64,000 nucleotides of DNA, taken from Blastococcus sp. TF02A-30 (GTDB taxonomy: Bacteria > Actinomycetota > Actinomycetes > Mycobacteriales > Geodermatophilaceae). Positions 1-64,000 of this stretch are shown here, piece after piece. The stretch spans positions 248,001 through 312,000 of the forward strand of contig NZ_QOHJ01000001.1 of the NCBI RefSeq assembly GCF_003319185.1, written 5' to 3'. The notes below the pieces were generated by a model. That model saw nothing but the letters and a program-made list of their open reading frames with translations, was not told the DNA's origin and did not search any database. Both the position numbers and the translations under genes were made by a program. Position 1 is the first letter of the stretch. Each line of letters begins with the position of its first letter.

Positions 1-1
1 C

Positions 2-1168
2 GCCGACCTGGTCCGCCGCCGCTCCGGCCTGCCTCCCGCGACCTACTTCTCCGCCGGCAAGCTGCGCTGGCTGCTGGACGCGCACGCCGACGAGGTGCGT
101 GCCGCCGCGGGCAACGTGCTCGCGGGCACCGTGGACAGCTGGCTGCTGTGGCAGCTCACCGGAGGTCCCGACGGCGGGGTGCACGTGACCGACGTGACCA
201 ACGCCAGCCGGACGATGCTCATGGACATCGACACGCTGGAGTGGGATCCCCAGCTGCTCGACGTGTTCGCGATCGACCGGGCTCTGCTCCCCCGGATCGT
301 CGACTCCACCGACCCGGCCGGTCACGGCACGGTGCGCACGGTGCCGGAGCTCGCGGGCGTCCCGGTGACGGCGGTCCTCGGGGATCAGCAGGCAGCCATG
401 GTGGGTCAGACCTGCTTCGCCCCGGGCGAGGCCAAGAACACCTACGGCACCGGCAACTTCCTCCTGCTCAACACCGGCAAGGAGGCGGTGCGCAGCGGGG
501 CCGGCCTGCTCACGACCGTCTGCTACCGGTTCGCCGGCGAGGACCCGGTCTACGCGCTGGAGGGCTCCATCGCCGTCACCGGCTCGGCGGTCCAGTGGTT
601 GCGCGACCGGATGCGGCTGATCGACGAGGCCGCCCAGATCGAGGAGCTCGCCGCCGCCGTCGAGGACAGCGCCGGCGCCTACTTCGTGCCCGCGTTCTCC
701 GGGCTCTTCGCCCCCTACTGGCGGCCGGACGCCCGCGGCACGATCGTCGGCCTGGCGCACTTCCACGGGCGCGAGCACCTCGCCCGGGCCACCCTCGACT
801 CGATCTGCCACCAGTCCGCAGACGTGGCCGCCGCGATGGAGGCCGACTCCGGCGTGCGGCTGGAGGTGCTGCGGGTGGACGGTGGCGTGACCGCGAACGA
901 GCTGTGCATGCAGATCCAGGCCGACGTCCTCGGCGTGCCGGTGCAACGTCCGCCGGTCGCCGAGACGACGGCGCTGGGTGCCGCCTACGCCGCGGGCCTC
1001 GCGGTCGGGCTGTGGCCTGACACCGATGCGGTCCGCGCCCTCGCCGACGGCCACCGGACGTGGCATCCCGGGTGGGACTCCGGCACGCGGGCACGGGCCC
1101 GCGAGGGCTGGCGCCGGGCGGTCAGCCGGTCGCTGGGCTGGATCGGTGAGGAGACGGCCACCGCGTGA
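2..1168 (+). CDS. glpK: Glycerol kinase, 5'-truncated by the window edge
   Basis: This is the C-terminal part of glycerol kinase, which makes sn-glycerol 3-phosphate from glycerol and ATP in the cytoplasm. The frame is open from base 2, so the gene starts upstream; about 388 residues remain of a family length near 500. FGGY-kinase features are visible: [14 protein letters not shown] (bases about 440-477), the [11 protein letters not shown] segment, and [19 protein letters not shown] (about 880-935) with its DGG nucleotide-binding turn. glpD follows 88 bases downstream in the same direction, so the pair covers the two steps from glycerol to dihydroxyacetone phosphate. Confidence 0.95.
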
Positions 1169-1170
1169 AG

Positions 1171-1189
1171 CGTTCGGCATTGCCGAACG
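1171..1189. promoter_or_regulatory. Perfect inverted repeat, candidate operator between glpK and glpD
   Basis: CGTTCGGCA and TGCCGAACG form a perfect 9-bp inverted repeat around one T, starting 2 bases after the glpK stop. A 19-bp dyad with a short centre suits a dimeric repressor better than a terminator. Actinobacterial glycerol operons are known to be controlled by IclR-type GylR regulators, so an IclR-like operator for glpD is a reasonable inference. No regulator gene lies in the window. Confidence 0.5.
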
Positions 1190-1256
1190 CCCTGGCTCGA
1201 TCCCCCGTGCTGCCGTTCCTACCGTTGGAGGAGCACGACACCGCAGAGGAGCACCG

Positions 1257-2987
1257 ATGACCGCAGTACCGCCGCTCGGCCCCGAGCAGCGCGCCCGTTC
1301 CTGGGCCGAGCTCGCCGAGACCGAGTTCGAGGTCCTGGTCGTCGGCGGAGGCGTGACCGGCGCGGGGGTCGCGCTGGACGCGGCGACCCGCGGCCTGCGC
1401 ACCGCGCTGGTCGAGGCCCGCGACTTCGCCTCGGGGACCTCCTCGCGCTCCTCGAAGCTGTTCCACGGCGGCCTGCGCTACCTGGAGTCCTTCGAGTTCG
1501 GGCTGGTCCGCGAGGCGCTGCACGAGCGCGACCTCAGCGTGAACCGGCTCGCGCCGCACCTGGTCAAGCCGGTGCCCTTCCTCTACCCCCTCACCCACCG
1601 GGTGTGGGAGCGGCCGTACGTGAGCGCCGGCCTCGCCCTCTACGACGGCCTGGCCCGTGTCGGCGCCCTGGCCGAGCCGATGCCCGCGCAGAAGCACCTC
1701 ACCCGCACCAGCGCCCGCACCCTCTTCCCCGCGCTCAAGCCCGACGCCCTGGTCGGCGCGGTCCGCTACTACGACGCCCAGGCCGACGACGCCCGGCACA
1801 CCCTGACCCTCGCGCGTACCGCGGCCGCCTACGGCGCCACCGTCCTCAACTCCGCCGAGGTGGTGTCCTTCACCCACGCCGGCGGCCGGGTGGTCGGGGC
1901 CCGGGTCCGGGACGTCGAGACCGGCGCGGAGGTCGACGTCCGCAGCGAGGTCGTGGTCAACGCCACCGGCGTCTGGACCGACGACCTGCAGACCCTGGTG
2001 GGCGGCCGGGGGCGGTTCCACGTGCGGGCCAGCAAGGGCGTGCACATCGTCGTCCCACGGGACCGGATCAACGGGGAGACCGGGCTGATCCTGCGCACCG
2101 AGAAGTCGGTGCTGTTCGTGATCCCCTGGGGTAGCCACTGGATCGTGGGCACGACGGACACCGACTGGTCGCTGGACAAGGCGCACCCCGCGGCGAGCCG
2201 GGCCGACATCGACTACATCCTCGAGCACGTCAACGAGGTGCTCGCCGTCCCGCTCACCCACGACGACATCACCGGCGTCTACGCGGGCCTGCGCCCGCTG
2301 CTGGCCGGGGAGTCGGAGCTCACCAGCCAGCTCTCCCGCGAGCACGCCGTGGCGCGCCCGATGCCCGGGGTGATCGCCGTCGCCGGAGGCAAGTACACGA
2401 CCTACCGCCCGATGGCGGCTGACGCGGTCGACGCAGTCGCCGAGGACGTCACCCGCCGCGTGCCGCCGAGCGTGACCGAGAACGTCCCGCTGGTCGGCGC
2501 GGAGGGCTACCACGCCATGGTGAACCAGTTGGAGGCGCTCGCCGACCGCTGGGGCATCCCGCGGTTCCGCGCGCAGCACCTCCTCGACCGCTTCGGCTCC
2601 CTGACCCCCGACGTCCTGGCGCTGGCCGCGGACGACCCGGAGCTGCTGCGGCCGGTCCCGGGGGCGGAGGAATACCTGATGGTCGAGATGGTCTGGGCGG
2701 CCGCGCACGAATCGGCGCTGCACCTCGACGACCTGCTCGCGCGGCGCACCAGGATCTCCATCGAGACCGCCCACCGCGGGGTCGACTCCGCGGAGCCGGT
2801 GGCCCGCGCGGTCGCCGGGGTGCTGGGCTGGGACGAGGAGCGGATCGGCACGGAGGTGGCGAGCTACGCCGCCCGCGTGGAGGCCGAGCGGCGCTCCCAG
2901 ACCGCCCTGGACGACCAGGAGGCCGACGCCGTCCGCGTGGCGGCCCCGGACACCCGCGCCGTCGCCGTCGGCAGGGCGCTCGTCTGA
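1257..2987 (+). CDS. glpD: Aerobic glycerol-3-phosphate dehydrogenase, FAD-dependent
   Basis: This flavoprotein oxidises glycerol 3-phosphate to dihydroxyacetone phosphate and passes electrons to the quinone pool at the inner face of the membrane. The 576 residues match the usual family length. An FAD Rossmann motif [10 protein letters not shown] lies near residues 28-37, followed by the family segment [16 protein letters not shown], then [16 protein letters not shown] and AGGKYTTYR. The C-terminal third is the helical GlpD cap. ATG 1257 is chosen because AGAGGAG lies about 7 bases upstream and the flavin motif follows at the right distance. An open frame continues upstream but has no conserved sequence. 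Confidence 0.96.
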
Positions 2988-3023
2988 GGCGGGCGCCGGG
3001 TCGCGCGGCCGCTGCGCGGCGGA

Positions 3024-3029
3024 CAAGAT
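3024..3029 (+). promoter_or_regulatory. Candidate -10 hexamer for leaderless pgm transcript
   Basis: CAAGAT sits 7 bases before the GTG start at 3037 and no Shine-Dalgarno is present, the same arrangement as at several other genes here. A transcript starting at or next to the start codon is inferred. Confidence 0.35.
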
Positions 3030-3036
3030 CAGCGGC

Positions 3037-4671
3037 GTGAGCGATCCCCGTGCCGGCCAGCCCGCCCAGCCCAGCGACCTGATCGACGTCGCCTCGCTCG
3101 TCACCGCGTACTACACGCTCGAGCCCGACCCGTCCGACGCCGCGCAGCAGGTCGTCTTCGGCACCTCCGGGCACCGCGGCTCGGCGTTCGACGCCGCCTT
3201 CAACGAGGCGCACATCGTGGCGACCACGCAGGCGATCTGCGAGTACCGGGCCGCCCAGGGCTACGACGGACCGCTGTTCATCGGCCGGGACACCCACGCG
3301 CTGTCCGAGCCGGCCTGGGCGTCGGCGCTGGAGGTGCTGGCCGCCAACGACGTGACCGTGCTGGTCGACGCCGCCGACCGGTACACCCCCACCCCGGCGG
3401 TCAGCCACGCCATCCTGCGGGCGAACCGGGGGAAGACCACCGGTCTGGCCGACGGAATCGTGGTCACCCCGTCGCACAACCCGCCCCGCGACGGGGGGTT
3501 CAAGTACAACCCGCCGTCCGGCGGGCCGGCCGACACCGACGCCACCAAGGTCATCGCAGACCGCGCCAACGAGCTGCTGCGCAACGGCCTCGACGGCGTC
3601 CGCCGGGTCCCCTTCGCCCGCGCCCGCGCCCAGGCCCGGTCCCACGACTTCCTGGGCGACTACGTCGACGACCTGCCCTCGGTGCTCGACCTCGACGCCG
3701 TCCGGGACGCCGGCGTCCGGATCGGCGCCGACCCGCTGGGCGGCGCGAGCGTCGACTACTGGGCGGCCATCGCCGAGCGCCACCGCCTCGACCTCACCGT
3801 GGTGAACCCGCTGGTCGACCCGACCTGGCGGTTCATGACGCTGGACTGGGACGGCAAGATCCGGATGGACTGCTCGTCGCCGTCGGCCATGGCCTCGCTG
3901 ATCGGCAAGCGCGCGGACTTCCAGATCGCCACCGGCAACGACGCCGACGCCGACCGGCACGGCATCGTCACGCCCGACGGCGGGCTGATGAACCCGAACC
4001 ACTTCCTGGCCGTCGCGATCGCCTACCTCTTCGAGCACCGGCCGTCCTGGGGTGCCGACGTCGCCGTCGGCAAGACGCTGGTGTCGTCGTCGCTGATCGA
4101 CCGCGTCGTCGCGGGCCTGGGCCGGCGGCTGGTCGAGGTGCCGGTCGGGTTCAAGTGGTTCGTGCCCGGGTTGCTGGACGGCACGGTCGGCTTCGGCGGC
4201 GAGGAGTCCGCCGGCGCCTCCTTCCTGCGCCGCGACGGCTCGGTGTGGACGACGGACAAGGACGGCATCCTGCTCGCGCTGCTGGCCAGCGAGATCCAGG
4301 CCGTGACCGGGCGCTCGCCCTCCCAGCTGCACGGCGAGCTCACCCAGCGGCACGGCGAGTCGGCCTACGCCCGCGTCGACGCACCGGCCACGCGGGCGCA
4401 GAAGGCGGCGCTGGGCAAGCTCTCCCCCGAGGCGGTGACCGCGACCGAGCTGGCCGGCGAGCCGATCACCGCCAAGCTCACCCGCGCCCCGGGCAACGAC
4501 GCGGCCATCGGCGGGCTCAAGGTGGTCACCGAGAACGCCTGGTTCGCCGCCCGCCCGTCCGGCACCGAGGACGTCTACAAGGTCTACGCGGAGAGCTTCC
4601 GCGGTCCCGAGCACCTGGCCCAGGTCCAGCAGGAGGCGCAGCAGGTCGTCGGGGCGGCGCTGCAGCGGTAG
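3037..4671 (+). CDS. pgm: Phosphoglucomutase, alpha-D-glucose specific
   Basis: It interconverts glucose 1-phosphate and glucose 6-phosphate, linking glycolysis to glycogen, trehalose and wall sugar nucleotides. The 544 residues fit the bacterial Pgm family (about 545). The phosphoserine loop VVTPSHNPP lies near residues 143-151, the metal loop [10 protein letters not shown] near 300, the sugar-binding GFGGEESAG near 390 and the phosphate-binding [10 protein letters not shown] near 507. The GTG at 3037 gives an N-terminus normal for the family. It is probably transcribed separately from glpD. Confidence 0.95.
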
Positions 4672-4714
4672 CGGGTCTCGCCGGGCCGGGACGGCGGGCG
4701 GTCACACTGGGGGT

Positions 4715-5473
4715 GTGAGCGACGAGGGGTCCCCCGGTCCGGAGGAGCGCTACGACGGGCCGCCGTCGTACCCGAGGCCGGGCGGGCCGGTGCCCGGCCA
4801 CGGCTCCCCGCCCGGGTACGGGCCGCCGCAGGGGTACGGGCCCCCGCCCGGGTACGGGCCGCCGCCGGGATACGGGCCGCCGCCCGGGTACGGCCCGCCG
4901 CCGGGCTACGGGCCCCCGCCCGGCTACGGTCCCCCGCCCTGGCAGCCCCCGGGCTACGGCCCGCCACCCGGTCACGGCTCCCCCGGCTACGGCTGGCCGC
5001 TCGGACCCGCGACGGCCGCCCCCTGGCCGCACGGGCCGGCCCGCCCGGGCGTGGCCACGTCGGCCGCGGTCCTGGGGTTCGTCACCGGCGGCCTCACCGC
5101 GCTGGTGTCGGCCGGCTTCCTGATGGAGCTGCTGGCGGGGGACGTCGAGGGCGCCTACGTGCTGCTGGTCCTCACCGGGGTCGCCTGCGCGGCGGGGCTG
5201 ATCACCGGCGCGGCCCGGCTGCTGGCCCGCCGCCCGGCGTCGCTGCTGCTCACCGCGGCGCTGGCCGCGATCGTCTCGCTGGTGCTCGTCCTGGTGGTCG
5301 GCACGGCCACCCTCTACGGGGACGACGAGGACTTCGTGATCGCCGTCGCGCTGTTCGGGCTGCCGCTGCCGGTGCTGACCGCCGTCTTCGCGCGCAACCC
5401 GGCGACCACCGGCTGGGTGGCGGCCGGGGAGCCGGTCAGCGGGTCAGGCGGAAGCGCTCCACCAGCCCGTTGA
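4715..5473 (+). CDS. Membrane protein with N-terminal PGYGPP repeats, function unknown
   Basis: The 252 residues fall into two parts. Residues about 10-105 are a low-complexity Pro/Gly/Tyr region with repeated PGYGPP units. Residues about 112-235 hold four hydrophobic helices, including [19 protein letters not shown] and a segment ending [11 protein letters not shown]. Actinobacterial small membrane proteins often carry such cytoplasmic proline-rich tails, so a DUF4190-like envelope protein is plausible but not shown. CACACT lies 6 bases before GTG 4715 with no ribosome site. The 3' end overlaps the convergent chemoreceptor gene by 38 bases. Confidence 0.75.
4800..4975 (+). repeat. Coding tandem repeat, about 15-18 bp units (PGYGPP)
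   Basis: Near-identical units of the type CCGGGTACGGGCCGCCG encode successive PGYGPP or QGYGPP motifs. Third positions vary between units while the peptide stays fixed, which points to selection on the peptide. Confidence 0.8.
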
Positions 5474-7403
5474 GCCGGCCGGCGGCGCCGGTCAGCGCGT
5501 CCGCGGCGGCCCGCAGCTCGGTCGCGGAACCGCTGGTCGAGCCGGCGGCCGCAGTGATCCCGTCGACCGTGGCCGCCATGCCGCCCGAACCGGCGGCCAC
5601 CTCCGCCACCCCGCGGTTCATCTCCGCCGTCGTCGCCGTCTGCTCCTCGACCGCCGAGGCGATCGTCGTCTGGTAGTCGTCGATCTGGGCGACGATCGCG
5701 CTGATCTGCTCGATCGCCGCCGCGGCGCTCGCGCTGTCCGCCTGGATCGCGGCCACCCGGCGGGAGATCTCCTCGGTGGCCCCGGCGGTCTCCTGGGCCA
5801 GCTCCTTGACCTCGTTGGCGACGACGGCGAAGCCCTTGCCCGCCTCGCCGGCCCGCGCCGCTTCGATGGTGGCGTTGAGCGCGAGCAGGTTCGTCTGCTC
5901 GGCGATGCTGGTGATGACCTTGACGACCTCGCCGATGCGCGCCGAGGAGTCGCCCAGCGCGCGGACCGTCTCGTTCGTCGTGGCTGCGACGGTGACCGCC
6001 TGGCCCGCCACGCGCGCGGCCTCGGTGGCGTTGGTCGAGATCTCGCGGATCGAGGCGCCCATCTGCTCGCCGCCCGCGGCCACGGCCTGCACCGACGTCG
6101 ACACCCGGCCGGCCGCCGAGGCGACGTCCTGGGCCGAGGTGGCGGCGCTGCCCGCATCGGTCGCCACGCGGCCGGCGAGGCCCAGCAGCTCCTGCGAGCT
6201 CGCGGCCACGCCGGACGCGGTGTCCCGGGTCGCGGCCAGCACCTCGGACAGGTCGTCCAGGCTGGCGTTGAGCGCGGTCGAGAGCTGCCCGACCTCGTCG
6301 CCGCGACGGACCTCCAGGCGCTCCCGGAGGTCGCCCTCGGCCACCTTCTGCAGCACCGCGGCCGCCCGGCGCAGCGGGCCGGTGATCGTCGCCGCGAACC
6401 GGGCGGCGACCAGGCCGACCACGACGGCGGCGATGCCCGCCACCGCGACGATCACGGCGAGCAGCGACTGGGCCGGCGCCGCGGCCTCCTCGGCGTCCTC
6501 GCGCATCAGCACGCCCCAGCCGTAGCCGGGGAAACCCAGCGCACCGGCGGAGGAGGCGTAGCCGTGCACCTGGTCCACGCCGCCCGGGTACGGGGCCTCC
6601 CCGGATCCGGACTCGTCCCGCGCCAGCGCCTCGGCGGCCGGCAGCCCGGCCGCGAGCAGGTCGAGCCCGCTCGTGCCGTCGGCGCCGGGCCCGGCCAGGA
6701 CGACGCCGTCCCCGCGGAGCACCTGCCCGGTCACGCTGGACACCCCGCGGTCCTGGATCTTCGCCACCTGCTCGTCGAGGATCTGGCCGACGACGCGGTC
6801 CCAGGACGCGAAGTTCACCCACACCCGGACCGGGGCGCCCGAGGGCCCGAACACCGGGGCGGCGAACGGCAGGGACACGACCTCCCGGCCCACCGCCGTG
6901 GTGACCGCGCCCTCGACGCTGGCGTCGCTGTAGAACGTCTGCCCCGCCGGCAGCTGCAGCGCCTGCTGGAACCACGGGGTGCCGGCCACCGAGGTGCCGA
7001 CCAGGGAGGCCGCGTCGACCGGCTGCCCGTCCCCCGTCACGGTGTTCGTCGCCACGACCGTGCCGGTGGCGGCGTCCGCGACCAGCAGCAGGTCGTAGAT
7101 GCCGTAGTTCTTGCTGTAGAAGTCGGCCGCCGCCTGGACCGTGGCCGCGTCGTCCTGCGCAGCCGGGTTGTAGGCGAACGCCTGCACGTCGCCCCACCGC
7201 TCGAACAGGTTCCGGTCGATCTTGTCGATCGTCGAGACGGCCTCGCTGCGCAGCAGCTCGCCCTCGGCCGAGCGCCAGTCGCCGCTGCTCTTGCTGAACG
7301 CGACGGCGCCGAGCACCCCCAGCGGCACGATCACCAGCAGCAGCAGGAAGGCGATCAGCGTGGTGCGCAGCGACGTGGTGCGCAGACGGGCACGCAGCGA
7401 CAT
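5436..7403 (-). CDS. Methyl-accepting chemotaxis protein with double-Cache-like sensor
   Basis: A transmembrane chemoreceptor of 655 residues. TM1 spans about 13-35, an extracytoplasmic Cache-type sensor about 40-305, TM2 about 312-336, HAMP about 337-390, then the coiled-coil signalling domain with the conserved hairpin tip [23 protein letters not shown] 7403 is preferred over the ATG at 7412 because GGAG lies 9 bases before it. The tail ends RFRLTR and lacks the RFTY end shared by the four clustered receptors. It lies about 19 kb from the che cluster on the other strand, so it may feed the same CheA or another array. Ligand unknown; Cache domains often bind small organic molecules. Confidence 0.93.
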
Positions 7404-7513
7404 GGGGACCATCTCCGGGTGGGCTCGGTGTAGCCACCCCATCGGCGGGCGCCGACCTCCGCGGTACCGCTCAGTGACGCGTGTGACCTGCGGAAACACG
7501 GCCGTTCCGCGGG

Positions 7514-8416
7514 TCAGCGGCGCCGTTCGGCCCGTCGCCGTGCCTTGTCGGCGTACATCGCGTCGTCGGCCGCGCGGACGACCTGCTCGTGGACGTCGGT
7601 GGGCTCCTCCCCGCCGGGCGCCCAGCCGATGCCGATGCTGATGCCGATCGAGATCTCCTGGCCGCTGAGCTGCAGCGGCATCGTCGCCGCCTCGCGCAGC
7701 CGGTCCACGAGCACCTCGGCGTCCGCGCGGTGGGTGTTCTCGCAGACGATGGCGAACTCGTCGCCGCCCAGCCGGGCGGCGGTGTCGCTGGCCCGCAGGA
7801 TCGAGCGCAGCCGGTCGGCGAAGGAGACGAGCACGAGGTCGCCCATGGGGTGGCCGAGCTCGTCGTTGATCGCCTTGAAGCCGTCCAGGTCCATGATCAC
7901 CACGCACGTGGGCGTCTGCTCGCGGCGGCCGCGCTCGAGCGCGTGCCAGAGGCGGTCCTGGAACAGCAGCCGGTTGGGCAGCCCGGTGAGCGGGTCGTGC
8001 AGCGAGCGGTGCACCAGCTGGGCCTCGAGCGCCTTCCGCTCGGTGATGTCCTCGACGATGATCACCAGGTGGGCCGGCTGGCCCTCCGGCGTCTCCTCCA
8101 CCCAGGAGGCGGTGACCTGGACCGGCACGATGCTGCCGTCGGCCCGCACCAGCCGCGTCTCGTGCCGCATCGGCCGGGACGGGTCGGCGAGCAGCGCCGC
8201 GTGCTGCTCCCGCGTCCCGAGGGCGGCCTCCGGGTCGACCAGGTCGTGCACGCTGCGCCCCACGAGCTCCTCGGCGTGCCGGTCCAGCAGGCTGCAGAAG
8301 GCCGGGTTCACGTCGATCAGCACGGCGTCGGGCGTGGTGAGCACGACCCCCATCGGCGCGTTGGCGAACACGCTGCGGCGGTCAGCAGGGGGCAGCGCGT
8401 CCACCACCTCGATCAC
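7514..8416 (-). CDS. PAS-GGDEF diguanylate cyclase
   Basis: A soluble, probable c-di-GMP synthase of 300 residues. A PAS domain covers about 10-130, ending [12 protein letters not shown]. The GGDEF domain runs about 138-298 with [17 protein letters not shown] and an intact GGDEF active site at 217-221. RASD at 208-211 lies exactly five residues before GGDEF, where the inhibitory RxxD I-site is expected. No EAL domain follows. GTG 8416 is chosen because GGAGGT precedes it by 5 bases. It is divergent from the HMG-CoA lyase gene and lies next to a chemoreceptor, so motility control by c-di-GMP is possible. Confidence 0.9.
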
Positions 8417-8559
8417 ATCCCACCTCCGTCGCCTGGCTCCATCTTGCGCGACGCCACCGACGATCGCTCCGGGAGCCGCACCGGAACCGTTCCGGGTCGC
8501 CTCATCGGGCGACCTGCGCGGAGGGGCAGGATGCAGGGGACGCATCGAGGAGGTGCCCC

Positions 8560-9495
8560 GTGAACGAGTTCGACCTGGTGCTGCCGGCGGCTGTCGACAT
8601 CCGTGAGGTCGGCATGCGCGACGGGCTGCAGCTGGAGGCGCCCGTCCCCCTCGCCGGCAAGCTGGCCATGCTCGAGGCGCTGGTCGCCACCGGCGTGCGG
8701 CGGATCGAGGCGACGTCGTTCGTCTCCCCCAAGGCGGTGCCCGCCCTCGCCGACGCCGACCAGGTCGCCGCCGAGCTGGCGCGCTGGCCCGAGGTGCACT
8801 GGTCGGCGCTGGTGGCCAACGCGCGCGGCGCGGTGCGCGCCGTCGACGCGGGTGTCGCCGACCTCGAGTACGTCGTCTCCGCCTCCGACGGGCACAGCCG
8901 CGCGAACGCCGGGCGCAGCACCGCCGAGGCGGTCGGGGCGGTCAGCGAGGTCGCCGGCCTCGCGCACGGCGCGGGGGGCTCGCTCGAGGTCATCATCGCC
9001 ACCGCCTGGGACTGCCCGTTCGACGGGCGCACGCCGATCTCACGCACCGTCGACGTCGCCCGCGCCGCGGTCACCGCCGGCGCCGACCAGCTCTGCCTGG
9101 GCGACACGATCGGGACGACGACGCCGTTGCGCGTGGTCCAGCTGCTCGACGCCGTCCGGCGGGCCTGCCCCGGCGTCGCCGTCGGCGTGCACTTCCACGA
9201 CACCAGGGGCACCGGGCAGGCCAACGCGCTGGCCGCCGTCCAGGCCGGGGTGACCCAGCTCGACGCCTCGATCGGCGGGCTGGGCGGGTGCCCCTTCGCG
9301 CCCGGCGCCAGCGGCAACATCGCCACCGAGGAGCTGGTCTACATGCTCGAGGAGTCCGGCGTGCGGACCGGGCTGGACCTCGACGCCGTCCTGGGCGCGG
9401 CCCGGGTCACCGAGGAGGCGGTCGGGCACGAGCTGCCCAGCTCGCTGTACCGCGCCGGTGGCCGCTCGGTGCCGCGGGCGCTGGACGCCCGGTGA
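8560..9495 (+). CDS. Hydroxymethylglutaryl-CoA lyase
   Basis: It splits 3-hydroxy-3-methylglutaryl-CoA into acetyl-CoA and acetoacetate, the last step of leucine breakdown. The 311 residues form an HMGL-like TIM barrel. REVGMRDGLQLE near residue 15 carries the catalytic Arg-Asp pair, VHFHDTRG near 207 supplies metal ligands, and GGLGGCPFAPGASGN near 242 is the lyase signature with the active-site Cys. GAGGAGG precedes GTG 8560. Its stop overlaps the next start by 4 bases, so the two are translationally coupled. Confidence 0.92.
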   Translation: MNEFDLVLPAAVDIREVGMRDGLQLEAPVPLAGKLAMLEALVATGVRRIEATSFVSPKAVPALADADQVAAELARWPEVHWSALVANARGAVRAVDAGVADLEYVVSASDGHSRANAGRSTAEAVGAVSEVAGLAHGAGGSLEVIIATAWDCPFDGRTPISRTVDVARAAVTAGADQLCLGDTIGTTTPLRVVQLLDAVRRACPGVAVGVHFHDTRGTGQANALAAVQAGVTQLDASIGGLGGCPFAPGASGNIATEELVYMLEESGVRTGLDLDAVLGAARVTEEAVGHELPSSLYRAGGRSVPRALDAR

Positions 9496-10007
9496 CCGGT
9501 CCCGCGCCCGAGGACCCGCCCCGGATCGTCGACCCGCGGATGCTGCGCGACGTCCTCGGGCACTTCGCCTCGGGCGTCACCGTCGTCACCGCCGACACCG
9601 CCGACGGCCCGATCGGGTTCACCTGCCAGTCGTTCAGCTCGCTGTCGCTCGACCCGCCGCTCGTGGCGTTCTCGCCGGCCCGCACGTCCCGCACCTGGGC
9701 CCGGCTGCGCGACATCGGGCGCTTCTGCGTCAACGTGCTGGCCGAGGGGCAGGACGCCGTCTCGCAGAACTTCGCGCGGTCGGCCGACGACAAGTTCACC
9801 GGCGTGCCCTGGACCCCCAGCCCGCACGGCTCGCCGGTGCTCGACGACGTCGTGGCCTGGATCGACGGCGAGCTGTGGGCGGAGTACGACGGCGGCGACC
9901 ACACGATCGTCGTCGCCCGGGTGCTCGACCTCGGGTCCTCCCCCGACCGCCGGCCGCTGCTGTTCCACCGCGGCGCCTACGGCCTGCTGCAGCGCGACGA
10001 GGGCTGA
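9492..10007 (+). CDS. Flavin reductase family protein (FMN-binding split barrel)
   Basis: A 171-residue flavin reductase-like protein of the kind that supplies reduced FMN or FAD to two-component monooxygenases. LGHFASGVTVVTA near residue 20, GFTCQSFSSLSLDPPLVAF near 40-58 and NVLAEGQDAVSQNFA near 82 are typical; DHTIVVARV and LLFHRGAYG close the barrel. The start is the GTG within GTGA at 9492, overlapping the lyase stop. No monooxygenase lies beside it, so the partner is unknown. Confidence 0.85.
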   Translation: MTGPAPEDPPRIVDPRMLRDVLGHFASGVTVVTADTADGPIGFTCQSFSSLSLDPPLVAFSPARTSRTWARLRDIGRFCVNVLAEGQDAVSQNFARSADDKFTGVPWTPSPHGSPVLDDVVAWIDGELWAEYDGGDHTIVVARVLDLGSSPDRRPLLFHRGAYGLLQRDEG

Positions 10008-10071
10008 CGCCGCGGGTGTGACGGCGGGATGCTGGGGGCATCGCAGGCGCGACACCACGAGGAGGAACGCC

Positions 10072-10839
10072 ATGGGACTGCTCGACCGGCTGCTCGGCCG
10101 CCTCTCCGGCCGGGGGCAGGCACCCTCCCAGCGCTACGACCAGGGCTACCAGCAGGGGTACGACGAGCGCTACGACCAGCGCTACGACCAGCGCTACGAC
10201 CAGCGCTACGACCAGGGCTACGGCGGCGGGCACGCGCCGCAGCCGCCGTCCGGGCAGCAGCCCTCGGACGAGCAGGCGGTCGCCCGCTACCGCTACCTGC
10301 TGCGCACCGCTCCCCCGGAGCAGATCGAGCAGGCGCACGCCGAGGCGTTCGCCCAGCTGACCCCCGACCAGCGGCAGCAGGTGCTCACCCAGCTCGCCGC
10401 GGCGGTCCCCATGTCGGAACGCCCCCGCGCCGACGACCCGCAGACCCTCGCCCGCGCCGCCACCCGCGCCGAGATGCGCAGGCCCGGCACCCTGGAGCGC
10501 GCGTTCGGCCCCGGTCCTGGCTACCGCGGCGGCGGCTACGGCGGCGGCTACGGGCCCGGGTACGGCGGCGGCTACGGCGGACCGGGGATGGGCAGCATCA
10601 TCGGCGGCAGCCTGCTCGGCACCATCGGCGGCCTGGTCATCGGCACGGCCGTGGCCGACGCCCTCTTCGACACCGGGCTCGGTGACGGCGGGCTGTTCGG
10701 CGGGGGTGACGAGGAGGCCTACGCCGCCGGCTACGAGGACGGCGCGGACGCCGGCGGCGACTACGGCGGCGGTGACTTCGGCGGCGGTGACTTCGGCGGA
10801 GGTGACTTCGGGGGCGACTTCGGCGGCGGGGACTTCTAG
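10072..10839 (+). CDS. Repeat-rich protein with RYDQ repeats and Gly/Asp/Phe tail, function unknown
   Basis: The 255 residues fall into three zones. Residues about 20-50 hold tandem RYDQ/GYxQ tetrapeptides. Residues about 65-140 form a charged helical domain with YRYLLRTAPPEQIEQAH and LTPDQRQQVLTQLA. After a Gly-rich stretch, one hydrophobic glycine-zipper-like segment (SIIGGSLLGTIGGLVIGTAV, about 180-200) precedes a tail of repeated GGGDF. AGGAGG stands about 6 bases before ATG 10072. The layout resembles actinobacterial proteins of unknown function with a surface or phase-separating tail. No catalytic motif is visible. Confidence 0.7.
   Translation: MGLLDRLLGRLSGRGQAPSQRYDQGYQQGYDERYDQRYDQRYDQRYDQGYGGGHAPQPPSGQQPSDEQAVARYRYLLRTAPPEQIEQAHAEAFAQLTPDQRQQVLTQLAAAVPMSERPRADDPQTLARAATRAEMRRPGTLERAFGPGPGYRGGGYGGGYGPGYGGGYGGPGMGSIIGGSLLGTIGGLVIGTAVADALFDTGLGDGGLFGGGDEEAYAAGYEDGADAGGDYGGGDFGGGDFGGGDFGGDFGGGDF
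10129..10220 (+). repeat. Coding 12-bp tandem repeat (CGCTACGACCAG)
   Basis: Four consecutive near-identical copies of CGCTACGACCAG, flanked by degenerate copies, encode RYDQ repeats. Identical third positions suggest recent slippage expansion, so copy number may vary between strains. Confidence 0.8.
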
Positions 10840-11264
10840 CCCGCCCGCCGCCGGCGCAGCAGCAGGAGCCCCAGGACCGGCAGGACCAGCGGCACGTACA
10901 GGTAGCCGCGGCCGAAGCCCGACCACACGGTCTCGTCGGGGAACGCCGCGGCATCGGCCAGCGAGAGGGTCCCCACGACGAGGACCCCCACGAGCTCGAC
11001 TCCCATCGCGGCCAGCGCGAGCCGGCGTCCGCCCGGTCCGCCGCGGACCAGGCCGACGGTGGCCACCACGTACACAGCCGCGGCCAGCGCCGACAGCAGG
11101 TAGGCCAGCGGCGCCTCGTCGAACCGGGTGCTCAGCTGCACCGCCGCCCGCGCGCCCGCGGCCAGCGCGAACACCCCGTAGAGCGCGACCAGCACCCGCC
11201 CCGCTCCCGACGAGGTGCTGCCCGCCGGCGCCGCGGGGGCGCCGAAGGCGCGGTCGTCAGGCAC
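10836..11264 (-). CDS. Small four-helix membrane protein, function unknown
   Basis: A 142-residue integral membrane protein with hydrophobic segments near 24-42, 51-70, 80-102 and 118-136, and a basic LRRRRAG tail. The first 20 residues are Ala/Pro/Ser-rich and probably cytoplasmic. I do not recognise the family. Its GTG start overlaps the stop of the upstream membrane protein by 8 bases, so the two are coupled and may form one complex. The last 4 bases overlap the convergent neighbour. Confidence 0.65.
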   Translation of the reverse strand: MPDDRAFGAPAAPAGSTSSGAGRVLVALYGVFALAAGARAAVQLSTRFDEAPLAYLLSALAAAVYVVATVGLVRGGPGGRRLALAAMGVELVGVLVVGTLSLADAAAFPDETVWSGFGRGYLYVPLVLPVLGLLLLRRRRAG

Positions 11265-11619
11265 TCGTCGCCTCCCACAGCTCCAGCAGCCGCCACACCA
11301 TCACGCCGACGGCCGCGCCCGCCACCGCCAGCACCGTGCCCGCCCAGCGGGTCTGCTCGGTGCGGGCCCACAGCCAGCCGGCGACCGGGATCAGCACGAT
11401 CCCCGCCAGGTAGCCGAGGAACGTGGGCCGGTCCGCCGGGGTGCCGTCGTCCATCCGGACGAGCGCGAGGACCGCCTGCGCCACCAGCAGCCCCTGCAGC
11501 AGCCCGACGGCGGCGACGTGCACCAGCCCCGTCCGGCGGGAGGCCAGCGTCGAGGCCAGCCCCACGGCGACGACGAGCGCGGCGACCACCGTGATCGCGA
11601 CGACGAGCGGGACCAGCAC
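11257..11619 (-). CDS. Small membrane protein, function unknown
   Basis: A 120-residue protein with four predicted membrane segments (about 2-24, 31-50, 65-80 and 88-107). GTG 11619 is chosen because GGGAGG lies 8 bases upstream and the hydrophobic region starts at once; a longer frame upstream is low-complexity and lacks a start signal. It is the first gene of a two-gene unit with the membrane protein at 10836-11264. No family recognised. Confidence 0.6.
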   Translation of the reverse strand: MLVPLVVAITVVAALVVAVGLASTLASRRTGLVHVAAVGLLQGLLVAQAVLALVRMDDGTPADRPTFLGYLAGIVLIPVAGWLWARTEQTRWAGTVLAVAGAAVGVMVWRLLELWEATSA

Positions 11620-11704
11620 CCTCCTATCCTCCCGGTACGGCCCCGGCCCCGGTGCGGGGGCCCGGCCCGAGCTGGCGCGGGCTGGGGTGCAGCGGGGTCC
11701 TCCG

Positions 11705-12712
11705 TCAGCGGTGCACGGTGGACATGTCCGGGTAGCGGTCGCCGACCGCGGCGCCGCGCGGCGCCGCCTCGTCGATCCGGCGGAGCTCGTCGTCGGTGAG
11801 GACGACCTCGGCCGCGGCCACGTTCTCCTCCAGGTAGGCGACCCGCTTGGTTCCGGGGATCGGGACGACGGTGGCACCTCCCCGCCCACCCGCGCCGTCC
11901 CGGCCGCTCTGCGCCATGACCCAGGCCAGCGCCAGCTGGCCGGCGGTCACGCCCTTCTCGTCGGCGATCTCGCGCACCCGGTCCACCAGGCGCAGGTTCT
12001 GCTCGAACGCCGCGCCCTGGAACCGCGGGTTGTGCCGGCGGAAGTCGTCCGGGGCCAGGTCGTCGATGCTGCGGATCTGCCCGGACAGGAAGCCCCGGCC
12101 CAGCGGGGAGTAGGCCACGAAGCCGATGCCGAGCTCGGCGCAGGTGGCGAGCACGCCGTCGTCCTCGGGGTCGCGGGTCCACAGCGAGTACTCGGTCTGC
12201 ACCGCGGTCACCGGCTGGACGGCGTGCGCCCGCCGGATCGTCTCCGGGGAGGCCTCGGAGATGCCCGCGTGCCGGATCTTGCCGGCCTCGACCAGCTCGC
12301 GCAGCGCCCCCCAGGTGTCCTCGACGGGCACCGAGGTGTCCACCCGGTGCTGGTAGTAGAGGTCGATCACGTCGACGCCGAGCCGCTGCAGGGAGGCGTC
12401 GCAGGCGCGGTGCACGTACTCCGGCCGGCCGTTGATGCCGCGGAACGACCCGTCCTCCCCGCGCTCGTTGCCGAACTTGGTGGCCAGCACGACGTCATCG
12501 CGCCGGCCGGCGATCGCGGCCCCCACGAGTCGCTCGTTGGTGAACGGGCCGTACATGTCCGCGGTGTCGAGGAACGTGACGCCCAGGTCGAGCGCCCGGC
12601 GGATCGTCCGCTCGGCCTCCGCCTGGTCGCCGGTCCCGTAGAACTCGCTCATCCCCATGCAGCCCAGCCCCTGGGCGGCGACGGTCAGGGATCCGAGGGT
12701 GCGCGTCTGCAT
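11705..12712 (-). CDS. Aldo/keto reductase
   Basis: A cytosolic NADPH-dependent oxidoreductase of 335 residues with the AKR (beta/alpha)8 barrel. The catalytic set is visible: FLDTADMYG with Asp and Tyr near 55-60, LATKFG with Lys near 83, and YYQHRVD with His near 125. [12 protein letters not shown] and [16 protein letters not shown] (cofactor phosphate site) place it with plant-pathogen-type AKR13-like enzymes acting on aldehydes. CAGGAG precedes ATG 12712. Substrate unknown. Confidence 0.92.
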
Positions 12713-12795
12713 GCGCCGCTCCTGCCCCGCCCGGGCGCCGGCCAACCGGGACCCGGCCGGCCGGGACCCGGTGACGACGTTCCGGAACGGGTATG

Positions 12796-12830
12796 ACAGG
12801 TTAGGGCCGCCTTAGTTAGGACTACCTACC
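12796..12830 (+). promoter_or_regulatory. Two overlapping IdeR/DtxR-like iron boxes upstream of the siderophore importer
   Basis: ACAGGTTAGGGCCGCCTTA (12796-12814) and TTAGTTAGGACTACCTACC (12812-12830) each resemble the IdeR/DtxR consensus TTAGGTTAGSCTAACCTAA; by eye they match at about 12 and 10 of 19 positions. They lie just upstream of a ferric-siderophore binding-protein gene, the classic place for Fe(II)-dependent repression. The overlap suggests two dimers on opposite faces, as known for DtxR-family repressors. Confidence 0.7.
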
Positions 12831-12852
12831 CTCAGTTCCGAACAGGAGCACC

Positions 12853-13872
12853 ATGCGCGTAGCCCGGCCCCTCGCCGCCCTCGCCCTGCCCCTCTCCGCC
12901 GTCCTGGCGCTGTCGGCCTGCGGCGGCGACGCCGAGGCCGATGCCGCGGGGAGCACCGACGACGCCGGCACGGTCAGCTTCACCTGGGACCGCAACGTCA
13001 ACGCCGCCGACGAGGACGCCGATCCGCAGCTGGAGGAGACCACCGTCGAGGTCCCGAAGAACCCCGAGAACATCGTGGTCTTCGACATGGCCAGCCTCGA
13101 CACGATCGGCGCGCTCGGCGGCGAGGTCTCCGGTGCTCCGCTCGACTCGGTCCCCGGCTACCTCGAGGACGCCCTGGCCGACGACGCGTACGACGTCGGG
13201 ACCCTGTTCGAGGCCGATCTCATCGAGATCGAGTCGCAGCAGCCCGACCTGATCATCATCGGCGGCCGCTCGTCGGCGCTGTACGACGACCTCAGCGAGA
13301 TCGCGCCGACGGTCGATCTGAGCCTGCGCGGCACCTACACCGAGAACCTCGAGCGGAACGTCACCTTCCTCGGCGAGGTCCTCGGCGCCGAGGACGAGGC
13401 GGCCGCCGCCATCGCCGACGTCGAGGAGGGCATCGAGGAGGCGCGGGCCGCGACCGCCGACGCCGGTACGGGCCTCGGCCTGATGGTCTCCGGCGGCGAG
13501 CTCAGCGCCATGGCCCCGGCCGGCGAGGGCTCCGACGCGCGCGCCGCCCGCGGCGGCCTGATCTACGACGCGTTCGGCGTGGAGCCGGTCGTCGACGACA
13601 TCAAGGCCGCCACCCACGGCGAGCCGGTCTCCTTCGAGTTCCTGCTCGAGACGAACCCCGACTACCTGTGGGTGGTCGACCGCGACGCCGCCACCGGCGA
13701 GGCCGGCGCGCAGGCCGCGCAGGCGGTGCTCGACAACGACATCGTCGCCCAGACCACCGCGGCCGAGAACGACCAGATCGTCTACCTCGACCCGACGGCC
13801 TGGTACATCGTCTTCGGCGGGATCGAGACGACGAAAATCATGATCGACGACGTCCTGCAGATCGCCGGATGA
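12853..13872 (+). CDS. Ferric-siderophore substrate-binding lipoprotein
   Basis: The extracellular solute-binding lipoprotein of an iron-chelate ABC importer, 339 residues. A lipoprotein signal peptide ends at LALSAC with Cys23 as the lipidated residue. The mature part is a FepB/FecB-type periplasmic-binding fold: NPENIVVFDMASLDTIGALG, QPDLIIIGGRSS, then AWYIVFGGIETTKIMIDDV. The sequence is nearest in style to YclQ/CeuE catechol-siderophore proteins. CAGGAG precedes ATG 12853. Permease and ATPase genes follow, and iron repression is expected from the boxes upstream. Confidence 0.93.
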   Translation: MRVARPLAALALPLSAVLALSACGGDAEADAAGSTDDAGTVSFTWDRNVNAADEDADPQLEETTVEVPKNPENIVVFDMASLDTIGALGGEVSGAPLDSVPGYLEDALADDAYDVGTLFEADLIEIESQQPDLIIIGGRSSALYDDLSEIAPTVDLSLRGTYTENLERNVTFLGEVLGAEDEAAAAIADVEEGIEEARAATADAGTGLGLMVSGGELSAMAPAGEGSDARAARGGLIYDAFGVEPVVDDIKAATHGEPVSFEFLLETNPDYLWVVDRDAATGEAGAQAAQAVLDNDIVAQTTAAENDQIVYLDPTAWYIVFGGIETTKIMIDDVLQIAG

Positions 13873-13903
13873 CCTGCCCGTACCCCGTGGACCGGGCCCG
13901 TCC

Positions 13904-14923
13904 GTGACGGCGCTCGCCCCGAGCCCGACGAGCACCCCTGCCCCCGCGCGGCCCCGCCGCACGTGGGTGGGGGTGCTCGTCGGCGTGCTGCTCGTGCTGC
14001 TGGCCGGCGCCAGCCTCTTCGTCGGCGTCTCCGACGTCTCCCCCGCAGCGCTCCTGCGCGGAGGCACCGGGAGCGACGCCGCCTTCCTGCTCGTGGCCAG
14101 CCGCATCCCGCGCACGATCGCGGTGGTCCTCGTCGGCGCCTCGCTGGGCATCGCCGGCCTGATCATGCAGATGCTGGTCCGCAACAAGTTCGTCGAGCCG
14201 AGCACCACCGGCGTCAGCGAGTTCGCCACCCTCGGCATGCTGACCACGATCGTCTTCGTCCCGGGCCTGGCCGTCGTCGGGAAGATGGCCGTCGCCGCCG
14301 CCTTCGGGCTCCTCGGCACCTGGGTGTTCCTGCGGGTCGTGCGCGCCGTGCCGGTGCGCCAGCTGGTGCTCGTCCCGCTCGTCGGCATCATGCTCGGCGG
14401 CGTGGTCGCGGCGGTGACCACGTTCGTCGCCTACCGCCTGGACCTGCTGCAGTCGCTGGGCCAGTGGTCGCAGGGCAGCTTCGCCACGGTCATGCAGGGC
14501 CGGTACGAGTTCGTGTGGATCGCCGGGCTGATGGTCGTCGTCGCCTGGGTGGCCGCCGACCGGTTCAGCGTCATCGGCCTCGGCGAGGAGTTCGCCACCA
14601 ACCTGGGGCTGGACTACCGGCGCGTGGTCGCCGTCGGCATGGTCGTCGTCGCGGTGATCACCGCGGCCGTGCTCGTCACCGCCGGGCTGATCCCGTTCCT
14701 CGGCCTGGTCGTGCCCAACGTGGTCAGCCTGATCATCGGCGACAACGTGCGCCGCGCCATCCCCTGGGTCGCCGGCCTCGGCGCGGTGTTCGTCCTCGCC
14801 TGCGACCTGCTGGCGCGCGTGATCCGGTTCCCGTACGAGATCCCGCTGTCGGTGATCGTCGGCGTCGTCGGCGCGGTGCTGTTCCTCTGGCTGCTGCTGC
14901 GGAGGCGCAGCGGTGCTCACTGA
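13904..14923 (+). CDS. Iron-siderophore ABC transporter permease, FecCD family (first subunit)
   Basis: A polytopic membrane permease of 339 residues in the FecCD/BtuC family. SRIPRTIAVVLVGASLGIAG near 65-85 and GLIPFLGLVVPNVVSLIIGD near 265-285 are family hallmarks; the second forms the coupling region to the ATPase. A proline-rich cytoplasmic N-terminus of about 20 residues precedes the first helix. It resembles YclN/CeuB of catechol-siderophore systems. The next permease gene overlaps its end by 11 bases. Confidence 0.93.
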   Translation: MTALAPSPTSTPAPARPRRTWVGVLVGVLLVLLAGASLFVGVSDVSPAALLRGGTGSDAAFLLVASRIPRTIAVVLVGASLGIAGLIMQMLVRNKFVEPSTTGVSEFATLGMLTTIVFVPGLAVVGKMAVAAAFGLLGTWVFLRVVRAVPVRQLVLVPLVGIMLGGVVAAVTTFVAYRLDLLQSLGQWSQGSFATVMQGRYEFVWIAGLMVVVAWVAADRFSVIGLGEEFATNLGLDYRRVVAVGMVVVAVITAAVLVTAGLIPFLGLVVPNVVSLIIGDNVRRAIPWVAGLGAVFVLACDLLARVIRFPYEIPLSVIVGVVGAVLFLWLLLRRRSGAH

Positions 14924-15934
14924 TCCCGCGGCCACGTCGGCCGCCACCCCGACGCCCGAACCGGCCCGGACCCGGGCCCGCGCGCTGTGGGCGCGGCCGG
15001 GCGTGCGGCTGGGCGCGCTCGGCGCCGTCGTCCTCCTGCTGACCGTCGTCTACCTGCTCACCGACGTCCCCGGGTCGCTGGCCTTCGCGCTGGAGATCCG
15101 CAGCCGCACGGTCGCGGCCGTGCTCGTCGTGGCGACGGCGGTCGGCGTCTCGACCGTCGTCTTCCACACGATCACGCAGAACCGGATCCTGACCCCGTCG
15201 ATCATGGGCTTCGACGCCTTCTACGTGCTCATCTCGACGGTGCTGGTCTTCGTCTCCGGCTCGGCGGCGTTCCTCGCGGCCGACGAGCTCACCCTGTGGC
15301 TCGTCCAGATCGCCGTGATGGTCGGCTTCAGCGTGCTGCTGTTCACCTGGCTGTTCGGCGGCAGGCGGCGCTCGATCCACCTCATGCTGCTGGTCGGCAT
15401 CGTGCTGGGCACGTTCTTCCGCGCCTTCACCGAGTGGATGCAGCGGATGCTGGACCCGCTGGACTTCCAGGTGCTCTCCGACGCGATGTTCGCCTCGCTG
15501 ACCCGGCCCGACGAGACGCTGCTGGTGCTCACCGCCGTCCTGGTCGCGCTCTCCTGCGCCGCGGTCGTGCCGCTGGTGCGGACGCTGGACGTCCTCACCC
15601 TCGGGGAGCCCGCGGCGGTGGGGCTGGGCGTCGACCACCGGCGGGTGGTGATGCTGCTGTTCACCAGCGTCTCGGTGATGATCGCGGCCTCGACGGCGCT
15701 GGTCGGCCCGATCCTGTTCTTCGGCCTGATCGTGGCCAACCTGGCCTACTCGTACGCCGGCTCCTTCCGCCACGCCTGGACGCTGCCCACCGCCGTCCTG
15801 CTCGGCGTCCTCTGCCTGCTGGGCGGCCAGCTGGTGCTGGAGCGGCTGCTCGGCTACGGCGGCACCCTCTCCACGGTCATCGACTTCGCCGGCGGCCTGT
15901 TCTTCCTCCACCTCGTCCTGCGGAAGGGGGCGCG

Positions 15935-15938
<4 letters not shown>
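14913..15938 (+). CDS. Iron-siderophore ABC transporter permease, FecCD family (second subunit)
   Basis: The partner permease, 341 residues, YclO/CeuC-like. Hallmarks are FHTITQNRILTPSIMGFDAF near 86-105, the QVLSDAMFASL segment, and LVGPILFFGLIVANLAYSYA near 255-275. GTG 14913 lies inside the preceding gene's 3' end. Its stop overlaps the ATPase start in GTGA, giving a tightly coupled permease-permease-ATPase operon. Confidence 0.92.
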
Positions 15939-16683
<745 letters not shown>

Positions 16684-16693
<10 letters not shown>

Positions 16694-17082
16694 GCCGTCC
16701 CCCGCGCGATGCCGGCCTCGTCCGCGCGGGTGGTGAGCACGCAGAACTCGTTGCCCTCCGGATCGGCCAGGACGGCCCACCCGCGGTCGTCCTCCCGCAG
16801 GTCGGCCACGAGGGTCGCGCCGAGCCCGAGCAGCCGGTCGACCTCCTCGTCGCGGCTGCGGTCGACCGGCCGCAGGCACATGTGCATGCGGTTCTTGACG
16901 GTCTTGCCCTCCGGGACGCGGAGGAACAGCAGGGAGCGGCCGCCCGGACCGCGCAGGCCGGCCTCCTCGTCGTCGTCCTCGTCGGGCTCCGGCTCGAAGT
17001 CGTCGAGCACCTGCGCCCACCAGGCCGCCTGGGCACGGGGGTCGCGGGCGTCGATGCTGAAGTTGGCCGTCCGGGATGCCAT
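16684..17082 (-). CDS. VOC superfamily (glyoxalase-like) protein
   Basis: A small cytosolic protein of 132 residues from the vicinal-oxygen-chelate superfamily, near the Glyoxalase_6 group. AAWWAQVLDDFE near 19-30 and VLADPEGNEFCVL near 104-116 mark the two half-modules. An acidic insertion PEPDEDDDEEAG lies near 31-42. AAGG stands about 8 bases before ATG 17082. Substrate unknown. Confidence 0.8.
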
Positions 17083-17178
17083 GGCCGCACCTTGCCACGG
17101 GACGGCGGCGCCGTAACCAGGGCCGACGACCGTCGTTGGGGCAGGGCACCTTCCGCCCTGACCCCGCGAGGTGCCTCC

Positions 17179-18639
17179 ATGAACCGCTCCCGTCGCCTGC
17201 TGGCCTCGAGCAGCCTGGCGGCCGTCGTCGCCGGCGCGCTCCTCGCGGCGCCCGCGCAGGCCGCGCCGCTCGCCCCGGTACAGGACTTCCTGGCCGACCA
17301 GCTCGCCGCCCTGAGCGGCACGACCACCGTCCTGGTGCACGGCACCGACGCCGCGGCCGCGCGCGCCGCGGTGCAGGCGACCGGCATGCGGCAGGTGACC
17401 GAGTTCGAGCGGATCGGCGTGGTCGTCGCCACCGGGACCGCCGAGCAGATCGAGGCCGCGCGGTCCCGGCCGGGCGTCACGTACCTCGAGGGCAACCAGC
17501 CCATCGAGCTGGCGCAGGAGACCTCGAACACCGCCACCCGCGGCGCCGAGGCGGTGGCCACGCTGACCGGTGCGGACGGGGAGGCGCTGGACGGCTCGGG
17601 CGTCTCGGTCGCGGTCATCGACTCGGGGATCGACCCGAACCACCCGTACTTCCGCAACGCCGACGGCAGCAGCGCCGTCGTCGCCAACCTCAAGAGCCTG
17701 TGCCTGATCGAGTCGGACACCTCCAGCGGCTGCGTGGTCCGCGTGCCGCAGCAGCTGGACACCGACACGCTCTCCGTCGGCGGGCACGGCACCCACGTCA
17801 GCGGCATCGTCGCCGGCCGGCCGACGACGCTCGCCGACGGCGGCACGCTCCAGGGCGCGGCCCCCGGCGCCAGCCTGGTGTCGATCTCCACCGGTGCGGT
17901 GCTGTTCATCGTGGGCGCGGACTCGGCGCTCAACTGGGTGCTGGAGAACCACGAGGCCCCGTGCGGCGCCGGTGTCCCGGCCAGCACCTGCCCGCCGATC
18001 AAGGTGACCAACAACAGCTACGGGCCGTCCGGCGGAGGTGCGTTCGACCCGAACTCGGCGACGGTGAAGCTGCAGCGGGCGCTGGCGGACGAGGGCGTCG
18101 TCACCGTCTGGGCCGCCGGCAACGACGGCGGCGACGGGTCGGCGTCGCTCACCAACCCGCCCGGCCAGGACCCGACCGGCGGCATCCTGTCGGTGGCCTC
18201 CTACTTCGACCAGGACACCGGCACCCGCGACGGCGCGGTCAGCGAGTTCTCCTCGCGCGGCGCCGCGGCCGACCCCTCGACCTGGCCGGACCTGTCGGCG
18301 CCGGGGGAGGCGATCACCTCGTCCTGCCGCCCGTACCTGGTCATCTGCGCGACCGGCCTGGACTTCCGCAACGGCCCGGGGCTGCTCGACCTGGGCACCT
18401 TCAACACGATCAGCGGGACGTCGATGGCCGCGCCGCACGTGGCGGGCATCGTCGCGCAGCTGTTCCAGGCCGACCCGACGGCGACCCCGGCCGAGGTCGA
18501 GGCCGCGCTCAAGGGCAGCGCGCACCGGTACGCCGACGGCGCCGGCTACCAGACGGTCGGCGGGTACCCGACCTCGTTCGACAAGGGCACCGGCCTGGTC
18601 GACGTCGTCGCCGCCGTCCAGCGGCTCACCGGGAGCTGA
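17179..18639 (+). CDS. Secreted subtilisin-like serine protease (S8)
   Basis: A 486-residue secreted endoprotease. A Sec signal peptide ends near AQA at residue 28. An inhibitor-I9-like propeptide spans about 30-105, then the S8 catalytic domain. The triad is Asp148 in VIDSGIDPNH, His203 in GGHGTHVSGI and Ser415 in SGTSMAAPHVAG; Asn315 in AAGNDGG is the oxyanion residue. Six Cys after the propeptide suggest disulfides. There is no C-terminal anchor. A two-hairpin terminator follows. Confidence 0.94.
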   Translation: MNRSRRLLASSSLAAVVAGALLAAPAQAAPLAPVQDFLADQLAALSGTTTVLVHGTDAAAARAAVQATGMRQVTEFERIGVVVATGTAEQIEAARSRPGVTYLEGNQPIELAQETSNTATRGAEAVATLTGADGEALDGSGVSVAVIDSGIDPNHPYFRNADGSSAVVANLKSLCLIESDTSSGCVVRVPQQLDTDTLSVGGHGTHVSGIVAGRPTTLADGGTLQGAAPGASLVSISTGAVLFIVGADSALNWVLENHEAPCGAGVPASTCPPIKVTNNSYGPSGGGAFDPNSATVKLQRALADEGVVTVWAAGNDGGDGSASLTNPPGQDPTGGILSVASYFDQDTGTRDGAVSEFSSRGAAADPSTWPDLSAPGEAITSSCRPYLVICATGLDFRNGPGLLDLGTFNTISGTSMAAPHVAGIVAQLFQADPTATPAEVEAALKGSAHRYADGAGYQTVGGYPTSFDKGTGLVDVVAAVQRLTGS

Positions 18640-18649
18640 GGGGCGCCCC

Positions 18650-18710
18650 GGTGATCAGGAGACCTGATCACCAGGGGTCCTGGCTCACTGCCGACGGTGA
18701 GCCAGGACCC
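18650..18710 (+). terminator. Double-hairpin terminator after the subtilase gene
   Basis: Hairpin 1 has perfect 10-bp arms GGTGATCAGG (18650-18659) and CCTGATCACC (18663-18672). Hairpin 2 has perfect 14-bp arms GGGTCCTGGCTCAC (18675-18688) and GTGAGCCAGGACCC (18697-18710). A further copy of GAGCCAGGAC follows at about 18719-18728. No U-tract is present. Confidence 0.75.
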
Positions 18711-18760
18711 GTCGTGCTGAGCCAGGACGCTGCCCAGCGGCTCGCGCGAGCCGGAAGCCG

Positions 18761-18774
18761 GTTCCACGTGGAAC
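18761..18774. other. parS-like ParB-binding site 1
   Basis: GTTCCACGTGGAAC is a perfect palindrome matching GTTNCACGTGNAAC, the core of bacterial parS sites. It is intergenic, between the subtilase terminator and asnB-like gene. Two further matches occur at 42446-42459 and 59908-59921. ParB binding is inferred from motif only. Confidence 0.75.
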
Positions 18775-18834
18775 AGCGTTGTTACGAGTCCGTGTGATCT
18801 TGCTCCTGGACGGGCGTGAACCGCGCGGAGCGGG

Positions 18835-18840
18835 TTAGAT
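18835..18840 (+). promoter_or_regulatory. Candidate -10 hexamer for leaderless amidotransferase transcript
   Basis: TTAGAT ends 8 bases before ATG 18849 and no Shine-Dalgarno is present. The start is independently fixed by the need for Cys at position 2, so the short distance is reliable. Confidence 0.45.
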
Positions 18841-18848
18841 CGTTCTGC

Positions 18849-20633
18849 ATGTGCGGCCTCTGCGGCGAGATCACGTTCGACGGCTCGACGGCTGACACGA
18901 CGGCCGTCGCCCGCATGGTGGAGGCCCTGGTCCCCCGGGGTCCGGACGGCCAGGGCTCGTGGAGCAACGGGCGGGTGGCCTTCGGGCACCGGCGGCTGTC
19001 GGTCATCGACCTGTCCACCTGCGGCTCGCAGCCCATGGTGGACAACGAGCTGGGCCTGACCGCGGTCTTCAACGGCTGCATCTACGACTACAAGGAGCTG
19101 CGCGCCGAGCTCGAGGGCCACGGCTACCGCTTCTTCTCGCACAGCGACACCGAGGTGATCCTCAAGGGCTACCACCACTGGGGCGTCGACGTGGTCGACC
19201 ACCTGCACGGGATGTTCGCCTTCGTCATCGCCGAGCGGGACACCGGCCGGGTGGTCATGGCCCGCGACCGGCTGGGCATCAAGCCGCTCTACCTGAGCGA
19301 GACGCCCGGCAAGCGGCTGCGCTTCGCCTCCACGCTGCCCGCGCTGCTGCGCGCCGGCGAGGTGGACACCTCGATCGACCCGGTGGCGCTGCACCACTAC
19401 CTGACCTGGCACGCCGTCGTCCCGGCGCCGCGGACCATCCTCAACGGCGTCCGGAAGCTGCCGCCGGCGACCGTGCGGGTGATCGAGGCCGACGGCACCA
19501 GCCGCGAGCACCGGTACTGGAACGCCACCTACGAGCGCCGAGCCGAGCACGCGGGCTGGTCGGCCCGCGACTGGGAGGACGCGATCGAGGAGGCGCTGCG
19601 GGTCGCCGTCCGCCGCCGGCTGGTCGCCGACATCCCGGTCGGTGTGCTGCTCTCCGGCGGGCTGGACTCGAGCCTGATCGTCGGCCTCCTCGCCCAGGAG
19701 GGGCAGACCGGACTGGCCACCTACTCGATCGGCTTCGAGTCCGCCGGCGGCCGCGAGGGCGACGAGTTCCAGTACTCCGACGTCATCGCCGAGCACTTCG
19801 CCACCGACCACCACCGCATCCGGGTCGGCTCCGACGAGCTGGCCGGCGCGCTGGGCCACGCGATCGGCGCGATGGCCGAGCCGATGGTCAGCCACGACGT
19901 CGTCGCCTTCGACCTGCTCAGCGAGCGGGTCTCGCAGTCGATCAAGGTCGTGCAGTCCGGCCAGGGCGCCGACGAGGTCTTCGCCGGCTACCACTGGTAC
20001 CCGCCGCTGGCCGGCGTCGGTCGCGAGGAGGCGGTGCAGACCTACGCCACGGCCTTCTTCGACCGCGACCACGCGCAGATGTGCCAGGTCGTCTCCGGCC
20101 GCTACATGCTCGACCAGGACCCGAGCCTGGCGTTCGTGCGCGACCACATGTCCGCCCCCGGCGCGGAGACCGCGGTGGACGCAGCGCTGCGCCTGGACAG
20201 CGAGGTCATGCTGGTCGACGACCCGGTGAAGCGGGTCGACAACATGTCCATGGCCTGGGGCCTGGAGGCGCGCGTCCCGTTCCTCGACCACGACCTCGTC
20301 GAGCTGGCCGCGCTCTGCCCGCCGGAGCTGAAGCTCGCCGACGGCGGCAAGGGCGTGCTCAAGGCGATCGGCCGGCGGATCATCCCGCCGGAGGTCATCG
20401 ACCGGCCCAAGGGCTACTTCCCGGTGCCGGCGATCACCCACCTCGAGGGCAAGGTGCTCGACCTGGTGCGCGACGCGCTCACCGACGACGCCGCCCGCGA
20501 ACGGGGCCTGTTCCGCCCCGAGTACGTGCAGGAGCTGCTCGCCGACCCCAACGGCGAGCTCACCCCGCTGCGCGGCAACAAGCTCTGGCAGCTCGGCCTG
20601 CTGGAGCTCTGGCTGCAGAACCACGGTGTCTGA
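18849..20633 (+). CDS. asnO: N-acetylglutaminylglutamine amidotransferase (asparagine synthase family)
   Basis: Probable amidotransferase that converts the terminal carboxylate of N-acetylglutaminylglutamine to the amide, giving the osmolyte NAGGN. Of 594 residues, the N-terminal class II glutaminase begins MCGLCGEITFDG, with Cys2 as nucleophile once Met is removed; this fixes ATG 18849 over an in-frame GTG at 18816. The synthase domain carries the PP-loop LLSGGLDSSLI near residue 270. The neighbour encodes the GNAT/ATP-grasp partner, overlapping by 8 bases; that pairing separates it from ordinary AsnB. Confidence 0.88.
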   Translation: MCGLCGEITFDGSTADTTAVARMVEALVPRGPDGQGSWSNGRVAFGHRRLSVIDLSTCGSQPMVDNELGLTAVFNGCIYDYKELRAELEGHGYRFFSHSDTEVILKGYHHWGVDVVDHLHGMFAFVIAERDTGRVVMARDRLGIKPLYLSETPGKRLRFASTLPALLRAGEVDTSIDPVALHHYLTWHAVVPAPRTILNGVRKLPPATVRVIEADGTSREHRYWNATYERRAEHAGWSARDWEDAIEEALRVAVRRRLVADIPVGVLLSGGLDSSLIVGLLAQEGQTGLATYSIGFESAGGREGDEFQYSDVIAEHFATDHHRIRVGSDELAGALGHAIGAMAEPMVSHDVVAFDLLSERVSQSIKVVQSGQGADEVFAGYHWYPPLAGVGREEAVQTYATAFFDRDHAQMCQVVSGRYMLDQDPSLAFVRDHMSAPGAETAVDAALRLDSEVMLVDDPVKRVDNMSMAWGLEARVPFLDHDLVELAALCPPELKLADGGKGVLKAIGRRIIPPEVIDRPKGYFPVPAITHLEGKVLDLVRDALTDDAARERGLFRPEYVQELLADPNGELTPLRGNKLWQLGLLELWLQNHGV

Positions 20634-22401
20634 GGAGATGACCACGGCACCCCGGCTGGCCGGTCACCGCCGTCGCACGGCGGTGGCGTCCACGCCCGAG
20701 CTGACCAGCCGGTCCTGGCACGAGCCGACGGCGCACGAGATCGAGGGCATGGCCTCCGACGTCGTGCTCGACCTGGGCTGGGGGCAGCTCGTCTTCGGCC
20801 AGACCTTCCGCGACCTGCGCGGGGTCGTCGACGTGCTGCGCGCCGAGGAGACCGGCCGGCGCGACATCTGCGTCTACCCGCGCGATCCGCAGGTCCTGGT
20901 CGGGATGGCGCCCGACGAGCTGTTCATCGACCCGTCGCTCACCTACCGGCTGGACCTGCACCGCTACCGCGCCCGCCCCGAGGTGATCCGCGGCGTCTTC
21001 GTGCGGACCGTGACCTCGCAGGCGGAGATGGAGGTCATCAACGACCTCTACTCGCGCAACGGCATGGTGACCGCGGACGCCACGACCATGTGGGCCAACC
21101 ACCGCACCCGAACCTTCACCTACCTGGTGGCCGAGGACACCCGCACGGGCAAGATCGTCGGCACGGTCACCGGCGTCGACCACGTGCTCGCCTTCGGCGA
21201 CCCGGAGGGCGGCACCAGCCTGTGGTGCCTGGTCGCCGACAAGCAGGACGCTCCCCCCGGCACCGGTGAGGCGCTGGTCCGCGTGCTGGCCGAGCGCTAC
21301 GTGGCCCGCGGCCGGGCCTACCTGGACCTCTCGGTCATGCACGACAACACCCCGGCGATCACGCTGTACCGCAAGCTCGGCTTCACCCGGGTCGCCGCCG
21401 TCTGCGTGAAGCGGAAGAACCCGATCAACACCCCGCTGTTCGCCGCACGGCCGCCGGGGCTGGAGAAGCTCAACCCCTACGCGCTGATCATCGCCGAGGA
21501 GGCGCTGCGGCGCGGGATCCGCGTCGAGGTCACCGACGCCGACTGGGGCGAGATGCGGCTGACCCTGGGCGGGCGCTCCGTGCTCACCCGCGAGTCGCTC
21601 TCGGAGTTCACCACCGCGGTGGCGCTGAGCCGCTGTGACGACAAGCGGGTGACCCGCCGGATCATGCGCCGCGCCGGGGTGCGCGTGGCCCAGGGGGCGC
21701 TGGCCTGCGAGGGCGACCTGGACGACGCCCGGGCGCTGCTGCGCGGCGTCGGCGACGTCGTCGTGAAGCCCGCACGGGGGGAGCAGGGCCGGGGCATCAC
21801 CGTCGGCGTCAAGGACGAGGCGGCCCTGGAGCGGGCGGTGGCGTTCGCGCTGCAGTTCTGCCCCGACGTGCTGGTCGAGGAGCGGGTCGAGGGTGAGGAC
21901 CTGCGGGTCGTCGTCATCGACCGCGAGGTGGTGGCCGCCGCCGTCCGCCGTCCGGCGGAGGTCGTGGGCGACGGGCGGCACGACGTCGCCGCGCTCGTGC
22001 GCTCCACCAGCCGCCGCCGCGAGCGGGCGACCGGCGGGGAGTCGCGGATCCCGCTGGACGACACGACCGCCGAGGTCGTCGCCGAGTCCGGGTACGCGAT
22101 GGACGACGTCCCGCCGAACGGCGAGCGGGTGCAGGTCCGGCGGACGGCGAACCTGCACACCGGGGGCACGATCGAGGACGTCACCGACCAGCTGCACCCG
22201 GAGATCGCCGAGGCGGCCATCCGGGCGGCCGAGGCGCTGGGCATCCCGGTCACCGGCATCGACTTCCTGGTGCCGGCGGTCGACGGCCCCGACTACGTGT
22301 TCATCGAGGCCAACGAGCGCCCCGGCCTGGCCAACCACGAGCCGCGGCCCACGGCCGAGCGCTTCGTCGACCTGCTCTTCCCCGAGACCCGCCGCCGTTG
22401 A
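20626..22401 (+). CDS. ngg: N-acetylglutaminylglutamine synthetase (GNAT plus ATP-grasp)
   Basis: A bifunctional enzyme that makes the acetylated dipeptide N-acetylglutaminylglutamine. Of 591 residues, a GNAT acetyltransferase domain covers about 120-270 (YLVAEDTRTGKIVGTVTGVD, DLSVMHDNTPAITLYRKLGF). An ATP-grasp ligase covers about 325-585, with VVKPARGEQGRGITVGV, VEERVEGEDLRVVVI and a metal-binding YVFIEANERPGLANH. The fusion and its place after the amidotransferase match known NAGGN loci. GTG 20626 is kept; ATG 20638 is an alternative. The third gene often found in such loci, a peptidase, is missing. Confidence 0.9.
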   Translation: MSEEMTTAPRLAGHRRRTAVASTPELTSRSWHEPTAHEIEGMASDVVLDLGWGQLVFGQTFRDLRGVVDVLRAEETGRRDICVYPRDPQVLVGMAPDELFIDPSLTYRLDLHRYRARPEVIRGVFVRTVTSQAEMEVINDLYSRNGMVTADATTMWANHRTRTFTYLVAEDTRTGKIVGTVTGVDHVLAFGDPEGGTSLWCLVADKQDAPPGTGEALVRVLAERYVARGRAYLDLSVMHDNTPAITLYRKLGFTRVAAVCVKRKNPINTPLFAARPPGLEKLNPYALIIAEEALRRGIRVEVTDADWGEMRLTLGGRSVLTRESLSEFTTAVALSRCDDKRVTRRIMRRAGVRVAQGALACEGDLDDARALLRGVGDVVVKPARGEQGRGITVGVKDEAALERAVAFALQFCPDVLVEERVEGEDLRVVVIDREVVAAAVRRPAEVVGDGRHDVAALVRSTSRRRERATGGESRIPLDDTTAEVVAESGYAMDDVPPNGERVQVRRTANLHTGGTIEDVTDQLHPEIAEAAIRAAEALGIPVTGIDFLVPAVDGPDYVFIEANERPGLANHEPRPTAERFVDLLFPETRRR

Positions 22402-22405
22402 AGGA

Positions 22406-22454
22406 CCCCCTGCCCCCCACCACTCGCACGCTCGTGGTGGGGCCCTGCAGGGGG
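22406..22454. terminator. Nested bidirectional hairpin between convergent genes
   Basis: An inner perfect 9-bp stem CCCCACCAC (22415-22423) / GTGGTGGGG (22434-22442) sits inside an outer 8-bp stem CCCCCTGC (22406-22413) / GCAGGGGG (22447-22454). It separates the plus-strand NAGGN operon from the minus-strand CoA-transferase-family gene. Confidence 0.8.
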
Positions 22455-22462
22455 CCGTTCCA

Positions 22463-23566
22463 TCACGTCGCCAGGCCGAGTTCGGCGCGGATCTCGTCCG
22501 TGTGCTGGCCGGGCTGCGGCACGCTGCCGACCGCGCCCGGGGTGCGGGAGAACCGCGGGGCGACGGCGGGCTGCACGGTGCCGTCGACCTCGGTGAACAC
22601 CCCCCGCTCGACGTTGTGCGGGTCGCGGGTGGCCTCGAGCAGCGACCACACGGGCGCCACGCAGGCGTCGGTGCCCTCGAACACCTGCCACCACTCCGCG
22701 CGGGTCCGCGACGCGAAGACCTCGGTGAACCGCGCGCGCAGCGCCGGCCACTGCCGCGGGTCGAAGCGATCAGGCAGCGTCTCGTCGCCGGCCAGCCCCA
22801 GCCCGGTGAGCAGCGCCGCGTAGAACTGCTCCTCCAGCGCCCCGACGGCGAGGAAGGCGCCGTCCGCGCAGGCGTAGACGTCGTAGAACGGCGCGCCGGT
22901 GTCCAGCAGGTTCCGGCCGCGCCGGTCGGTCCAGACACCGGCGTCGAGCATCCCGTGGATCATCGTGGTGAGGACGGCGGTGCCGTCGACGATCGCCGCG
23001 TCCACCACCTGCCCCTCCCCCGTCGCCCGGGCGTGCAGCAGCGCGGCCAGCGCACCCAGCGCCAGGAAGGCTCCCCCGCCGCCGAAGTCGCCGAGCAGGT
23101 TCAGCGGCGGGGCAGGCCGCTCGTCCGGCCGGCCCGATGCCCCCAGCGCGCCGGTCAACGCGATGTAGCCGATGTCGTGCCCGGCGGTGGGCGCGAGCGG
23201 GCCGGTCTGGCCCCAGCCGGTCATCCGGCCGTACACCAGCGCCGGGTTCTCCCCGAGCAGCTCGTCGGGACCGAGGCCCAGCCGCTCCATGACGCCGGGC
23301 CGGAACCCCTCGAGCAGCACGTCGGACCGGCGGACCAGCGCATGGACGACGTCGAGGTCGGCCGGGTCCTTGAGGTCCAGGGCGATGGAGCGCTTGCCCC
23401 GGTCGAGCAGCGAGGTGGCACCGAGCGAGCCGATCAGACCGCCGCGGGCGCCCTTCCGGTCGATCCGCACCACGTCGGCGCCGAGGTCGGCCAGCAGCAT
23501 GCCGCAGAACGGCCCCGGCCCCAGCCCGGCGAACTCCACCACGCGCACGCCCTGCAGCGGTCCCAC
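22463..23566 (-). CDS. mcr: Alpha-methylacyl-CoA racemase-like (CoA-transferase family III)
   Basis: Probable racemase of 2-methyl branched acyl-CoAs, needed for beta-oxidation of branched chains or sterol side chains. The 367 residues match AMACR length. VRVVEFAGLGPGPFCGMLLA starts the CoA-binding fold. GHDIGYIALTG and LNLLGDFGGGG carry the His and Asp that correspond to the catalytic acid/base pair of the mycobacterial racemase Mcr; DTGAPFYDVYAC follows. A CoA-transferase role is the alternative, but the conserved His favours racemase. Confidence 0.88.
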   Translation of the reverse strand: MGPLQGVRVVEFAGLGPGPFCGMLLADLGADVVRIDRKGARGGLIGSLGATSLLDRGKRSIALDLKDPADLDVVHALVRRSDVLLEGFRPGVMERLGLGPDELLGENPALVYGRMTGWGQTGPLAPTAGHDIGYIALTGALGASGRPDERPAPPLNLLGDFGGGGAFLALGALAALLHARATGEGQVVDAAIVDGTAVLTTMIHGMLDAGVWTDRRGRNLLDTGAPFYDVYACADGAFLAVGALEEQFYAALLTGLGLAGDETLPDRFDPRQWPALRARFTEVFASRTRAEWWQVFEGTDACVAPVWSLLEATRDPHNVERGVFTEVDGTVQPAVAPRFSRTPGAVGSVPQPGQHTDEIRAELGLAT

Positions 23567-23658
23567 GGCTGCTCCTCCCCTGCCCCGGACCGCGCCCGTG
23601 CGACCCTGTTCCGCGCATGCTGCCGCATCGCGGGGGCCGATCTGCAGGAGGGCGGGCG

Positions 23659-24033
23659 ATGGCGTACCTGCTCGCCGCCGTGGGCGGGGCGCTCGGCGCG
23701 CTGGGCCGCTGGGCGGTGTCCGATGCCCTCCCCCACCAGCCGGGCGGCTGGCCGTGGGCCACGCTCCTGGTCAACCTCACCGGGTGCTTCCTGATCGGTC
23801 TGCTGGTCGCCGTCCTCGCCGAGCGGTCCCCCGAGCCCGGCTGGGCGCGTCCGCTGCTCTCGGTCGGCCTGCTCGGCGGGTGGACCACGTACTCGGCGTT
23901 CGCCGTCGAGGTCGTCCGGGCCGGCAGCCCGCTGCTGGCCGGGGGGTACGTCGTCGCCTCCGTGCTGGGCGGCGTCCTCGCCGTCGTGGCCGGCGCGCTC
24001 GTGGTCCGCCGCCCGTCCCGGGTGCTGCGGTGA
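23659..24033 (+). CDS. crcB: Fluoride channel subunit (CrcB/Fluc), first of a pair
   Basis: A four-helix fluoride-export channel protein of 124 residues. GGALGALGRW near residue 10, NLTGCFLIGLL near 38 and the central GGWTTYSAF near 77 are Fluc motifs. ATG 23659 is chosen for AGGAGG 7 bases upstream; ATG 23617 lacks a ribosome site. The next gene overlaps by 4 bases and encodes a second Fluc subunit, as in organisms with heterodimeric channels. No fluoride riboswitch consensus was seen upstream. Confidence 0.9.
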   Translation: MAYLLAAVGGALGALGRWAVSDALPHQPGGWPWATLLVNLTGCFLIGLLVAVLAERSPEPGWARPLLSVGLLGGWTTYSAFAVEVVRAGSPLLAGGYVVASVLGGVLAVVAGALVVRRPSRVLR

Positions 24034-24386
24034 CGGCGCTGCTCGTGGCGGCCGGCGCGGTCGTGGGCGCACCGCTGCGGTTGCTGGCCACCCGGCTCGC
24101 CGTCCGCCGGGGCCGGGACGCCGCGGTGGGCACGCTGGTGGTCAACGTCCTCGGCAGCGCCGTCCTCGGTGCGCTGTTCGGCGCCGCCGACGTCGACGCG
24201 GCGGTCCTGGCCCTGGTCGGCACCGGGTTCTGCGGCACCCTGACCACCTTCTCCACCTTCGGGGCCGACGTCGTGCGGCTGGTGGAGCAGGGCGCGCTCC
24301 CCCGGGCGCTGGCCTACCTGGGTGCCACGCTGGTCCTGGGTATCGGTGCTGCCGCGGCGGCGTACGGGGCGGCCGGCCTGCTGTGA
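24030..24386 (+). CDS. crcB: Fluoride channel subunit (CrcB/Fluc), second of a pair
   Basis: The second Fluc subunit, 118 residues, with four hydrophobic helices. VVGAPLRLLATR near 12, VVNVLGSAVLGALFG near 40 and GFCGTLTTFSTFGAD near 73 match the family's Arg, Asn and TTFSTF (phenylalanine box) positions. The GTG start lies within GTGA at the first subunit's stop. The two sequences differ enough to suggest an antiparallel heterodimer. Confidence 0.9.
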   Translation: MTALLVAAGAVVGAPLRLLATRLAVRRGRDAAVGTLVVNVLGSAVLGALFGAADVDAAVLALVGTGFCGTLTTFSTFGADVVRLVEQGALPRALAYLGATLVLGIGAAAAAYGAAGLL

Positions 24387-24400
24387 CCGGCGCTCATGGG

Positions 24401-24406
24401 TAGGGT
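24401..24406 (+). promoter_or_regulatory. Candidate -10 hexamer upstream of otsA
   Basis: TAGGGT lies 10 bases before ATG 24417, 14 bases after the crcB stop. No Shine-Dalgarno is seen. A very short leader or none is inferred, so otsA would have its own promoter despite following crcB closely. Confidence 0.4.
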
Positions 24407-24416
24407 CGGTACCGGT

Positions 24417-25828
<1,412 letters not shown>

Positions 25829-25832
<4 letters not shown>

Positions 25833-26569
25833 GCCCCTCCCCCGCCCTCGAGGAGGCGCTGGCCGCCGTCGCCGGGCGCCGTCCGCTGCTCGTGGCCAGC
25901 GACTACGACGGCGTGCTCGCCCGGTTGCGCGACGTGCCCTCCGAGGCGGTCCCCGAGCCGGGCGTCGCCCGGGTCCTCGGCCGGCTGGCGGCCGCCGACG
26001 GCGTGACGGTGGCGCTGGTGAGCGGCCGGGGCGTCGCGGACCTGCAGACCACCAGCGGGCTGTCCGGCCCGTTCCGCTGGATCGGCAGCCACGGTGCGGA
26101 GTTCGACGGCCCGCTGACCGGCGAGCTGGCGCACCACCGCGACGAGCTGGCCGCCCGGATGGGGACGCTGGTCGACGCCGTCCCCGGCGCCCGGCTCGAG
26201 GTCAAGCCCGCGGCCGTCGCCGTGCACGTCCGGCAGGTCCGGGATCGGGATGCCGCTGCCGAGCTGCTCGCCCGGGCACGGGCGCAGGCCGATTCGTCAC
26301 TGACGCTGAAGCCTGGCAAGGACGTCCTCGAGCTGGCCGTCACGGATGCGGACAAGGGGACGGCGCTGCGCCGGCTGGCCGACGAGCTCGGGGCGCGGGC
26401 CGCGGTCTACCTCGGCGACGACGTCACCGACGAGGACGCCTTCCGCACGCTCGGCCCTGACGACCTGACGGTCAAGATCGGGGACGGCGAGACCGCGGCC
26501 CGGCACCGGGTCGACGACCCCGCCGCCGCCGTCGCGCTGCTGGAGCGCTTGGCCGACCTGCTCGCCTAG
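25829..26569 (+). CDS. otsB: Trehalose-6-phosphate phosphatase
   Basis: A HAD-superfamily phosphatase, 246 residues, that removes phosphate from trehalose 6-phosphate. HAD motif I is SDYDGVLA near residue 24, motif II LVSGRG near 67 and motif [14 protein letters not shown] near 195. Motif I has Val where most OtsB proteins have Thr (DxDGT); the two catalytic Asp are intact. The GTG start overlaps the otsA stop in GTGA. Confidence 0.93.
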
Positions 26570-26886
26570 CCCGCCGGCGCGCAGACGCGTCGCGCACGAC
26601 CGATCCGTGACAAAGGTCCCGAGCGCCCGGTCGTCGGCGCGGGATGTCGACTCCTGCGGTGCGCGGGCGCATTTCCGCAGGTGGAATGGTTCGCCCGGAA
26701 AAGGGAACTCCCGGTCACCTCAATTGCCGTGTCGACCCGTCGACCCGGGCGAGTCGCCGACCGAGCCCATGCACAACGATCCCGAAAACCATAGGGAATC
26801 AAGTTCCGGCGGCTGACTGGAGTCACAACAATCTCTCGCACACGGACGACACGGATCGTCGTCTTACCGCCAGAGAGGGAATTCCT
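26570..26886 (+). other. Intergenic region upstream of the first clustered chemoreceptor
   Basis: A 317-base gap, more A/T-rich than its surroundings. It holds a weak dyad ACGACCG/CGGTCGT (26596-26602, 26628-26634) that may end the otsAB transcript, three GTCGAC hexamers (26646, 26731, 26739) and CATTTCCG (26670-26677). Both words recur upstream of other che-cluster transcripts. I see no convincing promoter and no small ORF with a ribosome site. Confidence 0.5.
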
Positions 26887-28488
26887 GTGAGCAGATCTGC
26901 TCCCCCTGCCGCGCGGCGTGCCGGTTGGTTCGCCAACCGGGCGCTGGCGGTGAAGTTCACCATCCTCGTGAGCGTCGTGGTCGTCGCCTTCGTCGGCCTG
27001 CTCTCGGTCGTCATCGTCGGCAACGGCAACGTGCGCGAGTCCGAGGAGCACCTCGCCCAGCTCAGCAGCGCGCAGGAGCTGGTGCTGCAGATCGACACCC
27101 GGGCCAGCGAGCTCAAGGTCGACGGCTACAAGGCCGTCGTCCGATCCGACCCGGCCGGGCAGCTCGAGGAGCTGGCCGAGGACGTGGCCACTCCCGAGGG
27201 CCTCATCGACGAACTCGACGCCATCGGCCTGACCGGCGAGGCGGGCGACGCGGTCGCCGCCCTGGAGGCCAGCTTCGGCGCCTACACCGACGCCATCACC
27301 GCTTTCGTCAACGGGGCGGTGGCCGACCAGGCGGCCGCCCGCACCCGCTGGGAGGACATCCAGGCGGCAAACGACCTCACCGATGCTGCCGTCGGTACCG
27401 CCAAGGACGCGATCGCGGCTGCGCACGAGGCGGGCGAGGAGCACCTGGACAGCACGATCAGCACGTCGCAGACGATGAGCATCGCCGTGGCGGTCGCCGG
27501 CATCGCGGTGGTCCTGCTCCTCAGCTGGATGACGATGCGCTCGGTGACCCGCCCGGTGCTCCTGGTCAAGAAGTCGCTCGACGCGCTGGCGACCGGTGAC
27601 CTGACGCAGGACATCCCGGTGACCAGCTCGTGCGAGGCGGGCCAGATGGCCGCGTCGTTGAACAAGGCCCAGGCCAACATGCGCGAGGTGCTCGCCGGCG
27701 TCGCCGCTTCCGCGAACGCGGTGGCCGCCTCCTCGGAGGAGCTGTCGGCGTCCTCCACCCAGATCGCGGCGTCGGCCGAGGAGACCTCGTCCCAGTCGGC
27801 GGTCGTCTCCAGCGCAGCCGAGGAGGTCTCCCGGAGCGTGGAGACGGTGGCCGCGGGTGCCGAGCAGATGGGTGCCTCCATCCGCGAGATCGCCTCCAAC
27901 GCCGCCGAGGCGTCCGAGGTTGCGGCCCGCGCGGTGACCGCGGCGGAGCGGACAACGGCGACGGTGGCCCGGCTGGGTGACTCGAGCGCGGAGATCGGCA
28001 ACGTGGTCAAGGTGATCACGAGCATCGCGGAGCAGACGAATCTGCTGGCGCTCAACGCCACGATCGAGGCGGCCCGGGCAGGGGAGGCCGGCAAGGGCTT
28101 CGCCGTCGTGGCCAACGAGGTCAAGGAGCTGGCCCAGGAGACGGCGAAGGCCACCGAGGACATCGCCCGCCGCGTCCAGGCGATCCAGGGCGACACCAGC
28201 GCCGCGGTCACGGCCATCGAGGAGATCAGCGGCATCGTCGCCCAGATCTCCGACCGGCAGACCACCATCGCCAGCGCGGTGGAGGAGCAGACGGCCACCA
28301 CCAACGAGATGTCGCGGTCGGTGCAGGAGGCAGCCGGCGGGTCCGGCCAGATCGCGGAGAACATCACCAGCGTCTCCGGTGCCGCGGACGCCACCACGCA
28401 GGCGCTGGCCCAGACCCGGATCGCCGTCGACGAGCTGTCCCAGATGGCCGCCGAGCTCCGCACGAGCGTCGGGAGGTTCACCTACTGA
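26887..28488 (+). CDS. Methyl-accepting chemotaxis protein, tandem receptor 1
   Basis: A 533-residue chemoreceptor. TM1 spans about 20-42, a helical extracytoplasmic sensor about 45-195, TM2 about 198-218, HAMP about 219-270 ([19 protein letters not shown]), and the signalling coiled coil follows with tip [26 protein letters not shown] precedes GTG 26887. HAMP contains an unusual Cys (SSCEAGQ). The C-terminus is VGRFTY. It is followed by its own hairpin terminator, so it is probably a monocistronic unit in a tandem array. Confidence 0.92.
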
Positions 28489-28510
28489 GCGATCCCGACC
28501 TTCCCCTGGC

Positions 28511-28546
28511 GGACGCCGGTGGCGACTTCGGTCGCCGCCGGCGTCC
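28511..28546 (+). terminator. Hairpin terminator with TTCG tetraloop after receptor 1
   Basis: 16-bp arms 28511-28526 and 28531-28546 pair completely except for one G-U wobble, closed by a TTCG loop. TCATTTC follows as a weak T-rich tail. It is structurally like the hairpins after receptors 2 and 3. Confidence 0.85.
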
Positions 28547-28750
28547 GTCATTTCCGCGGCTCCGCCGGATGTCGACAAAACGGCCCGGGAATGGCGGTCA
28601 CCGACCAATTCCGGAACGCGACCACGACACGACCGCTCAATACTAAGAGATCTCGGAATCCCGGGTCAGCATTCGTCCGACGCGGCAGGCGTCGCACCCC
28701 GCTCGGCAGGCGCTCCCGCGCTGTGCCGGCCGACCCAGGAAAAGAGCACC

Positions 28751-30397
28751 ATGTCTTCTCGCACGCATCTCCCCTCGCGCGGGGGCGGGCCCGCGCGGCA
28801 CTGGTACCGCGACCGCGGGATCGCCACGCGGATCTTCGCCGTGAGCTCGGCGCTGCTGCTGGGCACGGTGGCGGCCACCGTCTGCGGCGTCTCCGGCGTC
28901 GATCGGATCAGCGACCTGCACGACGAGGCGACGGCGGCTGTCGCCGCCCAGCGGACGGTCGAGGACGCCCGGTACGACCTGTTGTGGGCGGCCAACTGGC
29001 AGAACATCACCGCCTGGAAGGCGCGGGTCGACGGCGGAGCGGTCGCCGCGGCACCCGAGGGCGACAACGTGCCCAACTACCGGGACGGCGCCGAGGGCTT
29101 CGAGCAGCTCTTCGACCTCGACCGGTCGCAGCTCGACGAGACGGCCGAGGCCAGCCTGGACACCATCGAGGCCAACTGGGCCCAGATGAGCGACTACAAC
29201 GACCAGATCTTCGCGCTGTGGCAGCAGGACCGGCTCGACGAGGGCGACGCCCTCTCCACCGGTGAGAAGTGGGACGTCTTCTACGTCCTCGACCAGGCGA
29301 TGGTGGAGCTCGTCGAGTCGGTCGACGCGCGGGTCGCGCAGACCGAGGAGGCCGTCGTCGACGCCCGCACCGAGACCATCACCCTTGCGGTGCTCGTCTC
29401 GGTCATCGCCGCGATGCTCGGCGCGGGGCTGGCCTTCGTGGTGTCGCGGGGCATCGTCCGCGGCGTGCGCGACGTCCAGGGCGCGCTGGAGCGGCTGGCG
29501 GACAACGACCTGACCGCCCGGCTCCCGGTGCGCGGCCGGGACGAGGTCGGCCAGATGGCCGTGGCGCTCAACACCGCGGCCACGGGCATGGCCGACACCG
29601 TCGCGCAGATCGTGGCCTCGGCCGGCGCGGTGGCGGCGTCGTCGGAGGAGCTGTCGGCGTCCTCGGCGCAGATCGCGGCGTCGGCGGAGGAGACCTCCGC
29701 GCAGTCCGGTGTCGTGTCCAGCGCCGCGGAGGAGGTCTCGCGCAGCGTGGAGACGGTGGCCGCCGGCGCTGAGCAGATGGGCGCGTCGATCCGGGAGATC
29801 GCGACCAACGCCGCGGAGGCCTCTGAGGTCGCGGCCCGCGCGGTGACCGCGGCGGAGCGGACGACGGCGACGGTGGCCAAGCTGGGGGAGTCCTCGGCCG
29901 AGATCGGCAACGTCGTGAAGGTGATCACGAGCATCGCCGAGCAGACCAACCTGCTGGCGCTGAACGCCACGATCGAGGCGGCACGGGCCGGGGAGGCCGG
30001 CAAGGGCTTCGCGGTGGTGGCCAACGAGGTCAAGGAGCTGGCGCAGGAGACGGCGAAGGCGACCGAGGACATCGCGCAGCGGGTGCTCGCCATCCAGGGC
30101 GACACGGGGGCGGCGGTCACCGCGATCGAGGAGATCTCGAGCATCGTCGCCCAGATCTCCGACCGGCAGACCACCATCGCCAGCGCGGTGGAGGAGCAGA
30201 CGGCCACGACCAACGAGATGAGCCGCTCGGTGCAGGAGGCGGCCGGCGGATCCGGCCAGATCGCGGAGAACATCACCAGCGTGTCCACCGCGGCCGACGC
30301 CACCACCCAGGCGCTGACCCAGACCCGCACCGCCGTCGACGAGCTGTCGCGGATGGCCGCCGACCTGCGCACCACGGTCGGCCGTTTCACCTACTGA
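28751..30397 (+). CDS. Methyl-accepting chemotaxis protein, tandem receptor 2
   Basis: A 548-residue chemoreceptor. TM1 lies about 28-48, a helical sensor about 50-208 rich in Trp ([31 protein letters not shown]), TM2 about 210-232, HAMP to about 285, then the shared signalling domain. ATG 28751 follows a weak AGGAAAAGAG. The sensor differs strongly from its neighbours while the signalling half is nearly identical to theirs, so ligands probably differ. It ends VGRFTY. Confidence 0.92.
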
Positions 30398-30411
30398 GCC
30401 ACCGGCTCGGG

Positions 30412-30445
30412 GGAGGGGTGGTGGCCTGCGGGCCGCCACCCCTCC
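30412..30445 (+). terminator. Hairpin terminator after receptor 2
   Basis: 15-bp arms 30412-30426 and 30431-30445 pair with one wobble around a TGCG loop, followed by GCCATTCC. Confidence 0.85.
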
Positions 30446-30623
30446 GCCATTCCTGCGGCACCGGAAATCGCCAGGTCGACAATTCCGGAGCGGTCGCCGA
30501 ACAATCTCGCCGGCGCCCCTGCGACACGCCACGGGATGCGATTCCGCACCGGTCGGAATGCGCCACTCTGTCGCGCACCGAACAGCTCCGGGCCCGTCCG
30601 GAATCCCGACGCAGGAGAACACC

Positions 30624-32240
30624 ATGACCACTTCCTCCCTCCCCACCCGCCGCAGGGGGGTCGGGTCACGGCTGTCCGACCTGCCGGTCGGGCTCCGCAT
30701 CGGCGCGGTCGTCGGCCTGCTGGTCGTCGCCCTCGCCGGCACGAACGGCCTGGCGATCTCCCGCGTCGGTGAGATGTCCGCGGACCAGGAGCGGATCTAC
30801 GACGAGAACCTCAAGCCGCTGAACGCGCTCTCCGCCGTCCAGCGGGCGACCGCGGCGCACCGTGCCCGCGTGCTCGAGTACGCCGTCTCCGACCCGGCGC
30901 GCCGCGTGGAGCTGGTCGGCGAGATGCAGGAGAAGCAGGCCGACGTCGACGCCGCCCTGGCCGAGTACGAGCCCTTCGTCGTGAACCCCGAGGCCATGGA
31001 GAAGTACGCCGGGGCCCGCGAGCAGTTCCTCGCCTCGAACGCCGCCCAGCTGTTCCCGGCCGCCGACGCCGGTGACCTGACCACCTACGCCCAGCTGTAC
31101 CGCGACGTGTCCAGCCCGCTGCTGACCGACATCGCCGACGGCCTCGAGGAGGAGGGCGTCGCCCAGGCCGAGCAGGCCGCCGCCCGCAACGCTGAGGCGG
31201 CGGAGGACGCGTCCTCGGCCGAGCGGCTCATCCTGGTCCTGTCGGTCCTCGCCGGTCTCGTGGCCGTCGGCCTGACCGTCGTCATGGTCCGCCGGATCAC
31301 GCGCACCGTCCGGTCGGTGCAGACCGTCGCCGAGGCCATGGCGGCCGGCGACCTGACCCGCAGCAGCGGGGTGGACTCGCAGGACGAGCTGGGGCGCATG
31401 GCCACCGCGCTGGACTCGGCGCAGGCCAGCCTGCGCGAGGTGCTCAGCGCGGTCGTCGGGTCCGCCGACGCGGTCGCCGCCTCGTCGGAGGAGCTGTCGG
31501 CCTCCTCGGCGCAGATCTCCTCCTCGGCCCAGGAGACCTCGGCGCAGTCGGGCATCGTGGCCGGCGCCGCCGAGGAGGTATCGCGCAACGTGCAGACCGT
31601 GGCCGCGGGTGCGGAGCAGATGGGCGCCTCGATCCGGGAGATCGCCAGCAACGCCGCCGAGGCGTCCGAGGTCGCCGCCCGCGCCGTGACGGCCGCCGAG
31701 CGCACGACGGCCACCGTGGCCAAGCTGGGCGACTCGAGCGCCGAGATCGGCAACGTGGTCAAGGTGATCACCTCGATCGCCGAGCAGACCAACCTGCTGG
31801 CCCTGAACGCGACCATCGAGGCCGCGCGGGCCGGCGAGGCGGGCAAGGGCTTCGCCGTCGTCGCCAACGAGGTCAAGGAGCTGGCCCAGGAGACGGCGAA
31901 GGCCACCGAGGACATCGCGAAGCGCGTGCTGGCCATCCAGGGCGACACGACGGCGGCGGTGAGCGCCATCGAGGAGATCAGCACGATCGTCGCCCAGATC
32001 TCCGACCGCCAGACGACCATCGCCTCCGCCGTGGAGGAGCAGACCGCCACGACCAACGAGATGAGCCGCTCGGTCCAGGAGGCCGCGCAGGGCACCGGTC
32101 AGATCGCCGCCAACATCACCAACGTCTCGGGTGCCGCGGACTCCACGACGCAGGCCCTGGGCCAGACCCGCATCGCGGTGGACGAGCTGTCCCGGATGGC
32201 TTCGGACCTGCGCAGCACGGTCGGGAGGTTCACCTACTGA
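30624..32240 (+). CDS. Methyl-accepting chemotaxis protein, tandem receptor 3
   Basis: A 538-residue chemoreceptor. TM1 is about 22-42. A four-helix-bundle sensor (4HB_MCP type) covers about 45-200, with the pattern [23 protein letters not shown]2 is about 210-230, HAMP about 232-285, then the conserved signalling domain ending VGRFTY. GCAGGAG precedes ATG 30624 by 7 bases. Sensor helix 1 resembles that of receptor 4 ([18 protein letters not shown]), so these two form a closer pair. Confidence 0.93.
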
Positions 32241-32591
32241 CGACCCACGCCTTCCCCTGACGGACGGGGCGGTGGCCAGGTGGCCGCCGCCCCGTCCGCC
32301 ATTTCGGGGTCGCAATTTCCCCCGGTCATGGTCGGTAGTGAGCCGTTTCACCTGCTGGTGTCGCCACGGAAAAGGCGGTGGCCGACTGCGATCGCGCTCT
32401 CTTCTCGATGTCGGACGGTCCTACCCAGGCATGTCCCGGCCCGCGCCGACGCCTTGTCGACATGGTCGAGCCGGTCAGTGGAAAGCGTGTTCCAGGGGTG
32501 CGCGACACGCCGCCTAAAAATGGAACGGTACCGACCGGAACAGGTGATGCTCCGGACGCACCAGGACCACCATTCTCGGAGGAGCACACCC
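32241..32591 (+). other. Intergenic region between receptors 3 and 4
   Basis: A 351-base gap. It starts with the receptor 3 hairpin, then CATTTCGG (32300-32307) and a single GTCGAC (32456-32461). An A/T-rich patch TAAAAATGG lies near 32515-32523. The strong ribosome site GGAGGA is at the 3' end. An open frame runs through it into receptor 4, but it has no conserved sequence or ribosome site and I do not call it. Confidence 0.5.
32262..32297 (+). terminator. Hairpin terminator after receptor 3
   Basis: 16-bp arms 32262-32277 and 32282-32297 pair with one wobble around an AGGT loop; GCCATTTC follows. Confidence 0.85.
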
Positions 32592-34181
32592 TTGACCAGC
32601 AGTCCCCGCCACCGTCGGCGGTGGTTCGCCGACCGCCCGATCGCCGTCAAGCTCGCCGCCGTGGTCGCCACCATGGGGCTGGTGGCCGTCGCCATCGCCG
32701 TGCTGGCCGTCAACGGTGCGCACGCGCTGCGCGACGGCGAGGCACGGCTGTACCAGGAGAACGTCCGCCCGCTCGACACCCTCGGCGCGATCCAGCGCAG
32801 CTTCCAGGGTGATCGGGTCCGTGTCATCTCCTACAACGTGGCCGACAGCGCGACGCGCGCGAGCCTTCGGGAGAGCCTGGCCGAGCGGCGCCAGGAGCTG
32901 GACGCCCTCGTCGAGGAGTACGACGGCAAGGAGGCCGACGAGGCCTCGTGGGCCGCATTCCAGACGGCGCTCGACGGGTACTACGCCGCGACCGACCAGC
33001 AGCTCGCGTCGATGGACGCCGGCACCGCCACGGCGTTCGGCTTCAACGAGGAGAAGCCGCTGGCGACGGCGGTCATGGACCCCTACGCCGCCGAGAGCGA
33101 GGCCCAGGCGGTCGCTGCGGCGGACGAGGCCGCGGCCGGTGAGGACCGCGCCGCGAGCGTCGTCACCCAGATCGTGGTCGTGGTCGCCGTCGGGCTGCTC
33201 GTGGCCAGCGCGCTGGCCTACGTCGTGGTCCGCATGCTGACGTCGACGGTGCGCTCGGTGCACGCCTCGGTCGACGCCCTGGCCGCCGGTGACCTGACAC
33301 GAGCGCCGGAGGCCGCCGCGGACGACGAGCTCGGTCGCATGGCCGCTGCGCTCACGGCCGCGCAGGCGAACCTGCGCGAGGTCATGGCCGGCGTGGTGGG
33401 CTCGGCCGACGCCGTGGCCGCGTCGTCGGAGGAGCTGTCGGCCTCGTCGGCGCAGATCTCGGCGTCGGCGGAGGAGACCGCGGCGCAGTCCGGGGTCGTC
33501 TCCGGTGCGGCGGAGGAGGTCTCGCGCAACGTGCAGACCGTGGCCGCGGGTGCGGAGCAGATGGGTGCCTCGATCCGGGAGATCGCCAGCAACGCCGCGG
33601 AGGCCAGCGAGGTCGCCGCCCGTGCGGTCACCGCCGCCGAGACCACGACCGCCACGGTCGCCAAGCTGGGGGAGTCCTCGGCCGAGATCGGCAACGTCGT
33701 CAAGGTCATCACCTCGATCGCGGAGCAGACCAACCTGCTGGCCCTCAACGCCACGATCGAGGCCGCGCGCGCCGGAGAGGCCGGCAAGGGCTTCGCGGTC
33801 GTCGCCAACGAGGTCAAGGAGCTGGCCCAGGAGACGGCGAAGGCCACCGAGGACATCGCCCGCCGGGTGCAGAGCATCCAGGGCGACACGACGGCGGCGG
33901 TGGCGGCCATCGAGGAGATCAGCACGATCGTCGCCCAGATCTCCGACCGCCAGACCACCATCGCCAGCGCGGTGGAGGAGCAGACCGCCACGACCAACGA
34001 GATGGCCCGCTCGGTCCAGGAGGCCTCCGGCGGCACGACGGAGATCGCCAACAACATCACCGGCGTCTCCACCGCCGCCGAGTCGACCACGCAGGCGCTG
34101 ACCCAGACCCGCACCGCCGTCGACGAGCTGTCGCGGATGGCCGCGGACCTGCGTTCCACGGTCAGCCGCTTCACCTACTGA
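32592..34181 (+). CDS. Methyl-accepting chemotaxis protein, tandem receptor 4, TTG start
   Basis: A 529-residue chemoreceptor. TM1 is about 18-38, a four-helix-bundle-like sensor about 40-190, TM2 about 195-217, HAMP to about 270, and the signalling domain ends VSRFTY. The start is taken as TTG 32592: GGAGGA lies 8 bases upstream and the encoded LTSSPRH matches the short basic N-termini of the other receptors. No ATG or GTG in frame is equally well placed. It is the last receptor before cheA. Confidence 0.9.
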
Positions 34182-34190
34182 TCCCGCACT

Positions 34191-34198
34191 GCCGATAA
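34191..34198 (+). promoter_or_regulatory. GCCGATAA, sigma-28/WhiG-like -10 upstream of cheA (weak)
   Basis: GCCGATAA equals the -10 consensus of FliA/WhiG-type sigma factors. The matching -35 position (34172-34175, CACC) is poor against TAAA, and the receptor 4 hairpin lies between this site and cheA. It is a candidate only. Confidence 0.3.
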
Positions 34199-34213
34199 CA
34201 CCGGATACGGCCG

Positions 34214-34248
34214 GCCGGCCGCGGATTCACCTTGATTCCGCGGCCGGC
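34214..34248 (+). terminator. Hairpin after receptor 4, upstream of cheA
   Basis: Arms GCCGGCCGCGGA-T-TCA (34214-34229) and TGA-T-TCCGCGGCCGGC (34233-34248) pair with one internal T-T mismatch around a 3-base loop. It probably ends the receptor 4 transcript. Confidence 0.75.
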
Positions 34249-34308
34249 GCCGCCGATGACCCAGCGGGGACGTGCGTCCCCGTCGCGAAGCAGAGAGAAG
34301 GACACCCC

Positions 34309-36756
34309 GTGGACGGTCTGGACGACATCGTCGAGGAGTTCCTGGTCGAGAGCCACGAGAACCTCGACCAGCTCGACTCCGACCTGGTCGCCCTCGAGCA
34401 GGAGCCCAACTCCCGGGAGCGGCTCTCGAGCATCTTCCGGACCATCCACACGATCAAGGGCACCAGCGGCTTCCTGGCCTTCAACCGGCTGGAGGAGGTC
34501 ACGCACGTCGGCGAGAACATGCTCTCCCGGCTGCGCGACGGCGCGCTGGACCTGACCCCGGCGCGCACCGACGTGCTGCTGCGGATGGTGGACACCGTCC
34601 GGGCGCTGCTCACCTCGATCGAGGCCAGCGGCGGCGAGGGATCGGTGGACGTCTCCGCCGTGGTCGCCGCCATCAGCGCCGCCATGGAGGACACCCCGGC
34701 CGCCGCCGCACCGGCGACCCCCGCGGAGCCCGCCGCCGTGAAGCCCGCCGCCGTGAAGGCCGCGGCGAAGGCCCCGGCCAAGGCAGCCCCGGCGAAGGCG
34801 CCGGCGAGGACCGCCGTCGCCAAGAAGGCCGCCACCCCGAAGGCCCCGGCCAAGCGCACCTCCCGCGCGAAGGCCGCCATCCCCGCGCCCGCTCCCGTCC
34901 CCGTCGACGAGCTGATCGAGGAAGTGACCCCCGTCGTGCCCGAGACCCCGGAGCCCGCGCCCGTCGCCGAGGCCACCCCGGCCCCCGCCGAGCAGCCCGA
35001 GGCGGACGCCCCCGCCGGCACCGGCGACGGCCAGACCCGCCGCGCCGTCGCCGACAGCACCATCCGCGTCGACGTCGACCTGCTCGACGAGCTGATGCTG
35101 CTCGTCGGTGAGCTGGTCCTGACCCGCAACCAGATCGTCCAGTACGTGGGCCGGTCCAACGACACCGACCTGCTGCGCGCTTCGCAGCGGCTCAACCTGA
35201 TCGCCAGCGAGCTGCAGGAGGGCGTCATGAAGACGCGCATGCAGCCGATCGACCACATCTGGTCCAAGCTGCCGCGCGTCGTCCGCGACCTCGGCTCGCA
35301 GCTGAAGAAGTCGATCCGCCTGGAGATGGAGGGCCGCGAGACCGAGCTCGACAAGACCCTCCTCGAGGCGGTCAAGGACCCGTTGACGCACCTGGTGCGC
35401 AACTCCGTGGACCACGGCATCGAGCCGGCGGACACGCGCAAGGCCGCGGGCAAGCCCGCGGAGGGCGTGCTGACCCTGCGGGCCCGCCACGAGAGCGGCC
35501 AGGTCGTGGTCGAGGTCGCCGACGACGGCGCCGGCATCGACCCGGCCAAGGTCGGCGCCAAGGCCGTCGAGCGCGGCCTGCTCACCCCGGACGCGCTCGC
35601 CCGGATGAGCCCGCAGGACATCCTGCAGATGATCTTCCTGCCCGGCTTCTCGACGGCGGCGGCGGTCACCAACGTCTCCGGCCGCGGCGTCGGCATGGAC
35701 GTCGTCAAGACCAACATCGAGGCGATCGGCGGCTCGATCGAGGTCGAGTCCGAGACCGGCCGGGGCACCGTCTGCCGGCTGCGCATCCCGCTGACGCTGG
35801 CCATCGTCCCGGCACTGACCGTGGAGTGCGCCGGCGACCGCTACGCCATCCCGCAGATCAGCCTGCAGGAGCTGGTCAGCCTGGACGCCGAGAAGGCCGT
35901 CAACGCCGTCGAGGAGGTCGGCGGGGCGCAGGTCTACCGGCTGCGCGGGGAGCTCCTCCCGCTCGTCCGCCTCACCGACGTGCTCGAGCTCCCCTCGGAC
36001 CGGCACGACGGGCACGTGGTCATCGCGGTGCTCCGCGCGGAGGGGCGGCGCTTCGGCCTGGTGGTCGACCGCGTCATCAACACCGAGGAGATCGTGGTCA
36101 AGGCCGTCGGCGGCCAGCTCAAGCAGATCGGGCTGTACCAGGGCGCCACCGTCCTCGGTGACGGCACGGTCGCGCTGATCCTCGACGTGCAGGCCCTGGC
36201 CCGCCGGGCCCTGCGCGCCGAGACCAACGAGCGCGGCCAGGAGTCCAACCGCGACGCCGCCGCGGCCGCCGCGCGCAGCGAGACCGAGCGCCAGCGGATG
36301 CTGCTCGCGGCCATCGGTGGGGGCCGTCGGGTCGCCATCCCGCTCGACACCGTCACCCGGCTCGAGCAGGTGCGCACCGAGACCGTGGAGAAGGTCGGCA
36401 ACCGCGAGGTCGTCCAGTACCGCGGCGCGATCCTCCCGATCGTGCGGCTCGACCGGCACCTGGGCGCCTACGGCGAGACCGAGCGCGAGGTGCTCGAGGT
36501 CATCGTCTACTCCGACCACGGCCGCAGCGTCGCGATCGTCGTCGAGGAGATCCTCGACATCGTCGACGGCGAGGCAGCGGTGCGCAGCGACATCGACGAC
36601 ATGGGCCTGCTCGGCTCCGCCGTCCTCGGCGACAAGGTGACCGAGCTGCTCGACGTCCGGGCCGCGATCCTCGCCGCCGACCCGGCCTTCTACTCCGCCC
36701 CGGCGGCTTCCCACGAGACGCCGTCCGGCGTCCCCGGCTCCTTCCTGGAGGTCTGA
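34309..36756 (+). CDS. cheA: Chemotaxis histidine kinase CheA with two CheW-like domains
   Basis: The central kinase, 815 residues. P1 (about 1-105) has the phosphorylated His47 in RTIHTIKGTSGF. Residues about 128-240 are an Ala/Pro/Lys linker with AKAPAK-type repeats, with no recognisable P2 CheY-docking domain. P3 begins near 248 (DSTIRVDVDLLDELM). P4 has the N box VRNSVDHGIEP near 363, DDGAGID near 405 and GRGVGMDVV near 459. P5 starts near 496, and a second CheW-like domain spans about 664-790. AGAAGGA precedes GTG 34309. cheW starts 1 base after its stop. Confidence 0.95.
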   Translation: MDGLDDIVEEFLVESHENLDQLDSDLVALEQEPNSRERLSSIFRTIHTIKGTSGFLAFNRLEEVTHVGENMLSRLRDGALDLTPARTDVLLRMVDTVRALLTSIEASGGEGSVDVSAVVAAISAAMEDTPAAAAPATPAEPAAVKPAAVKAAAKAPAKAAPAKAPARTAVAKKAATPKAPAKRTSRAKAAIPAPAPVPVDELIEEVTPVVPETPEPAPVAEATPAPAEQPEADAPAGTGDGQTRRAVADSTIRVDVDLLDELMLLVGELVLTRNQIVQYVGRSNDTDLLRASQRLNLIASELQEGVMKTRMQPIDHIWSKLPRVVRDLGSQLKKSIRLEMEGRETELDKTLLEAVKDPLTHLVRNSVDHGIEPADTRKAAGKPAEGVLTLRARHESGQVVVEVADDGAGIDPAKVGAKAVERGLLTPDALARMSPQDILQMIFLPGFSTAAAVTNVSGRGVGMDVVKTNIEAIGGSIEVESETGRGTVCRLRIPLTLAIVPALTVECAGDRYAIPQISLQELVSLDAEKAVNAVEEVGGAQVYRLRGELLPLVRLTDVLELPSDRHDGHVVIAVLRAEGRRFGLVVDRVINTEEIVVKAVGGQLKQIGLYQGATVLGDGTVALILDVQALARRALRAETNERGQESNRDAAAAAARSETERQRMLLAAIGGGRRVAIPLDTVTRLEQVRTETVEKVGNREVVQYRGAILPIVRLDRHLGAYGETEREVLEVIVYSDHGRSVAIVVEEILDIVDGEAAVRSDIDDMGLLGSAVLGDKVTELLDVRAAILAADPAFYSAPAASHETPSGVPGSFLEV

Positions 36757-36757
36757 C

Positions 36758-37228
36758 GTGACCAGCGCGACCGACTTCAAGACCACCGACGGCACGGGCG
36801 TCGTGGCGACCAGCGGACAGCTGGCCACCTTCCGCCTGGACGGCGACCTGTACGGCATCGAGGTGGAGCACGTGCAGGAGGTGCTCAAGAGCCAGGGCCT
36901 GACCCGGGTCCCGCTCGCCCCCTCCGCGGTGGCCGGCCTGATCAACCTGCGCGGGCAGGTGGTGACCGCGATCGAGCTGCGCGAGCGGCTGGGCCGCCCG
37001 CCGCGGCCCGAGGGCACCGACGCCGTCGTCATCGTGGTGCGGCTGCACGGCGAGGCGGTCAGCCTGCTGGTCGACTCCATCGCCGACGTCGTCGACGTGG
37101 ACGCCGCCGACTTCGAGGCCCCGCCGGACACGCTGGAGGGCCAGGCCCGCGACCTGATCCGCGGCGCCTACAAGCTCGACGGCCAGCTGCTGCTGGCCCT
37201 GGACGTCCAGAAGGCCGTCTCCGCGTAA
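36758..37228 (+). CDS. cheW: Chemotaxis coupling protein CheW
   Basis: A 156-residue adaptor linking receptors to CheA in the membrane-attached array. TFRLDGDLYGIEVEHVQEVL near 25-44, VAGLINLRGQVVTAIELRE near 58-76 and VSLLVDSIADVVDV near 100-113 are the CheW signature blocks. It is co-transcribed with cheA (1-base gap). A 25-residue unstructured N-terminus precedes the fold. Two hairpins after the stop probably end this two-gene unit. Confidence 0.95.
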   Translation: MTSATDFKTTDGTGVVATSGQLATFRLDGDLYGIEVEHVQEVLKSQGLTRVPLAPSAVAGLINLRGQVVTAIELRERLGRPPRPEGTDAVVIVVRLHGEAVSLLVDSIADVVDVDAADFEAPPDTLEGQARDLIRGAYKLDGQLLLALDVQKAVSA

Positions 37229-37242
37229 CACTGAGTGACCGA

Positions 37243-37314
37243 CCGGTGACCAAAGTTCACCGGACACGCGGCCGTTGCTCCCTCGCTCTCCTGCGATGGG
37301 GTGACGGCCGCGTG
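37243..37314 (+). terminator. Two hairpins after cheW
   Basis: Hairpin 1: CCGGTGA (37243-37249) / TCACCGG (37257-37263). Hairpin 2: CACGCGGCCGT (37265-37275) / ACGGCCGCGTG (37304-37314), perfect 11 bp with a long loop. They separate cheAW from the unknown gene at 37378. Confidence 0.6.
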
Positions 37315-37377
37315 GCGCTTCCGGGCCCGGGCGGCCAGCATGGGACCAGCCCGTTCCCCGGTCCTGGAGGCGCTGCC

Positions 37378-38280
37378 GTGCCGTACACGCTGGTCAGTGC
37401 CGCCACCCTCGGGTTCGACCTGGTCCGTCTCCCCGCCGGCCGCTCGGTGGCCGACGTGCTGCTCACCGCCCTGCAGGCCGACGCCGACGCGCTGGCCGCC
37501 GTGGCCGCCCGGCACCCCGCCCGCGGCCTGGAGCGCGACCAGCGGCTGGTGCTGGCCGTCCGCTCCCGCAAGGCCCGCGAGATGGCGATGTCGGTGCCGC
37601 ACGTCCGCACCGCTGCCGCGGGTGCCCGCGCCGCCGGCGACCGGGCCGCGGTGCTCGTCGAGCAGCTGGAGCAGGGCACGATCGGCGACGCGCCGACGCT
37701 GGAGCGGCTGCTGCGCGACGACGTCCTGGGTGCCGAGCACCCCGCGGTCGCGCTGCTCGACCCCGACCTGCGGGACGAGGCGGCCGACGTGCTCGCCGAC
37801 GCCGCCGTCGGCTTCTGGGCGGCCGGCGTGCTGCCGCCGCTGGTGCGCCGCGAGCTGACCGCCTCCTTCGACCGCGTCCTCGACGACGCCGCGCCGGCCG
37901 GCCCGGAGGCGCTGGACCTCGGCCCGGCCACCGGCGAGCTGGCCGCCTTCCTGGCCTCCGTGCGCGCCCTCGACGACGCCGGCCGGGCCCGCTGGCGGGT
38001 CGCGGTCGACGAGGGCCGGGCCCAGCACCGCCCGTGGGCGACCGCCATGCACGAGGCCTCGTGGGCCGCCCACGTGTCGGGACGCACCCGCGTTCTGGCC
38101 ACCGCGCAACTGCACGCCGTCCAGGCCTTCCTGGACGGCGGCTTCGACCTGCGCGACGGTGCCGCCGGCGCCTGGAACGCCGTGGCCGGCGTCGTCCAGG
38201 GCATCGCCATGGGTGACCTCCTCGCCGAGGACTCGCTGCACGTGCTGCGCGCACCGCTGGAGCGCACCGCCGGTCGCTGA
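37378..38280 (+). CDS. Unknown helical protein inside the chemotaxis cluster
   Basis: A 300-residue soluble protein I do not recognise. It has no signal peptide, membrane helix or nucleotide-binding motif. It is Ala-rich and mostly helical by composition. Notable segments are SRKAREMAMSVPHVRTAAAG near 63-82, LRDEAADVLADAAVGFWAAG near 130-149 and HRPWATAMHEASWAAHVSGR near 217-236, whose His/Trp/Glu pattern could be functional. GGAGG precedes GTG 37378. It stands between cheAW and cheBR with terminators before and a promoter region after, so a chemotaxis link is inferred only from position. Confidence 0.75.
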   Translation: MPYTLVSAATLGFDLVRLPAGRSVADVLLTALQADADALAAVAARHPARGLERDQRLVLAVRSRKAREMAMSVPHVRTAAAGARAAGDRAAVLVEQLEQGTIGDAPTLERLLRDDVLGAEHPAVALLDPDLRDEAADVLADAAVGFWAAGVLPPLVRRELTASFDRVLDDAAPAGPEALDLGPATGELAAFLASVRALDDAGRARWRVAVDEGRAQHRPWATAMHEASWAAHVSGRTRVLATAQLHAVQAFLDGGFDLRDGAAGAWNAVAGVVQGIAMGDLLAEDSLHVLRAPLERTAGR

Positions 38281-38630
38281 GCGCCGCCGCTCCTCCCGGG
38301 TCCCGCACCCGTTCCCGCAGGTCCACGACGAGCCCACCACGGCCCCGCGGGTTCCTGCAGGGTCTCCCGCACCACCTCACCGCCGTGTCGACAAATGGTC
38401 GTGCAGCCATTTCCGGAACGGTCGCCCGGGAATTCAGTAACGGTTGATCCGGCCGCCTTCACAATTCTCCTGTGGCACCCGATGCTCTTGGTGCGGACGA
38501 GGCGACGGGACGAACCCGGAAGATCATCCGGATGTGCACAACCGATCCTGCTCAAGCATCGGGAAATGGTGCCGATACAGCAATGCACAGCCTGCTGGGG
38601 CTGGCCTCAGCAGGGAGCGGGAGGACACGC
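38281..38630 (+). promoter_or_regulatory. Intergenic region upstream of cheB, promoter-bearing
   Basis: A 350-base gap. It contains GTCGAC (38387-38392), CATTTCCG (38409-38416), an A/T-rich stretch near 38425-38470 and the sigma-28-like promoter at 38552-38578. GGGAGGAC lies just before the cheB GTG. No extra ORF with a ribosome site is supported. Confidence 0.5.
38552..38578 (+). promoter_or_regulatory. Sigma-28 (FliA/WhiG)-type promoter for the cheB operon
   Basis: TCAA (38552-38555), exactly 15 bases, then GCCGATAC (38571-38578). The FliA/WhiG consensus is TAAA-N15-GCCGATAA, so 10 of 12 positions match with ideal spacing. Transcription would begin near 38585, giving a leader of about 45 bases to GTG 38631. 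Confidence 0.65.
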
Positions 38631-39737
38631 GTGAACCCGATCAGGGTGATGGTGGTCGACGACTCGGTCGTCGTCCGCAAGATCGTCACGGACGTGCTGT
38701 CCGAGGATCCCGGCATCGATGTCGTCGGCACCGCGGTCAACGGCAGGGTCGCCGTCAGCAAGCTCGACCAGCTGAAGCCCGACCTGATCACGATGGACAT
38801 CGAGATGCCGGAGATGAACGGCATCGAGGCGGTGCGCGCCATCCGCGGCCTGCGCAGCCGGGTCCCGATCATCATGTTCAGCACGCTCACCGAGCGCGGC
38901 GCCACGGCGACCCTCGACGCGCTGTCGGCGGGCGCGAACGACTACGTCACCAAGCCGGCCAACGTCGGCAGCGTGGCGCAGTCGATGGAGAGCGTGCGCG
39001 AGCAGCTCATCCCCAAGATCAAGGCCCTCACCGGTCGGCCGGTCACCACGGGCCCGGCCCGCGCCGCCGCGCCGGCCCCCCCGCCGCGGCCGCCCGCACC
39101 CCGCACGCAGCCGGGCAAGAAGCCGGCGGTCCTGGTGATCGGTTCCTCCACCGGTGGCCCCGAGGCGCTGGCGAAGATGCTGCCCCTGCTGCCCGCGTCG
39201 CTGCCGGTGCCCGTGCTCCTCGTCCAGCACATGCCGCCGGTCTTCACCCGTCAGTTCGCCCAGCGCCTGGACCGGCTCTGCCCGCTGCGGGTGGTGGAGG
39301 CATCCGACGGGGTCCCGCTGCAGCCCGGCACCGTGCACCTCGCCCCGGGCGACCACCACCTGGTCGTCCGCGCCGGCCGGGGCACGCACACGACCGGCCT
39401 CACGCAGGGCCCGCCGGAGAACTTCTGCCGCCCGGCCGTCGACCCGCTGTTCCGCTCGGCCGTGGCCGCCTACGACGGCGCCGTGCTCGGCGTCGTGCTC
39501 ACCGGCATGGGGGCCGACGGGCGCAACGGCGCGGGCGAGATCCGCGCCGCAGGCGGCACCGTCCTGGCCCAGGACCAGGCCACCTCGGTGGTCTGGGGCA
39601 TGCCCGGCGCGGTCACCCAGGCCGGCTTCGCCGACGAGGTCCTGCCCCTGGACCGGGTCGCCGAGGCGATCCAGCGCCACCTCTCCGGCGTCGTGCCGAC
39701 CCGGAGCTCCGCCATCGTCACAGGAGGTGCGCGATGA
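38631..39737 (+). CDS. cheB: Chemotaxis methylesterase/deamidase CheB
   Basis: It demethylates receptor glutamates when phosphorylated, 368 residues. The receiver domain (1-125) has the phosphorylated Asp56 in ITMDIEMPEMNG. A Pro/Ala-rich linker spans about 145-165. The esterase domain has the Ser in IGSSTGGPEAL near 172, the His in VQHMPPVFT near 200 and the Asp in GMGADGRNGAG near 295. GTG 38631 has AGGAC upstream and lies after the predicted transcription start. cheR overlaps its stop by 4 bases. Confidence 0.95.
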   Translation: MNPIRVMVVDDSVVVRKIVTDVLSEDPGIDVVGTAVNGRVAVSKLDQLKPDLITMDIEMPEMNGIEAVRAIRGLRSRVPIIMFSTLTERGATATLDALSAGANDYVTKPANVGSVAQSMESVREQLIPKIKALTGRPVTTGPARAAAPAPPPRPPAPRTQPGKKPAVLVIGSSTGGPEALAKMLPLLPASLPVPVLLVQHMPPVFTRQFAQRLDRLCPLRVVEASDGVPLQPGTVHLAPGDHHLVVRAGRGTHTTGLTQGPPENFCRPAVDPLFRSAVAAYDGAVLGVVLTGMGADGRNGAGEIRAAGGTVLAQDQATSVVWGMPGAVTQAGFADEVLPLDRVAEAIQRHLSGVVPTRSSAIVTGGAR

Positions 39738-40558
39738 CGCTCACCACGACCAGCTTCGACTGGGTTCGCCAGCTGGTGCACCGGGAGAGCGCGATCGTGC
39801 TCCAGCCGGGCAAGGAGTACCTGGTGGAGGCCCGGCTGCTGCCGATCGCCCGCCAGGCCGGCGTCCCCGACGTCTCCCAGTTCGTGGAGAAGGTGCGCAC
39901 CCGTCCCGACCCGGACAGCACCCGGCGCATCGTCGAGGCGCTCACCACCAACGAGACCTCGTGGTTCCGCGACGGGGACCCGTTCACCGCGCTGACCTCC
40001 ACGGTGCTGCCGGCGCTGCTGGCCGACCGGGGGCCCAACGAGCGGCTGCACATCTGGTCCGCCGCCTGCTCGAGCGGGCAGGAGGCGTACACGATCGCGA
40101 TGCTGCTCGAGGACGCGTTGCCCAACGCGGCGTCCCGGGTGTCGATCACCGCCACCGACATCTCGCGGGAGATGGTCGAGCGGACCCGCGCCGGCCGGTT
40201 CTCGCAGCTGGAGGTCAACCGCGGTCTGCCCGCGCCGATGCTGGTCCGCCACTTCACGCGGGCCGGCAGCGAGTGGGAGGTCGCCCCGGCGCTGCGCCGG
40301 ATGGTGACCGCGAGTGAGTGCAACCTCGCGGCGCCGTTCCCGCGGATGGGCCCGTTCGACGTGGTCTACCTGCGCAACGTCCTCATCTACTTCGACCTGC
40401 CCACGAAGCAGGCGATCCTCCGCCGGGTGCGCGACGTCATGCGCCCCGACGGGTGGCTGTTCCTCGGCGCGGCGGAGACCACGCTCGGGGTGGACGACTC
40501 CTGGGAGCGGGTCGTCGTCGGCCGCAGCTCCGCCTACCGCCCGCTGAAGGGGAAGTGA
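39734..40558 (+). CDS. cheR: Chemotaxis receptor methyltransferase CheR
   Basis: It transfers methyl groups from S-adenosylmethionine to receptor glutamates, 274 residues. The N-terminal helical domain carries LTTNETSWFRD near 74-84. The SAM-binding fold has IWSAACSSGQEAYTIAM near 107-123 and TATDIS near 139. VVYLRNVLIYFD near 211 is the catalytic-side motif. The ATG lies in ATGA at the cheB stop, and cheY starts on the last base of its stop codon. Confidence 0.95.
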   Translation: MTLTTTSFDWVRQLVHRESAIVLQPGKEYLVEARLLPIARQAGVPDVSQFVEKVRTRPDPDSTRRIVEALTTNETSWFRDGDPFTALTSTVLPALLADRGPNERLHIWSAACSSGQEAYTIAMLLEDALPNAASRVSITATDISREMVERTRAGRFSQLEVNRGLPAPMLVRHFTRAGSEWEVAPALRRMVTASECNLAAPFPRMGPFDVVYLRNVLIYFDLPTKQAILRRVRDVMRPDGWLFLGAAETTLGVDDSWERVVVGRSSAYRPLKGK

Positions 40559-40941
40559 TGCGCGCTCTGGTGATCGACGACTCCCGCGCCATGCGCCGGA
40601 TCGTCTCGGGGATCCTCGAGGGTCTCGGGTACGAGACGCAGCAGGCCGGCCACGGTCGCGAGGGGCTCGACGTCCTCGACGGCGGCTGGCTGCCGGAGCT
40701 GGTCTGCGTCGACTGGAACATGCCGGTCATGGACGGGCTGCAGTTCGTCTCGGCCGTCCGCTCGAACCCGGCGTGGCGCTCGATGACGATCATGATGGTC
40801 ACCTCCGAGAGCGAGCAGACCCAGATCGTGAAGGCGCTGGCCGCCGGCGCCCACGAGTACGTGATCAAGCCGTTCACCGCCGACGCCATCCGCGACAAGC
40901 TCGCGCTGCTCGGCCTGCTCCCCCAGGAGGCCTCGCTGTGA
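40558..40941 (+). CDS. cheY: Chemotaxis response regulator CheY, first copy
   Basis: A single-domain receiver, 127 residues, phosphorylated by CheA. The acidic pair Asp7-Asp8 is in VIDDSRAMRR, the phosphoacceptor is the Asp in CVDWNMPVMDG near 52, the switch Ser/Thr in MMVTSES near 81, and Lys in VIKPF near 103. The start overlaps the cheR stop (TGATG). The adjacent cheX gene suggests dedicated dephosphorylation. Confidence 0.93.
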   Translation: MRALVIDDSRAMRRIVSGILEGLGYETQQAGHGREGLDVLDGGWLPELVCVDWNMPVMDGLQFVSAVRSNPAWRSMTIMMVTSESEQTQIVKALAAGAHEYVIKPFTADAIRDKLALLGLLPQEASL

Positions 40942-41453
40942 CCGCCACCGACACCGGCGAGCGCCGTCGCGGCAGCGACGCGCGGCCGCTCATCACCGAC
41001 CTGATCGACGAGGCGACCGTCGAGTCGATCGCCCAGGAGGCCTGGGTCGCGCTGGTGGGGGAGGACGAGATCCTCGTCCCGCTCCCCGGCGACGCCCCGG
41101 TCGACCCCGTCTCCAGCTGGGTCGACGTCGTCGGGCCCTGGACCGGCAGCATCGTGCTCACCACCGGCCGGCGCACGGCCGAGGAGCTCTCCCGCGCGCT
41201 GCTCCGCGAGGCCTCCCCGGAGGTGCTCGAGGAGGAGGACGTCGTCGACGCCTTCGGCGAGATCGCCAACGTCGTCGGCGGCAACGTCAAGGCCGCGCTG
41301 CCCGGCCCCTCGGGGCTGAGCCTGCCGGAGGTCGGCGAGGCGCCCGCGGTCCGCAACCCCGGCGACCTGTGCCGCATCGACGTGCTGTGGCGCGGCGAGC
41401 CCGTCTCCATCTCCGTGCAGGGCGCCCTCCCGCCCCTGCCGACCGCCCCCTGA
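40938..41453 (+). CDS. cheX: CheX-type CheY phosphatase
   Basis: Probable phosphatase of CheY-P, 171 residues. FGEIANVVGGNVKAALPGP (near 119-137) fits the CheX active-site pattern E-x2-N-x3-GN. The remainder has the beta-alpha layout of the CheC/CheX/FliY family. A disordered, charged N-terminus of about 20 residues precedes the fold. GTG 40938 overlaps the cheY stop by 4 bases, tying substrate and enzyme together. Confidence 0.85.
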   Translation: MTATDTGERRRGSDARPLITDLIDEATVESIAQEAWVALVGEDEILVPLPGDAPVDPVSSWVDVVGPWTGSIVLTTGRRTAEELSRALLREASPEVLEEEDVVDAFGEIANVVGGNVKAALPGPSGLSLPEVGEAPAVRNPGDLCRIDVLWRGEPVSISVQGALPPLPTAP

Positions 41454-41487
41454 TCCCGAACCCACTGCCGAGAAACGAGGTACCGCT

Positions 41488-41850
41488 GTGAAGATCCTGG
41501 TCGCCGACGACAGCCGCGTCATGCGGCAGATCGTCATCCGCACGCTGCGTCAGGCCGGTTACGACGACCACGAGATCGTCGAGGCCGAGGACGGCGCCGA
41601 CGCGCTGGCCAAGGTCGGCTCGGAGAGCCCCGACCTCGTCCTGTCCGACTGGAACATGCCGAACATGACCGGCATCGAGTGCCTGCAGGCGTTGCGCGCC
41701 TCCGGCTCCGCCGTGCCGTTCGGCTTCGTCACCTCGGAGGGCTCGCCCGAGATGCGGGAGAAGGCCGCCAACGCCGGCGCGCTGTTCCTCATCGCGAAGC
41801 CGTTCAACGAGGAGACCTTCCAGGAGGCGCTGAGCGGGGTGATCGCATGA
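41488..41850 (+). CDS. cheY: CheY-like response regulator, second copy
   Basis: A 120-residue single-domain receiver. VADDSRVMRQ holds the acidic pair, LSDWNMPNMTG near 52 the phosphoacceptor Asp, FVTSEGS near 83 the switch Thr/Ser, and IAKPF near 104 the Lys. It is clearly different from the first CheY, so the two are not recent duplicates. ACGAGG precedes GTG 41488. The following CheX-like gene overlaps by 4 bases. Confidence 0.92.
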   Translation: MKILVADDSRVMRQIVIRTLRQAGYDDHEIVEAEDGADALAKVGSESPDLVLSDWNMPNMTGIECLQALRASGSAVPFGFVTSEGSPEMREKAANAGALFLIAKPFNEETFQEALSGVIA

Positions 41851-42338
41851 CTACCGGCACCGTCCAGCTGCCCGCGGCGAAGGACGTCCGCGACATGCTC
41901 ACCGGCCTGGTGGGCAAGCCGGTGACGGTCAACCCGGGCGACCCGGTCACCCCGGCGCCGGACCGCCCGGTCTCCGTCGCGGTGTACGTCGACCCGTACA
42001 TGAACGTCAACGCGCTGTGCCTGATGGACCTGGGTGCGTCGGCCTACACCGGCGCGGCCCTCGCCCTGCTGCCCCCCGGGGGTGCGCAGGACGCCGTCGA
42101 GGAGGACGGCGAGCTGAGCGGCATGATGGTCGAGGCGCTGCACGAGGTGGTGAACGTGCTCTCCGCGCTGTTCAACACCCCGGGTGCCCCGCACTCCAAG
42201 CTGCACAAGCTCTACGCCTGCGGCGAGGACGTCCCCGGTGACCTGGCGGGCATGCTCGCCGGCTTCAACCGGATCGACCTGGCCATCGACGTGCCGGGCT
42301 ACGGCAAGGGCGGCCTCTCGCTGGTCCTGCCCTCCTGA
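41847..42338 (+). CDS. CheX/CheC-like protein paired with the second CheY
   Basis: A 163-residue protein. MMVEALHEVVNVLSALFNTP (near 92-111) aligns in style with the E-x2-N helix of CheC/CheX/FliY phosphatases, but the downstream GN is replaced by LFN, so the active site is degenerate or different. DVRDMLTGLVGKPVTVNPGD opens the domain and PGYGKGGLSLVLPS closes it. Position right after a cheY suggests a phosphatase or CheY-binding role. Family assignment is tentative. Confidence 0.65.
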   Translation: MTTGTVQLPAAKDVRDMLTGLVGKPVTVNPGDPVTPAPDRPVSVAVYVDPYMNVNALCLMDLGASAYTGAALALLPPGGAQDAVEEDGELSGMMVEALHEVVNVLSALFNTPGAPHSKLHKLYACGEDVPGDLAGMLAGFNRIDLAIDVPGYGKGGLSLVLPS

Positions 42339-42370
42339 CGGCGCGGGCACCCGCCCCGCTCCCGACCGCG

Positions 42371-42416
42371 GACGCCCCGGGACGGCGGAACTCCGGTTCC
42401 CCGTTCCCGGGGCGTC
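42371..42416 (+). terminator. Hairpin terminator of the cheB operon
   Basis: Perfect 12-bp arms GACGCCCCGGGA (42371-42382) and TCCCGGGGCGTC (42405-42416), with a smaller GGAAC/GTTCC stem inside the loop. Confidence 0.75.
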
Positions 42417-42445
42417 GCCGTTCCCGGCCCGTCCGCGGGACGGGT

Positions 42446-42459
42446 GTTGCACGTGGAAC
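42446..42459. other. parS-like ParB-binding site 2
   Basis: GTTGCACGTGGAAC within TGTTGCACGTGGAACA matches tGTTNCACGTGNAACa at every fixed position. It lies in the short gap between the che terminator and the convergent anti-sigma gene. Confidence 0.8.
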
Positions 42460-42464
42460 ACCGG

Positions 42465-42926
42465 TCAGGCGGGGACGGCCGCCCGCTCGTCGGAGGCGCT
42501 GGGCAGGCACGCCCACACGTGCTTGCGACCGCCGTCGACGTACCAGCCGTGCGCCAGCGACATGAGCGCGACCATGTGCAGCCCCAGGCCGCCCTGCGCG
42601 GGATCGCGGTCGACCGCCGGGGTGGGCATCACCTCGGGGGAGTGGTCGCTGACGTCGAGCAGCCACCCGCCGCTGCCGGCGACGACCGTGGCGACGACCG
42701 GCCTCTCCCCGTGCCGCAGGGCGTTGGACGCCAGCTCGTCGAAGGCGAGGACGACCTGCTCACCGGAGGGGTCGTCGTCCTCGACCGGGCACCCGGCGCC
42801 GCTCAGCCGCGCGCGCAGGCGGGCACGGGCGGCGGGCAGGTCGCCGAGGGCGCGGAGGTCCCACCGCCACACGTCGCCGCGGCCGTCCGGGCGCGACCGC
42901 AGCGGCCACGTCAGACGTCGTCCCAT
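42465..42926 (-). CDS. ATP-binding anti-sigma-factor-like protein (HATPase_c, RsbW-like)
   Basis: A small GHKL ATPase of 153 residues of the kind that binds sigma factors or phosphorylates an anti-anti-sigma protein. The N box FDELASNALRHG lies near 62-73 and a G-rich ATP lid GGLGLHMVALM near 112-122. GGGGGAGG precedes ATG 42926. It follows a SpoIIE-type phosphatase gene after 86 bases on the same strand, a classic partner-switch arrangement. No STAS protein or sigma gene is nearby. Confidence 0.82.
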   Translation of the reverse strand: MGRRLTWPLRSRPDGRGDVWRWDLRALGDLPAARARLRARLSGAGCPVEDDDPSGEQVVLAFDELASNALRHGERPVVATVVAGSGGWLLDVSDHSPEVMPTPAVDRDPAQGGLGLHMVALMSLAHGWYVDGGRKHVWACLPSASDERAAVPA

Positions 42927-43012
42927 GCCTCCCCCTCGGGTGCCCTCTGCTGGACCAGAGCCGGGATGCCCAGCGGAGCGGGCCGAAAACCGGTCGTGCG
43001 GAGCAACCTGGC

Positions 43013-44686
43013 TCACACCGCGGAGAGGCGGACGGCGACGAGCGCGACGTCGTCCTGGGGGGTGCCGGTGAGCATGCGCTCGAGCACCAGGCCGCAGAGC
43101 TGCTCCAGCGGCCGGCCGGCCAGCCCGCGCAGGGATCCGGCCAGCCGTTCGAGCCCCTCGTCGAGGGTGCCGTCGCGGCGCTCGACCAGGCCGTCGGTGT
43201 AGAGCAGCACCGTCGTCCCCGGCGGCAGCTCCACCAGCCGCTCCCGCCGCCCGGCGTCGCCGTCCACCCCCAGCATCAGGTCGCCGACGGGATCCCCGAG
43301 GACGGTGACCGTGCCGTCGGGCGCCAGCGCCATCGGCGGCGGGTGCCCCGCGTTGCACAGCCGCATCCGGGCGAGCGATCCCGTGCCGGACCGCTCGAAC
43401 CGGGCCACCGCCGCGGTGGCCAGGGTGTCGGTGTGCATGTCGCACATCGCCCGGTCGAGCCCGTGCAGCACCTCGGCCGGGCCGGCGCCGCTGTGGTGCG
43501 CGATGCCGCGCAGGAGGCCGCGCAGCTGCCCCATCGCCGCGGCCGCACGGGTGTCGTGCCCGACCACGTCGCCGATCACGATCACCGGATCGCCGGTGCG
43601 CTGCAGGAAGGCGTCGTACCAGTCGCCCCCCACGCGCGCGGCCTCCGCCGCGGGCACGTAGCGCACGGCGACCTCGGCGTCGCCGGTGTCGGGGGGATCG
43701 GTCAGCAGGCTGCGCTGCAGGGCCTCGGCCAGCTCGGCCCGGCGGTGCTGCAGGTGGACCCGGGCCACCGCCTGGCCGGCCTGCACCGCGACCTGGCGGG
43801 CGGTCTCCAGGTCCTCGTCCCGGACCGCCCGGTCCCGGTCGTGGTAGAGCGTCAGGACGCCGACCGGCCGGCCCTCGGCGAGCAGCGGCAGCACCACCGC
43901 GGTCTCCGGTCGCAGCGCCTCGAGCAGGTCGCGCGCCGGGCCGGGGCGCAGCAGCGGCAGGATCGCGCGCACCGGTTCGGTCACCGGCGTGCCCGCCGAC
44001 AGCGCCCGGGCGACGGGCGAGGTGCTGGGGAGCGTCTCCAGCCGCACCTGCGCGTACTCGGCGAGCAGCGCGCGCCGGCCGCGGTCGCGGTGCCAGGAGC
44101 CGACGTCGCGGGCACGGCCCTCGCGGTCGACGACGGTGACGATGCAGGCGTCGGTGAGCGTGGGCACCACCAGCCGGGCCAGCCGGGCGAGGGCCGACTC
44201 CGGGTCGGCGGCCTCGGCCAGCTCCGCGGTGATCCGCGAGACCAGCGCGGCGCGCGCGGTCGCCCGCCGGGCGAGGTCCTCGGCGTCGCGCCGGTCGGTG
44301 ACGTCCAGCAGGTAGACCGCCAGCCCGTGCGGCCCCGGCCACGCCCGCACCTCGTACCAGCTGTCGGCGGAGTCGGGGTGGGACGCCTCGAAGCGGACCG
44401 GTTCCCCGGTGGCGACGCAGGTCCGGTACCGCTCCTCGTAGACGCTCCCGGCGACGCCGGGGAAGGCGTCCCACAGCGACCGGCCGAGGACGTCCTCGCG
44501 GGGGAGCGCCATGAGCCGCTCGGCCTCCCCGTTGACGTAGCGGAACCGCCAGTCGTGGTCGAGCAGGCAGAACGCCGCCGGCATGCTCTCCAGGACGCGG
44601 ATCAGGTCCGCCGCGCGGCGGTCACCGGCCGGCCCGGGGATGCCCAGCGACGGGCGCGGGACGCCGGCCGGGCCTTCCGCCTGCAC
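43013..44686 (-). CDS. PAS-GAF-SpoIIE protein phosphatase (PPM type)
   Basis: A 557-residue Ser/Thr phosphatase expected to act on an anti-anti-sigma protein. A PAS domain covers about 25-140 (LDHDWRFRYVNGEAERLMAL), GAF about 165-320, and SpoIIE/PP2C about 340-557 with metal-binding VGGDWYDAFL and VIGDVVGHDTRA, then YTDGLVERRDG and DDVALVAVRL. GTG 44686 is chosen: AAGGGG lies upstream and the longer frame is Pro/Gly/Arg low-complexity. It is closely similar to the phosphatase at 57562-59730. Confidence 0.88.
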   Translation of the reverse strand: MQAEGPAGVPRPSLGIPGPAGDRRAADLIRVLESMPAAFCLLDHDWRFRYVNGEAERLMALPREDVLGRSLWDAFPGVAGSVYEERYRTCVATGEPVRFEASHPDSADSWYEVRAWPGPHGLAVYLLDVTDRRDAEDLARRATARAALVSRITAELAEAADPESALARLARLVVPTLTDACIVTVVDREGRARDVGSWHRDRGRRALLAEYAQVRLETLPSTSPVARALSAGTPVTEPVRAILPLLRPGPARDLLEALRPETAVVLPLLAEGRPVGVLTLYHDRDRAVRDEDLETARQVAVQAGQAVARVHLQHRRAELAEALQRSLLTDPPDTGDAEVAVRYVPAAEAARVGGDWYDAFLQRTGDPVIVIGDVVGHDTRAAAAMGQLRGLLRGIAHHSGAGPAEVLHGLDRAMCDMHTDTLATAAVARFERSGTGSLARMRLCNAGHPPPMALAPDGTVTVLGDPVGDLMLGVDGDAGRRERLVELPPGTTVLLYTDGLVERRDGTLDEGLERLAGSLRGLAGRPLEQLCGLVLERMLTGTPQDDVALVAVRLSAV

Positions 44687-44906
44687 CGCCCCACCCCCCT
44701 TCGCGCACCGGCGACCGGTGCTCTCTCCGCGGTGGCCCCGGGGCTGGAGCGCCCGCGCGGGCGGAGGACCCGGCGTGGCCCCCGGATTCTGGCGGCCCGT
44801 CGCGCGGCTGCCAAGGAGCCCCGTCCCGGCTCCCCGCGTCGTCCTGCGGGGTGAGTTTGTGGTCACCCAGGGTTGCGGGCATGCCGGGATCCGGTGGTGC
44901 ATGCGG

Positions 44907-44912
44907 CAGAGT
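44907..44912 (+). promoter_or_regulatory. Candidate -10 hexamer for leaderless phosphatase transcript
   Basis: CAGAGT lies 7 bases before ATG 44920 with no ribosome site, in the divergent gap between two phosphatase genes. Confidence 0.35.
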
Positions 44913-44919
44913 GGGGCCC

Positions 44920-46686
44920 ATGACCTCGGACGACGCGGCGCCGCCCGGCGACCTGCTGGTGCAGGCCGTCGAGGGCATGGAGCGCCCGCTGTTCGTCCTG
45001 GACGACGCCTGGCGCTTCCGATACATCAACCCGGCCGGTGCGCGGGTGCTCGGGCGCACCGTCGAGGGCCTCGTCGGACGGCACGTCTGGACCGAGTTCC
45101 CCGAGGCGGTGGGCGGCCCGTTCGAGCAGCTCTACCGCAGCGTGCGCGAGACCGGCACGAGCGACGGCGTCGAGGCGTGGTTCGGGCCGCTGAGCACGTG
45201 GTTCCGCGCCGACGCCTTCCTCACCGACGCCGGCCTCGTGGTCACCTACGACGACGTGACCGAGCGCCGGCGCGCCGACGAGGAGCGGGCCGACGCGGTC
45301 GCTGCGCGCGAGGCCGCCGCCGTGGAGCTGGCGCGGGCCGCCGCGGAGGCCGAGGTGGCCGGCCGCCACCTGATGCTGCTGGGCGACATCAACCTGGCCA
45401 TGACGTCCACGCTCGACGTGGACGAGGCGGTCCAGCGGTTCGCCGACCTCGTCGTCCCGGTTCTCACCGACTGGTGCCTGGTGAGCGTCGTCGACCCCGA
45501 CGGGACCCGTCGCGACGTCGGCCGCGCGCACAGCGACCCGGCGATGGTCGCGGCGATGCACCGCTACGCCGACGCGCGCGTCGCCTCCAACCGGTCCACC
45601 GCCCCGGTGCCCACCGCGCTGCGCAGCGGGCAGCCGGTCGTCATCGGTGAGCTGACCGACGAGCACATCCGCACGATGGTCGCCGACGAGGCGAGCCGAC
45701 TGGCGCTCGAGCCGCTGGGTCCGGCCGCCGTCGCCACCTTCCCGCTGGTCGCCCGCGGTGAGGTCTTCGGCGCCTTCACCCTCGTCAACGGGGCCCAGCG
45801 CGGCGCGCACACCGAGGCCGAGCTGCGTGCCGCGGAGATCGCCTCGCGGCGGGCCGCCCTGGCCCTGGACAACGCCCGGCTCTCGGCCGCCGCGCAGCGG
45901 GTCGCCGAGCGGCTCCAGCTCACCCTGCTCTCCCCGCCCGTGCAGCCCGACCAGCTGGAGCTGGCGGTGCGCTACCGGCCCGCGACGCAGGGCGTGGCCA
46001 TCGGCGGCGACTGGTACGACGCCTTCCTGCAGCCCGACGGCGACACGGTGCTGGTCATCGGCGACGTCATGGGGCACGACATCGAGGCCGCGGCCGCCAT
46101 GGGGCAGATCAAGACCCTGGTCCGCGGCATCGCCTACGACCGGCTCGAGGAGCCGGGCGGCGTGCTGCGCCGCGTGGACCACGCGCTCGTCGGGCTCGAG
46201 GTCCCGGCCATGGCGACGGCGCTGGTGGCGCGGGTCGAGCTGGGCGTGGACCCCGACGGCACCCCGGCGCGCCGCCTGCGCTGGGCCACCGCCGGGCACC
46301 CCGACCCGCTGCTGCTGCTGGCCGACGGCTCGGTGGTCGACCTCGAGGCGCCCGTCGGGCCGCCGGTGGGCATCGGCTGGCTGGGCCCGCGGACCGACGG
46401 GCTGGCCGCGCTGCCGGAGGGCAGCACGCTGCTGCTGTTCACCGACGGGCTGTTCGAGCGCCGCGGGGTCCTGCTCGACGAGGGGCGGGAGCGGTTGCGC
46501 GAGCTGCTCGCCGCCCGGGCCGAGCTGCCGCTCGACGAGCTGTGCGACCTGCTGCTCACCGGGATGCTGGGGCCCGACGTCGAGGACGACGTCGCGCTCC
46601 TGGCCGTGCGAGCGCACCCGCTGGGCAGCGAGCGCCCGGTCGACGCCGGCCCCGAGGTGCTGCCGCCCGCGCTGCCGCTGCCCTGA
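44920..46686 (+). CDS. PAS-GAF-SpoIIE protein phosphatase, divergent copy
   Basis: A 588-residue sensor phosphatase. PAS covers about 10-120 (LDDAWRFRYINPAGARVLGR), a short coiled coil about 120-150, GAF about 150-325, and SpoIIE about 345-570 with IGGDWYDAFLQP and VIGDVMGHDIEA. FTDGLFERRGV and EDDVALLAVRAHP finish the PPM fold. It is less like the other two phosphatases here than they are to each other. It starts back-to-back with the phosphatase/anti-sigma unit across 233 bases. Confidence 0.88.
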   Translation: MTSDDAAPPGDLLVQAVEGMERPLFVLDDAWRFRYINPAGARVLGRTVEGLVGRHVWTEFPEAVGGPFEQLYRSVRETGTSDGVEAWFGPLSTWFRADAFLTDAGLVVTYDDVTERRRADEERADAVAAREAAAVELARAAAEAEVAGRHLMLLGDINLAMTSTLDVDEAVQRFADLVVPVLTDWCLVSVVDPDGTRRDVGRAHSDPAMVAAMHRYADARVASNRSTAPVPTALRSGQPVVIGELTDEHIRTMVADEASRLALEPLGPAAVATFPLVARGEVFGAFTLVNGAQRGAHTEAELRAAEIASRRAALALDNARLSAAAQRVAERLQLTLLSPPVQPDQLELAVRYRPATQGVAIGGDWYDAFLQPDGDTVLVIGDVMGHDIEAAAAMGQIKTLVRGIAYDRLEEPGGVLRRVDHALVGLEVPAMATALVARVELGVDPDGTPARRLRWATAGHPDPLLLLADGSVVDLEAPVGPPVGIGWLGPRTDGLAALPEGSTLLLFTDGLFERRGVLLDEGRERLRELLAARAELPLDELCDLLLTGMLGPDVEDDVALLAVRAHPLGSERPVDAGPEVLPPALPLP

Positions 46687-46690
46687 CCGG

Positions 46691-47440
46691 TCAGGCCTGC
46701 TCGATCGCGAAGGCGGCGAGGAAGCCGAGCGCCGTGATCAGCCCGGTGAGGGTGCGCGTCCGCTCGAACGCCTCGGGGATCATCGTGTCGGCGATCATGG
46801 TGAGGATCGCGCCCGCCGCCACCGCGGTGATCACCGCGATGACCTCGGGCGGTGCGGAGCCCAGCGCCAGGTAGCCGACGAGCGCGGACAGCCCGCTGGC
46901 CGCGGCGATGCCGCCCCAGACGCCGAAGACGTAGCCCGCCGACCGGCCGCTGCGCTTCATCCCGGCCGCGCTGGACAGCCCCTCGGGCACGTTCGAGACG
47001 ACGACGGCGGCCAGCACCGGCAGGCTCACGGTCCCGCCGCCGAGCAGGCCGACGCCGAGCACGACGGACTCGGGGACGCCGTCCAGCAGCGCGCCGACCG
47101 CGATGGCCGCGCCGCTGCCCTGCTGCTGGTCCTCCGAGGGCTGCTGGTCCCCCGAGCGCTTGCGGTGCCGGGCGCCGCGGCGCGCCAGCGCCGCGTTGGC
47201 GGCGAGGTAGACCACCGCGCCGCCGAGGAAGCCGGCCGCGGTCGGGCCCAGGCCGCCGCTCTCCGCGGCCTCCTCGACCAGGTCGAAGGCGACCGCGGAG
47301 ATCAGCACGCCCGAGCCGAAGGCCATGACCCCGGCGACCACCGCCGGGGGCACCCGCGCGAACCAGGCGACCGCGGCACCCAGCACCAGCGCCAGGCCGC
47401 CCAGCAGCCCCCACAGCCCCGCTTCCACCCACACCGGCAC
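46691..47440 (-). CDS. ZIP-family-like metal transporter with altered metal site
   Basis: An integral membrane protein of 249 residues with about eight helices. The ZIP layout is visible: a cytoplasmic His/Gln-rich loop (ARRGARHRKRSGDQQ) near 87-101, LLDGVPESVVLGVGL near 118-132 and SNVPEGLSSAAGM near 149-161. In canonical ZIPs the last two carry HN-x-x-D and H-x-x-P-E-G; here the His residues are Leu and Ser while Asp and the Pro-Glu-Gly core remain. GTG 47440 has no clear ribosome site and GTG codons close by are alternatives. Metal transport is inferred; substrate unclear. Confidence 0.75.
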   Translation of the reverse strand: MPVWVEAGLWGLLGGLALVLGAAVAWFARVPPAVVAGVMAFGSGVLISAVAFDLVEEAAESGGLGPTAAGFLGGAVVYLAANAALARRGARHRKRSGDQQPSEDQQQGSGAAIAVGALLDGVPESVVLGVGLLGGGTVSLPVLAAVVVSNVPEGLSSAAGMKRSGRSAGYVFGVWGGIAAASGLSALVGYLALGSAPPEVIAVITAVAAGAILTMIADTMIPEAFERTRTLTGLITALGFLAAFAIEQA

Positions 47441-47478
47441 GGGGCGGGCGGTGCCCGGTCGTGGCCGGGCCGAACCCC

Positions 47479-48672
47479 CTAGTCGGGCTGGCGCAGCAGG
47501 TAGCGGCCGAAGTGCGGCACGGTGAAGGCGATCTGGCCGCGCTCGGCCGAGTAGACCAGGCCCTTCTTGATCAGCGAGTCGCGCGCGGGGGAGAGGGACG
47601 CCGGCTTGCGGCCCAGCGAGACCGCGACCTCCGACGTCGCCACCGCCGCGCCGCCGGGACCGCCCAGCTGCGCCATGGCGTGCATGTACTCCCGCTCCGC
47701 GGGGGTGGCCCGGTCGTAGCGGGAGCCGAAGAACCCGACGGCCAGCTCCGCCTCGGCGACGGGGGCGGCCATCGCGACGTCGTCGGCGGTGATGGGGGAG
47801 GAGGCGGCGAGGTCCCAGGTGACCTTGCCGTAGGCCTGGACGAAGTAGGGGTAGCCGTCGGCGGCCTCGTAGAGGGCGTCCAGCGCGCCCTGCTCGAACT
47901 CGACGCCCTCCCGCTCGGCCGGTGCGAGCAGCGCGCGGTCGGCGGCGTCGCGGTCGAGCCGGTCGATGCGCAGGTAGCGGAACAGCCGCTCCGAGTAGCT
48001 CTTGGACGCCGACAGGACGGCGGGCAGGTGGGGGAGCCCGGCACCGACGACGATCAGCGGTGAGCCCTGCTGGGACAGCTCGTGGCAGGCGGCGCAGATG
48101 GCGGAGACGTCGTCCGGGGCGATGTCCTGCATCTCGTCGATGAACAGCGCGATCCCGCTGCCGATGTCCGCGGCGACCCCCGCGGCGTCGCTGAGCAGCT
48201 CGACCAGGTCGATCTCCATGTCCCCGGAGTCGGCCCGGCCGGTCGCGGCGGGGACGTCGATGCCGGGCTGCCAGCGGTCGCGGACCTTCGCGTCGGCCGG
48301 CGCCACCCGCTGCGCGAACGCCTTGACCACACCCAGCACCTCGGCGACCGAGTCCTGGTCGCCGTGCCGCGGGCCGAGCTCGCGCAGGGCCATGTGCAGC
48401 GCGGAGGACACCGGCCGGCGCAGCGACTGCTCCGGGCGGGCCTCGATCTTCCCGGTGCCCCACCCGCGGGAGATGGCCGCCGAGCGCAGCTGGTTGAGCA
48501 GCACCGTCTTGCCGACGCCGCGCAGCCCGGTGAGCACCAGCGACCGCTCCGGCCGGCCGTGCGCGATCCGCTCGAGGACGACGTCGAAGGCGGACAGCTC
48601 GGTGTCGCGGCCGGCCAGCTCGGGCGGGCGCTGCCCCGCGCCGGGCGCGTACGGGTTCCGCACGGGATCCAT
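47479..48672 (-). CDS. AAA ATPase with C-terminal winged helix (Orc1/Cdc6-like style), function unknown
   Basis: A 397-residue P-loop protein. Walker A LTGLRGVGKTVLLNQL lies near 46-61, Walker B ALFIDEMQDIA near 173-183, and a sensor-like IVVGAGLP near 205. Residues about 330-385 look like a winged helix (TSEVAVSLGRKPASLSPARD). This layout is common in stand-alone actinobacterial ATPases related to Orc1/Cdc6 and STAND proteins. ATG 48672 follows TACGGT by 7 bases; GTG 48681 is the alternative. No effector gene is adjacent. Confidence 0.78.
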   Translation of the reverse strand: MDPVRNPYAPGAGQRPPELAGRDTELSAFDVVLERIAHGRPERSLVLTGLRGVGKTVLLNQLRSAAISRGWGTGKIEARPEQSLRRPVSSALHMALRELGPRHGDQDSVAEVLGVVKAFAQRVAPADAKVRDRWQPGIDVPAATGRADSGDMEIDLVELLSDAAGVAADIGSGIALFIDEMQDIAPDDVSAICAACHELSQQGSPLIVVGAGLPHLPAVLSASKSYSERLFRYLRIDRLDRDAADRALLAPAEREGVEFEQGALDALYEAADGYPYFVQAYGKVTWDLAASSPITADDVAMAAPVAEAELAVGFFGSRYDRATPAEREYMHAMAQLGGPGGAAVATSEVAVSLGRKPASLSPARDSLIKKGLVYSAERGQIAFTVPHFGRYLLRQPD

Positions 48673-48679
48673 GTCGAGC

Positions 48680-48685
48680 ACCGTA
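48680..48685 (-). promoter_or_regulatory. Candidate -10 hexamer for leaderless AAA ATPase transcript
   Basis: TACGGT on the minus strand, 7 bases before ATG 48672, with no Shine-Dalgarno. Confidence 0.4.
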
Positions 48686-48788
48686 TGGCGTTCTCTAGCC
48701 CGGACCGTAGAGATCGGTAGAACGGCCTAGCGCGTGTCGCGCGGCCGCCGATCGGGCGGAGATCCCCCTGCGCGGGAGCGGCCGCCGC

Positions 48789-48794
48789 TAGCGT
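48789..48794 (+). promoter_or_regulatory. Candidate -10 hexamer for leaderless holin-like gene
   Basis: TAGCGT lies 7 bases before GTG 48802, the same hexamer used before the glutamate dehydrogenase gene. No ribosome site. Confidence 0.45.
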
Positions 48795-48801
48795 GGCCGA
48801 C

Positions 48802-49173
48802 GTGATCAAGTTCCTGGCCCGCGTGGTCATCCTCGCCGCGGTCTTCTACGCACTCACCTACTTCGACGTGCTGCCCGGCCTGGACATCACCGCCAACCCC
48901 GACGGCCCGCTGGGCGAGTACGGCACCTACCTGTGGATCGGGCTGATCTTCGGCGTGGTCAACGCGATCGTCGGGCCCGTGCTGCGGCTGCTGTCGCTGC
49001 CGTTCGTGCTGCTCACCCTCGGGCTGTTCCTGCTGGTCATCAACGCCGCGCTGCTGGGGCTGACCGCGGCGATCACCGACCGGATGTCCGTCGACGGGTT
49101 CGGGACCGCGGTCCTCGGCGGCCTCATCCTGGCCATCGCGGGCTGGGTGGCCGACCAGCTGCTCGACCGCTGA
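48802..49173 (+). CDS. Phage holin 4 superfamily / YvlD-like membrane protein
   Basis: A 123-residue membrane protein with four hydrophobic helices (about 4-22, 42-62, 64-90 and 98-118). GVVNAIVGPVLRLLSLPFVLLTLGLFLLVINA is typical of the YvlD/holin-4_2 family, chromosomal proteins not usually linked to phage. GTG 48802 follows TAGCGT by 7 bases; GTG 48793 is in frame but lies inside the hexamer. Function in the host is not known. Confidence 0.8.
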   Translation: MIKFLARVVILAAVFYALTYFDVLPGLDITANPDGPLGEYGTYLWIGLIFGVVNAIVGPVLRLLSLPFVLLTLGLFLLVINAALLGLTAAITDRMSVDGFGTAVLGGLILAIAGWVADQLLDR

Positions 49174-49230
49174 GCGGACGCGGCCGGCGCCGGTCGGCCG
49201 CGTCGCCGTGAGAAGTGGTGCCGATCGCAG

Positions 49231-49236
49231 TAGCGT
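49231..49236 (+). promoter_or_regulatory. Candidate -10 hexamer for leaderless glutamate dehydrogenase transcript
   Basis: TAGCGT lies 8 bases before ATG 49245 with no ribosome site. Confidence 0.45.
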
Positions 49237-49244
49237 CGGTCGGC

Positions 49245-52200
49245 ATGGCCAGCACCACCGGCGTCGTCCCGGAGACCCCGGGGCACGCACCGGATGCGGC
49301 TCCTGCGACCGGCTCCCTGACCGAGCTGGCCGCGCTGGAGGCCGCTCGCGACGAGAAGCGCCAGCTGCTCGAGGAGGCCGCGCGCGCCGCGGTCGCCGAG
49401 CTGGGCGAGGACGCCTACCCCACGGGCTGCGCACCCGGTGACCTGCCGGCGCTGCTGCGGCGCTACTACTGGAGCGAGCCCGCCGCCGAGGTGATCGGCC
49501 ACGAGCCCCGCGAGCTCGCCGAGCTCGCGCTCGGCCACGTGCGGCTCGCCGAGACGCGGCCGGTGGGCGCCGCCCTGGTCGACGTCGCCGCGTCGGCCGG
49601 CGGGCGGGCGGTCGTGCGCCTGGTCACCGACGACATGCCCTTCCTGGTCGACTCGGTCACCGCCGAGGTCGTGCGGCAGGGCTTCGCGCTGGCGCACATC
49701 GTGCACCCCGTCGTCGTGGTGCGGCGCGACGTGCGCGGGCGGATCAAGGCGTTCTGCGACGCCGCCGACGCGGCCGGCTGCGGCGCGGACGCGCTCGCCG
49801 AGTCCTGGATGGCCGTCGTGCTCGACGGGCCGCTGGACGACGAGGCGGCCGGTGACCTGGTCGCCGGCCTGCGCACCGTGCTCGACGACGTCCGCGCGGT
49901 CGACGAGGACGCCGGACGGCTGCGCACCCGGCTGCTCGACCTCGCCGACCGCCTGGCGGGGACCCCCGCCGCCCCGGGCGCCGGCGGTGACCCCGCGGAC
50001 GACCCGGCGGAGGCGGCGGAGCTGCTGCGCTGGCTGGCCGACGGCAACTTCGTGCTGCTGGGCGCGCGCGACGTGGACCTGCAGCCCGGCCGCTCCGGCA
50101 AGCAGACCGCCCGTGCCCTCCCCGGCAGCGGGCTGGGCGTGCTGCGCAGCGACGCCGACATGAGCGGCGGGGCCGGGGCGAAGGACGCCGCGGCGATGCC
50201 CGAGGCCGCCCGGGTGCCCGCGCACCACCTGCTGACGATGACCAAGGCCGACATCCGCTCGACGGTCCACCGGCGGTCGTGGCTGGACCTGGTCGCGGTG
50301 AGCCTGCCGGACGGCGACGGCGGCACCCGCCAGCACCGGTTCGTCGGCGTCTTCCCGTCGGCGGCCTACACCAGCAGCGTGCTGGACGTGCCGCTGGTGC
50401 GGCGCCGGGTGGCGGAGGTGGTCGCCCGCTCCGGGGTCCCGGCCGACAGCCACACCGGCAAGGAGCTGCTCGACGTCCTCGAGACCTACCCGCGCGACGA
50501 GCTGCTGCAGGTCGGTGCGGACGAGCTGCTGCCGGTGGCGATGGCCGTGCACCACCTGCAGGAGCGCCGGCAGACCCGGCTGTTCCTGCGCCAGGACCCG
50601 ACCGGCCGGTTCTGGTCGGCGCTGGTCTACCTGCCGCGCGACCGGTACACGACCGAGGTCCGGCTGGCGATGCAGCAGCTCCTGCTGGAGCGGCTGAACG
50701 GCACCAGCATCGAGTACACCGCCCGCTCCACCGAGTCGGTCCTGGCGCGGCTGCACTTCGTCGTCCGCGTCGCCGTCCGGCGGGGGCCGAAGCCGCCGAC
50801 GGTCGACGCCGAGGCGCTGCAGGCCGAGCTGGCCGCGGCCGCGCGCAGCTGGACCGACGACCTGCAGGACGCGCTCGCCGAGCGCTTCGGCGCCGACGCC
50901 GAGAACGTCTTCGCGCGGATCGCCGACGCCTTCCCGGCCGCCTACCAGCAGGACTTCCCGGCCGGCCGGGCCGTCGAGGACCTGGTGCGGCTGGAGGCGC
51001 TGTCCGAGGGGCAGCTGGCCATGCGGCTGTGGACGCCGGCCGGCGGCGGCCCGGGGGAGCGGCGGCTGTCGGTCTACCGGGTGGGGGAGCGGCTGCTGCT
51101 GTCCGAGGTGCTGCCGCTGCTGCAGAACATGGGCGTGGACGTCGTCGACGAGCGGCCGTACGAGATCGACCGCATCGGCGCCCCGCCGACCTGGATCTAC
51201 GACTTCGGCATCACCATCGCCCAGGCGGTCCCGCCGGCGGAGCTGCCGCTGCTGCGCTCGCTGCCGGAGCGGTTCACCGAGGCCGTGGGTGCCGTCTGGC
51301 GCGGCGACGCCGAGGACGACGGCCTGGGTGCGCTGGTCATGCTCGCCGGGCTGAACTGGCGCCAGGTGAGCGTCGTGCGGGCCTACGTGCAGTGGCTGCG
51401 CCAGGGCGGGCTGCCGTTCGGCCAGACCTACGTCGAGCGGACGCTGGCCGGCCACCCCGACGTCGTCGCCCGGATGGTCGCGCTGTTCGAGACCCGCTTC
51501 TCGCCCGGGCGCACCGGCGGCCGGGAGGAGCGGCAGCGGGTGCTGGCCGAGTCGATCCGGTCCTCGATCGGCGAGGTCGCCTCGCTCGACGCCGACCGGG
51601 TGCTCTCCTCGCTGCTGGCCGCCATCCTCGCCACCCAGCGGACCACCTACTACGCGATGTCCGCCCCGCCGCACCCGGCGCTGGCGCTGAAGATCGACCC
51701 CTCGTCGGTGCCCGACCTGCCCGAGCCCCGGCCCGCGCACGAGGTGTGGGTGAGCTCGCCCCGCGTGATGGGCGTGCACCTGCGCTTCGGCAAGGTCGCC
51801 CGCGGCGGGCTGCGCTGGTCCGACCGCCGGGAGGACCTGCGCACCGAGATCCTCGGCCTGGTCAAGGCGCAGATGGTGAAGAACACCGTCATCGTGCCGA
51901 CCGGCGCCAAGGGCGGGTTCGTGGTCAAGAACCCGCCGGCCGACGGCTCCCGCGACGCCCAGGTGGCCGAGGGGCAGGCCTGCTACCGGATCTTCATCGG
52001 CGCGCTGCTCGCGCTCACCGACAACCTGGTCGAGGGGGCTGTCGTCCCGCCGGAGAAGGTCGTCCGGCACGACGGCGACGACTACTACCTCGTCGTCGCC
52101 GCCGACAAGGGGACGGCGACCTTCTCCGACCTCGCCAACTCGGTGGCGCTGGAGCGCGGCTTCTGGCTGGGCGACGCCTTCGCGTCCGGCGGCTCGGTCG

Positions 52201-54254
52201 GCTACGACCACAAGGCCATGGGCATCACCGCCCGCGGCGCGTGGGAGTCGGTCACCCGCCACTTCCGCGAGCTCGACGTCGACGTGCAGGAGCAGGACGT
52301 CACCGTCGTCGGCGTCGGCGACATGTCCGGCGACGTCTTCGGCAACGGCATGCTGCTGTCGCGGCACATCCGGCTGGTGGCGGCCTTCGACCACCGGCAC
52401 GTGTTCGTCGACCCGACGCCCGACGCGGCGGCGTCCTTCGCCGAGCGGCAGCGGCTGTTCGCGCTGCCGCGCTCCTCGTGGGCGGACTACGACGCCTCGC
52501 TGATCAGCCGCGGCGGCGGGGTGTGGCCGCGGACGGCGAAGTCGGTCCCCGTGTCGGAGGAGATGCGCGCGGCCCTGGGCCTGCCCGGCAGCATCTCCGC
52601 GCTCAGCCCGGTCGAGCTGATCCGCGCGATCCTGCTGGCCCCGGTCGACCTGCTGTTCAACGGCGGCATCGGCACCTACGTCAAGGCGGCGTCGGAGAGC
52701 GCGCTGGACGTGGGGGACAAGGCCAACGACGCCGTCCGCGTGGACGGCGGGCAGCTGCGGGTCCGGGTCGTGGGGGAGGGCGGCAACCTCGGCCTCACCC
52801 AGCGCGGCCGGATCGAGTACGCGCTGGCCGGCGGCCGGGTGAACACCGACGCCATCGACAACTCCGCCGGTGTCGACACCTCCGACCACGAGGTCAACAT
52901 CAAGATCGCGCTCAACCGCGCGGTCGACGAGGGCCGCATCGACGCCGACGCCCGCGCCGCGCTGCTCGCCGAGATGACCGACGAGATCGCCGCCCAGGTG
53001 CTCACCGACAACCACGCGCAGAACGCCGTGCTGGCGGTCGAGACCACGTCGGCGCGCAGCCTGCTCGACGCCCACCAGCGGTTCATCCGCGCCCTGGAGC
53101 GCTCGGGCCGGCTCAACCGCGCCGTGGAGGCGCTGCCGGACGACCGGCAGCTGGCCGAGCGCCGGCGCGACGGGCAGGCGCTCACCAGCCCGGAGCTGTC
53201 GGTGCTGCTCGCCTACGCGAAGCTGCAGGCCGGGGAGGCGGTGCTGGGGTCCGGCCTGCCCGACGACCCCGCGCTGGAGGAGCTGCTCGTCGAGTACTTC
53301 CCCGCGCCGCTGCGCGAGCGCTTCCCCGCCGCGATCACCGGCCACGCGCTGCGCCGGGAGATCATCGCGACCGCGCTGACCAACCGGGCGGTCAACGTCG
53401 CGGGGGTCACCGGCCTGTTCCGGCTCGTCGAGGAGACCGGCGTCCCGCTGGCCACCGTGGTCCGGGCGCACGCCGTGGCCCGTTCGGTGTTCGGGGTCGA
53501 CGCGCTGTGGGACGCCGTGCGCCCGCTGGACAACCGGGTCGCCGCGACGGTGCAGGTCGAGCTGCGCAGCGAGGCCGGCCGGCTGGCCGAGCGGGCCACC
53601 CGCTGGCTGCTGCGCCAGCGCGACGTCAGCAGCGAGCCGGGGCCCTCGATCGGCGAGGTGACGGAGCGGTTCGCCCCGGCGGTCCAGGCGGTGCGGGCCG
53701 GGCTGCGGAGCTGGCTGCTCGGCGTCGAGGCGCGGGCCTACGCCGAGCGCGCCGGGCGGCTGGAGGAGGCGGGTGTGCCGGAGGACCTCGCCGCCGACGT
53801 CGCGGCCGCCCCGCTCATGCCGGCCGCGCTGGACCTCGCCGTCGTCACCGAGCGCACCGGGGCGCCGGTGGCCATGGCCGGGCAGGTCATGCAGTGCCTG
53901 GCCGAGCGGCTGGGCCTGGTGCCGCTGCGCGAGCTGGTGATCGCCCTGCCCCGCGACCGGCGCTGGCCGTCGATGGCGCGGGCGTCGCTGCGCGACGACC
54001 TGCAGATGGAGCAGTCCTCCCTCACCGAGGACGTGCTGAGCCTGCGCCGCGGGGACGACGACGACCCGCACGCGCTGGTCGCAGCCTGGGCCGAGGCGTG
54101 GGACCCGTCGCAGGCGCGGGCCGCGGCGCAGCTGGCCGACATCACCGGCGGCGACCGCCACGACCTGGCCGAGCTGCTGGTCGCGGTGCGCACCCTGCGC
54201 GGGCTGCGCAAGCGCCGCGAGGCCCGCCGGCTGCCTCGACCGGACGGGAAGTAG
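49245..54254 (+). CDS. gdh: Large NAD-dependent glutamate dehydrogenase (180 kDa class)
   Basis: It oxidatively deaminates glutamate to 2-oxoglutarate and ammonium. At 1669 residues it belongs to the large bacterial GDH class (about 1600). The N-terminal half (about 1-700) holds ACT-like regulatory modules, with LVTDDMPFLVDSVTAEV near 128. The catalytic part has KVARGGLRWSDRREDLRTE near 848-866, then IVPTGAKGGFVVK near 884-896 with the catalytic Lys, and VGVGDMSGDVFGNGM near 1022-1036 for NAD binding. ATG 49245 is preferred over the earlier GTG 49215. It ends before a triple-hairpin region. Confidence 0.95.
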   Translation: MASTTGVVPETPGHAPDAAPATGSLTELAALEAARDEKRQLLEEAARAAVAELGEDAYPTGCAPGDLPALLRRYYWSEPAAEVIGHEPRELAELALGHVRLAETRPVGAALVDVAASAGGRAVVRLVTDDMPFLVDSVTAEVVRQGFALAHIVHPVVVVRRDVRGRIKAFCDAADAAGCGADALAESWMAVVLDGPLDDEAAGDLVAGLRTVLDDVRAVDEDAGRLRTRLLDLADRLAGTPAAPGAGGDPADDPAEAAELLRWLADGNFVLLGARDVDLQPGRSGKQTARALPGSGLGVLRSDADMSGGAGAKDAAAMPEAARVPAHHLLTMTKADIRSTVHRRSWLDLVAVSLPDGDGGTRQHRFVGVFPSAAYTSSVLDVPLVRRRVAEVVARSGVPADSHTGKELLDVLETYPRDELLQVGADELLPVAMAVHHLQERRQTRLFLRQDPTGRFWSALVYLPRDRYTTEVRLAMQQLLLERLNGTSIEYTARSTESVLARLHFVVRVAVRRGPKPPTVDAEALQAELAAAARSWTDDLQDALAERFGADAENVFARIADAFPAAYQQDFPAGRAVEDLVRLEALSEGQLAMRLWTPAGGGPGERRLSVYRVGERLLLSEVLPLLQNMGVDVVDERPYEIDRIGAPPTWIYDFGITIAQAVPPAELPLLRSLPERFTEAVGAVWRGDAEDDGLGALVMLAGLNWRQVSVVRAYVQWLRQGGLPFGQTYVERTLAGHPDVVARMVALFETRFSPGRTGGREERQRVLAESIRSSIGEVASLDADRVLSSLLAAILATQRTTYYAMSAPPHPALALKIDPSSVPDLPEPRPAHEVWVSSPRVMGVHLRFGKVARGGLRWSDRREDLRTEILGLVKAQMVKNTVIVPTGAKGGFVVKNPPADGSRDAQVAEGQACYRIFIGALLALTDNLVEGAVVPPEKVVRHDGDDYYLVVAADKGTATFSDLANSVALERGFWLGDAFASGGSVGYDHKAMGITARGAWESVTRHFRELDVDVQEQDVTVVGVGDMSGDVFGNGMLLSRHIRLVAAFDHRHVFVDPTPDAAASFAERQRLFALPRSSWADYDASLISRGGGVWPRTAKSVPVSEEMRAALGLPGSISALSPVELIRAILLAPVDLLFNGGIGTYVKAASESALDVGDKANDAVRVDGGQLRVRVVGEGGNLGLTQRGRIEYALAGGRVNTDAIDNSAGVDTSDHEVNIKIALNRAVDEGRIDADARAALLAEMTDEIAAQVLTDNHAQNAVLAVETTSARSLLDAHQRFIRALERSGRLNRAVEALPDDRQLAERRRDGQALTSPELSVLLAYAKLQAGEAVLGSGLPDDPALEELLVEYFPAPLRERFPAAITGHALRREIIATALTNRAVNVAGVTGLFRLVEETGVPLATVVRAHAVARSVFGVDALWDAVRPLDNRVAATVQVELRSEAGRLAERATRWLLRQRDVSSEPGPSIGEVTERFAPAVQAVRAGLRSWLLGVEARAYAERAGRLEEAGVPEDLAADVAAAPLMPAALDLAVVTERTGAPVAMAGQVMQCLAERLGLVPLRELVIALPRDRRWPSMARASLRDDLQMEQSSLTEDVLSLRRGDDDDPHALVAAWAEAWDPSQARAAAQLADITGGDRHDLAELLVAVRTLRGLRKRREARRLPRPDGK

Positions 54255-54259
54255 CGCCG

Positions 54260-54387
54260 TCTGCGGTTCTCTAGCCCCTCGGCTAGAGAGAGCTAGAGCA
54301 CCGCAGAGCACGACCCGACCCAGCTTTCGGTACCGAAAGCTGACGTCGTCTGCGGCTGTCTAGCTCCGGGGCTAGACACCCGCAGAC
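54260..54387. terminator. Triple-palindrome region between convergent genes, bidirectional terminator
   Basis: Hairpin 1 (54260-54307): outer TCTGCGGT/ACCGCAGA around inner CTCTAGCC/GGCTAGAG. Centre (54322-54341): perfect palindrome AGCTTTCGGTACCGAAAGCT. Hairpin 2 (54348-54387): outer GTCTGCGG/CCGCAGAC around inner TGTCTAGC/GCTAGACA. Hairpins 1 and 2 share the CTGCGG...CTAGC...GCTAG...CCGCAG design. Five CTAG tetramers occur within about 105 bases. Confidence 0.8.
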
Positions 54388-54391
54388 GGGG

Positions 54392-55813
54392 TCATAGGGA
54401 CGGACGGCGCTCGCCGAAGCGGGTGGCCTGCTCGAACGCGTGCCCCACCTCCAGCACCCGCCGCTCGGCGCGCGGCGGCCCGACGACCTGCAGCCCGACC
54501 GGCAGCCCGTCCGGCGTGAACCCGCCGGGCACGGACAGCGCGGGGCAGCCGGTGGCGGAGATCAGCGTGCAGGAGCGCATCCACTCCAGGTAGTTGTCCT
54601 GCGGCACCCCGCCGATCTCGGTCGGGTACTCCAGCTCGACCGGGAACGGCAGCACCTGCGTGGTGGGCGCGACCAGCACGTCGTAGCGGTCGAAGAACTC
54701 CACCACCCGCTCGTGCAGCCGGGTGCGGGTCGCCTCGGCGCGGGCGACGTCGGCGCCGGTGAGCTTGGCGCCCATCTCGGCGTTCCAGCGCACGCTCTCC
54801 TTGACCAGCTCCGGGTGCTGGCGCGAGCGCTCCAGGTGCACGGCGGCGAAGAACCAGGCGCGCAGCGTGCCGAAGACGTCGTCGGCGCCGGAGAGGTCGG
54901 GGCAGGCCTCCTCGACCGTCGCGCCGAGCTGCTCGAGCACCGGCAGCGACGCGGCCAGGACCGAGGTGACGGCCGGGTCGACGGTCACCCGCCCGCCCAG
55001 GTCCGGCGCCCACGCGACCCGCAGCCCGGTGAGGTCCTCGGGCAGCGGCGCGGCGAAGCCCGCGGGGTCGTCGCCCAGCGAGAGCGGCGCCCGCGGATCC
55101 GGCCCGGCGATCACCGACAGCTGCAGCGCGACGTCGGCCACGGTGCGCCCCATCGGGCCCTGCACGCGCAGCGGGTACCAGCCCAGCGGCGCCGGCCAGG
55201 CGGGCACGCGGCCGGGGGTGGGCCGCAGCCCGACCACGTTGCAGAACGCGGCCGGGTTGCGCAGGGAGCCGCCGGTGTCGTTGCCCTCGGCCAGCGGTAC
55301 GAAGCCCGCGGCCAGCGCGGCGGCCGCACCGCCGCTGGACCCACCGGCCGACAGCCCGTGCCGGTACGGGTTGTGCGTGACGCCGAAGACCGGGTTGAAG
55401 GTGTGCGAGCCGGCCTCGAACTCGGGCACGTTGGTCTTGCCCACCCGGATCGCGCCGGCCGCCTTCAGCCGGGCGACCACCAGCTCGTCGTGCTCGGGCA
55501 CCGCGTCGGCGAACAGCGGGGAGCCCATGGTCGTCCGCATGCCGCCGGTGGCGTGGGTGTCCTTGTGCGCCACGGGCAGCCCGTGCAGCGGACCCACCGG
55601 CTCCCCCGCGGCCAGCGCCGCGTCGGCGGCGTCGGCGGCGGCCCGCGCGGCATCGTCGTCCCGGGTGACGACGGCGTTCACCCGGTCCCCGACCCGGTCC
55701 ATCCGGTCCAGGTGCGCGTCCAGCAGCTCGCGGGCCGACACCTCCTTCGCGCGCAGGAGCGCGGCCAGCTCGGTGGCCGGGCGGAAGCAGAGGTCGTCGG
55801 TGGCGGCGGTCAC
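54392..55813 (-). CDS. Amidase-signature family hydrolase
   Basis: A 473-residue amidase of the Ser-cisSer-Lys class. Lys84 is in PVAHKDTHATGG, the cis-Ser in LSAGGSSGGAAAALAAG near 159-160, and the nucleophile Ser183 in GNDTGGSLRNPA. The length and C-terminal YLEWMRSCTLISATGCPALS match general amidases of unknown substrate; the spacing does not single out GatA, since no gatB or gatC is nearby. CACGCT lies 6 bases before GTG 55813, hinting at a leaderless start. Confidence 0.92.
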   Translation of the reverse strand: MTAATDDLCFRPATELAALLRAKEVSARELLDAHLDRMDRVGDRVNAVVTRDDDAARAAADAADAALAAGEPVGPLHGLPVAHKDTHATGGMRTTMGSPLFADAVPEHDELVVARLKAAGAIRVGKTNVPEFEAGSHTFNPVFGVTHNPYRHGLSAGGSSGGAAAALAAGFVPLAEGNDTGGSLRNPAAFCNVVGLRPTPGRVPAWPAPLGWYPLRVQGPMGRTVADVALQLSVIAGPDPRAPLSLGDDPAGFAAPLPEDLTGLRVAWAPDLGGRVTVDPAVTSVLAASLPVLEQLGATVEEACPDLSGADDVFGTLRAWFFAAVHLERSRQHPELVKESVRWNAEMGAKLTGADVARAEATRTRLHERVVEFFDRYDVLVAPTTQVLPFPVELEYPTEIGGVPQDNYLEWMRSCTLISATGCPALSVPGGFTPDGLPVGLQVVGPPRAERRVLEVGHAFEQATRFGERRPSL

Positions 55814-55866
55814 GCCACGAGCGTGCCAGATGCCCGCCCGCGCGACGTCGGGCCCCGGGAGGAACG

Positions 55867-57561
55867 ATGGAGCCGATGAGCACCGACCAGGACGACACCC
55901 AGCACGGCCCGACCTTCGACGACCTGGGCCTGCGCCCCGAGCTGCTGCAGGCGCTCGGCGCCCTCGGCTACGAAGAGCCGACGCCGATCCAGCTGGAGGC
56001 GATCCCGCCGCTGGTCGACGGCCGCGACCTCCTGGGGCAGGCGGCCACGGGCACCGGCAAGACCGCCGCGTTCTCCCTGCCCGTGCTGCAGCGGCTGCCC
56101 GCGCACCGCACCGAGAGGACGCCGGCCGCGTTGGTCCTCGTCCCCACCCGCGAGCTCGCCGTCCAGGTGTCGGAGGCGCTGCACCGGTACGGCAAGGAGA
56201 TGGGCAGCCGGGTGCTGCCCGTCTACGGCGGCGCCCCGATCGTGCGCCAGCTGAAGTCGTTGCAGGCCGGGGTGGACGTCGTCGTCGCCACGCCGGGCCG
56301 GGCGCTGGACCTGGTCAACCGGGGCGCGCTCGACCTGGGCTCGGTGGCCACCGTGGTCCTCGACGAGGCCGACGAGATGCTCGACATGGGCTTCGCCGAG
56401 GACCTCGAGGCGATCCTCGACGAGACCCCCGAGGAGCGGCAGACGGTGCTCTTCTCGGCCACGATGCCGCGCCGGCTGGACGCCCTGGCCCGGCGGCACC
56501 TCCGCGACCCCGCCCGCATCACCATCGCCCGCGAGCAGGCGGCGGCCGGCGAGGCGCCGCGGGTCCGGCAGACCGCCTACGTGGTCCCGCGGGCGGCCAA
56601 GCCGGCCGCGCTGGGCCGCATCCTGGACGTCGAGTCGCCGACGGCGGCCATCGTCTTCTGCCGCACCCGGGAGGAGGTCGACACCCTCGCCGACACCCTC
56701 AACGCCCGCGGCTACCGGGCCGAGCCGCTGCACGGCGGGATGAGCCAGGAGCAGCGGGACAAGGTGATGGGCCGGGTGCGCAGCGGCACGGCGGACCTGC
56801 TGGTCGCCACCGACGTCGCCGCCCGCGGGCTGGACATCGAGCAGCTCACGCACGTCGTCAACTACGACGTGCCGTCGGCGCCGGAGTCCTACGTGCACCG
56901 CATCGGCCGGGTCGGCCGGGCCGGCCGCGAGGGCGTGGCGATCACGCTCGCCGAGCCCCGCGAGCACCGGCAGCTGAAGACCATCGAGAAGGTTGCCGGC
57001 GCGAAGATCACCGTGGAGAAGGTCCCCACGGTCGCCGACCTGCGCGCCCGGCGGCTCGACCTGACCCGCGCGGCGCTGCGCGAGAGCCTGCTCGAGGACG
57101 ACCTCGACCGGTTCCGCGTCGTCGTCGAGACCCTCGCCGACGAGTTCGACCTCGTGGAGGTGGCCCTGGCCGCGGTGAAGCTCGCGCACGAGGCCGGCGG
57201 CGGCACCGACGACGACGAGGAGATCCCGCAGGTCTCCTTCCGCCCCGACAACCGCGGCGACAAGGGCGGACGGCGTCCGGAGCGGGGCGGCGAGGGCGGC
57301 CGCGGCGGCCGGTCCTCCGGCGGTCCGGCGACGCGGCTGTGGGTGGGGCTCGGCCGCGAGGCCGGCATCCGGCCGGGCGACCTGGTCGGCGCGATCACCG
57401 GCGAGACCGAGCTGAAGGGACGCGACATCGGCTCGATCGAGATCCACCAGCGGTTCGCGCTCGTGGAGGTCCCCGAGCCGGCGGCCGACGACGTCGTCCG
57501 GGCGCTCAAGGCCACCATGATCAAGGGCCGGAAGGCGACCGTCCGCCGCGACCGCGGCTGA
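55867..57561 (+). CDS. DEAD-box ATP-dependent RNA helicase with DbpA-type RNA-binding tail
   Basis: An RNA helicase of 564 residues, likely in ribosome assembly or cold-stress mRNA handling. The Q motif is near 17-42, motif I ATGTGKT at 60-66, PTRELA near 98, DEAD at 167-170, SAT near 200, VATDVAARGLD near 318 and HRIGRVGRAGR near 345. An RGG-like linker (GGRRPERGGEGGRGGR) spans about 461-476. Residues about 488-560 resemble the DbpA/CsdA RNA-binding domain. GGGAGG precedes ATG 55867 by 4 bases; ATG 55876 is possible. Confidence 0.94.
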   Translation: MEPMSTDQDDTQHGPTFDDLGLRPELLQALGALGYEEPTPIQLEAIPPLVDGRDLLGQAATGTGKTAAFSLPVLQRLPAHRTERTPAALVLVPTRELAVQVSEALHRYGKEMGSRVLPVYGGAPIVRQLKSLQAGVDVVVATPGRALDLVNRGALDLGSVATVVLDEADEMLDMGFAEDLEAILDETPEERQTVLFSATMPRRLDALARRHLRDPARITIAREQAAAGEAPRVRQTAYVVPRAAKPAALGRILDVESPTAAIVFCRTREEVDTLADTLNARGYRAEPLHGGMSQEQRDKVMGRVRSGTADLLVATDVAARGLDIEQLTHVVNYDVPSAPESYVHRIGRVGRAGREGVAITLAEPREHRQLKTIEKVAGAKITVEKVPTVADLRARRLDLTRAALRESLLEDDLDRFRVVVETLADEFDLVEVALAAVKLAHEAGGGTDDDEEIPQVSFRPDNRGDKGGRRPERGGEGGRGGRSSGGPATRLWVGLGREAGIRPGDLVGAITGETELKGRDIGSIEIHQRFALVEVPEPAADDVVRALKATMIKGRKATVRRDRG

Positions 57562-59730
57562 TCAGGGGAGCCGCTCCGGTGGCACGTTCGGGGGCACCCG
57601 GTTGGGGCCGGCCTCGGCCGGGCGGGGCCGGTCCTGCGGGTGGAGGCGGACGGCGACGAGGGCGACGTCGTCGTCCGGGCGGCCCTGCACGAGCCGCTCC
57701 AGCAGCTCGTCGAGCAGCTCGTCCAGCGGCAGGTGCGCCAGCTCGACCAGCGCGTCGCGGAGCCGGACCAGGCCCTGATCCAGGTCGGCGTCCCGCCGCT
57801 CGACCAGCCCGTCGGTGTAGAGCAGGACCGTGGAGCCGCGGTCGAGCGTGACCACCGACTCGCGGCGCTCGGCGGCGGCGTCGACCCCGAGCATCAGGTC
57901 GCCGATCCACGCGGCCAGCTCGGCCACGCTCCCGTCGGGGTTGACGACGAGCGGCGGCAGGTGCCCGGCGTTCGCCCAGCGCATCCGGGTGATGCCGCGG
58001 TCGAACTCCTCGGGCGTCTGCTCGAAGCGGGCCACGGCCGCGGTGGCCAGGGTGCCCACCTGGAGCATCGTCATCGAGGCGTCGAGCCCGCGCAGCACCT
58101 CGACCGGTCCGGCGTCGCTGTAGGTGGCGATCCCGCGGAGCAGGCCGCGCAGCTGGCCCATCGCCGCGGCGGCGGCGGTGTCGTGGCCGACGACGTCGCC
58201 GATCACCAGCATGGTGGTGCCGCTGGGCTGGAGGAACGCGTCGTACCAGTCCCCGCCGACGCGGGCCGCCTCGGCGGCCGGCAGGTAGCGCACCGCGATC
58301 TCGGCGTGGTCGGGCTCCGGGGGATCGGTGAGCAGGCTGCGCTGCAGGCCCTCGGCCAGCTGCTGCTGGGCGCCGAAGAGGCGGGCGTTGTCCAGGGCGA
58401 GACCGGCGCGGTCGGCGACGTCCTGGGCGACGACGACGTCATCGTCCGACGGCGGGTGCCCGGCGTTGAAGAACAGGGTGAGCAGGCCGACGGTCCGCCC
58501 GCGGGCGCGCAGCGGTAGCGCCACCTCGGTGTCGGGGGCGAGCAGCGCGAGCAGCTCCTTCGCCGGCCCGGGAGGGAGCACGTCGAGCACCTCCGTGCCG
58601 CTGAAGGTCGCCGCCTGCCCGGTGTGCAGCGCCCGCGCCACCGGGGCGGTCATGGGCATGGCGTCCAGCCGCACCTCGCGGTAGCGCTCCAGCAGCGGCC
58701 GCGCGGCCGGGTCGACGTGCCAGCTGCCGACGTCGCGGGGCTGCCCGTCGGCGCCGATGACGGTGACCACGCAGTAGTCGGCCAGCGCGGGCACGACCAG
58801 CCGGGGGAGGCGGGCGGTGGCCACCTCGGCGTCCAGCGTGCCGGCCAGCTCGGCGCTGACCTGCGCCAGGATCGCCAGCTGGCGGGTCGACCGCTCCGCC
58901 CGCTCCTGGGCGGCCCGCCGCTCGGTGACCTCGAGGAAGTAGACCGACAGCCCGTCGGGCGTGGGCCAGGCGCGCACCTCGTACCAGCCGTCCAGCGGTG
59001 CGGGGTAGTACGCGTCGAAGGAGATCGGCTCGTCGCTGTCGACCGCCTTGCGGTAGCCCTCCTCGAAGACGCTGCCCACCGTGGCGGGGAAGGCCTCCCA
59101 GAGCACGTGGTCCAGCAGCTCGTCGCGGCTGCGGCCGAGGAGCCGCTCGGCCTCCGCGTTGACGTGCGTGAACCGCCACTCCCGGTCCAGCGAGTAGAAG
59201 CCGGCCGGCATCGCCTCGAGCATCCGGGTGACCCGCGTGGCCTCCTCGCGCTCGCCGGTGGTGTCGTAGGCGGCGCCGATCAGGTGGTCGGTGCGGCCGT
59301 CGGGGCCGGGGAGGTGCCGGCCGCGCGCGTGGATCCAGCGCGTCTCGCCGCCGGGCAGGACGATCCGGTACTCGACGTCGTACTCGCCGACGGTGTCCAC
59401 GCTGGCCTGCAGGGCGTCCGCGTGCCAGCGCATGTCGTCGGGGTGCACGCGGGCGTTGAAGGCGTCCAGCGACTGGTCGAAGGTGGCCGGGTCGTAGCCG
59501 AACATCCGCTGCAGCTGCTCGTCCCACAGCAGCCGCCCGGTGGACGGCTCGTAGTCGAAGGTGCCGACCTCGCCGGCCTCCTTGGCCAGCTCCCAGCGCA
59601 GCCGCTCGTGCTCGTAGCGCGCCTGCAGCTCGGCCAGCTGCTCGGCGGGGGAGAGCCCGTCCGACGGCCGCGCTCCGCTCTCCGGACCGTCGGCGGGTCC
59701 GCCGCTCGCCCGGTCGGGGGAGGGGTCCAC
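57562..59730 (-). CDS. PAS-PAS-GAF-SpoIIE protein phosphatase
   Basis: A 722-residue sensor phosphatase. A first PAS domain with PAC covers about 50-165 (FGYDPATFDQSLDAFNARVH), a second PAS about 168-280, GAF about 300-455, and SpoIIE about 475-700 with VGGDWYDAFLQP and VIGDVVGHDTAA. The region from the second PAS to the end is closely similar to the protein at 43013-44686, so they are paralogues, this one with an added PAS. AGGAAGG precedes GTG 59730. It ends directly against the helicase stop. Confidence 0.9.
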   Translation of the reverse strand: MDPSPDRASGGPADGPESGARPSDGLSPAEQLAELQARYEHERLRWELAKEAGEVGTFDYEPSTGRLLWDEQLQRMFGYDPATFDQSLDAFNARVHPDDMRWHADALQASVDTVGEYDVEYRIVLPGGETRWIHARGRHLPGPDGRTDHLIGAAYDTTGEREEATRVTRMLEAMPAGFYSLDREWRFTHVNAEAERLLGRSRDELLDHVLWEAFPATVGSVFEEGYRKAVDSDEPISFDAYYPAPLDGWYEVRAWPTPDGLSVYFLEVTERRAAQERAERSTRQLAILAQVSAELAGTLDAEVATARLPRLVVPALADYCVVTVIGADGQPRDVGSWHVDPAARPLLERYREVRLDAMPMTAPVARALHTGQAATFSGTEVLDVLPPGPAKELLALLAPDTEVALPLRARGRTVGLLTLFFNAGHPPSDDDVVVAQDVADRAGLALDNARLFGAQQQLAEGLQRSLLTDPPEPDHAEIAVRYLPAAEAARVGGDWYDAFLQPSGTTMLVIGDVVGHDTAAAAAMGQLRGLLRGIATYSDAGPVEVLRGLDASMTMLQVGTLATAAVARFEQTPEEFDRGITRMRWANAGHLPPLVVNPDGSVAELAAWIGDLMLGVDAAAERRESVVTLDRGSTVLLYTDGLVERRDADLDQGLVRLRDALVELAHLPLDELLDELLERLVQGRPDDDVALVAVRLHPQDRPRPAEAGPNRVPPNVPPERLP

Positions 59731-59863
59731 GCGTGCCTTCCTGCCGGGGATTCCCCGGGAAACTGGCCGGCGGGCCCCGGGTGCTCCGGGCCACGCCGCT
59801 CGACATGAAGTTATGTCACGCCCGCGGCCCGCTACGCAACCACGCGCAACCGCCGCGCGGCGG

Positions 59864-60610
59864 TCAGGTCGCGGGGACGACCAGCGTCAAGGCGGTGCCG
59901 CCGTCGTGTTCCACGTGCAACCCCGCCCGCCTCAGCAGCCCCCGCAGCCGCACGACGCCGTCGGGTTCCGCGGTCGTGGTGGCCAGCAGCCGCGCCAGGC
60001 GGCCCTTGTGCGCCTTGTTGAAGTGCGAGACGACGGCGCGGGTGCCGTCGGGGCGCTCGCTGAGCACCTGCACGGTGACCGCGCCCGGCACCGGGGCGAG
60101 CGCGGCGTAGGAGCCGCTGCGCAGGTCGACGACGAGGCCCTCGACGCCCGCCAGCACGGGGCCGAGCGCCGGCTTCCACAGCGCGCGCAGCGTGGGCAGG
60201 CCGGGGAGCGCGGAGCCGGCGGAGAGGCGGTAGGCCGGGATGCGGTCGGTGCCGCGGGCCAGCCCGAACAGCGCCGATCCCACGGCCAGCCGGGCGTCGG
60301 CCCGAGTCCGCTGCGCCCGCGTCATCGAGCCGACGTCGAGGGCGTCGTAGAGCACCCCGGTGTAGCGGTCGAGCGCGGGCAGCGTCGGGCTGGTCCGCAG
60401 CGCGGCGTTGCGAGCGATCTCCTCGTCCTGCGTCGGCGAGACCCCGAGCGCGGCCCGGGAGGCGGGCACGTCGTCGGCCAGCTCCACCAGCGCCTCGACC
60501 AGCTCGGTCCGCACCGGCGTGAGCTCGGGCGTGCGCAACGCGGCCAGGTCCAGCGGAGCACCGTCGCCGCCGGCGCGCTTGGTCTCCGACGGGGGCAGGA
60601 GCACGAGCAC
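59864..60610 (-). CDS. yaaA: Peroxide-stress protein YaaA (DUF328)
   Basis: A 248-residue cytosolic protein of the YaaA family, which in E. coli limits intracellular iron and oxidative DNA damage. LVLLPPSETKR opens the protein, LYDALDVGSMT near 88, LWKPALGPVLAG near 143 and SHFNKAHKGRLARLL near 193 are family blocks. GTG 60610 lies 3 bases after the exonuclease III stop, so the two are one transcript and both fit oxidative DNA damage. A parS-like site lies within its 3' part. Confidence 0.9.
   Translation of the reverse strand: MLVLLPPSETKRAGGDGAPLDLAALRTPELTPVRTELVEALVELADDVPASRAALGVSPTQDEEIARNAALRTSPTLPALDRYTGVLYDALDVGSMTRAQRTRADARLAVGSALFGLARGTDRIPAYRLSAGSALPGLPTLRALWKPALGPVLAGVEGLVVDLRSGSYAALAPVPGAVTVQVLSERPDGTRAVVSHFNKAHKGRLARLLATTTAEPDGVVRLRGLLRRAGLHVEHDGGTALTLVVPAT
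59908..59921. other. parS-like ParB-binding site 3, inside yaaA
   Basis: GTTCCACGTGCAAC matches GTTNCACGTGNAAC at all fixed positions. It lies within the yaaA coding region near its C-terminal end (codons for LHVEH). Confidence 0.7.
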
Positions 60611-60613
60611 CCG

Positions 60614-61417
60614 CTACTCCGCCAGGTCGACGAGCACGGGGGCGTGGTCGCTGGCGCCCTTGCCCTTGCGCTCCTCGCGGTCGATGAGCGCCCCGGTCAC
60701 CCGCCCGGCCAGCGCGGGGGAGCCCAGCACGAAGTCGATCCGCATGCCCTCGCGGCGGGGGAAGCGCAGCTGCGTGTAGTCCCAGTACGTGTAGACGCCC
60801 GGACCGGGGGCCAGCGGCCGGACGACGTCGGCGTAGCCGGCGTCCACGATGGCCCGGAAGGCCTCCCGCTCGGGCGGGGAGACGTGGGTGGAGTGCGCGA
60901 AGACCGACATGTCCCACACGTCGTCGTCCTGCGGCGCGATGTTCCAGTCGCCGACCAGGGCGACCGGGGCCTGGGGGTCCTCGGCGAGCCAGCCGGCGGC
61001 GGTCGTGCGCAGCGCGGCCAGCCACTCGAGCTTGTACTGCAGGTGCGGGTCGGCCAGCGTGCGGCCGTTGGGCACGTAGAGGCTCCACACCCGCACGCCG
61101 CCGCAGGTGGCGCCCAGCGCCCGTGCCTCCGGGGCCGGGTCCTGCCCCTCCTTCGACGACCAGGACGGCATGCCGGCGAAGCCGATCTCGACGTCCTCGA
61201 GGCCGATCCGGGACAGGATCGCGACGCCGTTCCACTGGGAGTGGCCCACGTGCGCGACCTCGTAGCCGAGCGCGGAGAACACCATCTCGGGGAACTGGTC
61301 GTCGCGGCACTTGGTCTCCTGCAGCGCCAGCACGTCGACGTCGTGCCGCTGCAGGAAGGCTGCCACCCGATCGGCTCGGCTGCGGATGGAGTTCACGTTC
61401 CAGGTGGCCAGGCGCAC
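60614..61417 (-). CDS. xth: Exodeoxyribonuclease III
   Basis: An AP endonuclease and 3'-5' exonuclease for base-excision repair, 267 residues against about 268 in E. coli. ATWNVNSIRSR near 4-14, LQETKCRD near 33 with the metal Glu, SLYVPNG near 110, VGDWNIAPQDDDVWD near 146 and ASDHAPVLVDL at the C-terminus are the EEP-family motifs. GTG 61417 follows TACCCT by 8 bases and places the first beta-strand correctly. It is followed 3 bases later by yaaA. Confidence 0.95.
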   Translation of the reverse strand: MRLATWNVNSIRSRADRVAAFLQRHDVDVLALQETKCRDDQFPEMVFSALGYEVAHVGHSQWNGVAILSRIGLEDVEIGFAGMPSWSSKEGQDPAPEARALGATCGGVRVWSLYVPNGRTLADPHLQYKLEWLAALRTTAAGWLAEDPQAPVALVGDWNIAPQDDDVWDMSVFAHSTHVSPPEREAFRAIVDAGYADVVRPLAPGPGVYTYWDYTQLRFPRREGMRIDFVLGSPALAGRVTGALIDREERKGKGASDHAPVLVDLAE

Positions 61418-61425
61418 GGGCACCC

Positions 61426-61431
61426 AGGGTA
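61426..61431 (-). promoter_or_regulatory. Candidate -10 hexamer for leaderless xth transcript
   Basis: TACCCT on the minus strand, 8 bases before GTG 61417. No Shine-Dalgarno. Confidence 0.4.
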
Positions 61432-61551
61432 CGGACCGGTGTCGCCCGGTCGGGGGTACCCCACCGCCGGCCCGGTTCCCCCGGGGCGCAGGTGGGGCCG
61501 GTGGTGGGAGCATGGCCTGGTGACCCGGGACCCCTCCGCCGCGGCGGCCGC

Positions 61552-63117
61552 GTGAGCACCGATCCCGCGACCCCCGAGCAGGCCCCCGGGTCCCCACCCT
61601 CGCGCCCGGCGCGAGCTCGCAGCTTCGGCAGCGCGCTCGGCTGGACCGCGCTCAACGCGGTGCTCCCCGGCACCGGCTTCCTCGCCGCGCGCCGTCGCCT
61701 GCTCGGCGGCATCGTGCTCGCGGTGTTCCTGCTGCTGGGCGGCCTCGCGGTGTGGCTGGCGACCGGCGGACGGCGGACGGCGGTGCGCGCGGCGGTCGAC
61801 ACCGGCTCGCTGACCTGGATCGTGGTGGCGATCGCGGTGGTCGCCGCCCTGTGGTGCGCCGTCGTCGTCGCCGGCTACGTGCTGCTGGTGCCGCGCGGCA
61901 CCGGGCGGGGGCGGCACGTGCTCGGCGCCGCCGTCGTGCTCGTGCTGGTCGCCGCCGTCGTCGCGCCGGCGGTGTTCACCGGGCGGCTGGCCATGACGCA
62001 GCGCGACCTCATCGCCGGGGTGTTCACCGACGACGGGCAGTCGGCGACCGTCGACGACTCCCCCGACCCGTTCGGGGACCAGGAGCGGGTGAACGTGCTC
62101 CTGCTGGGCGGGGACGGCGGCGAGGGGCGCGAGGGGGTGCGCACCGACACGGTGATCGTGGCCAGCATCGACACCGACACCGGTGACACGACGCTGTTCA
62201 GCCTGCCGCGCAACCTCGAGGAGCTGCCGTTCCCGGCGGACAGCCCGTTGGCCGCCGTCTACCCCGAGGGCTTCGACGCCGGCAGCGAGAGCGAGAGCCT
62301 GCTCAACGCGGTGTACCGCAACGGCCCGGCGCAGCACCCCGACATCCTGGGCCCCACCGACAACCCCGGCGCCGACTTCCTCAAGCTCGGCGTCGGCGAG
62401 GCGCTCGGGCTGGACATCGACTACTACGTGCTGGTCAACCTCGACGGGTTCAGCCGGCTGGTCGACGCGCTGGGCGGCATCACGGTCAACGTCAACTACT
62501 GGGTGCCGATCAACGGGGACCCGGGCACCGGCGAGCTCCCCGACGACTACATCGCGCCGGGCCCCGACCAGCACATGGACGGGTTCACCGCGCTGCAGTT
62601 CGCCCGCGGCCGCTTCGGGTTGACCGACTACGACCGGATGGCGCGGCAGCGCTGCACCATCGGTGCGATCGTCGACGCCGCCGATCCCGGCACCCTGCTC
62701 ACGAAGTACCAGGAGCTGGCGCGCATGACGCAGGACATCCTGTTCACCGACATCCCCCGGTCGGCGCTGGGCGACTTCGTCGACCTCGGCTTCCTGGTCA
62801 AGGACGCCGAGATCCGCAGCGTGGTCTTCGACGTCTCGGTGATCACCCCGGCCTACCCGGACTACGACCTGATGCGCTCGATCGTGTCGGCGGCCCTCGA
62901 CCCCGCGCCGGCGGCGCCGTCCGGTGCGCCGTCCGGTGCGCCGGACGACGGCAACGGGACGGGGGACGGGGTCTCCGGTGGCGAGCCGTCGACGGGCTCG
63001 GCGCCGCCGGAGGCCGGCGGGGAGGTCGTCACCGAGGTCGGCGACGCCTGCGCCTACGACCGGGTGCAGGCCGAGGAGGCGCTGGCCGCCGGGAAGCCGC
63101 CGTCGAAGAACGGCTGA
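61552..63117 (+). CDS. LytR-CpsA-Psr (LCP) family cell-wall glycopolymer ligase
   Basis: Probable phosphotransferase that attaches polymers such as arabinogalactan or teichoic acid to peptidoglycan, 521 residues. Three to four N-terminal helices (about 28-145) precede an extracellular LCP domain (about 170-440). RTDTVIVASIDTDTGDTTLF and SLPRNLEE contain the conserved Asp and Arg of the active site; LQFARGRFGLTDYDRMARQ holds the catalytic Arg/Asp near 345-363. A Ser/Gly/Pro tail follows. Most LCP proteins have one membrane helix, so the extra helices are unusual. Confidence 0.9.
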   Translation: MSTDPATPEQAPGSPPSRPARARSFGSALGWTALNAVLPGTGFLAARRRLLGGIVLAVFLLLGGLAVWLATGGRRTAVRAAVDTGSLTWIVVAIAVVAALWCAVVVAGYVLLVPRGTGRGRHVLGAAVVLVLVAAVVAPAVFTGRLAMTQRDLIAGVFTDDGQSATVDDSPDPFGDQERVNVLLLGGDGGEGREGVRTDTVIVASIDTDTGDTTLFSLPRNLEELPFPADSPLAAVYPEGFDAGSESESLLNAVYRNGPAQHPDILGPTDNPGADFLKLGVGEALGLDIDYYVLVNLDGFSRLVDALGGITVNVNYWVPINGDPGTGELPDDYIAPGPDQHMDGFTALQFARGRFGLTDYDRMARQRCTIGAIVDAADPGTLLTKYQELARMTQDILFTDIPRSALGDFVDLGFLVKDAEIRSVVFDVSVITPAYPDYDLMRSIVSAALDPAPAAPSGAPSGAPDDGNGTGDGVSGGEPSTGSAPPEAGGEVVTEVGDACAYDRVQAEEALAAGKPPSKNG

Positions 63118-63123
63118 CCCCCG

Positions 63124-63507
63124 TCACATGGCGGCGATCTGCACCAGGTTGCCGCAGGTGTCGTCGAGGACGGCGGTGGTGACCGGGCCCATCTGCGTGG
63201 GCGGCTGGGTGAACCGGACGCCGAGGGCGGTCAGCCGCTCGTACTCCTGCTGCACGTCGGCCACGGTGAAGGAGTTGTACGGGATCCCGTCGGCGACGAG
63301 CCCCTTCTTGTACGCCTGCGCGGCGGGGTGCTGGTCGGGCTCGAGCACGAGCTCCACGCCGTCGGGGGCCTCGGGGGAGACGACGGTGAGCCAGCGGTGC
63401 TCGCCGAGCGGCACGTCGTTCTTCTTCACGAAGCCGAGCACGTCGGTGTAGAAGCGCAGCGCCTTCTCCTGGTCGTCGACGTGCACGCTGGTCAGGGTGA
63501 TCCGCAC
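63124..63507 (-). CDS. VOC-family (glyoxalase-like) protein in an ArsR operon
   Basis: A 127-residue glyoxalase/bleomycin-resistance-type protein. SVHVDDQEKALRFYTDVLGF near 7-26, PDGVELVLEPD near 48 and TTAVLDDTCGNLVQIAAM at the end give the two beta-alpha-beta-beta-beta modules with a metal-site His and Glu. GAGGAGG precedes GTG 63507. The start lies 16 bases inside the ArsR gene, so the regulator controls it directly. Confidence 0.88.
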   Translation of the reverse strand: MRITLTSVHVDDQEKALRFYTDVLGFVKKNDVPLGEHRWLTVVSPEAPDGVELVLEPDQHPAAQAYKKGLVADGIPYNSFTVADVQQEYERLTALGVRFTQPPTQMGPVTTAVLDDTCGNLVQIAAM

Positions 63508-63803
63508 GGGGTCCCTCCTCGGGGGTCGGTGGCGGGTGGGATGCGCCACCGCTCGGTGATGGCGCGCAGGGGTGAGGTGTCCAGGTCGTGGAACTTGTAG
63601 CGGCCCTCGCGCCGGGTCCGGACCAGCCCGGCGGCCTCGAGGACGTCGAGGTGCTGGGAGACGGCCTGGCGCGAGGAGCTGAGCCCGTGCCGGGAGACCA
63701 GCCGGTTGATCAGCTCGAACAGCGTCTGGCCGGAGCGCTCCTGCAGCTCGTCGAGGATCGCGCGGCGGGTCGGATCGGCGAGGGCCTTGAACACGTCGCC
63801 CAC
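63492..63803 (-). CDS. ArsR-family transcriptional repressor
   Basis: A 103-residue winged-helix repressor. VFKALADPTRRAILDELQER near 4-23, the recognition helix region SSSRQAVSQHLDVLEAAGLV near 41-60 and EGRYKFHDLD in the wing are typical. No Cys metal site of the ArsR or SmtB type is seen, so the effector is probably organic. GTG 63803 is preferred over an upstream TTG (63839), because the promoter at 63810-63839 would otherwise be inside the gene. It overlaps the VOC gene. Confidence 0.87.
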   Translation of the reverse strand: MGDVFKALADPTRRAILDELQERSGQTLFELINRLVSRHGLSSSRQAVSQHLDVLEAAGLVRTRREGRYKFHDLDTSPLRAITERWRIPPATDPRGGTPCGSP

Positions 63804-63809
63804 GACCGG

Positions 63810-63839
63810 AGCATAGGCAAGCAGCTGCTTGCCTGACAA
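63810..63839 (-). promoter_or_regulatory. Promoter with operator palindrome in its spacer (arsR-VOC)
   Basis: On the minus strand, TTGTCA (63839-63834), an 18-base spacer and TATGCT (63815-63810) form a good housekeeping promoter. A perfect 20-bp palindrome AGGCAAGCAGCTGCTTGCCT (63815-63834) fills the spacer. TATGCT is 6 bases from GTG 63803, so the mRNA is probably leaderless and autorepressed. Confidence 0.75.
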
Positions 63840-63883
63840 GCCCCGCGGGCAGGCGCCCGCGCGCCGCGCGGGAGGATGGGGGC

Positions 63884-64000
63884 GTGCCCGAGGTCGACGT
63901 CCGCCCCGTGACCGCCGTCGACGACACCCTCCGGGCCGAGCTGCTGGCCTGCTGGGTCGACGTCACCAACGCCGGCGGCGCGGTCGGGTTCGTCCCGCCG
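63884..64000 (+). CDS. GNAT-family N-acetyltransferase, 3'-truncated by the window edge
   Basis: The first 39 residues of a coding frame starting at GTG 63884, with GGGAGG about 10 bases upstream. The peptide begins VPEVDVRPVTAVDD and continues LLACWVDVTNAGGAVGFVPP, a start seen in actinobacterial GNAT acetyltransferases. The acetyl-CoA site lies beyond the window, so substrate cannot be judged. It is divergent from the arsR-VOC operon across 80 bases. Confidence 0.65.
   Translation, partial: MPEVDVRPVTAVDDTLRAELLACWVDVTNAGGAVGFVPP

What the first reader, a model, noticed from the sequence alone, without database searches (positions are those of the whole stretch)
18761..59921. Three parS-like ParB sites within 41 kb
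GTTCCACGTGGAAC (18761), GTTGCACGTGGAAC (42446) and GTTCCACGTGCAAC (59908) all fit GTTNCACGTGNAAC, 12 fixed bases. With equal base use about 0.004 hits would be expected in 64 kb, so three is far above chance. ParB sites cluster near replication origins, so this window is probably origin-proximal. Positions 4 and 11 are C or G instead of the common T/A, which may be a lineage-specific form.
Basis: partly seen in the sequence, partly recalled or inferred. Interest (0 to 1): 0.7.

Follow-up and report, generated by a model that had tools for sequence, protein, structure and literature searches.

The report
Zoned ParB-site array around bacterial origin
The three short sequences belong to the array of docking sites that a Blastococcus-like soil bacterium very likely uses to pull apart its copied chromosomes, and in its relatives the sites tend to change from perfect to slightly imperfect with distance from the replication origin.

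Summary
The three sites are exact. The host genome holds 17 exact GTTNCACGTGNAAC sites, all on one contig within 330 kb (8% of 4.13 Mb), around dnaA and parAB; the reversed control pattern has none. The window lies about 80-144 kb to one side of parB. This is the origin-proximal parS array of a chromosomal ParABS system in a Geodermatophilaceae (Blastococcus-like) actinobacterium. C at position 4 is a family trait: 0 of 16 sampled family genomes have GTTTCACGTGAAAC, against 91 of 104 others of the order. The form itself is a known parS in Pseudomonas, Myxococcus and Bdellovibrio. What looks new is a zoning: perfect GTTCCACGTGGAAC sites lie nearer the origin (median 40 kb from parB) and hybrid GTTGCACGTGGAAC sites farther out (median 131 kb, nine genomes), with exceptions, in coding and non-coding DNA alike. 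The double-G form is near chance level (2 sites in 112 family genomes). My reading is a graded array with a strong centre and a weaker rim. Binding strength was not measured.

The parts
18761..18774 (.). parS site GTTCCACGTGGAAC (C/C, perfect palindrome), between a subtilase gene that ends at 18639 and an asparagine-synthase gene; 98 kb from parB
   Evidence: exact match; position on C11; Pfam of the neighbours; C/C site at the aligned place in relative G011
42446..42459 (+). parS-type hybrid GTTGCACGTGGAAC (C/G), not clearly coding, beside the 3' end of a minus-strand frame with a HATPase_c_2 match; 122 kb from parB
   Evidence: exact match; Pfam; not clearly coding; same hybrid at the aligned place in G011 although the flanking 60 bases are only 44% alike; gap at that place in G007
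59908..59921 (-). parS-type hybrid, GTTGCACGTGGAAC read on the minus strand (C/G), inside the YaaA-family gene, encoding LHVE; 139 kb from parB
   Evidence: exact match; same hybrid at the aligned place in G007, G011, G065 and G095; reading frame
59864..60610 (-). gene of the YaaA family (PF03883) that contains the third site near its 3' end; host gene, not part of the segregation system
   Evidence: Pfam E 7.8e-35

Best explanation
The sites are parS, the DNA targets of the chromosomal ParB protein, in an array of 17 that spans 330 kb around the origin region. Shown here: the sites, their clustering, one canonical ParB gene with ParA beside it, the family-wide replacement of T by C at position 4, and the tendency of perfect (C/C) sites to lie inside and hybrid (C/G) sites outside. 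Inferred from ParB proteins studied elsewhere: ParB dimers bind a site, load CTP, close as clamps and slide into flanking DNA; ParA moves the ParB-coated origin; ParB recruits SMC. Inferred and least sure: a half-site with G at position 4 binds more weakly, so that C/C sites near the origin are the main nucleation points and hybrids form a weaker rim. Strong sites far out would be selected against because they compete for segregation or SMC loading, and a site with two G halves would be too weak to be kept.
For: 17 of 17 sites on the contig of dnaA and parAB, control 0. ParB passes the ParB models and matches solved ParB structures. 23 of 23 genus genomes have 10-17 sites, control 0 in each. 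C/C form in 16 of 16 family genomes, T/T in 0 of 16. ParB of M. xanthus, P. aeruginosa and B. bacteriovorus bind the C/C form (passages). Zoning: in 9 genomes C/C median 40 kb from parB, C/G median 131 kb, label permutation p < 0.05 in 8 of 9, and p 0.001 and 0.01 in two other genera; it holds for non-coding sites alone. G/G: 0 where 7.8 were expected in 16 genomes, 2 in 112 genomes.
Against: No binding or ChIP data for this family. That C/G is weaker is not measured. Site states are inherited, so the pooled p values overstate the evidence. Exceptions: C/C sites at -143 kb in G000, at -149 and -106 kb in G003, at +176 kb in G004, at -116 kb in G006, and at +97 and +255 kb in G095; C/G sites at -39 kb in G000 and at +46 and +57 kb in G065; G003 alone gives p 0.30. 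In P. aeruginosa, sites with two mismatches are not bound in vivo, so hybrids might not be bound at all. In Caulobacter the zone tolerated for extra parS depends on distance from the parS cluster, not from ori. 14 of 28 hybrids may owe their G to a leucine codon. Cumulative GC skew is noisy, with its minimum at 140 kb, not at dnaA (161 kb).
Confidence: 0.85

Rival explanations
1. The sites are functional parS, but the C/G hybrids come from protein-coding constraint: where a gene needs leucine only GTTG or GTTA keeps the motif (TTG-CAC-GTG-GAA, Leu-His-Val-Glu). Hybrids then have no graded function.
For: All 19 coding hybrids in five genomes are in the frame [L/F]HV[E/Q], 14 as LHVE and 5 as FHVQ. 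At the outer site C11:325169 the relatives lack the motif altogether.
Against: 9 of 28 hybrids are not clearly coding, and these too lie far out (median 102 kb against 40 kb for 22 non-coding C/C sites, p 0.0009, same caveat on shared ancestry). Five coding hybrids read FHVQ, so leucine does not explain them. The near-absence of G/G is not predicted.
Confidence: 0.25
2. The outer hybrids are young or decaying sites under weak selection, and the inner C/C sites are old and strongly kept. Zoning reflects relaxed selection far from the origin and has no function of its own.
For: Outer site 325169 is absent at the aligned place in 4 of 4 relatives, and 92971 in G007 and G095, while inner sites such as 181210 and 231210 are present in 4 of 4. 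24979 is C/C here and C/G in G007.
Against: Some hybrids are conserved as hybrids: 307908 in 4 of 4 relatives over three genera, 354731 in G007, G011 and G065, 36497 in G007 and G011. Decay should also give T and A at position 4: of 226 half-sites, 10 have T and 0 have A, against 34 with G. G/G should then occur as well.
Confidence: 0.3
3. The palindromes are targets of another protein, such as Noc or a CACGTG-binding regulator, and not of ParB.
For: The ParB also scores against the Noc model TIGR04285 (228 bits). CACGTG is a core used by other factors (recalled).
Against: The Noc score is below its cut-off of 315, while the ParB domain model passes (211 against 58). The residues equivalent to Caulobacter R173 and G201, typical of ParB, are present (alignment; equivalence assigned by eye). 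All 17 sites have A, not C, at base 6 of the half-site. Sites lie inside genes as well as between them.
Confidence: 0.02

Closest known systems
Pseudomonas aeruginosa parS1-parS10 (PMC4368675 and PMC5098823, passages read)
   Same: Same core TGTTCCACGTGGAACA; best-bound perfect or near-perfect sites close to oriC, diverged sites elsewhere with lower affinity in vitro.
   Different: There only four sites near oriC act, and the diverged ones have two mismatches, mostly outside position 4, and are not bound in vivo. Here 10-17 sites per genome over hundreds of kb, with outer sites that differ from the inner ones at one half-site position.
Myxococcus xanthus parS (PMC3778016, passages read)
   Same: Consensus GTTCCACGTGGAAC, bound by its ParB in vitro; 24 sites near ori.
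   Different: [quoted passage not shown] here they are spaced over about 330 kb on both sides of parAB and dnaA. Distant phylum.
Bacillus subtilis parS array (PMC8357415, passages read)
   Same: Sites scattered over about 0.75 Mb with strong sites clustered; the authors link the clustering to avoiding SMC collisions.
   Different: There strength was judged by ChIP, and PMC4368675 (passage) says that no link between sequence and affinity was seen. Here one base position tracks the zones.
Canonical parS of related actinobacteria, GTTTCACGTGAAAC (Mycobacterium smegmatis entry in the PMC7022226 table)
   Same: Same order in this database, same parAB neighbourhood, same 12 fixed bases.
   Different: T at position 4. 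In several genomes the T/T sites lie within a few kb (for example 7 within 3 kb in G037).

Membership tests
chromosomal parS (ParABS) | 14-bp palindrome fitting GTTNCACGTGNAAC | tested here: met
   3 exact sites in the window, 17 in the genome
chromosomal parS (ParABS) | clustering near oriC, dnaA and parAB | tested here: met
   17 of 17 on C11, from -143 to +186 kb of parB
chromosomal parS (ParABS) | cognate ParB with N-terminal, HTH and dimerisation domains, and ParA beside it | tested here: met
   PF02195, PF17762 and PF23552 over cut-off; ParA AAA_31; GERR and ENIHR stretches seen in the translation, their meaning recalled
chromosomal parS (ParABS) | ParB binds the sites in vitro and in vivo, CTP-dependent spreading | not testable with these tools
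   needs protein and ChIP
Noc / NBS system | Noc model score over cut-off and NBS-type sites (C at base 6) | tested here: not met
   TIGR04285 228 bits against cut-off 315; all 17 sites have A at base 6 (NBS definition from PMC7383237 passages)
graded array (strong centre, weak rim) | outer site class bound more weakly than inner class | not tested
   only the sequence zoning was tested

The most novel reading that the evidence does not exclude
Geodermatophilaceae write the strength profile of their chromosome's centromere into one base of parS: C/C palindromes form a strong core of about 100 kb on either side of parB, C/G hybrids form a weaker rim, and G/G is excluded. Together with a family-specific ParB recognition region (RSRSQV in place of RSRPxV), this would be a sequence-coded gradient that sets where ParB nucleates and SMC loads.
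Probability: 0.45. Interest if true: 0.6.

Novelty: new variant of a known kind. Interest (0 to 1): 0.42.

Why it matters
[quoted passage not shown] A family in which a single base tends to separate inner from outer sites in many species makes the idea of a strong centre with a weak rim directly testable, with binding assays on a few duplexes and one ChIP-seq. It also gives annotators the right parS form for these actinobacteria: a search for GTTTCACGTGAAAC found nothing in 16 of 16 family genomes.

Tried and rejected
Chance and composition were rejected by shuffles, permuted palindromes and reversed-pattern controls. GC content alone does not explain C at position 4: Micromonospora loci at 69-72% GC mostly keep T. 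It may contribute, since two Actinomycetospora loci at 75% GC have C/C and C/T sites while their ParB keeps the usual helix residues; so the family's ParB changes are not needed for C. Orientation of the hybrids relative to the fork showed no clear rule by eye and was not tested by script. Rfam gave no hit in the window. Cumulative GC skew was too noisy to place the origin.

Papers: (parS, ParB and the 14-mer as whole words) gave 0 papers, but (the 16-mer anywhere in a word) gave 6. (parS with Geodermatophil-) matched 95 papers, 20 listed, with 'pars' apparently matching unrelated words; (parS sites with Blastococcus) gave 0. Searches for weak, degenerate or distal parS and for comparative work (12 of 53 listed) showed no report of this zoning in titles or abstract starts; most of these papers were not opened. 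The Livny 2007 survey (PMC2168934) is not held, so it could cover family members.

Rows dropped before counts: 11 of 23 genus genomes had all sites listed; one search used 9 of them. G002 and G005 (fragmented) and sites on other contigs of G001 (3), G003 (3), G006 (1) and G011 (1) were left out. Circular lengths for G007, G009 and G021 were rounded or approximate, so distances across the start are off by up to a few kb. The G095 test used fetched stretches only (a 60-kb gap, and the C/G sites at 2254346 and 2508675 not included); the G065 stretch starts 55 kb left of parB. In the ParB comparison one of 80 loci (L061) gave no row and one of 17 family rows (L036) was a wrong frame. Searches cut their match lists; per-genome counts come from their tables.

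Full report
Observation. At this composition the expectation for the 12 fixed bases is about 0.0008 per 64 kb and 0.05 for the genome.

Whole genome. The window is C11:248001-312000 of a 4.13-Mb genome in 38 contigs. The pattern occurs 17 times, all on C11 between 24,979 and 354,744; the reversed control pattern occurs 0 times. With one mismatch there are four more places, three of them on C11, while the control then has seven matches genome-wide, so near-matches cannot be told from background by number. The only HTH_ParB match lies at C11:168452 and the only DnaA C-terminal match at C11:161205. A pair of sites 33 bases apart lies just upstream of parA. The window's sites are 98, 122 and 139 kb from parB.

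Host. The nearest named ParB relatives are Blastococcus sp. (85%) and other Geodermatophilaceae. The genus is inferred; the tool gives the genome no name.

Lineage form. In 120 genomes of the order, drawn evenly, the 16 family genomes have 7-15 GTTCCACGTGGAAC and 2-10 GTTGCACGTGGAAC each and no GTTTCACGTGAAAC. Of the 104 others, 32 have the first, 2 the second and 91 the third. Around parB of named relatives, Mycobacterium loci carry only T and Micromonospora mainly T (70 of 76 half-sites) at 69-72% GC (one locus at 63.5%), so GC content alone does not explain the shift. The family's ParB has Ser and Thr (16 of 17 rows each, the seventeenth a wrong frame) at two positions of the DNA-binding region where 62 of 63 other rows have Pro and 63 of 63 have Arg. 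The Ser follows the residue equivalent to Caulobacter R173, which contacts base 1 (PMC7383237, passages; the equivalence is my alignment by eye). Two Actinomycetospora loci show C sites without these changes, so a causal link is open.

The form is not new as parS. GTTCCACGTGGAAC is bound by M. xanthus ParB in vitro (PMC3778016, passages). It is the P. aeruginosa parS in vitro and in vivo (PMC4368675 and PMC5098823, passages). It is listed for P. putida and M. xanthus (PMC7022226, passages) and is the Bdellovibrio site (PMC10547168, passages).

Zoning. Write C/C for the perfect palindrome and C/G for sites with G at position 4 of one half. In nine genus genomes with usable origin contigs there are 113 sites: 70 C/C, 33 C/G, 9 C/T, 1 G/T and no G/G. 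Median distance to parB is 40 kb for C/C and 131 kb for C/G; within 60 kb lie 55 of 70 C/C and 1 of 33 C/G. Permuting labels within each genome gives p below 0.05 in 8 of 9 genomes (G003, with one C/G site, p 0.30), and p 0.001 and 0.01 in G065 and G095 of two other genera. The pooled test (p 1.6e-12) overstates the case because sites are inherited. There are exceptions: C/C sites beyond 100 kb in G000, G003, G004, G006 and G095, and C/G sites within 60 kb in G000 and G065. In G130 and in contig C14 of G074, two further genera, the C/G sites (4 and 1) lie outside the range of the C/C sites on the same contig (by eye).

Coding context. Among five genomes, 20 of 42 C/C and 19 of 28 C/G sites are clearly coding by a GC3 rule. 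Coding C/G sites read LHVE (14) or FHVQ (5); coding C/C sites read FHVE (13), STWN (6) or VPRG (1). A leucine requirement can thus explain some hybrids. But sites not clearly coding show the same zoning: 22 C/C with median 40 kb, 9 C/G with median 102 kb, p 0.0009 (same caveat on independence).

The missing class. With the G frequency seen in 16 family genomes, independence of halves predicts 7.8 G/G sites; those 16 have none. In all 112 family genomes searched there are 2, against 0.85 by composition. One C half therefore seems to be required. This fits P. aeruginosa ParB, whose half-site peaks are mostly at GTTCCAC and GTTTCAC; GTTGCAC does not occur in that paper's main text (PMC10419367, term search and passages).

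Conservation. The window's third site, inside the YaaA-family gene, is the same hybrid at the aligned place in four relatives of three genera. The first is kept in G011, with a C/C site near the homologous flank in G007. The second is kept in G011 and falls in an alignment gap in G007, where an intergenic C/G site exists whose orthology I did not resolve. Inner sites 181210 and 231210 are kept in 4 of 4 relatives, while the outer site 325169 is absent from 4 of 4.

Mechanism. The basic mechanism, nucleation of ParB clamps at parS, ParA-driven movement and SMC loading, is taken from the established ParABS field and is not shown here. The graded part is inference: hybrids are weaker, so ParB and SMC load mainly at the C/C core. 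Support from elsewhere: the fitness cost of extra parS rises with its affinity in Caulobacter (PMC5815017, passages); parS far from oriC is harmful in P. aeruginosa; clustering of strong sites is proposed to avoid SMC collisions in B. subtilis (PMC8357415, passages). Against it: I found no affinity data for G at position 4; two-mismatch sites in P. aeruginosa are not bound in vivo; in Caulobacter the tolerated zone follows the parS cluster and not ori; and decay or coding constraint could produce part of the pattern.

Verdict. At its core an ordinary parS array, correctly spotted, with a zoned composition that I did not find reported in the searches named above and that deserves a simple binding test.

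Noticed in passing
G000 C11:213309-213322 (outside the window, in L112): A one-mismatch site GTTCCACGGGAAAC lies +45 kb from parB, about where G006, G007 and G011 have intact C/C sites; it may be a decaying parS. Orthology was not shown.
   Followed up: no
L016:970-2019 (parB), residues 211, 212, 225 and 228: Geodermatophilaceae ParB carries RSRSQV and VKVQTRV where other families of the order have RSRPxV and VQRRV: a possible co-change with C at parS position 4.
   Followed up: partly
window 42465-44902, minus strand: A SpoIIE-phosphatase gene with PAS and GAF domains overlaps in another frame with an open frame whose C-terminal part matches HATPase_c_2, which looks like a phosphatase and anti-sigma-factor pair.
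   Followed up: no
G004, G009, G014, G015, G021: Weak second HTH_ParB matches, two of them on C14 and C33 of G004, suggest extra ParB-like proteins, perhaps on plasmids or islands.
   Followed up: no
window 48927-54311: Very long overlapping open frames on both strands (1,794 aa minus, 1,679 aa plus); not examined.
   Followed up: no
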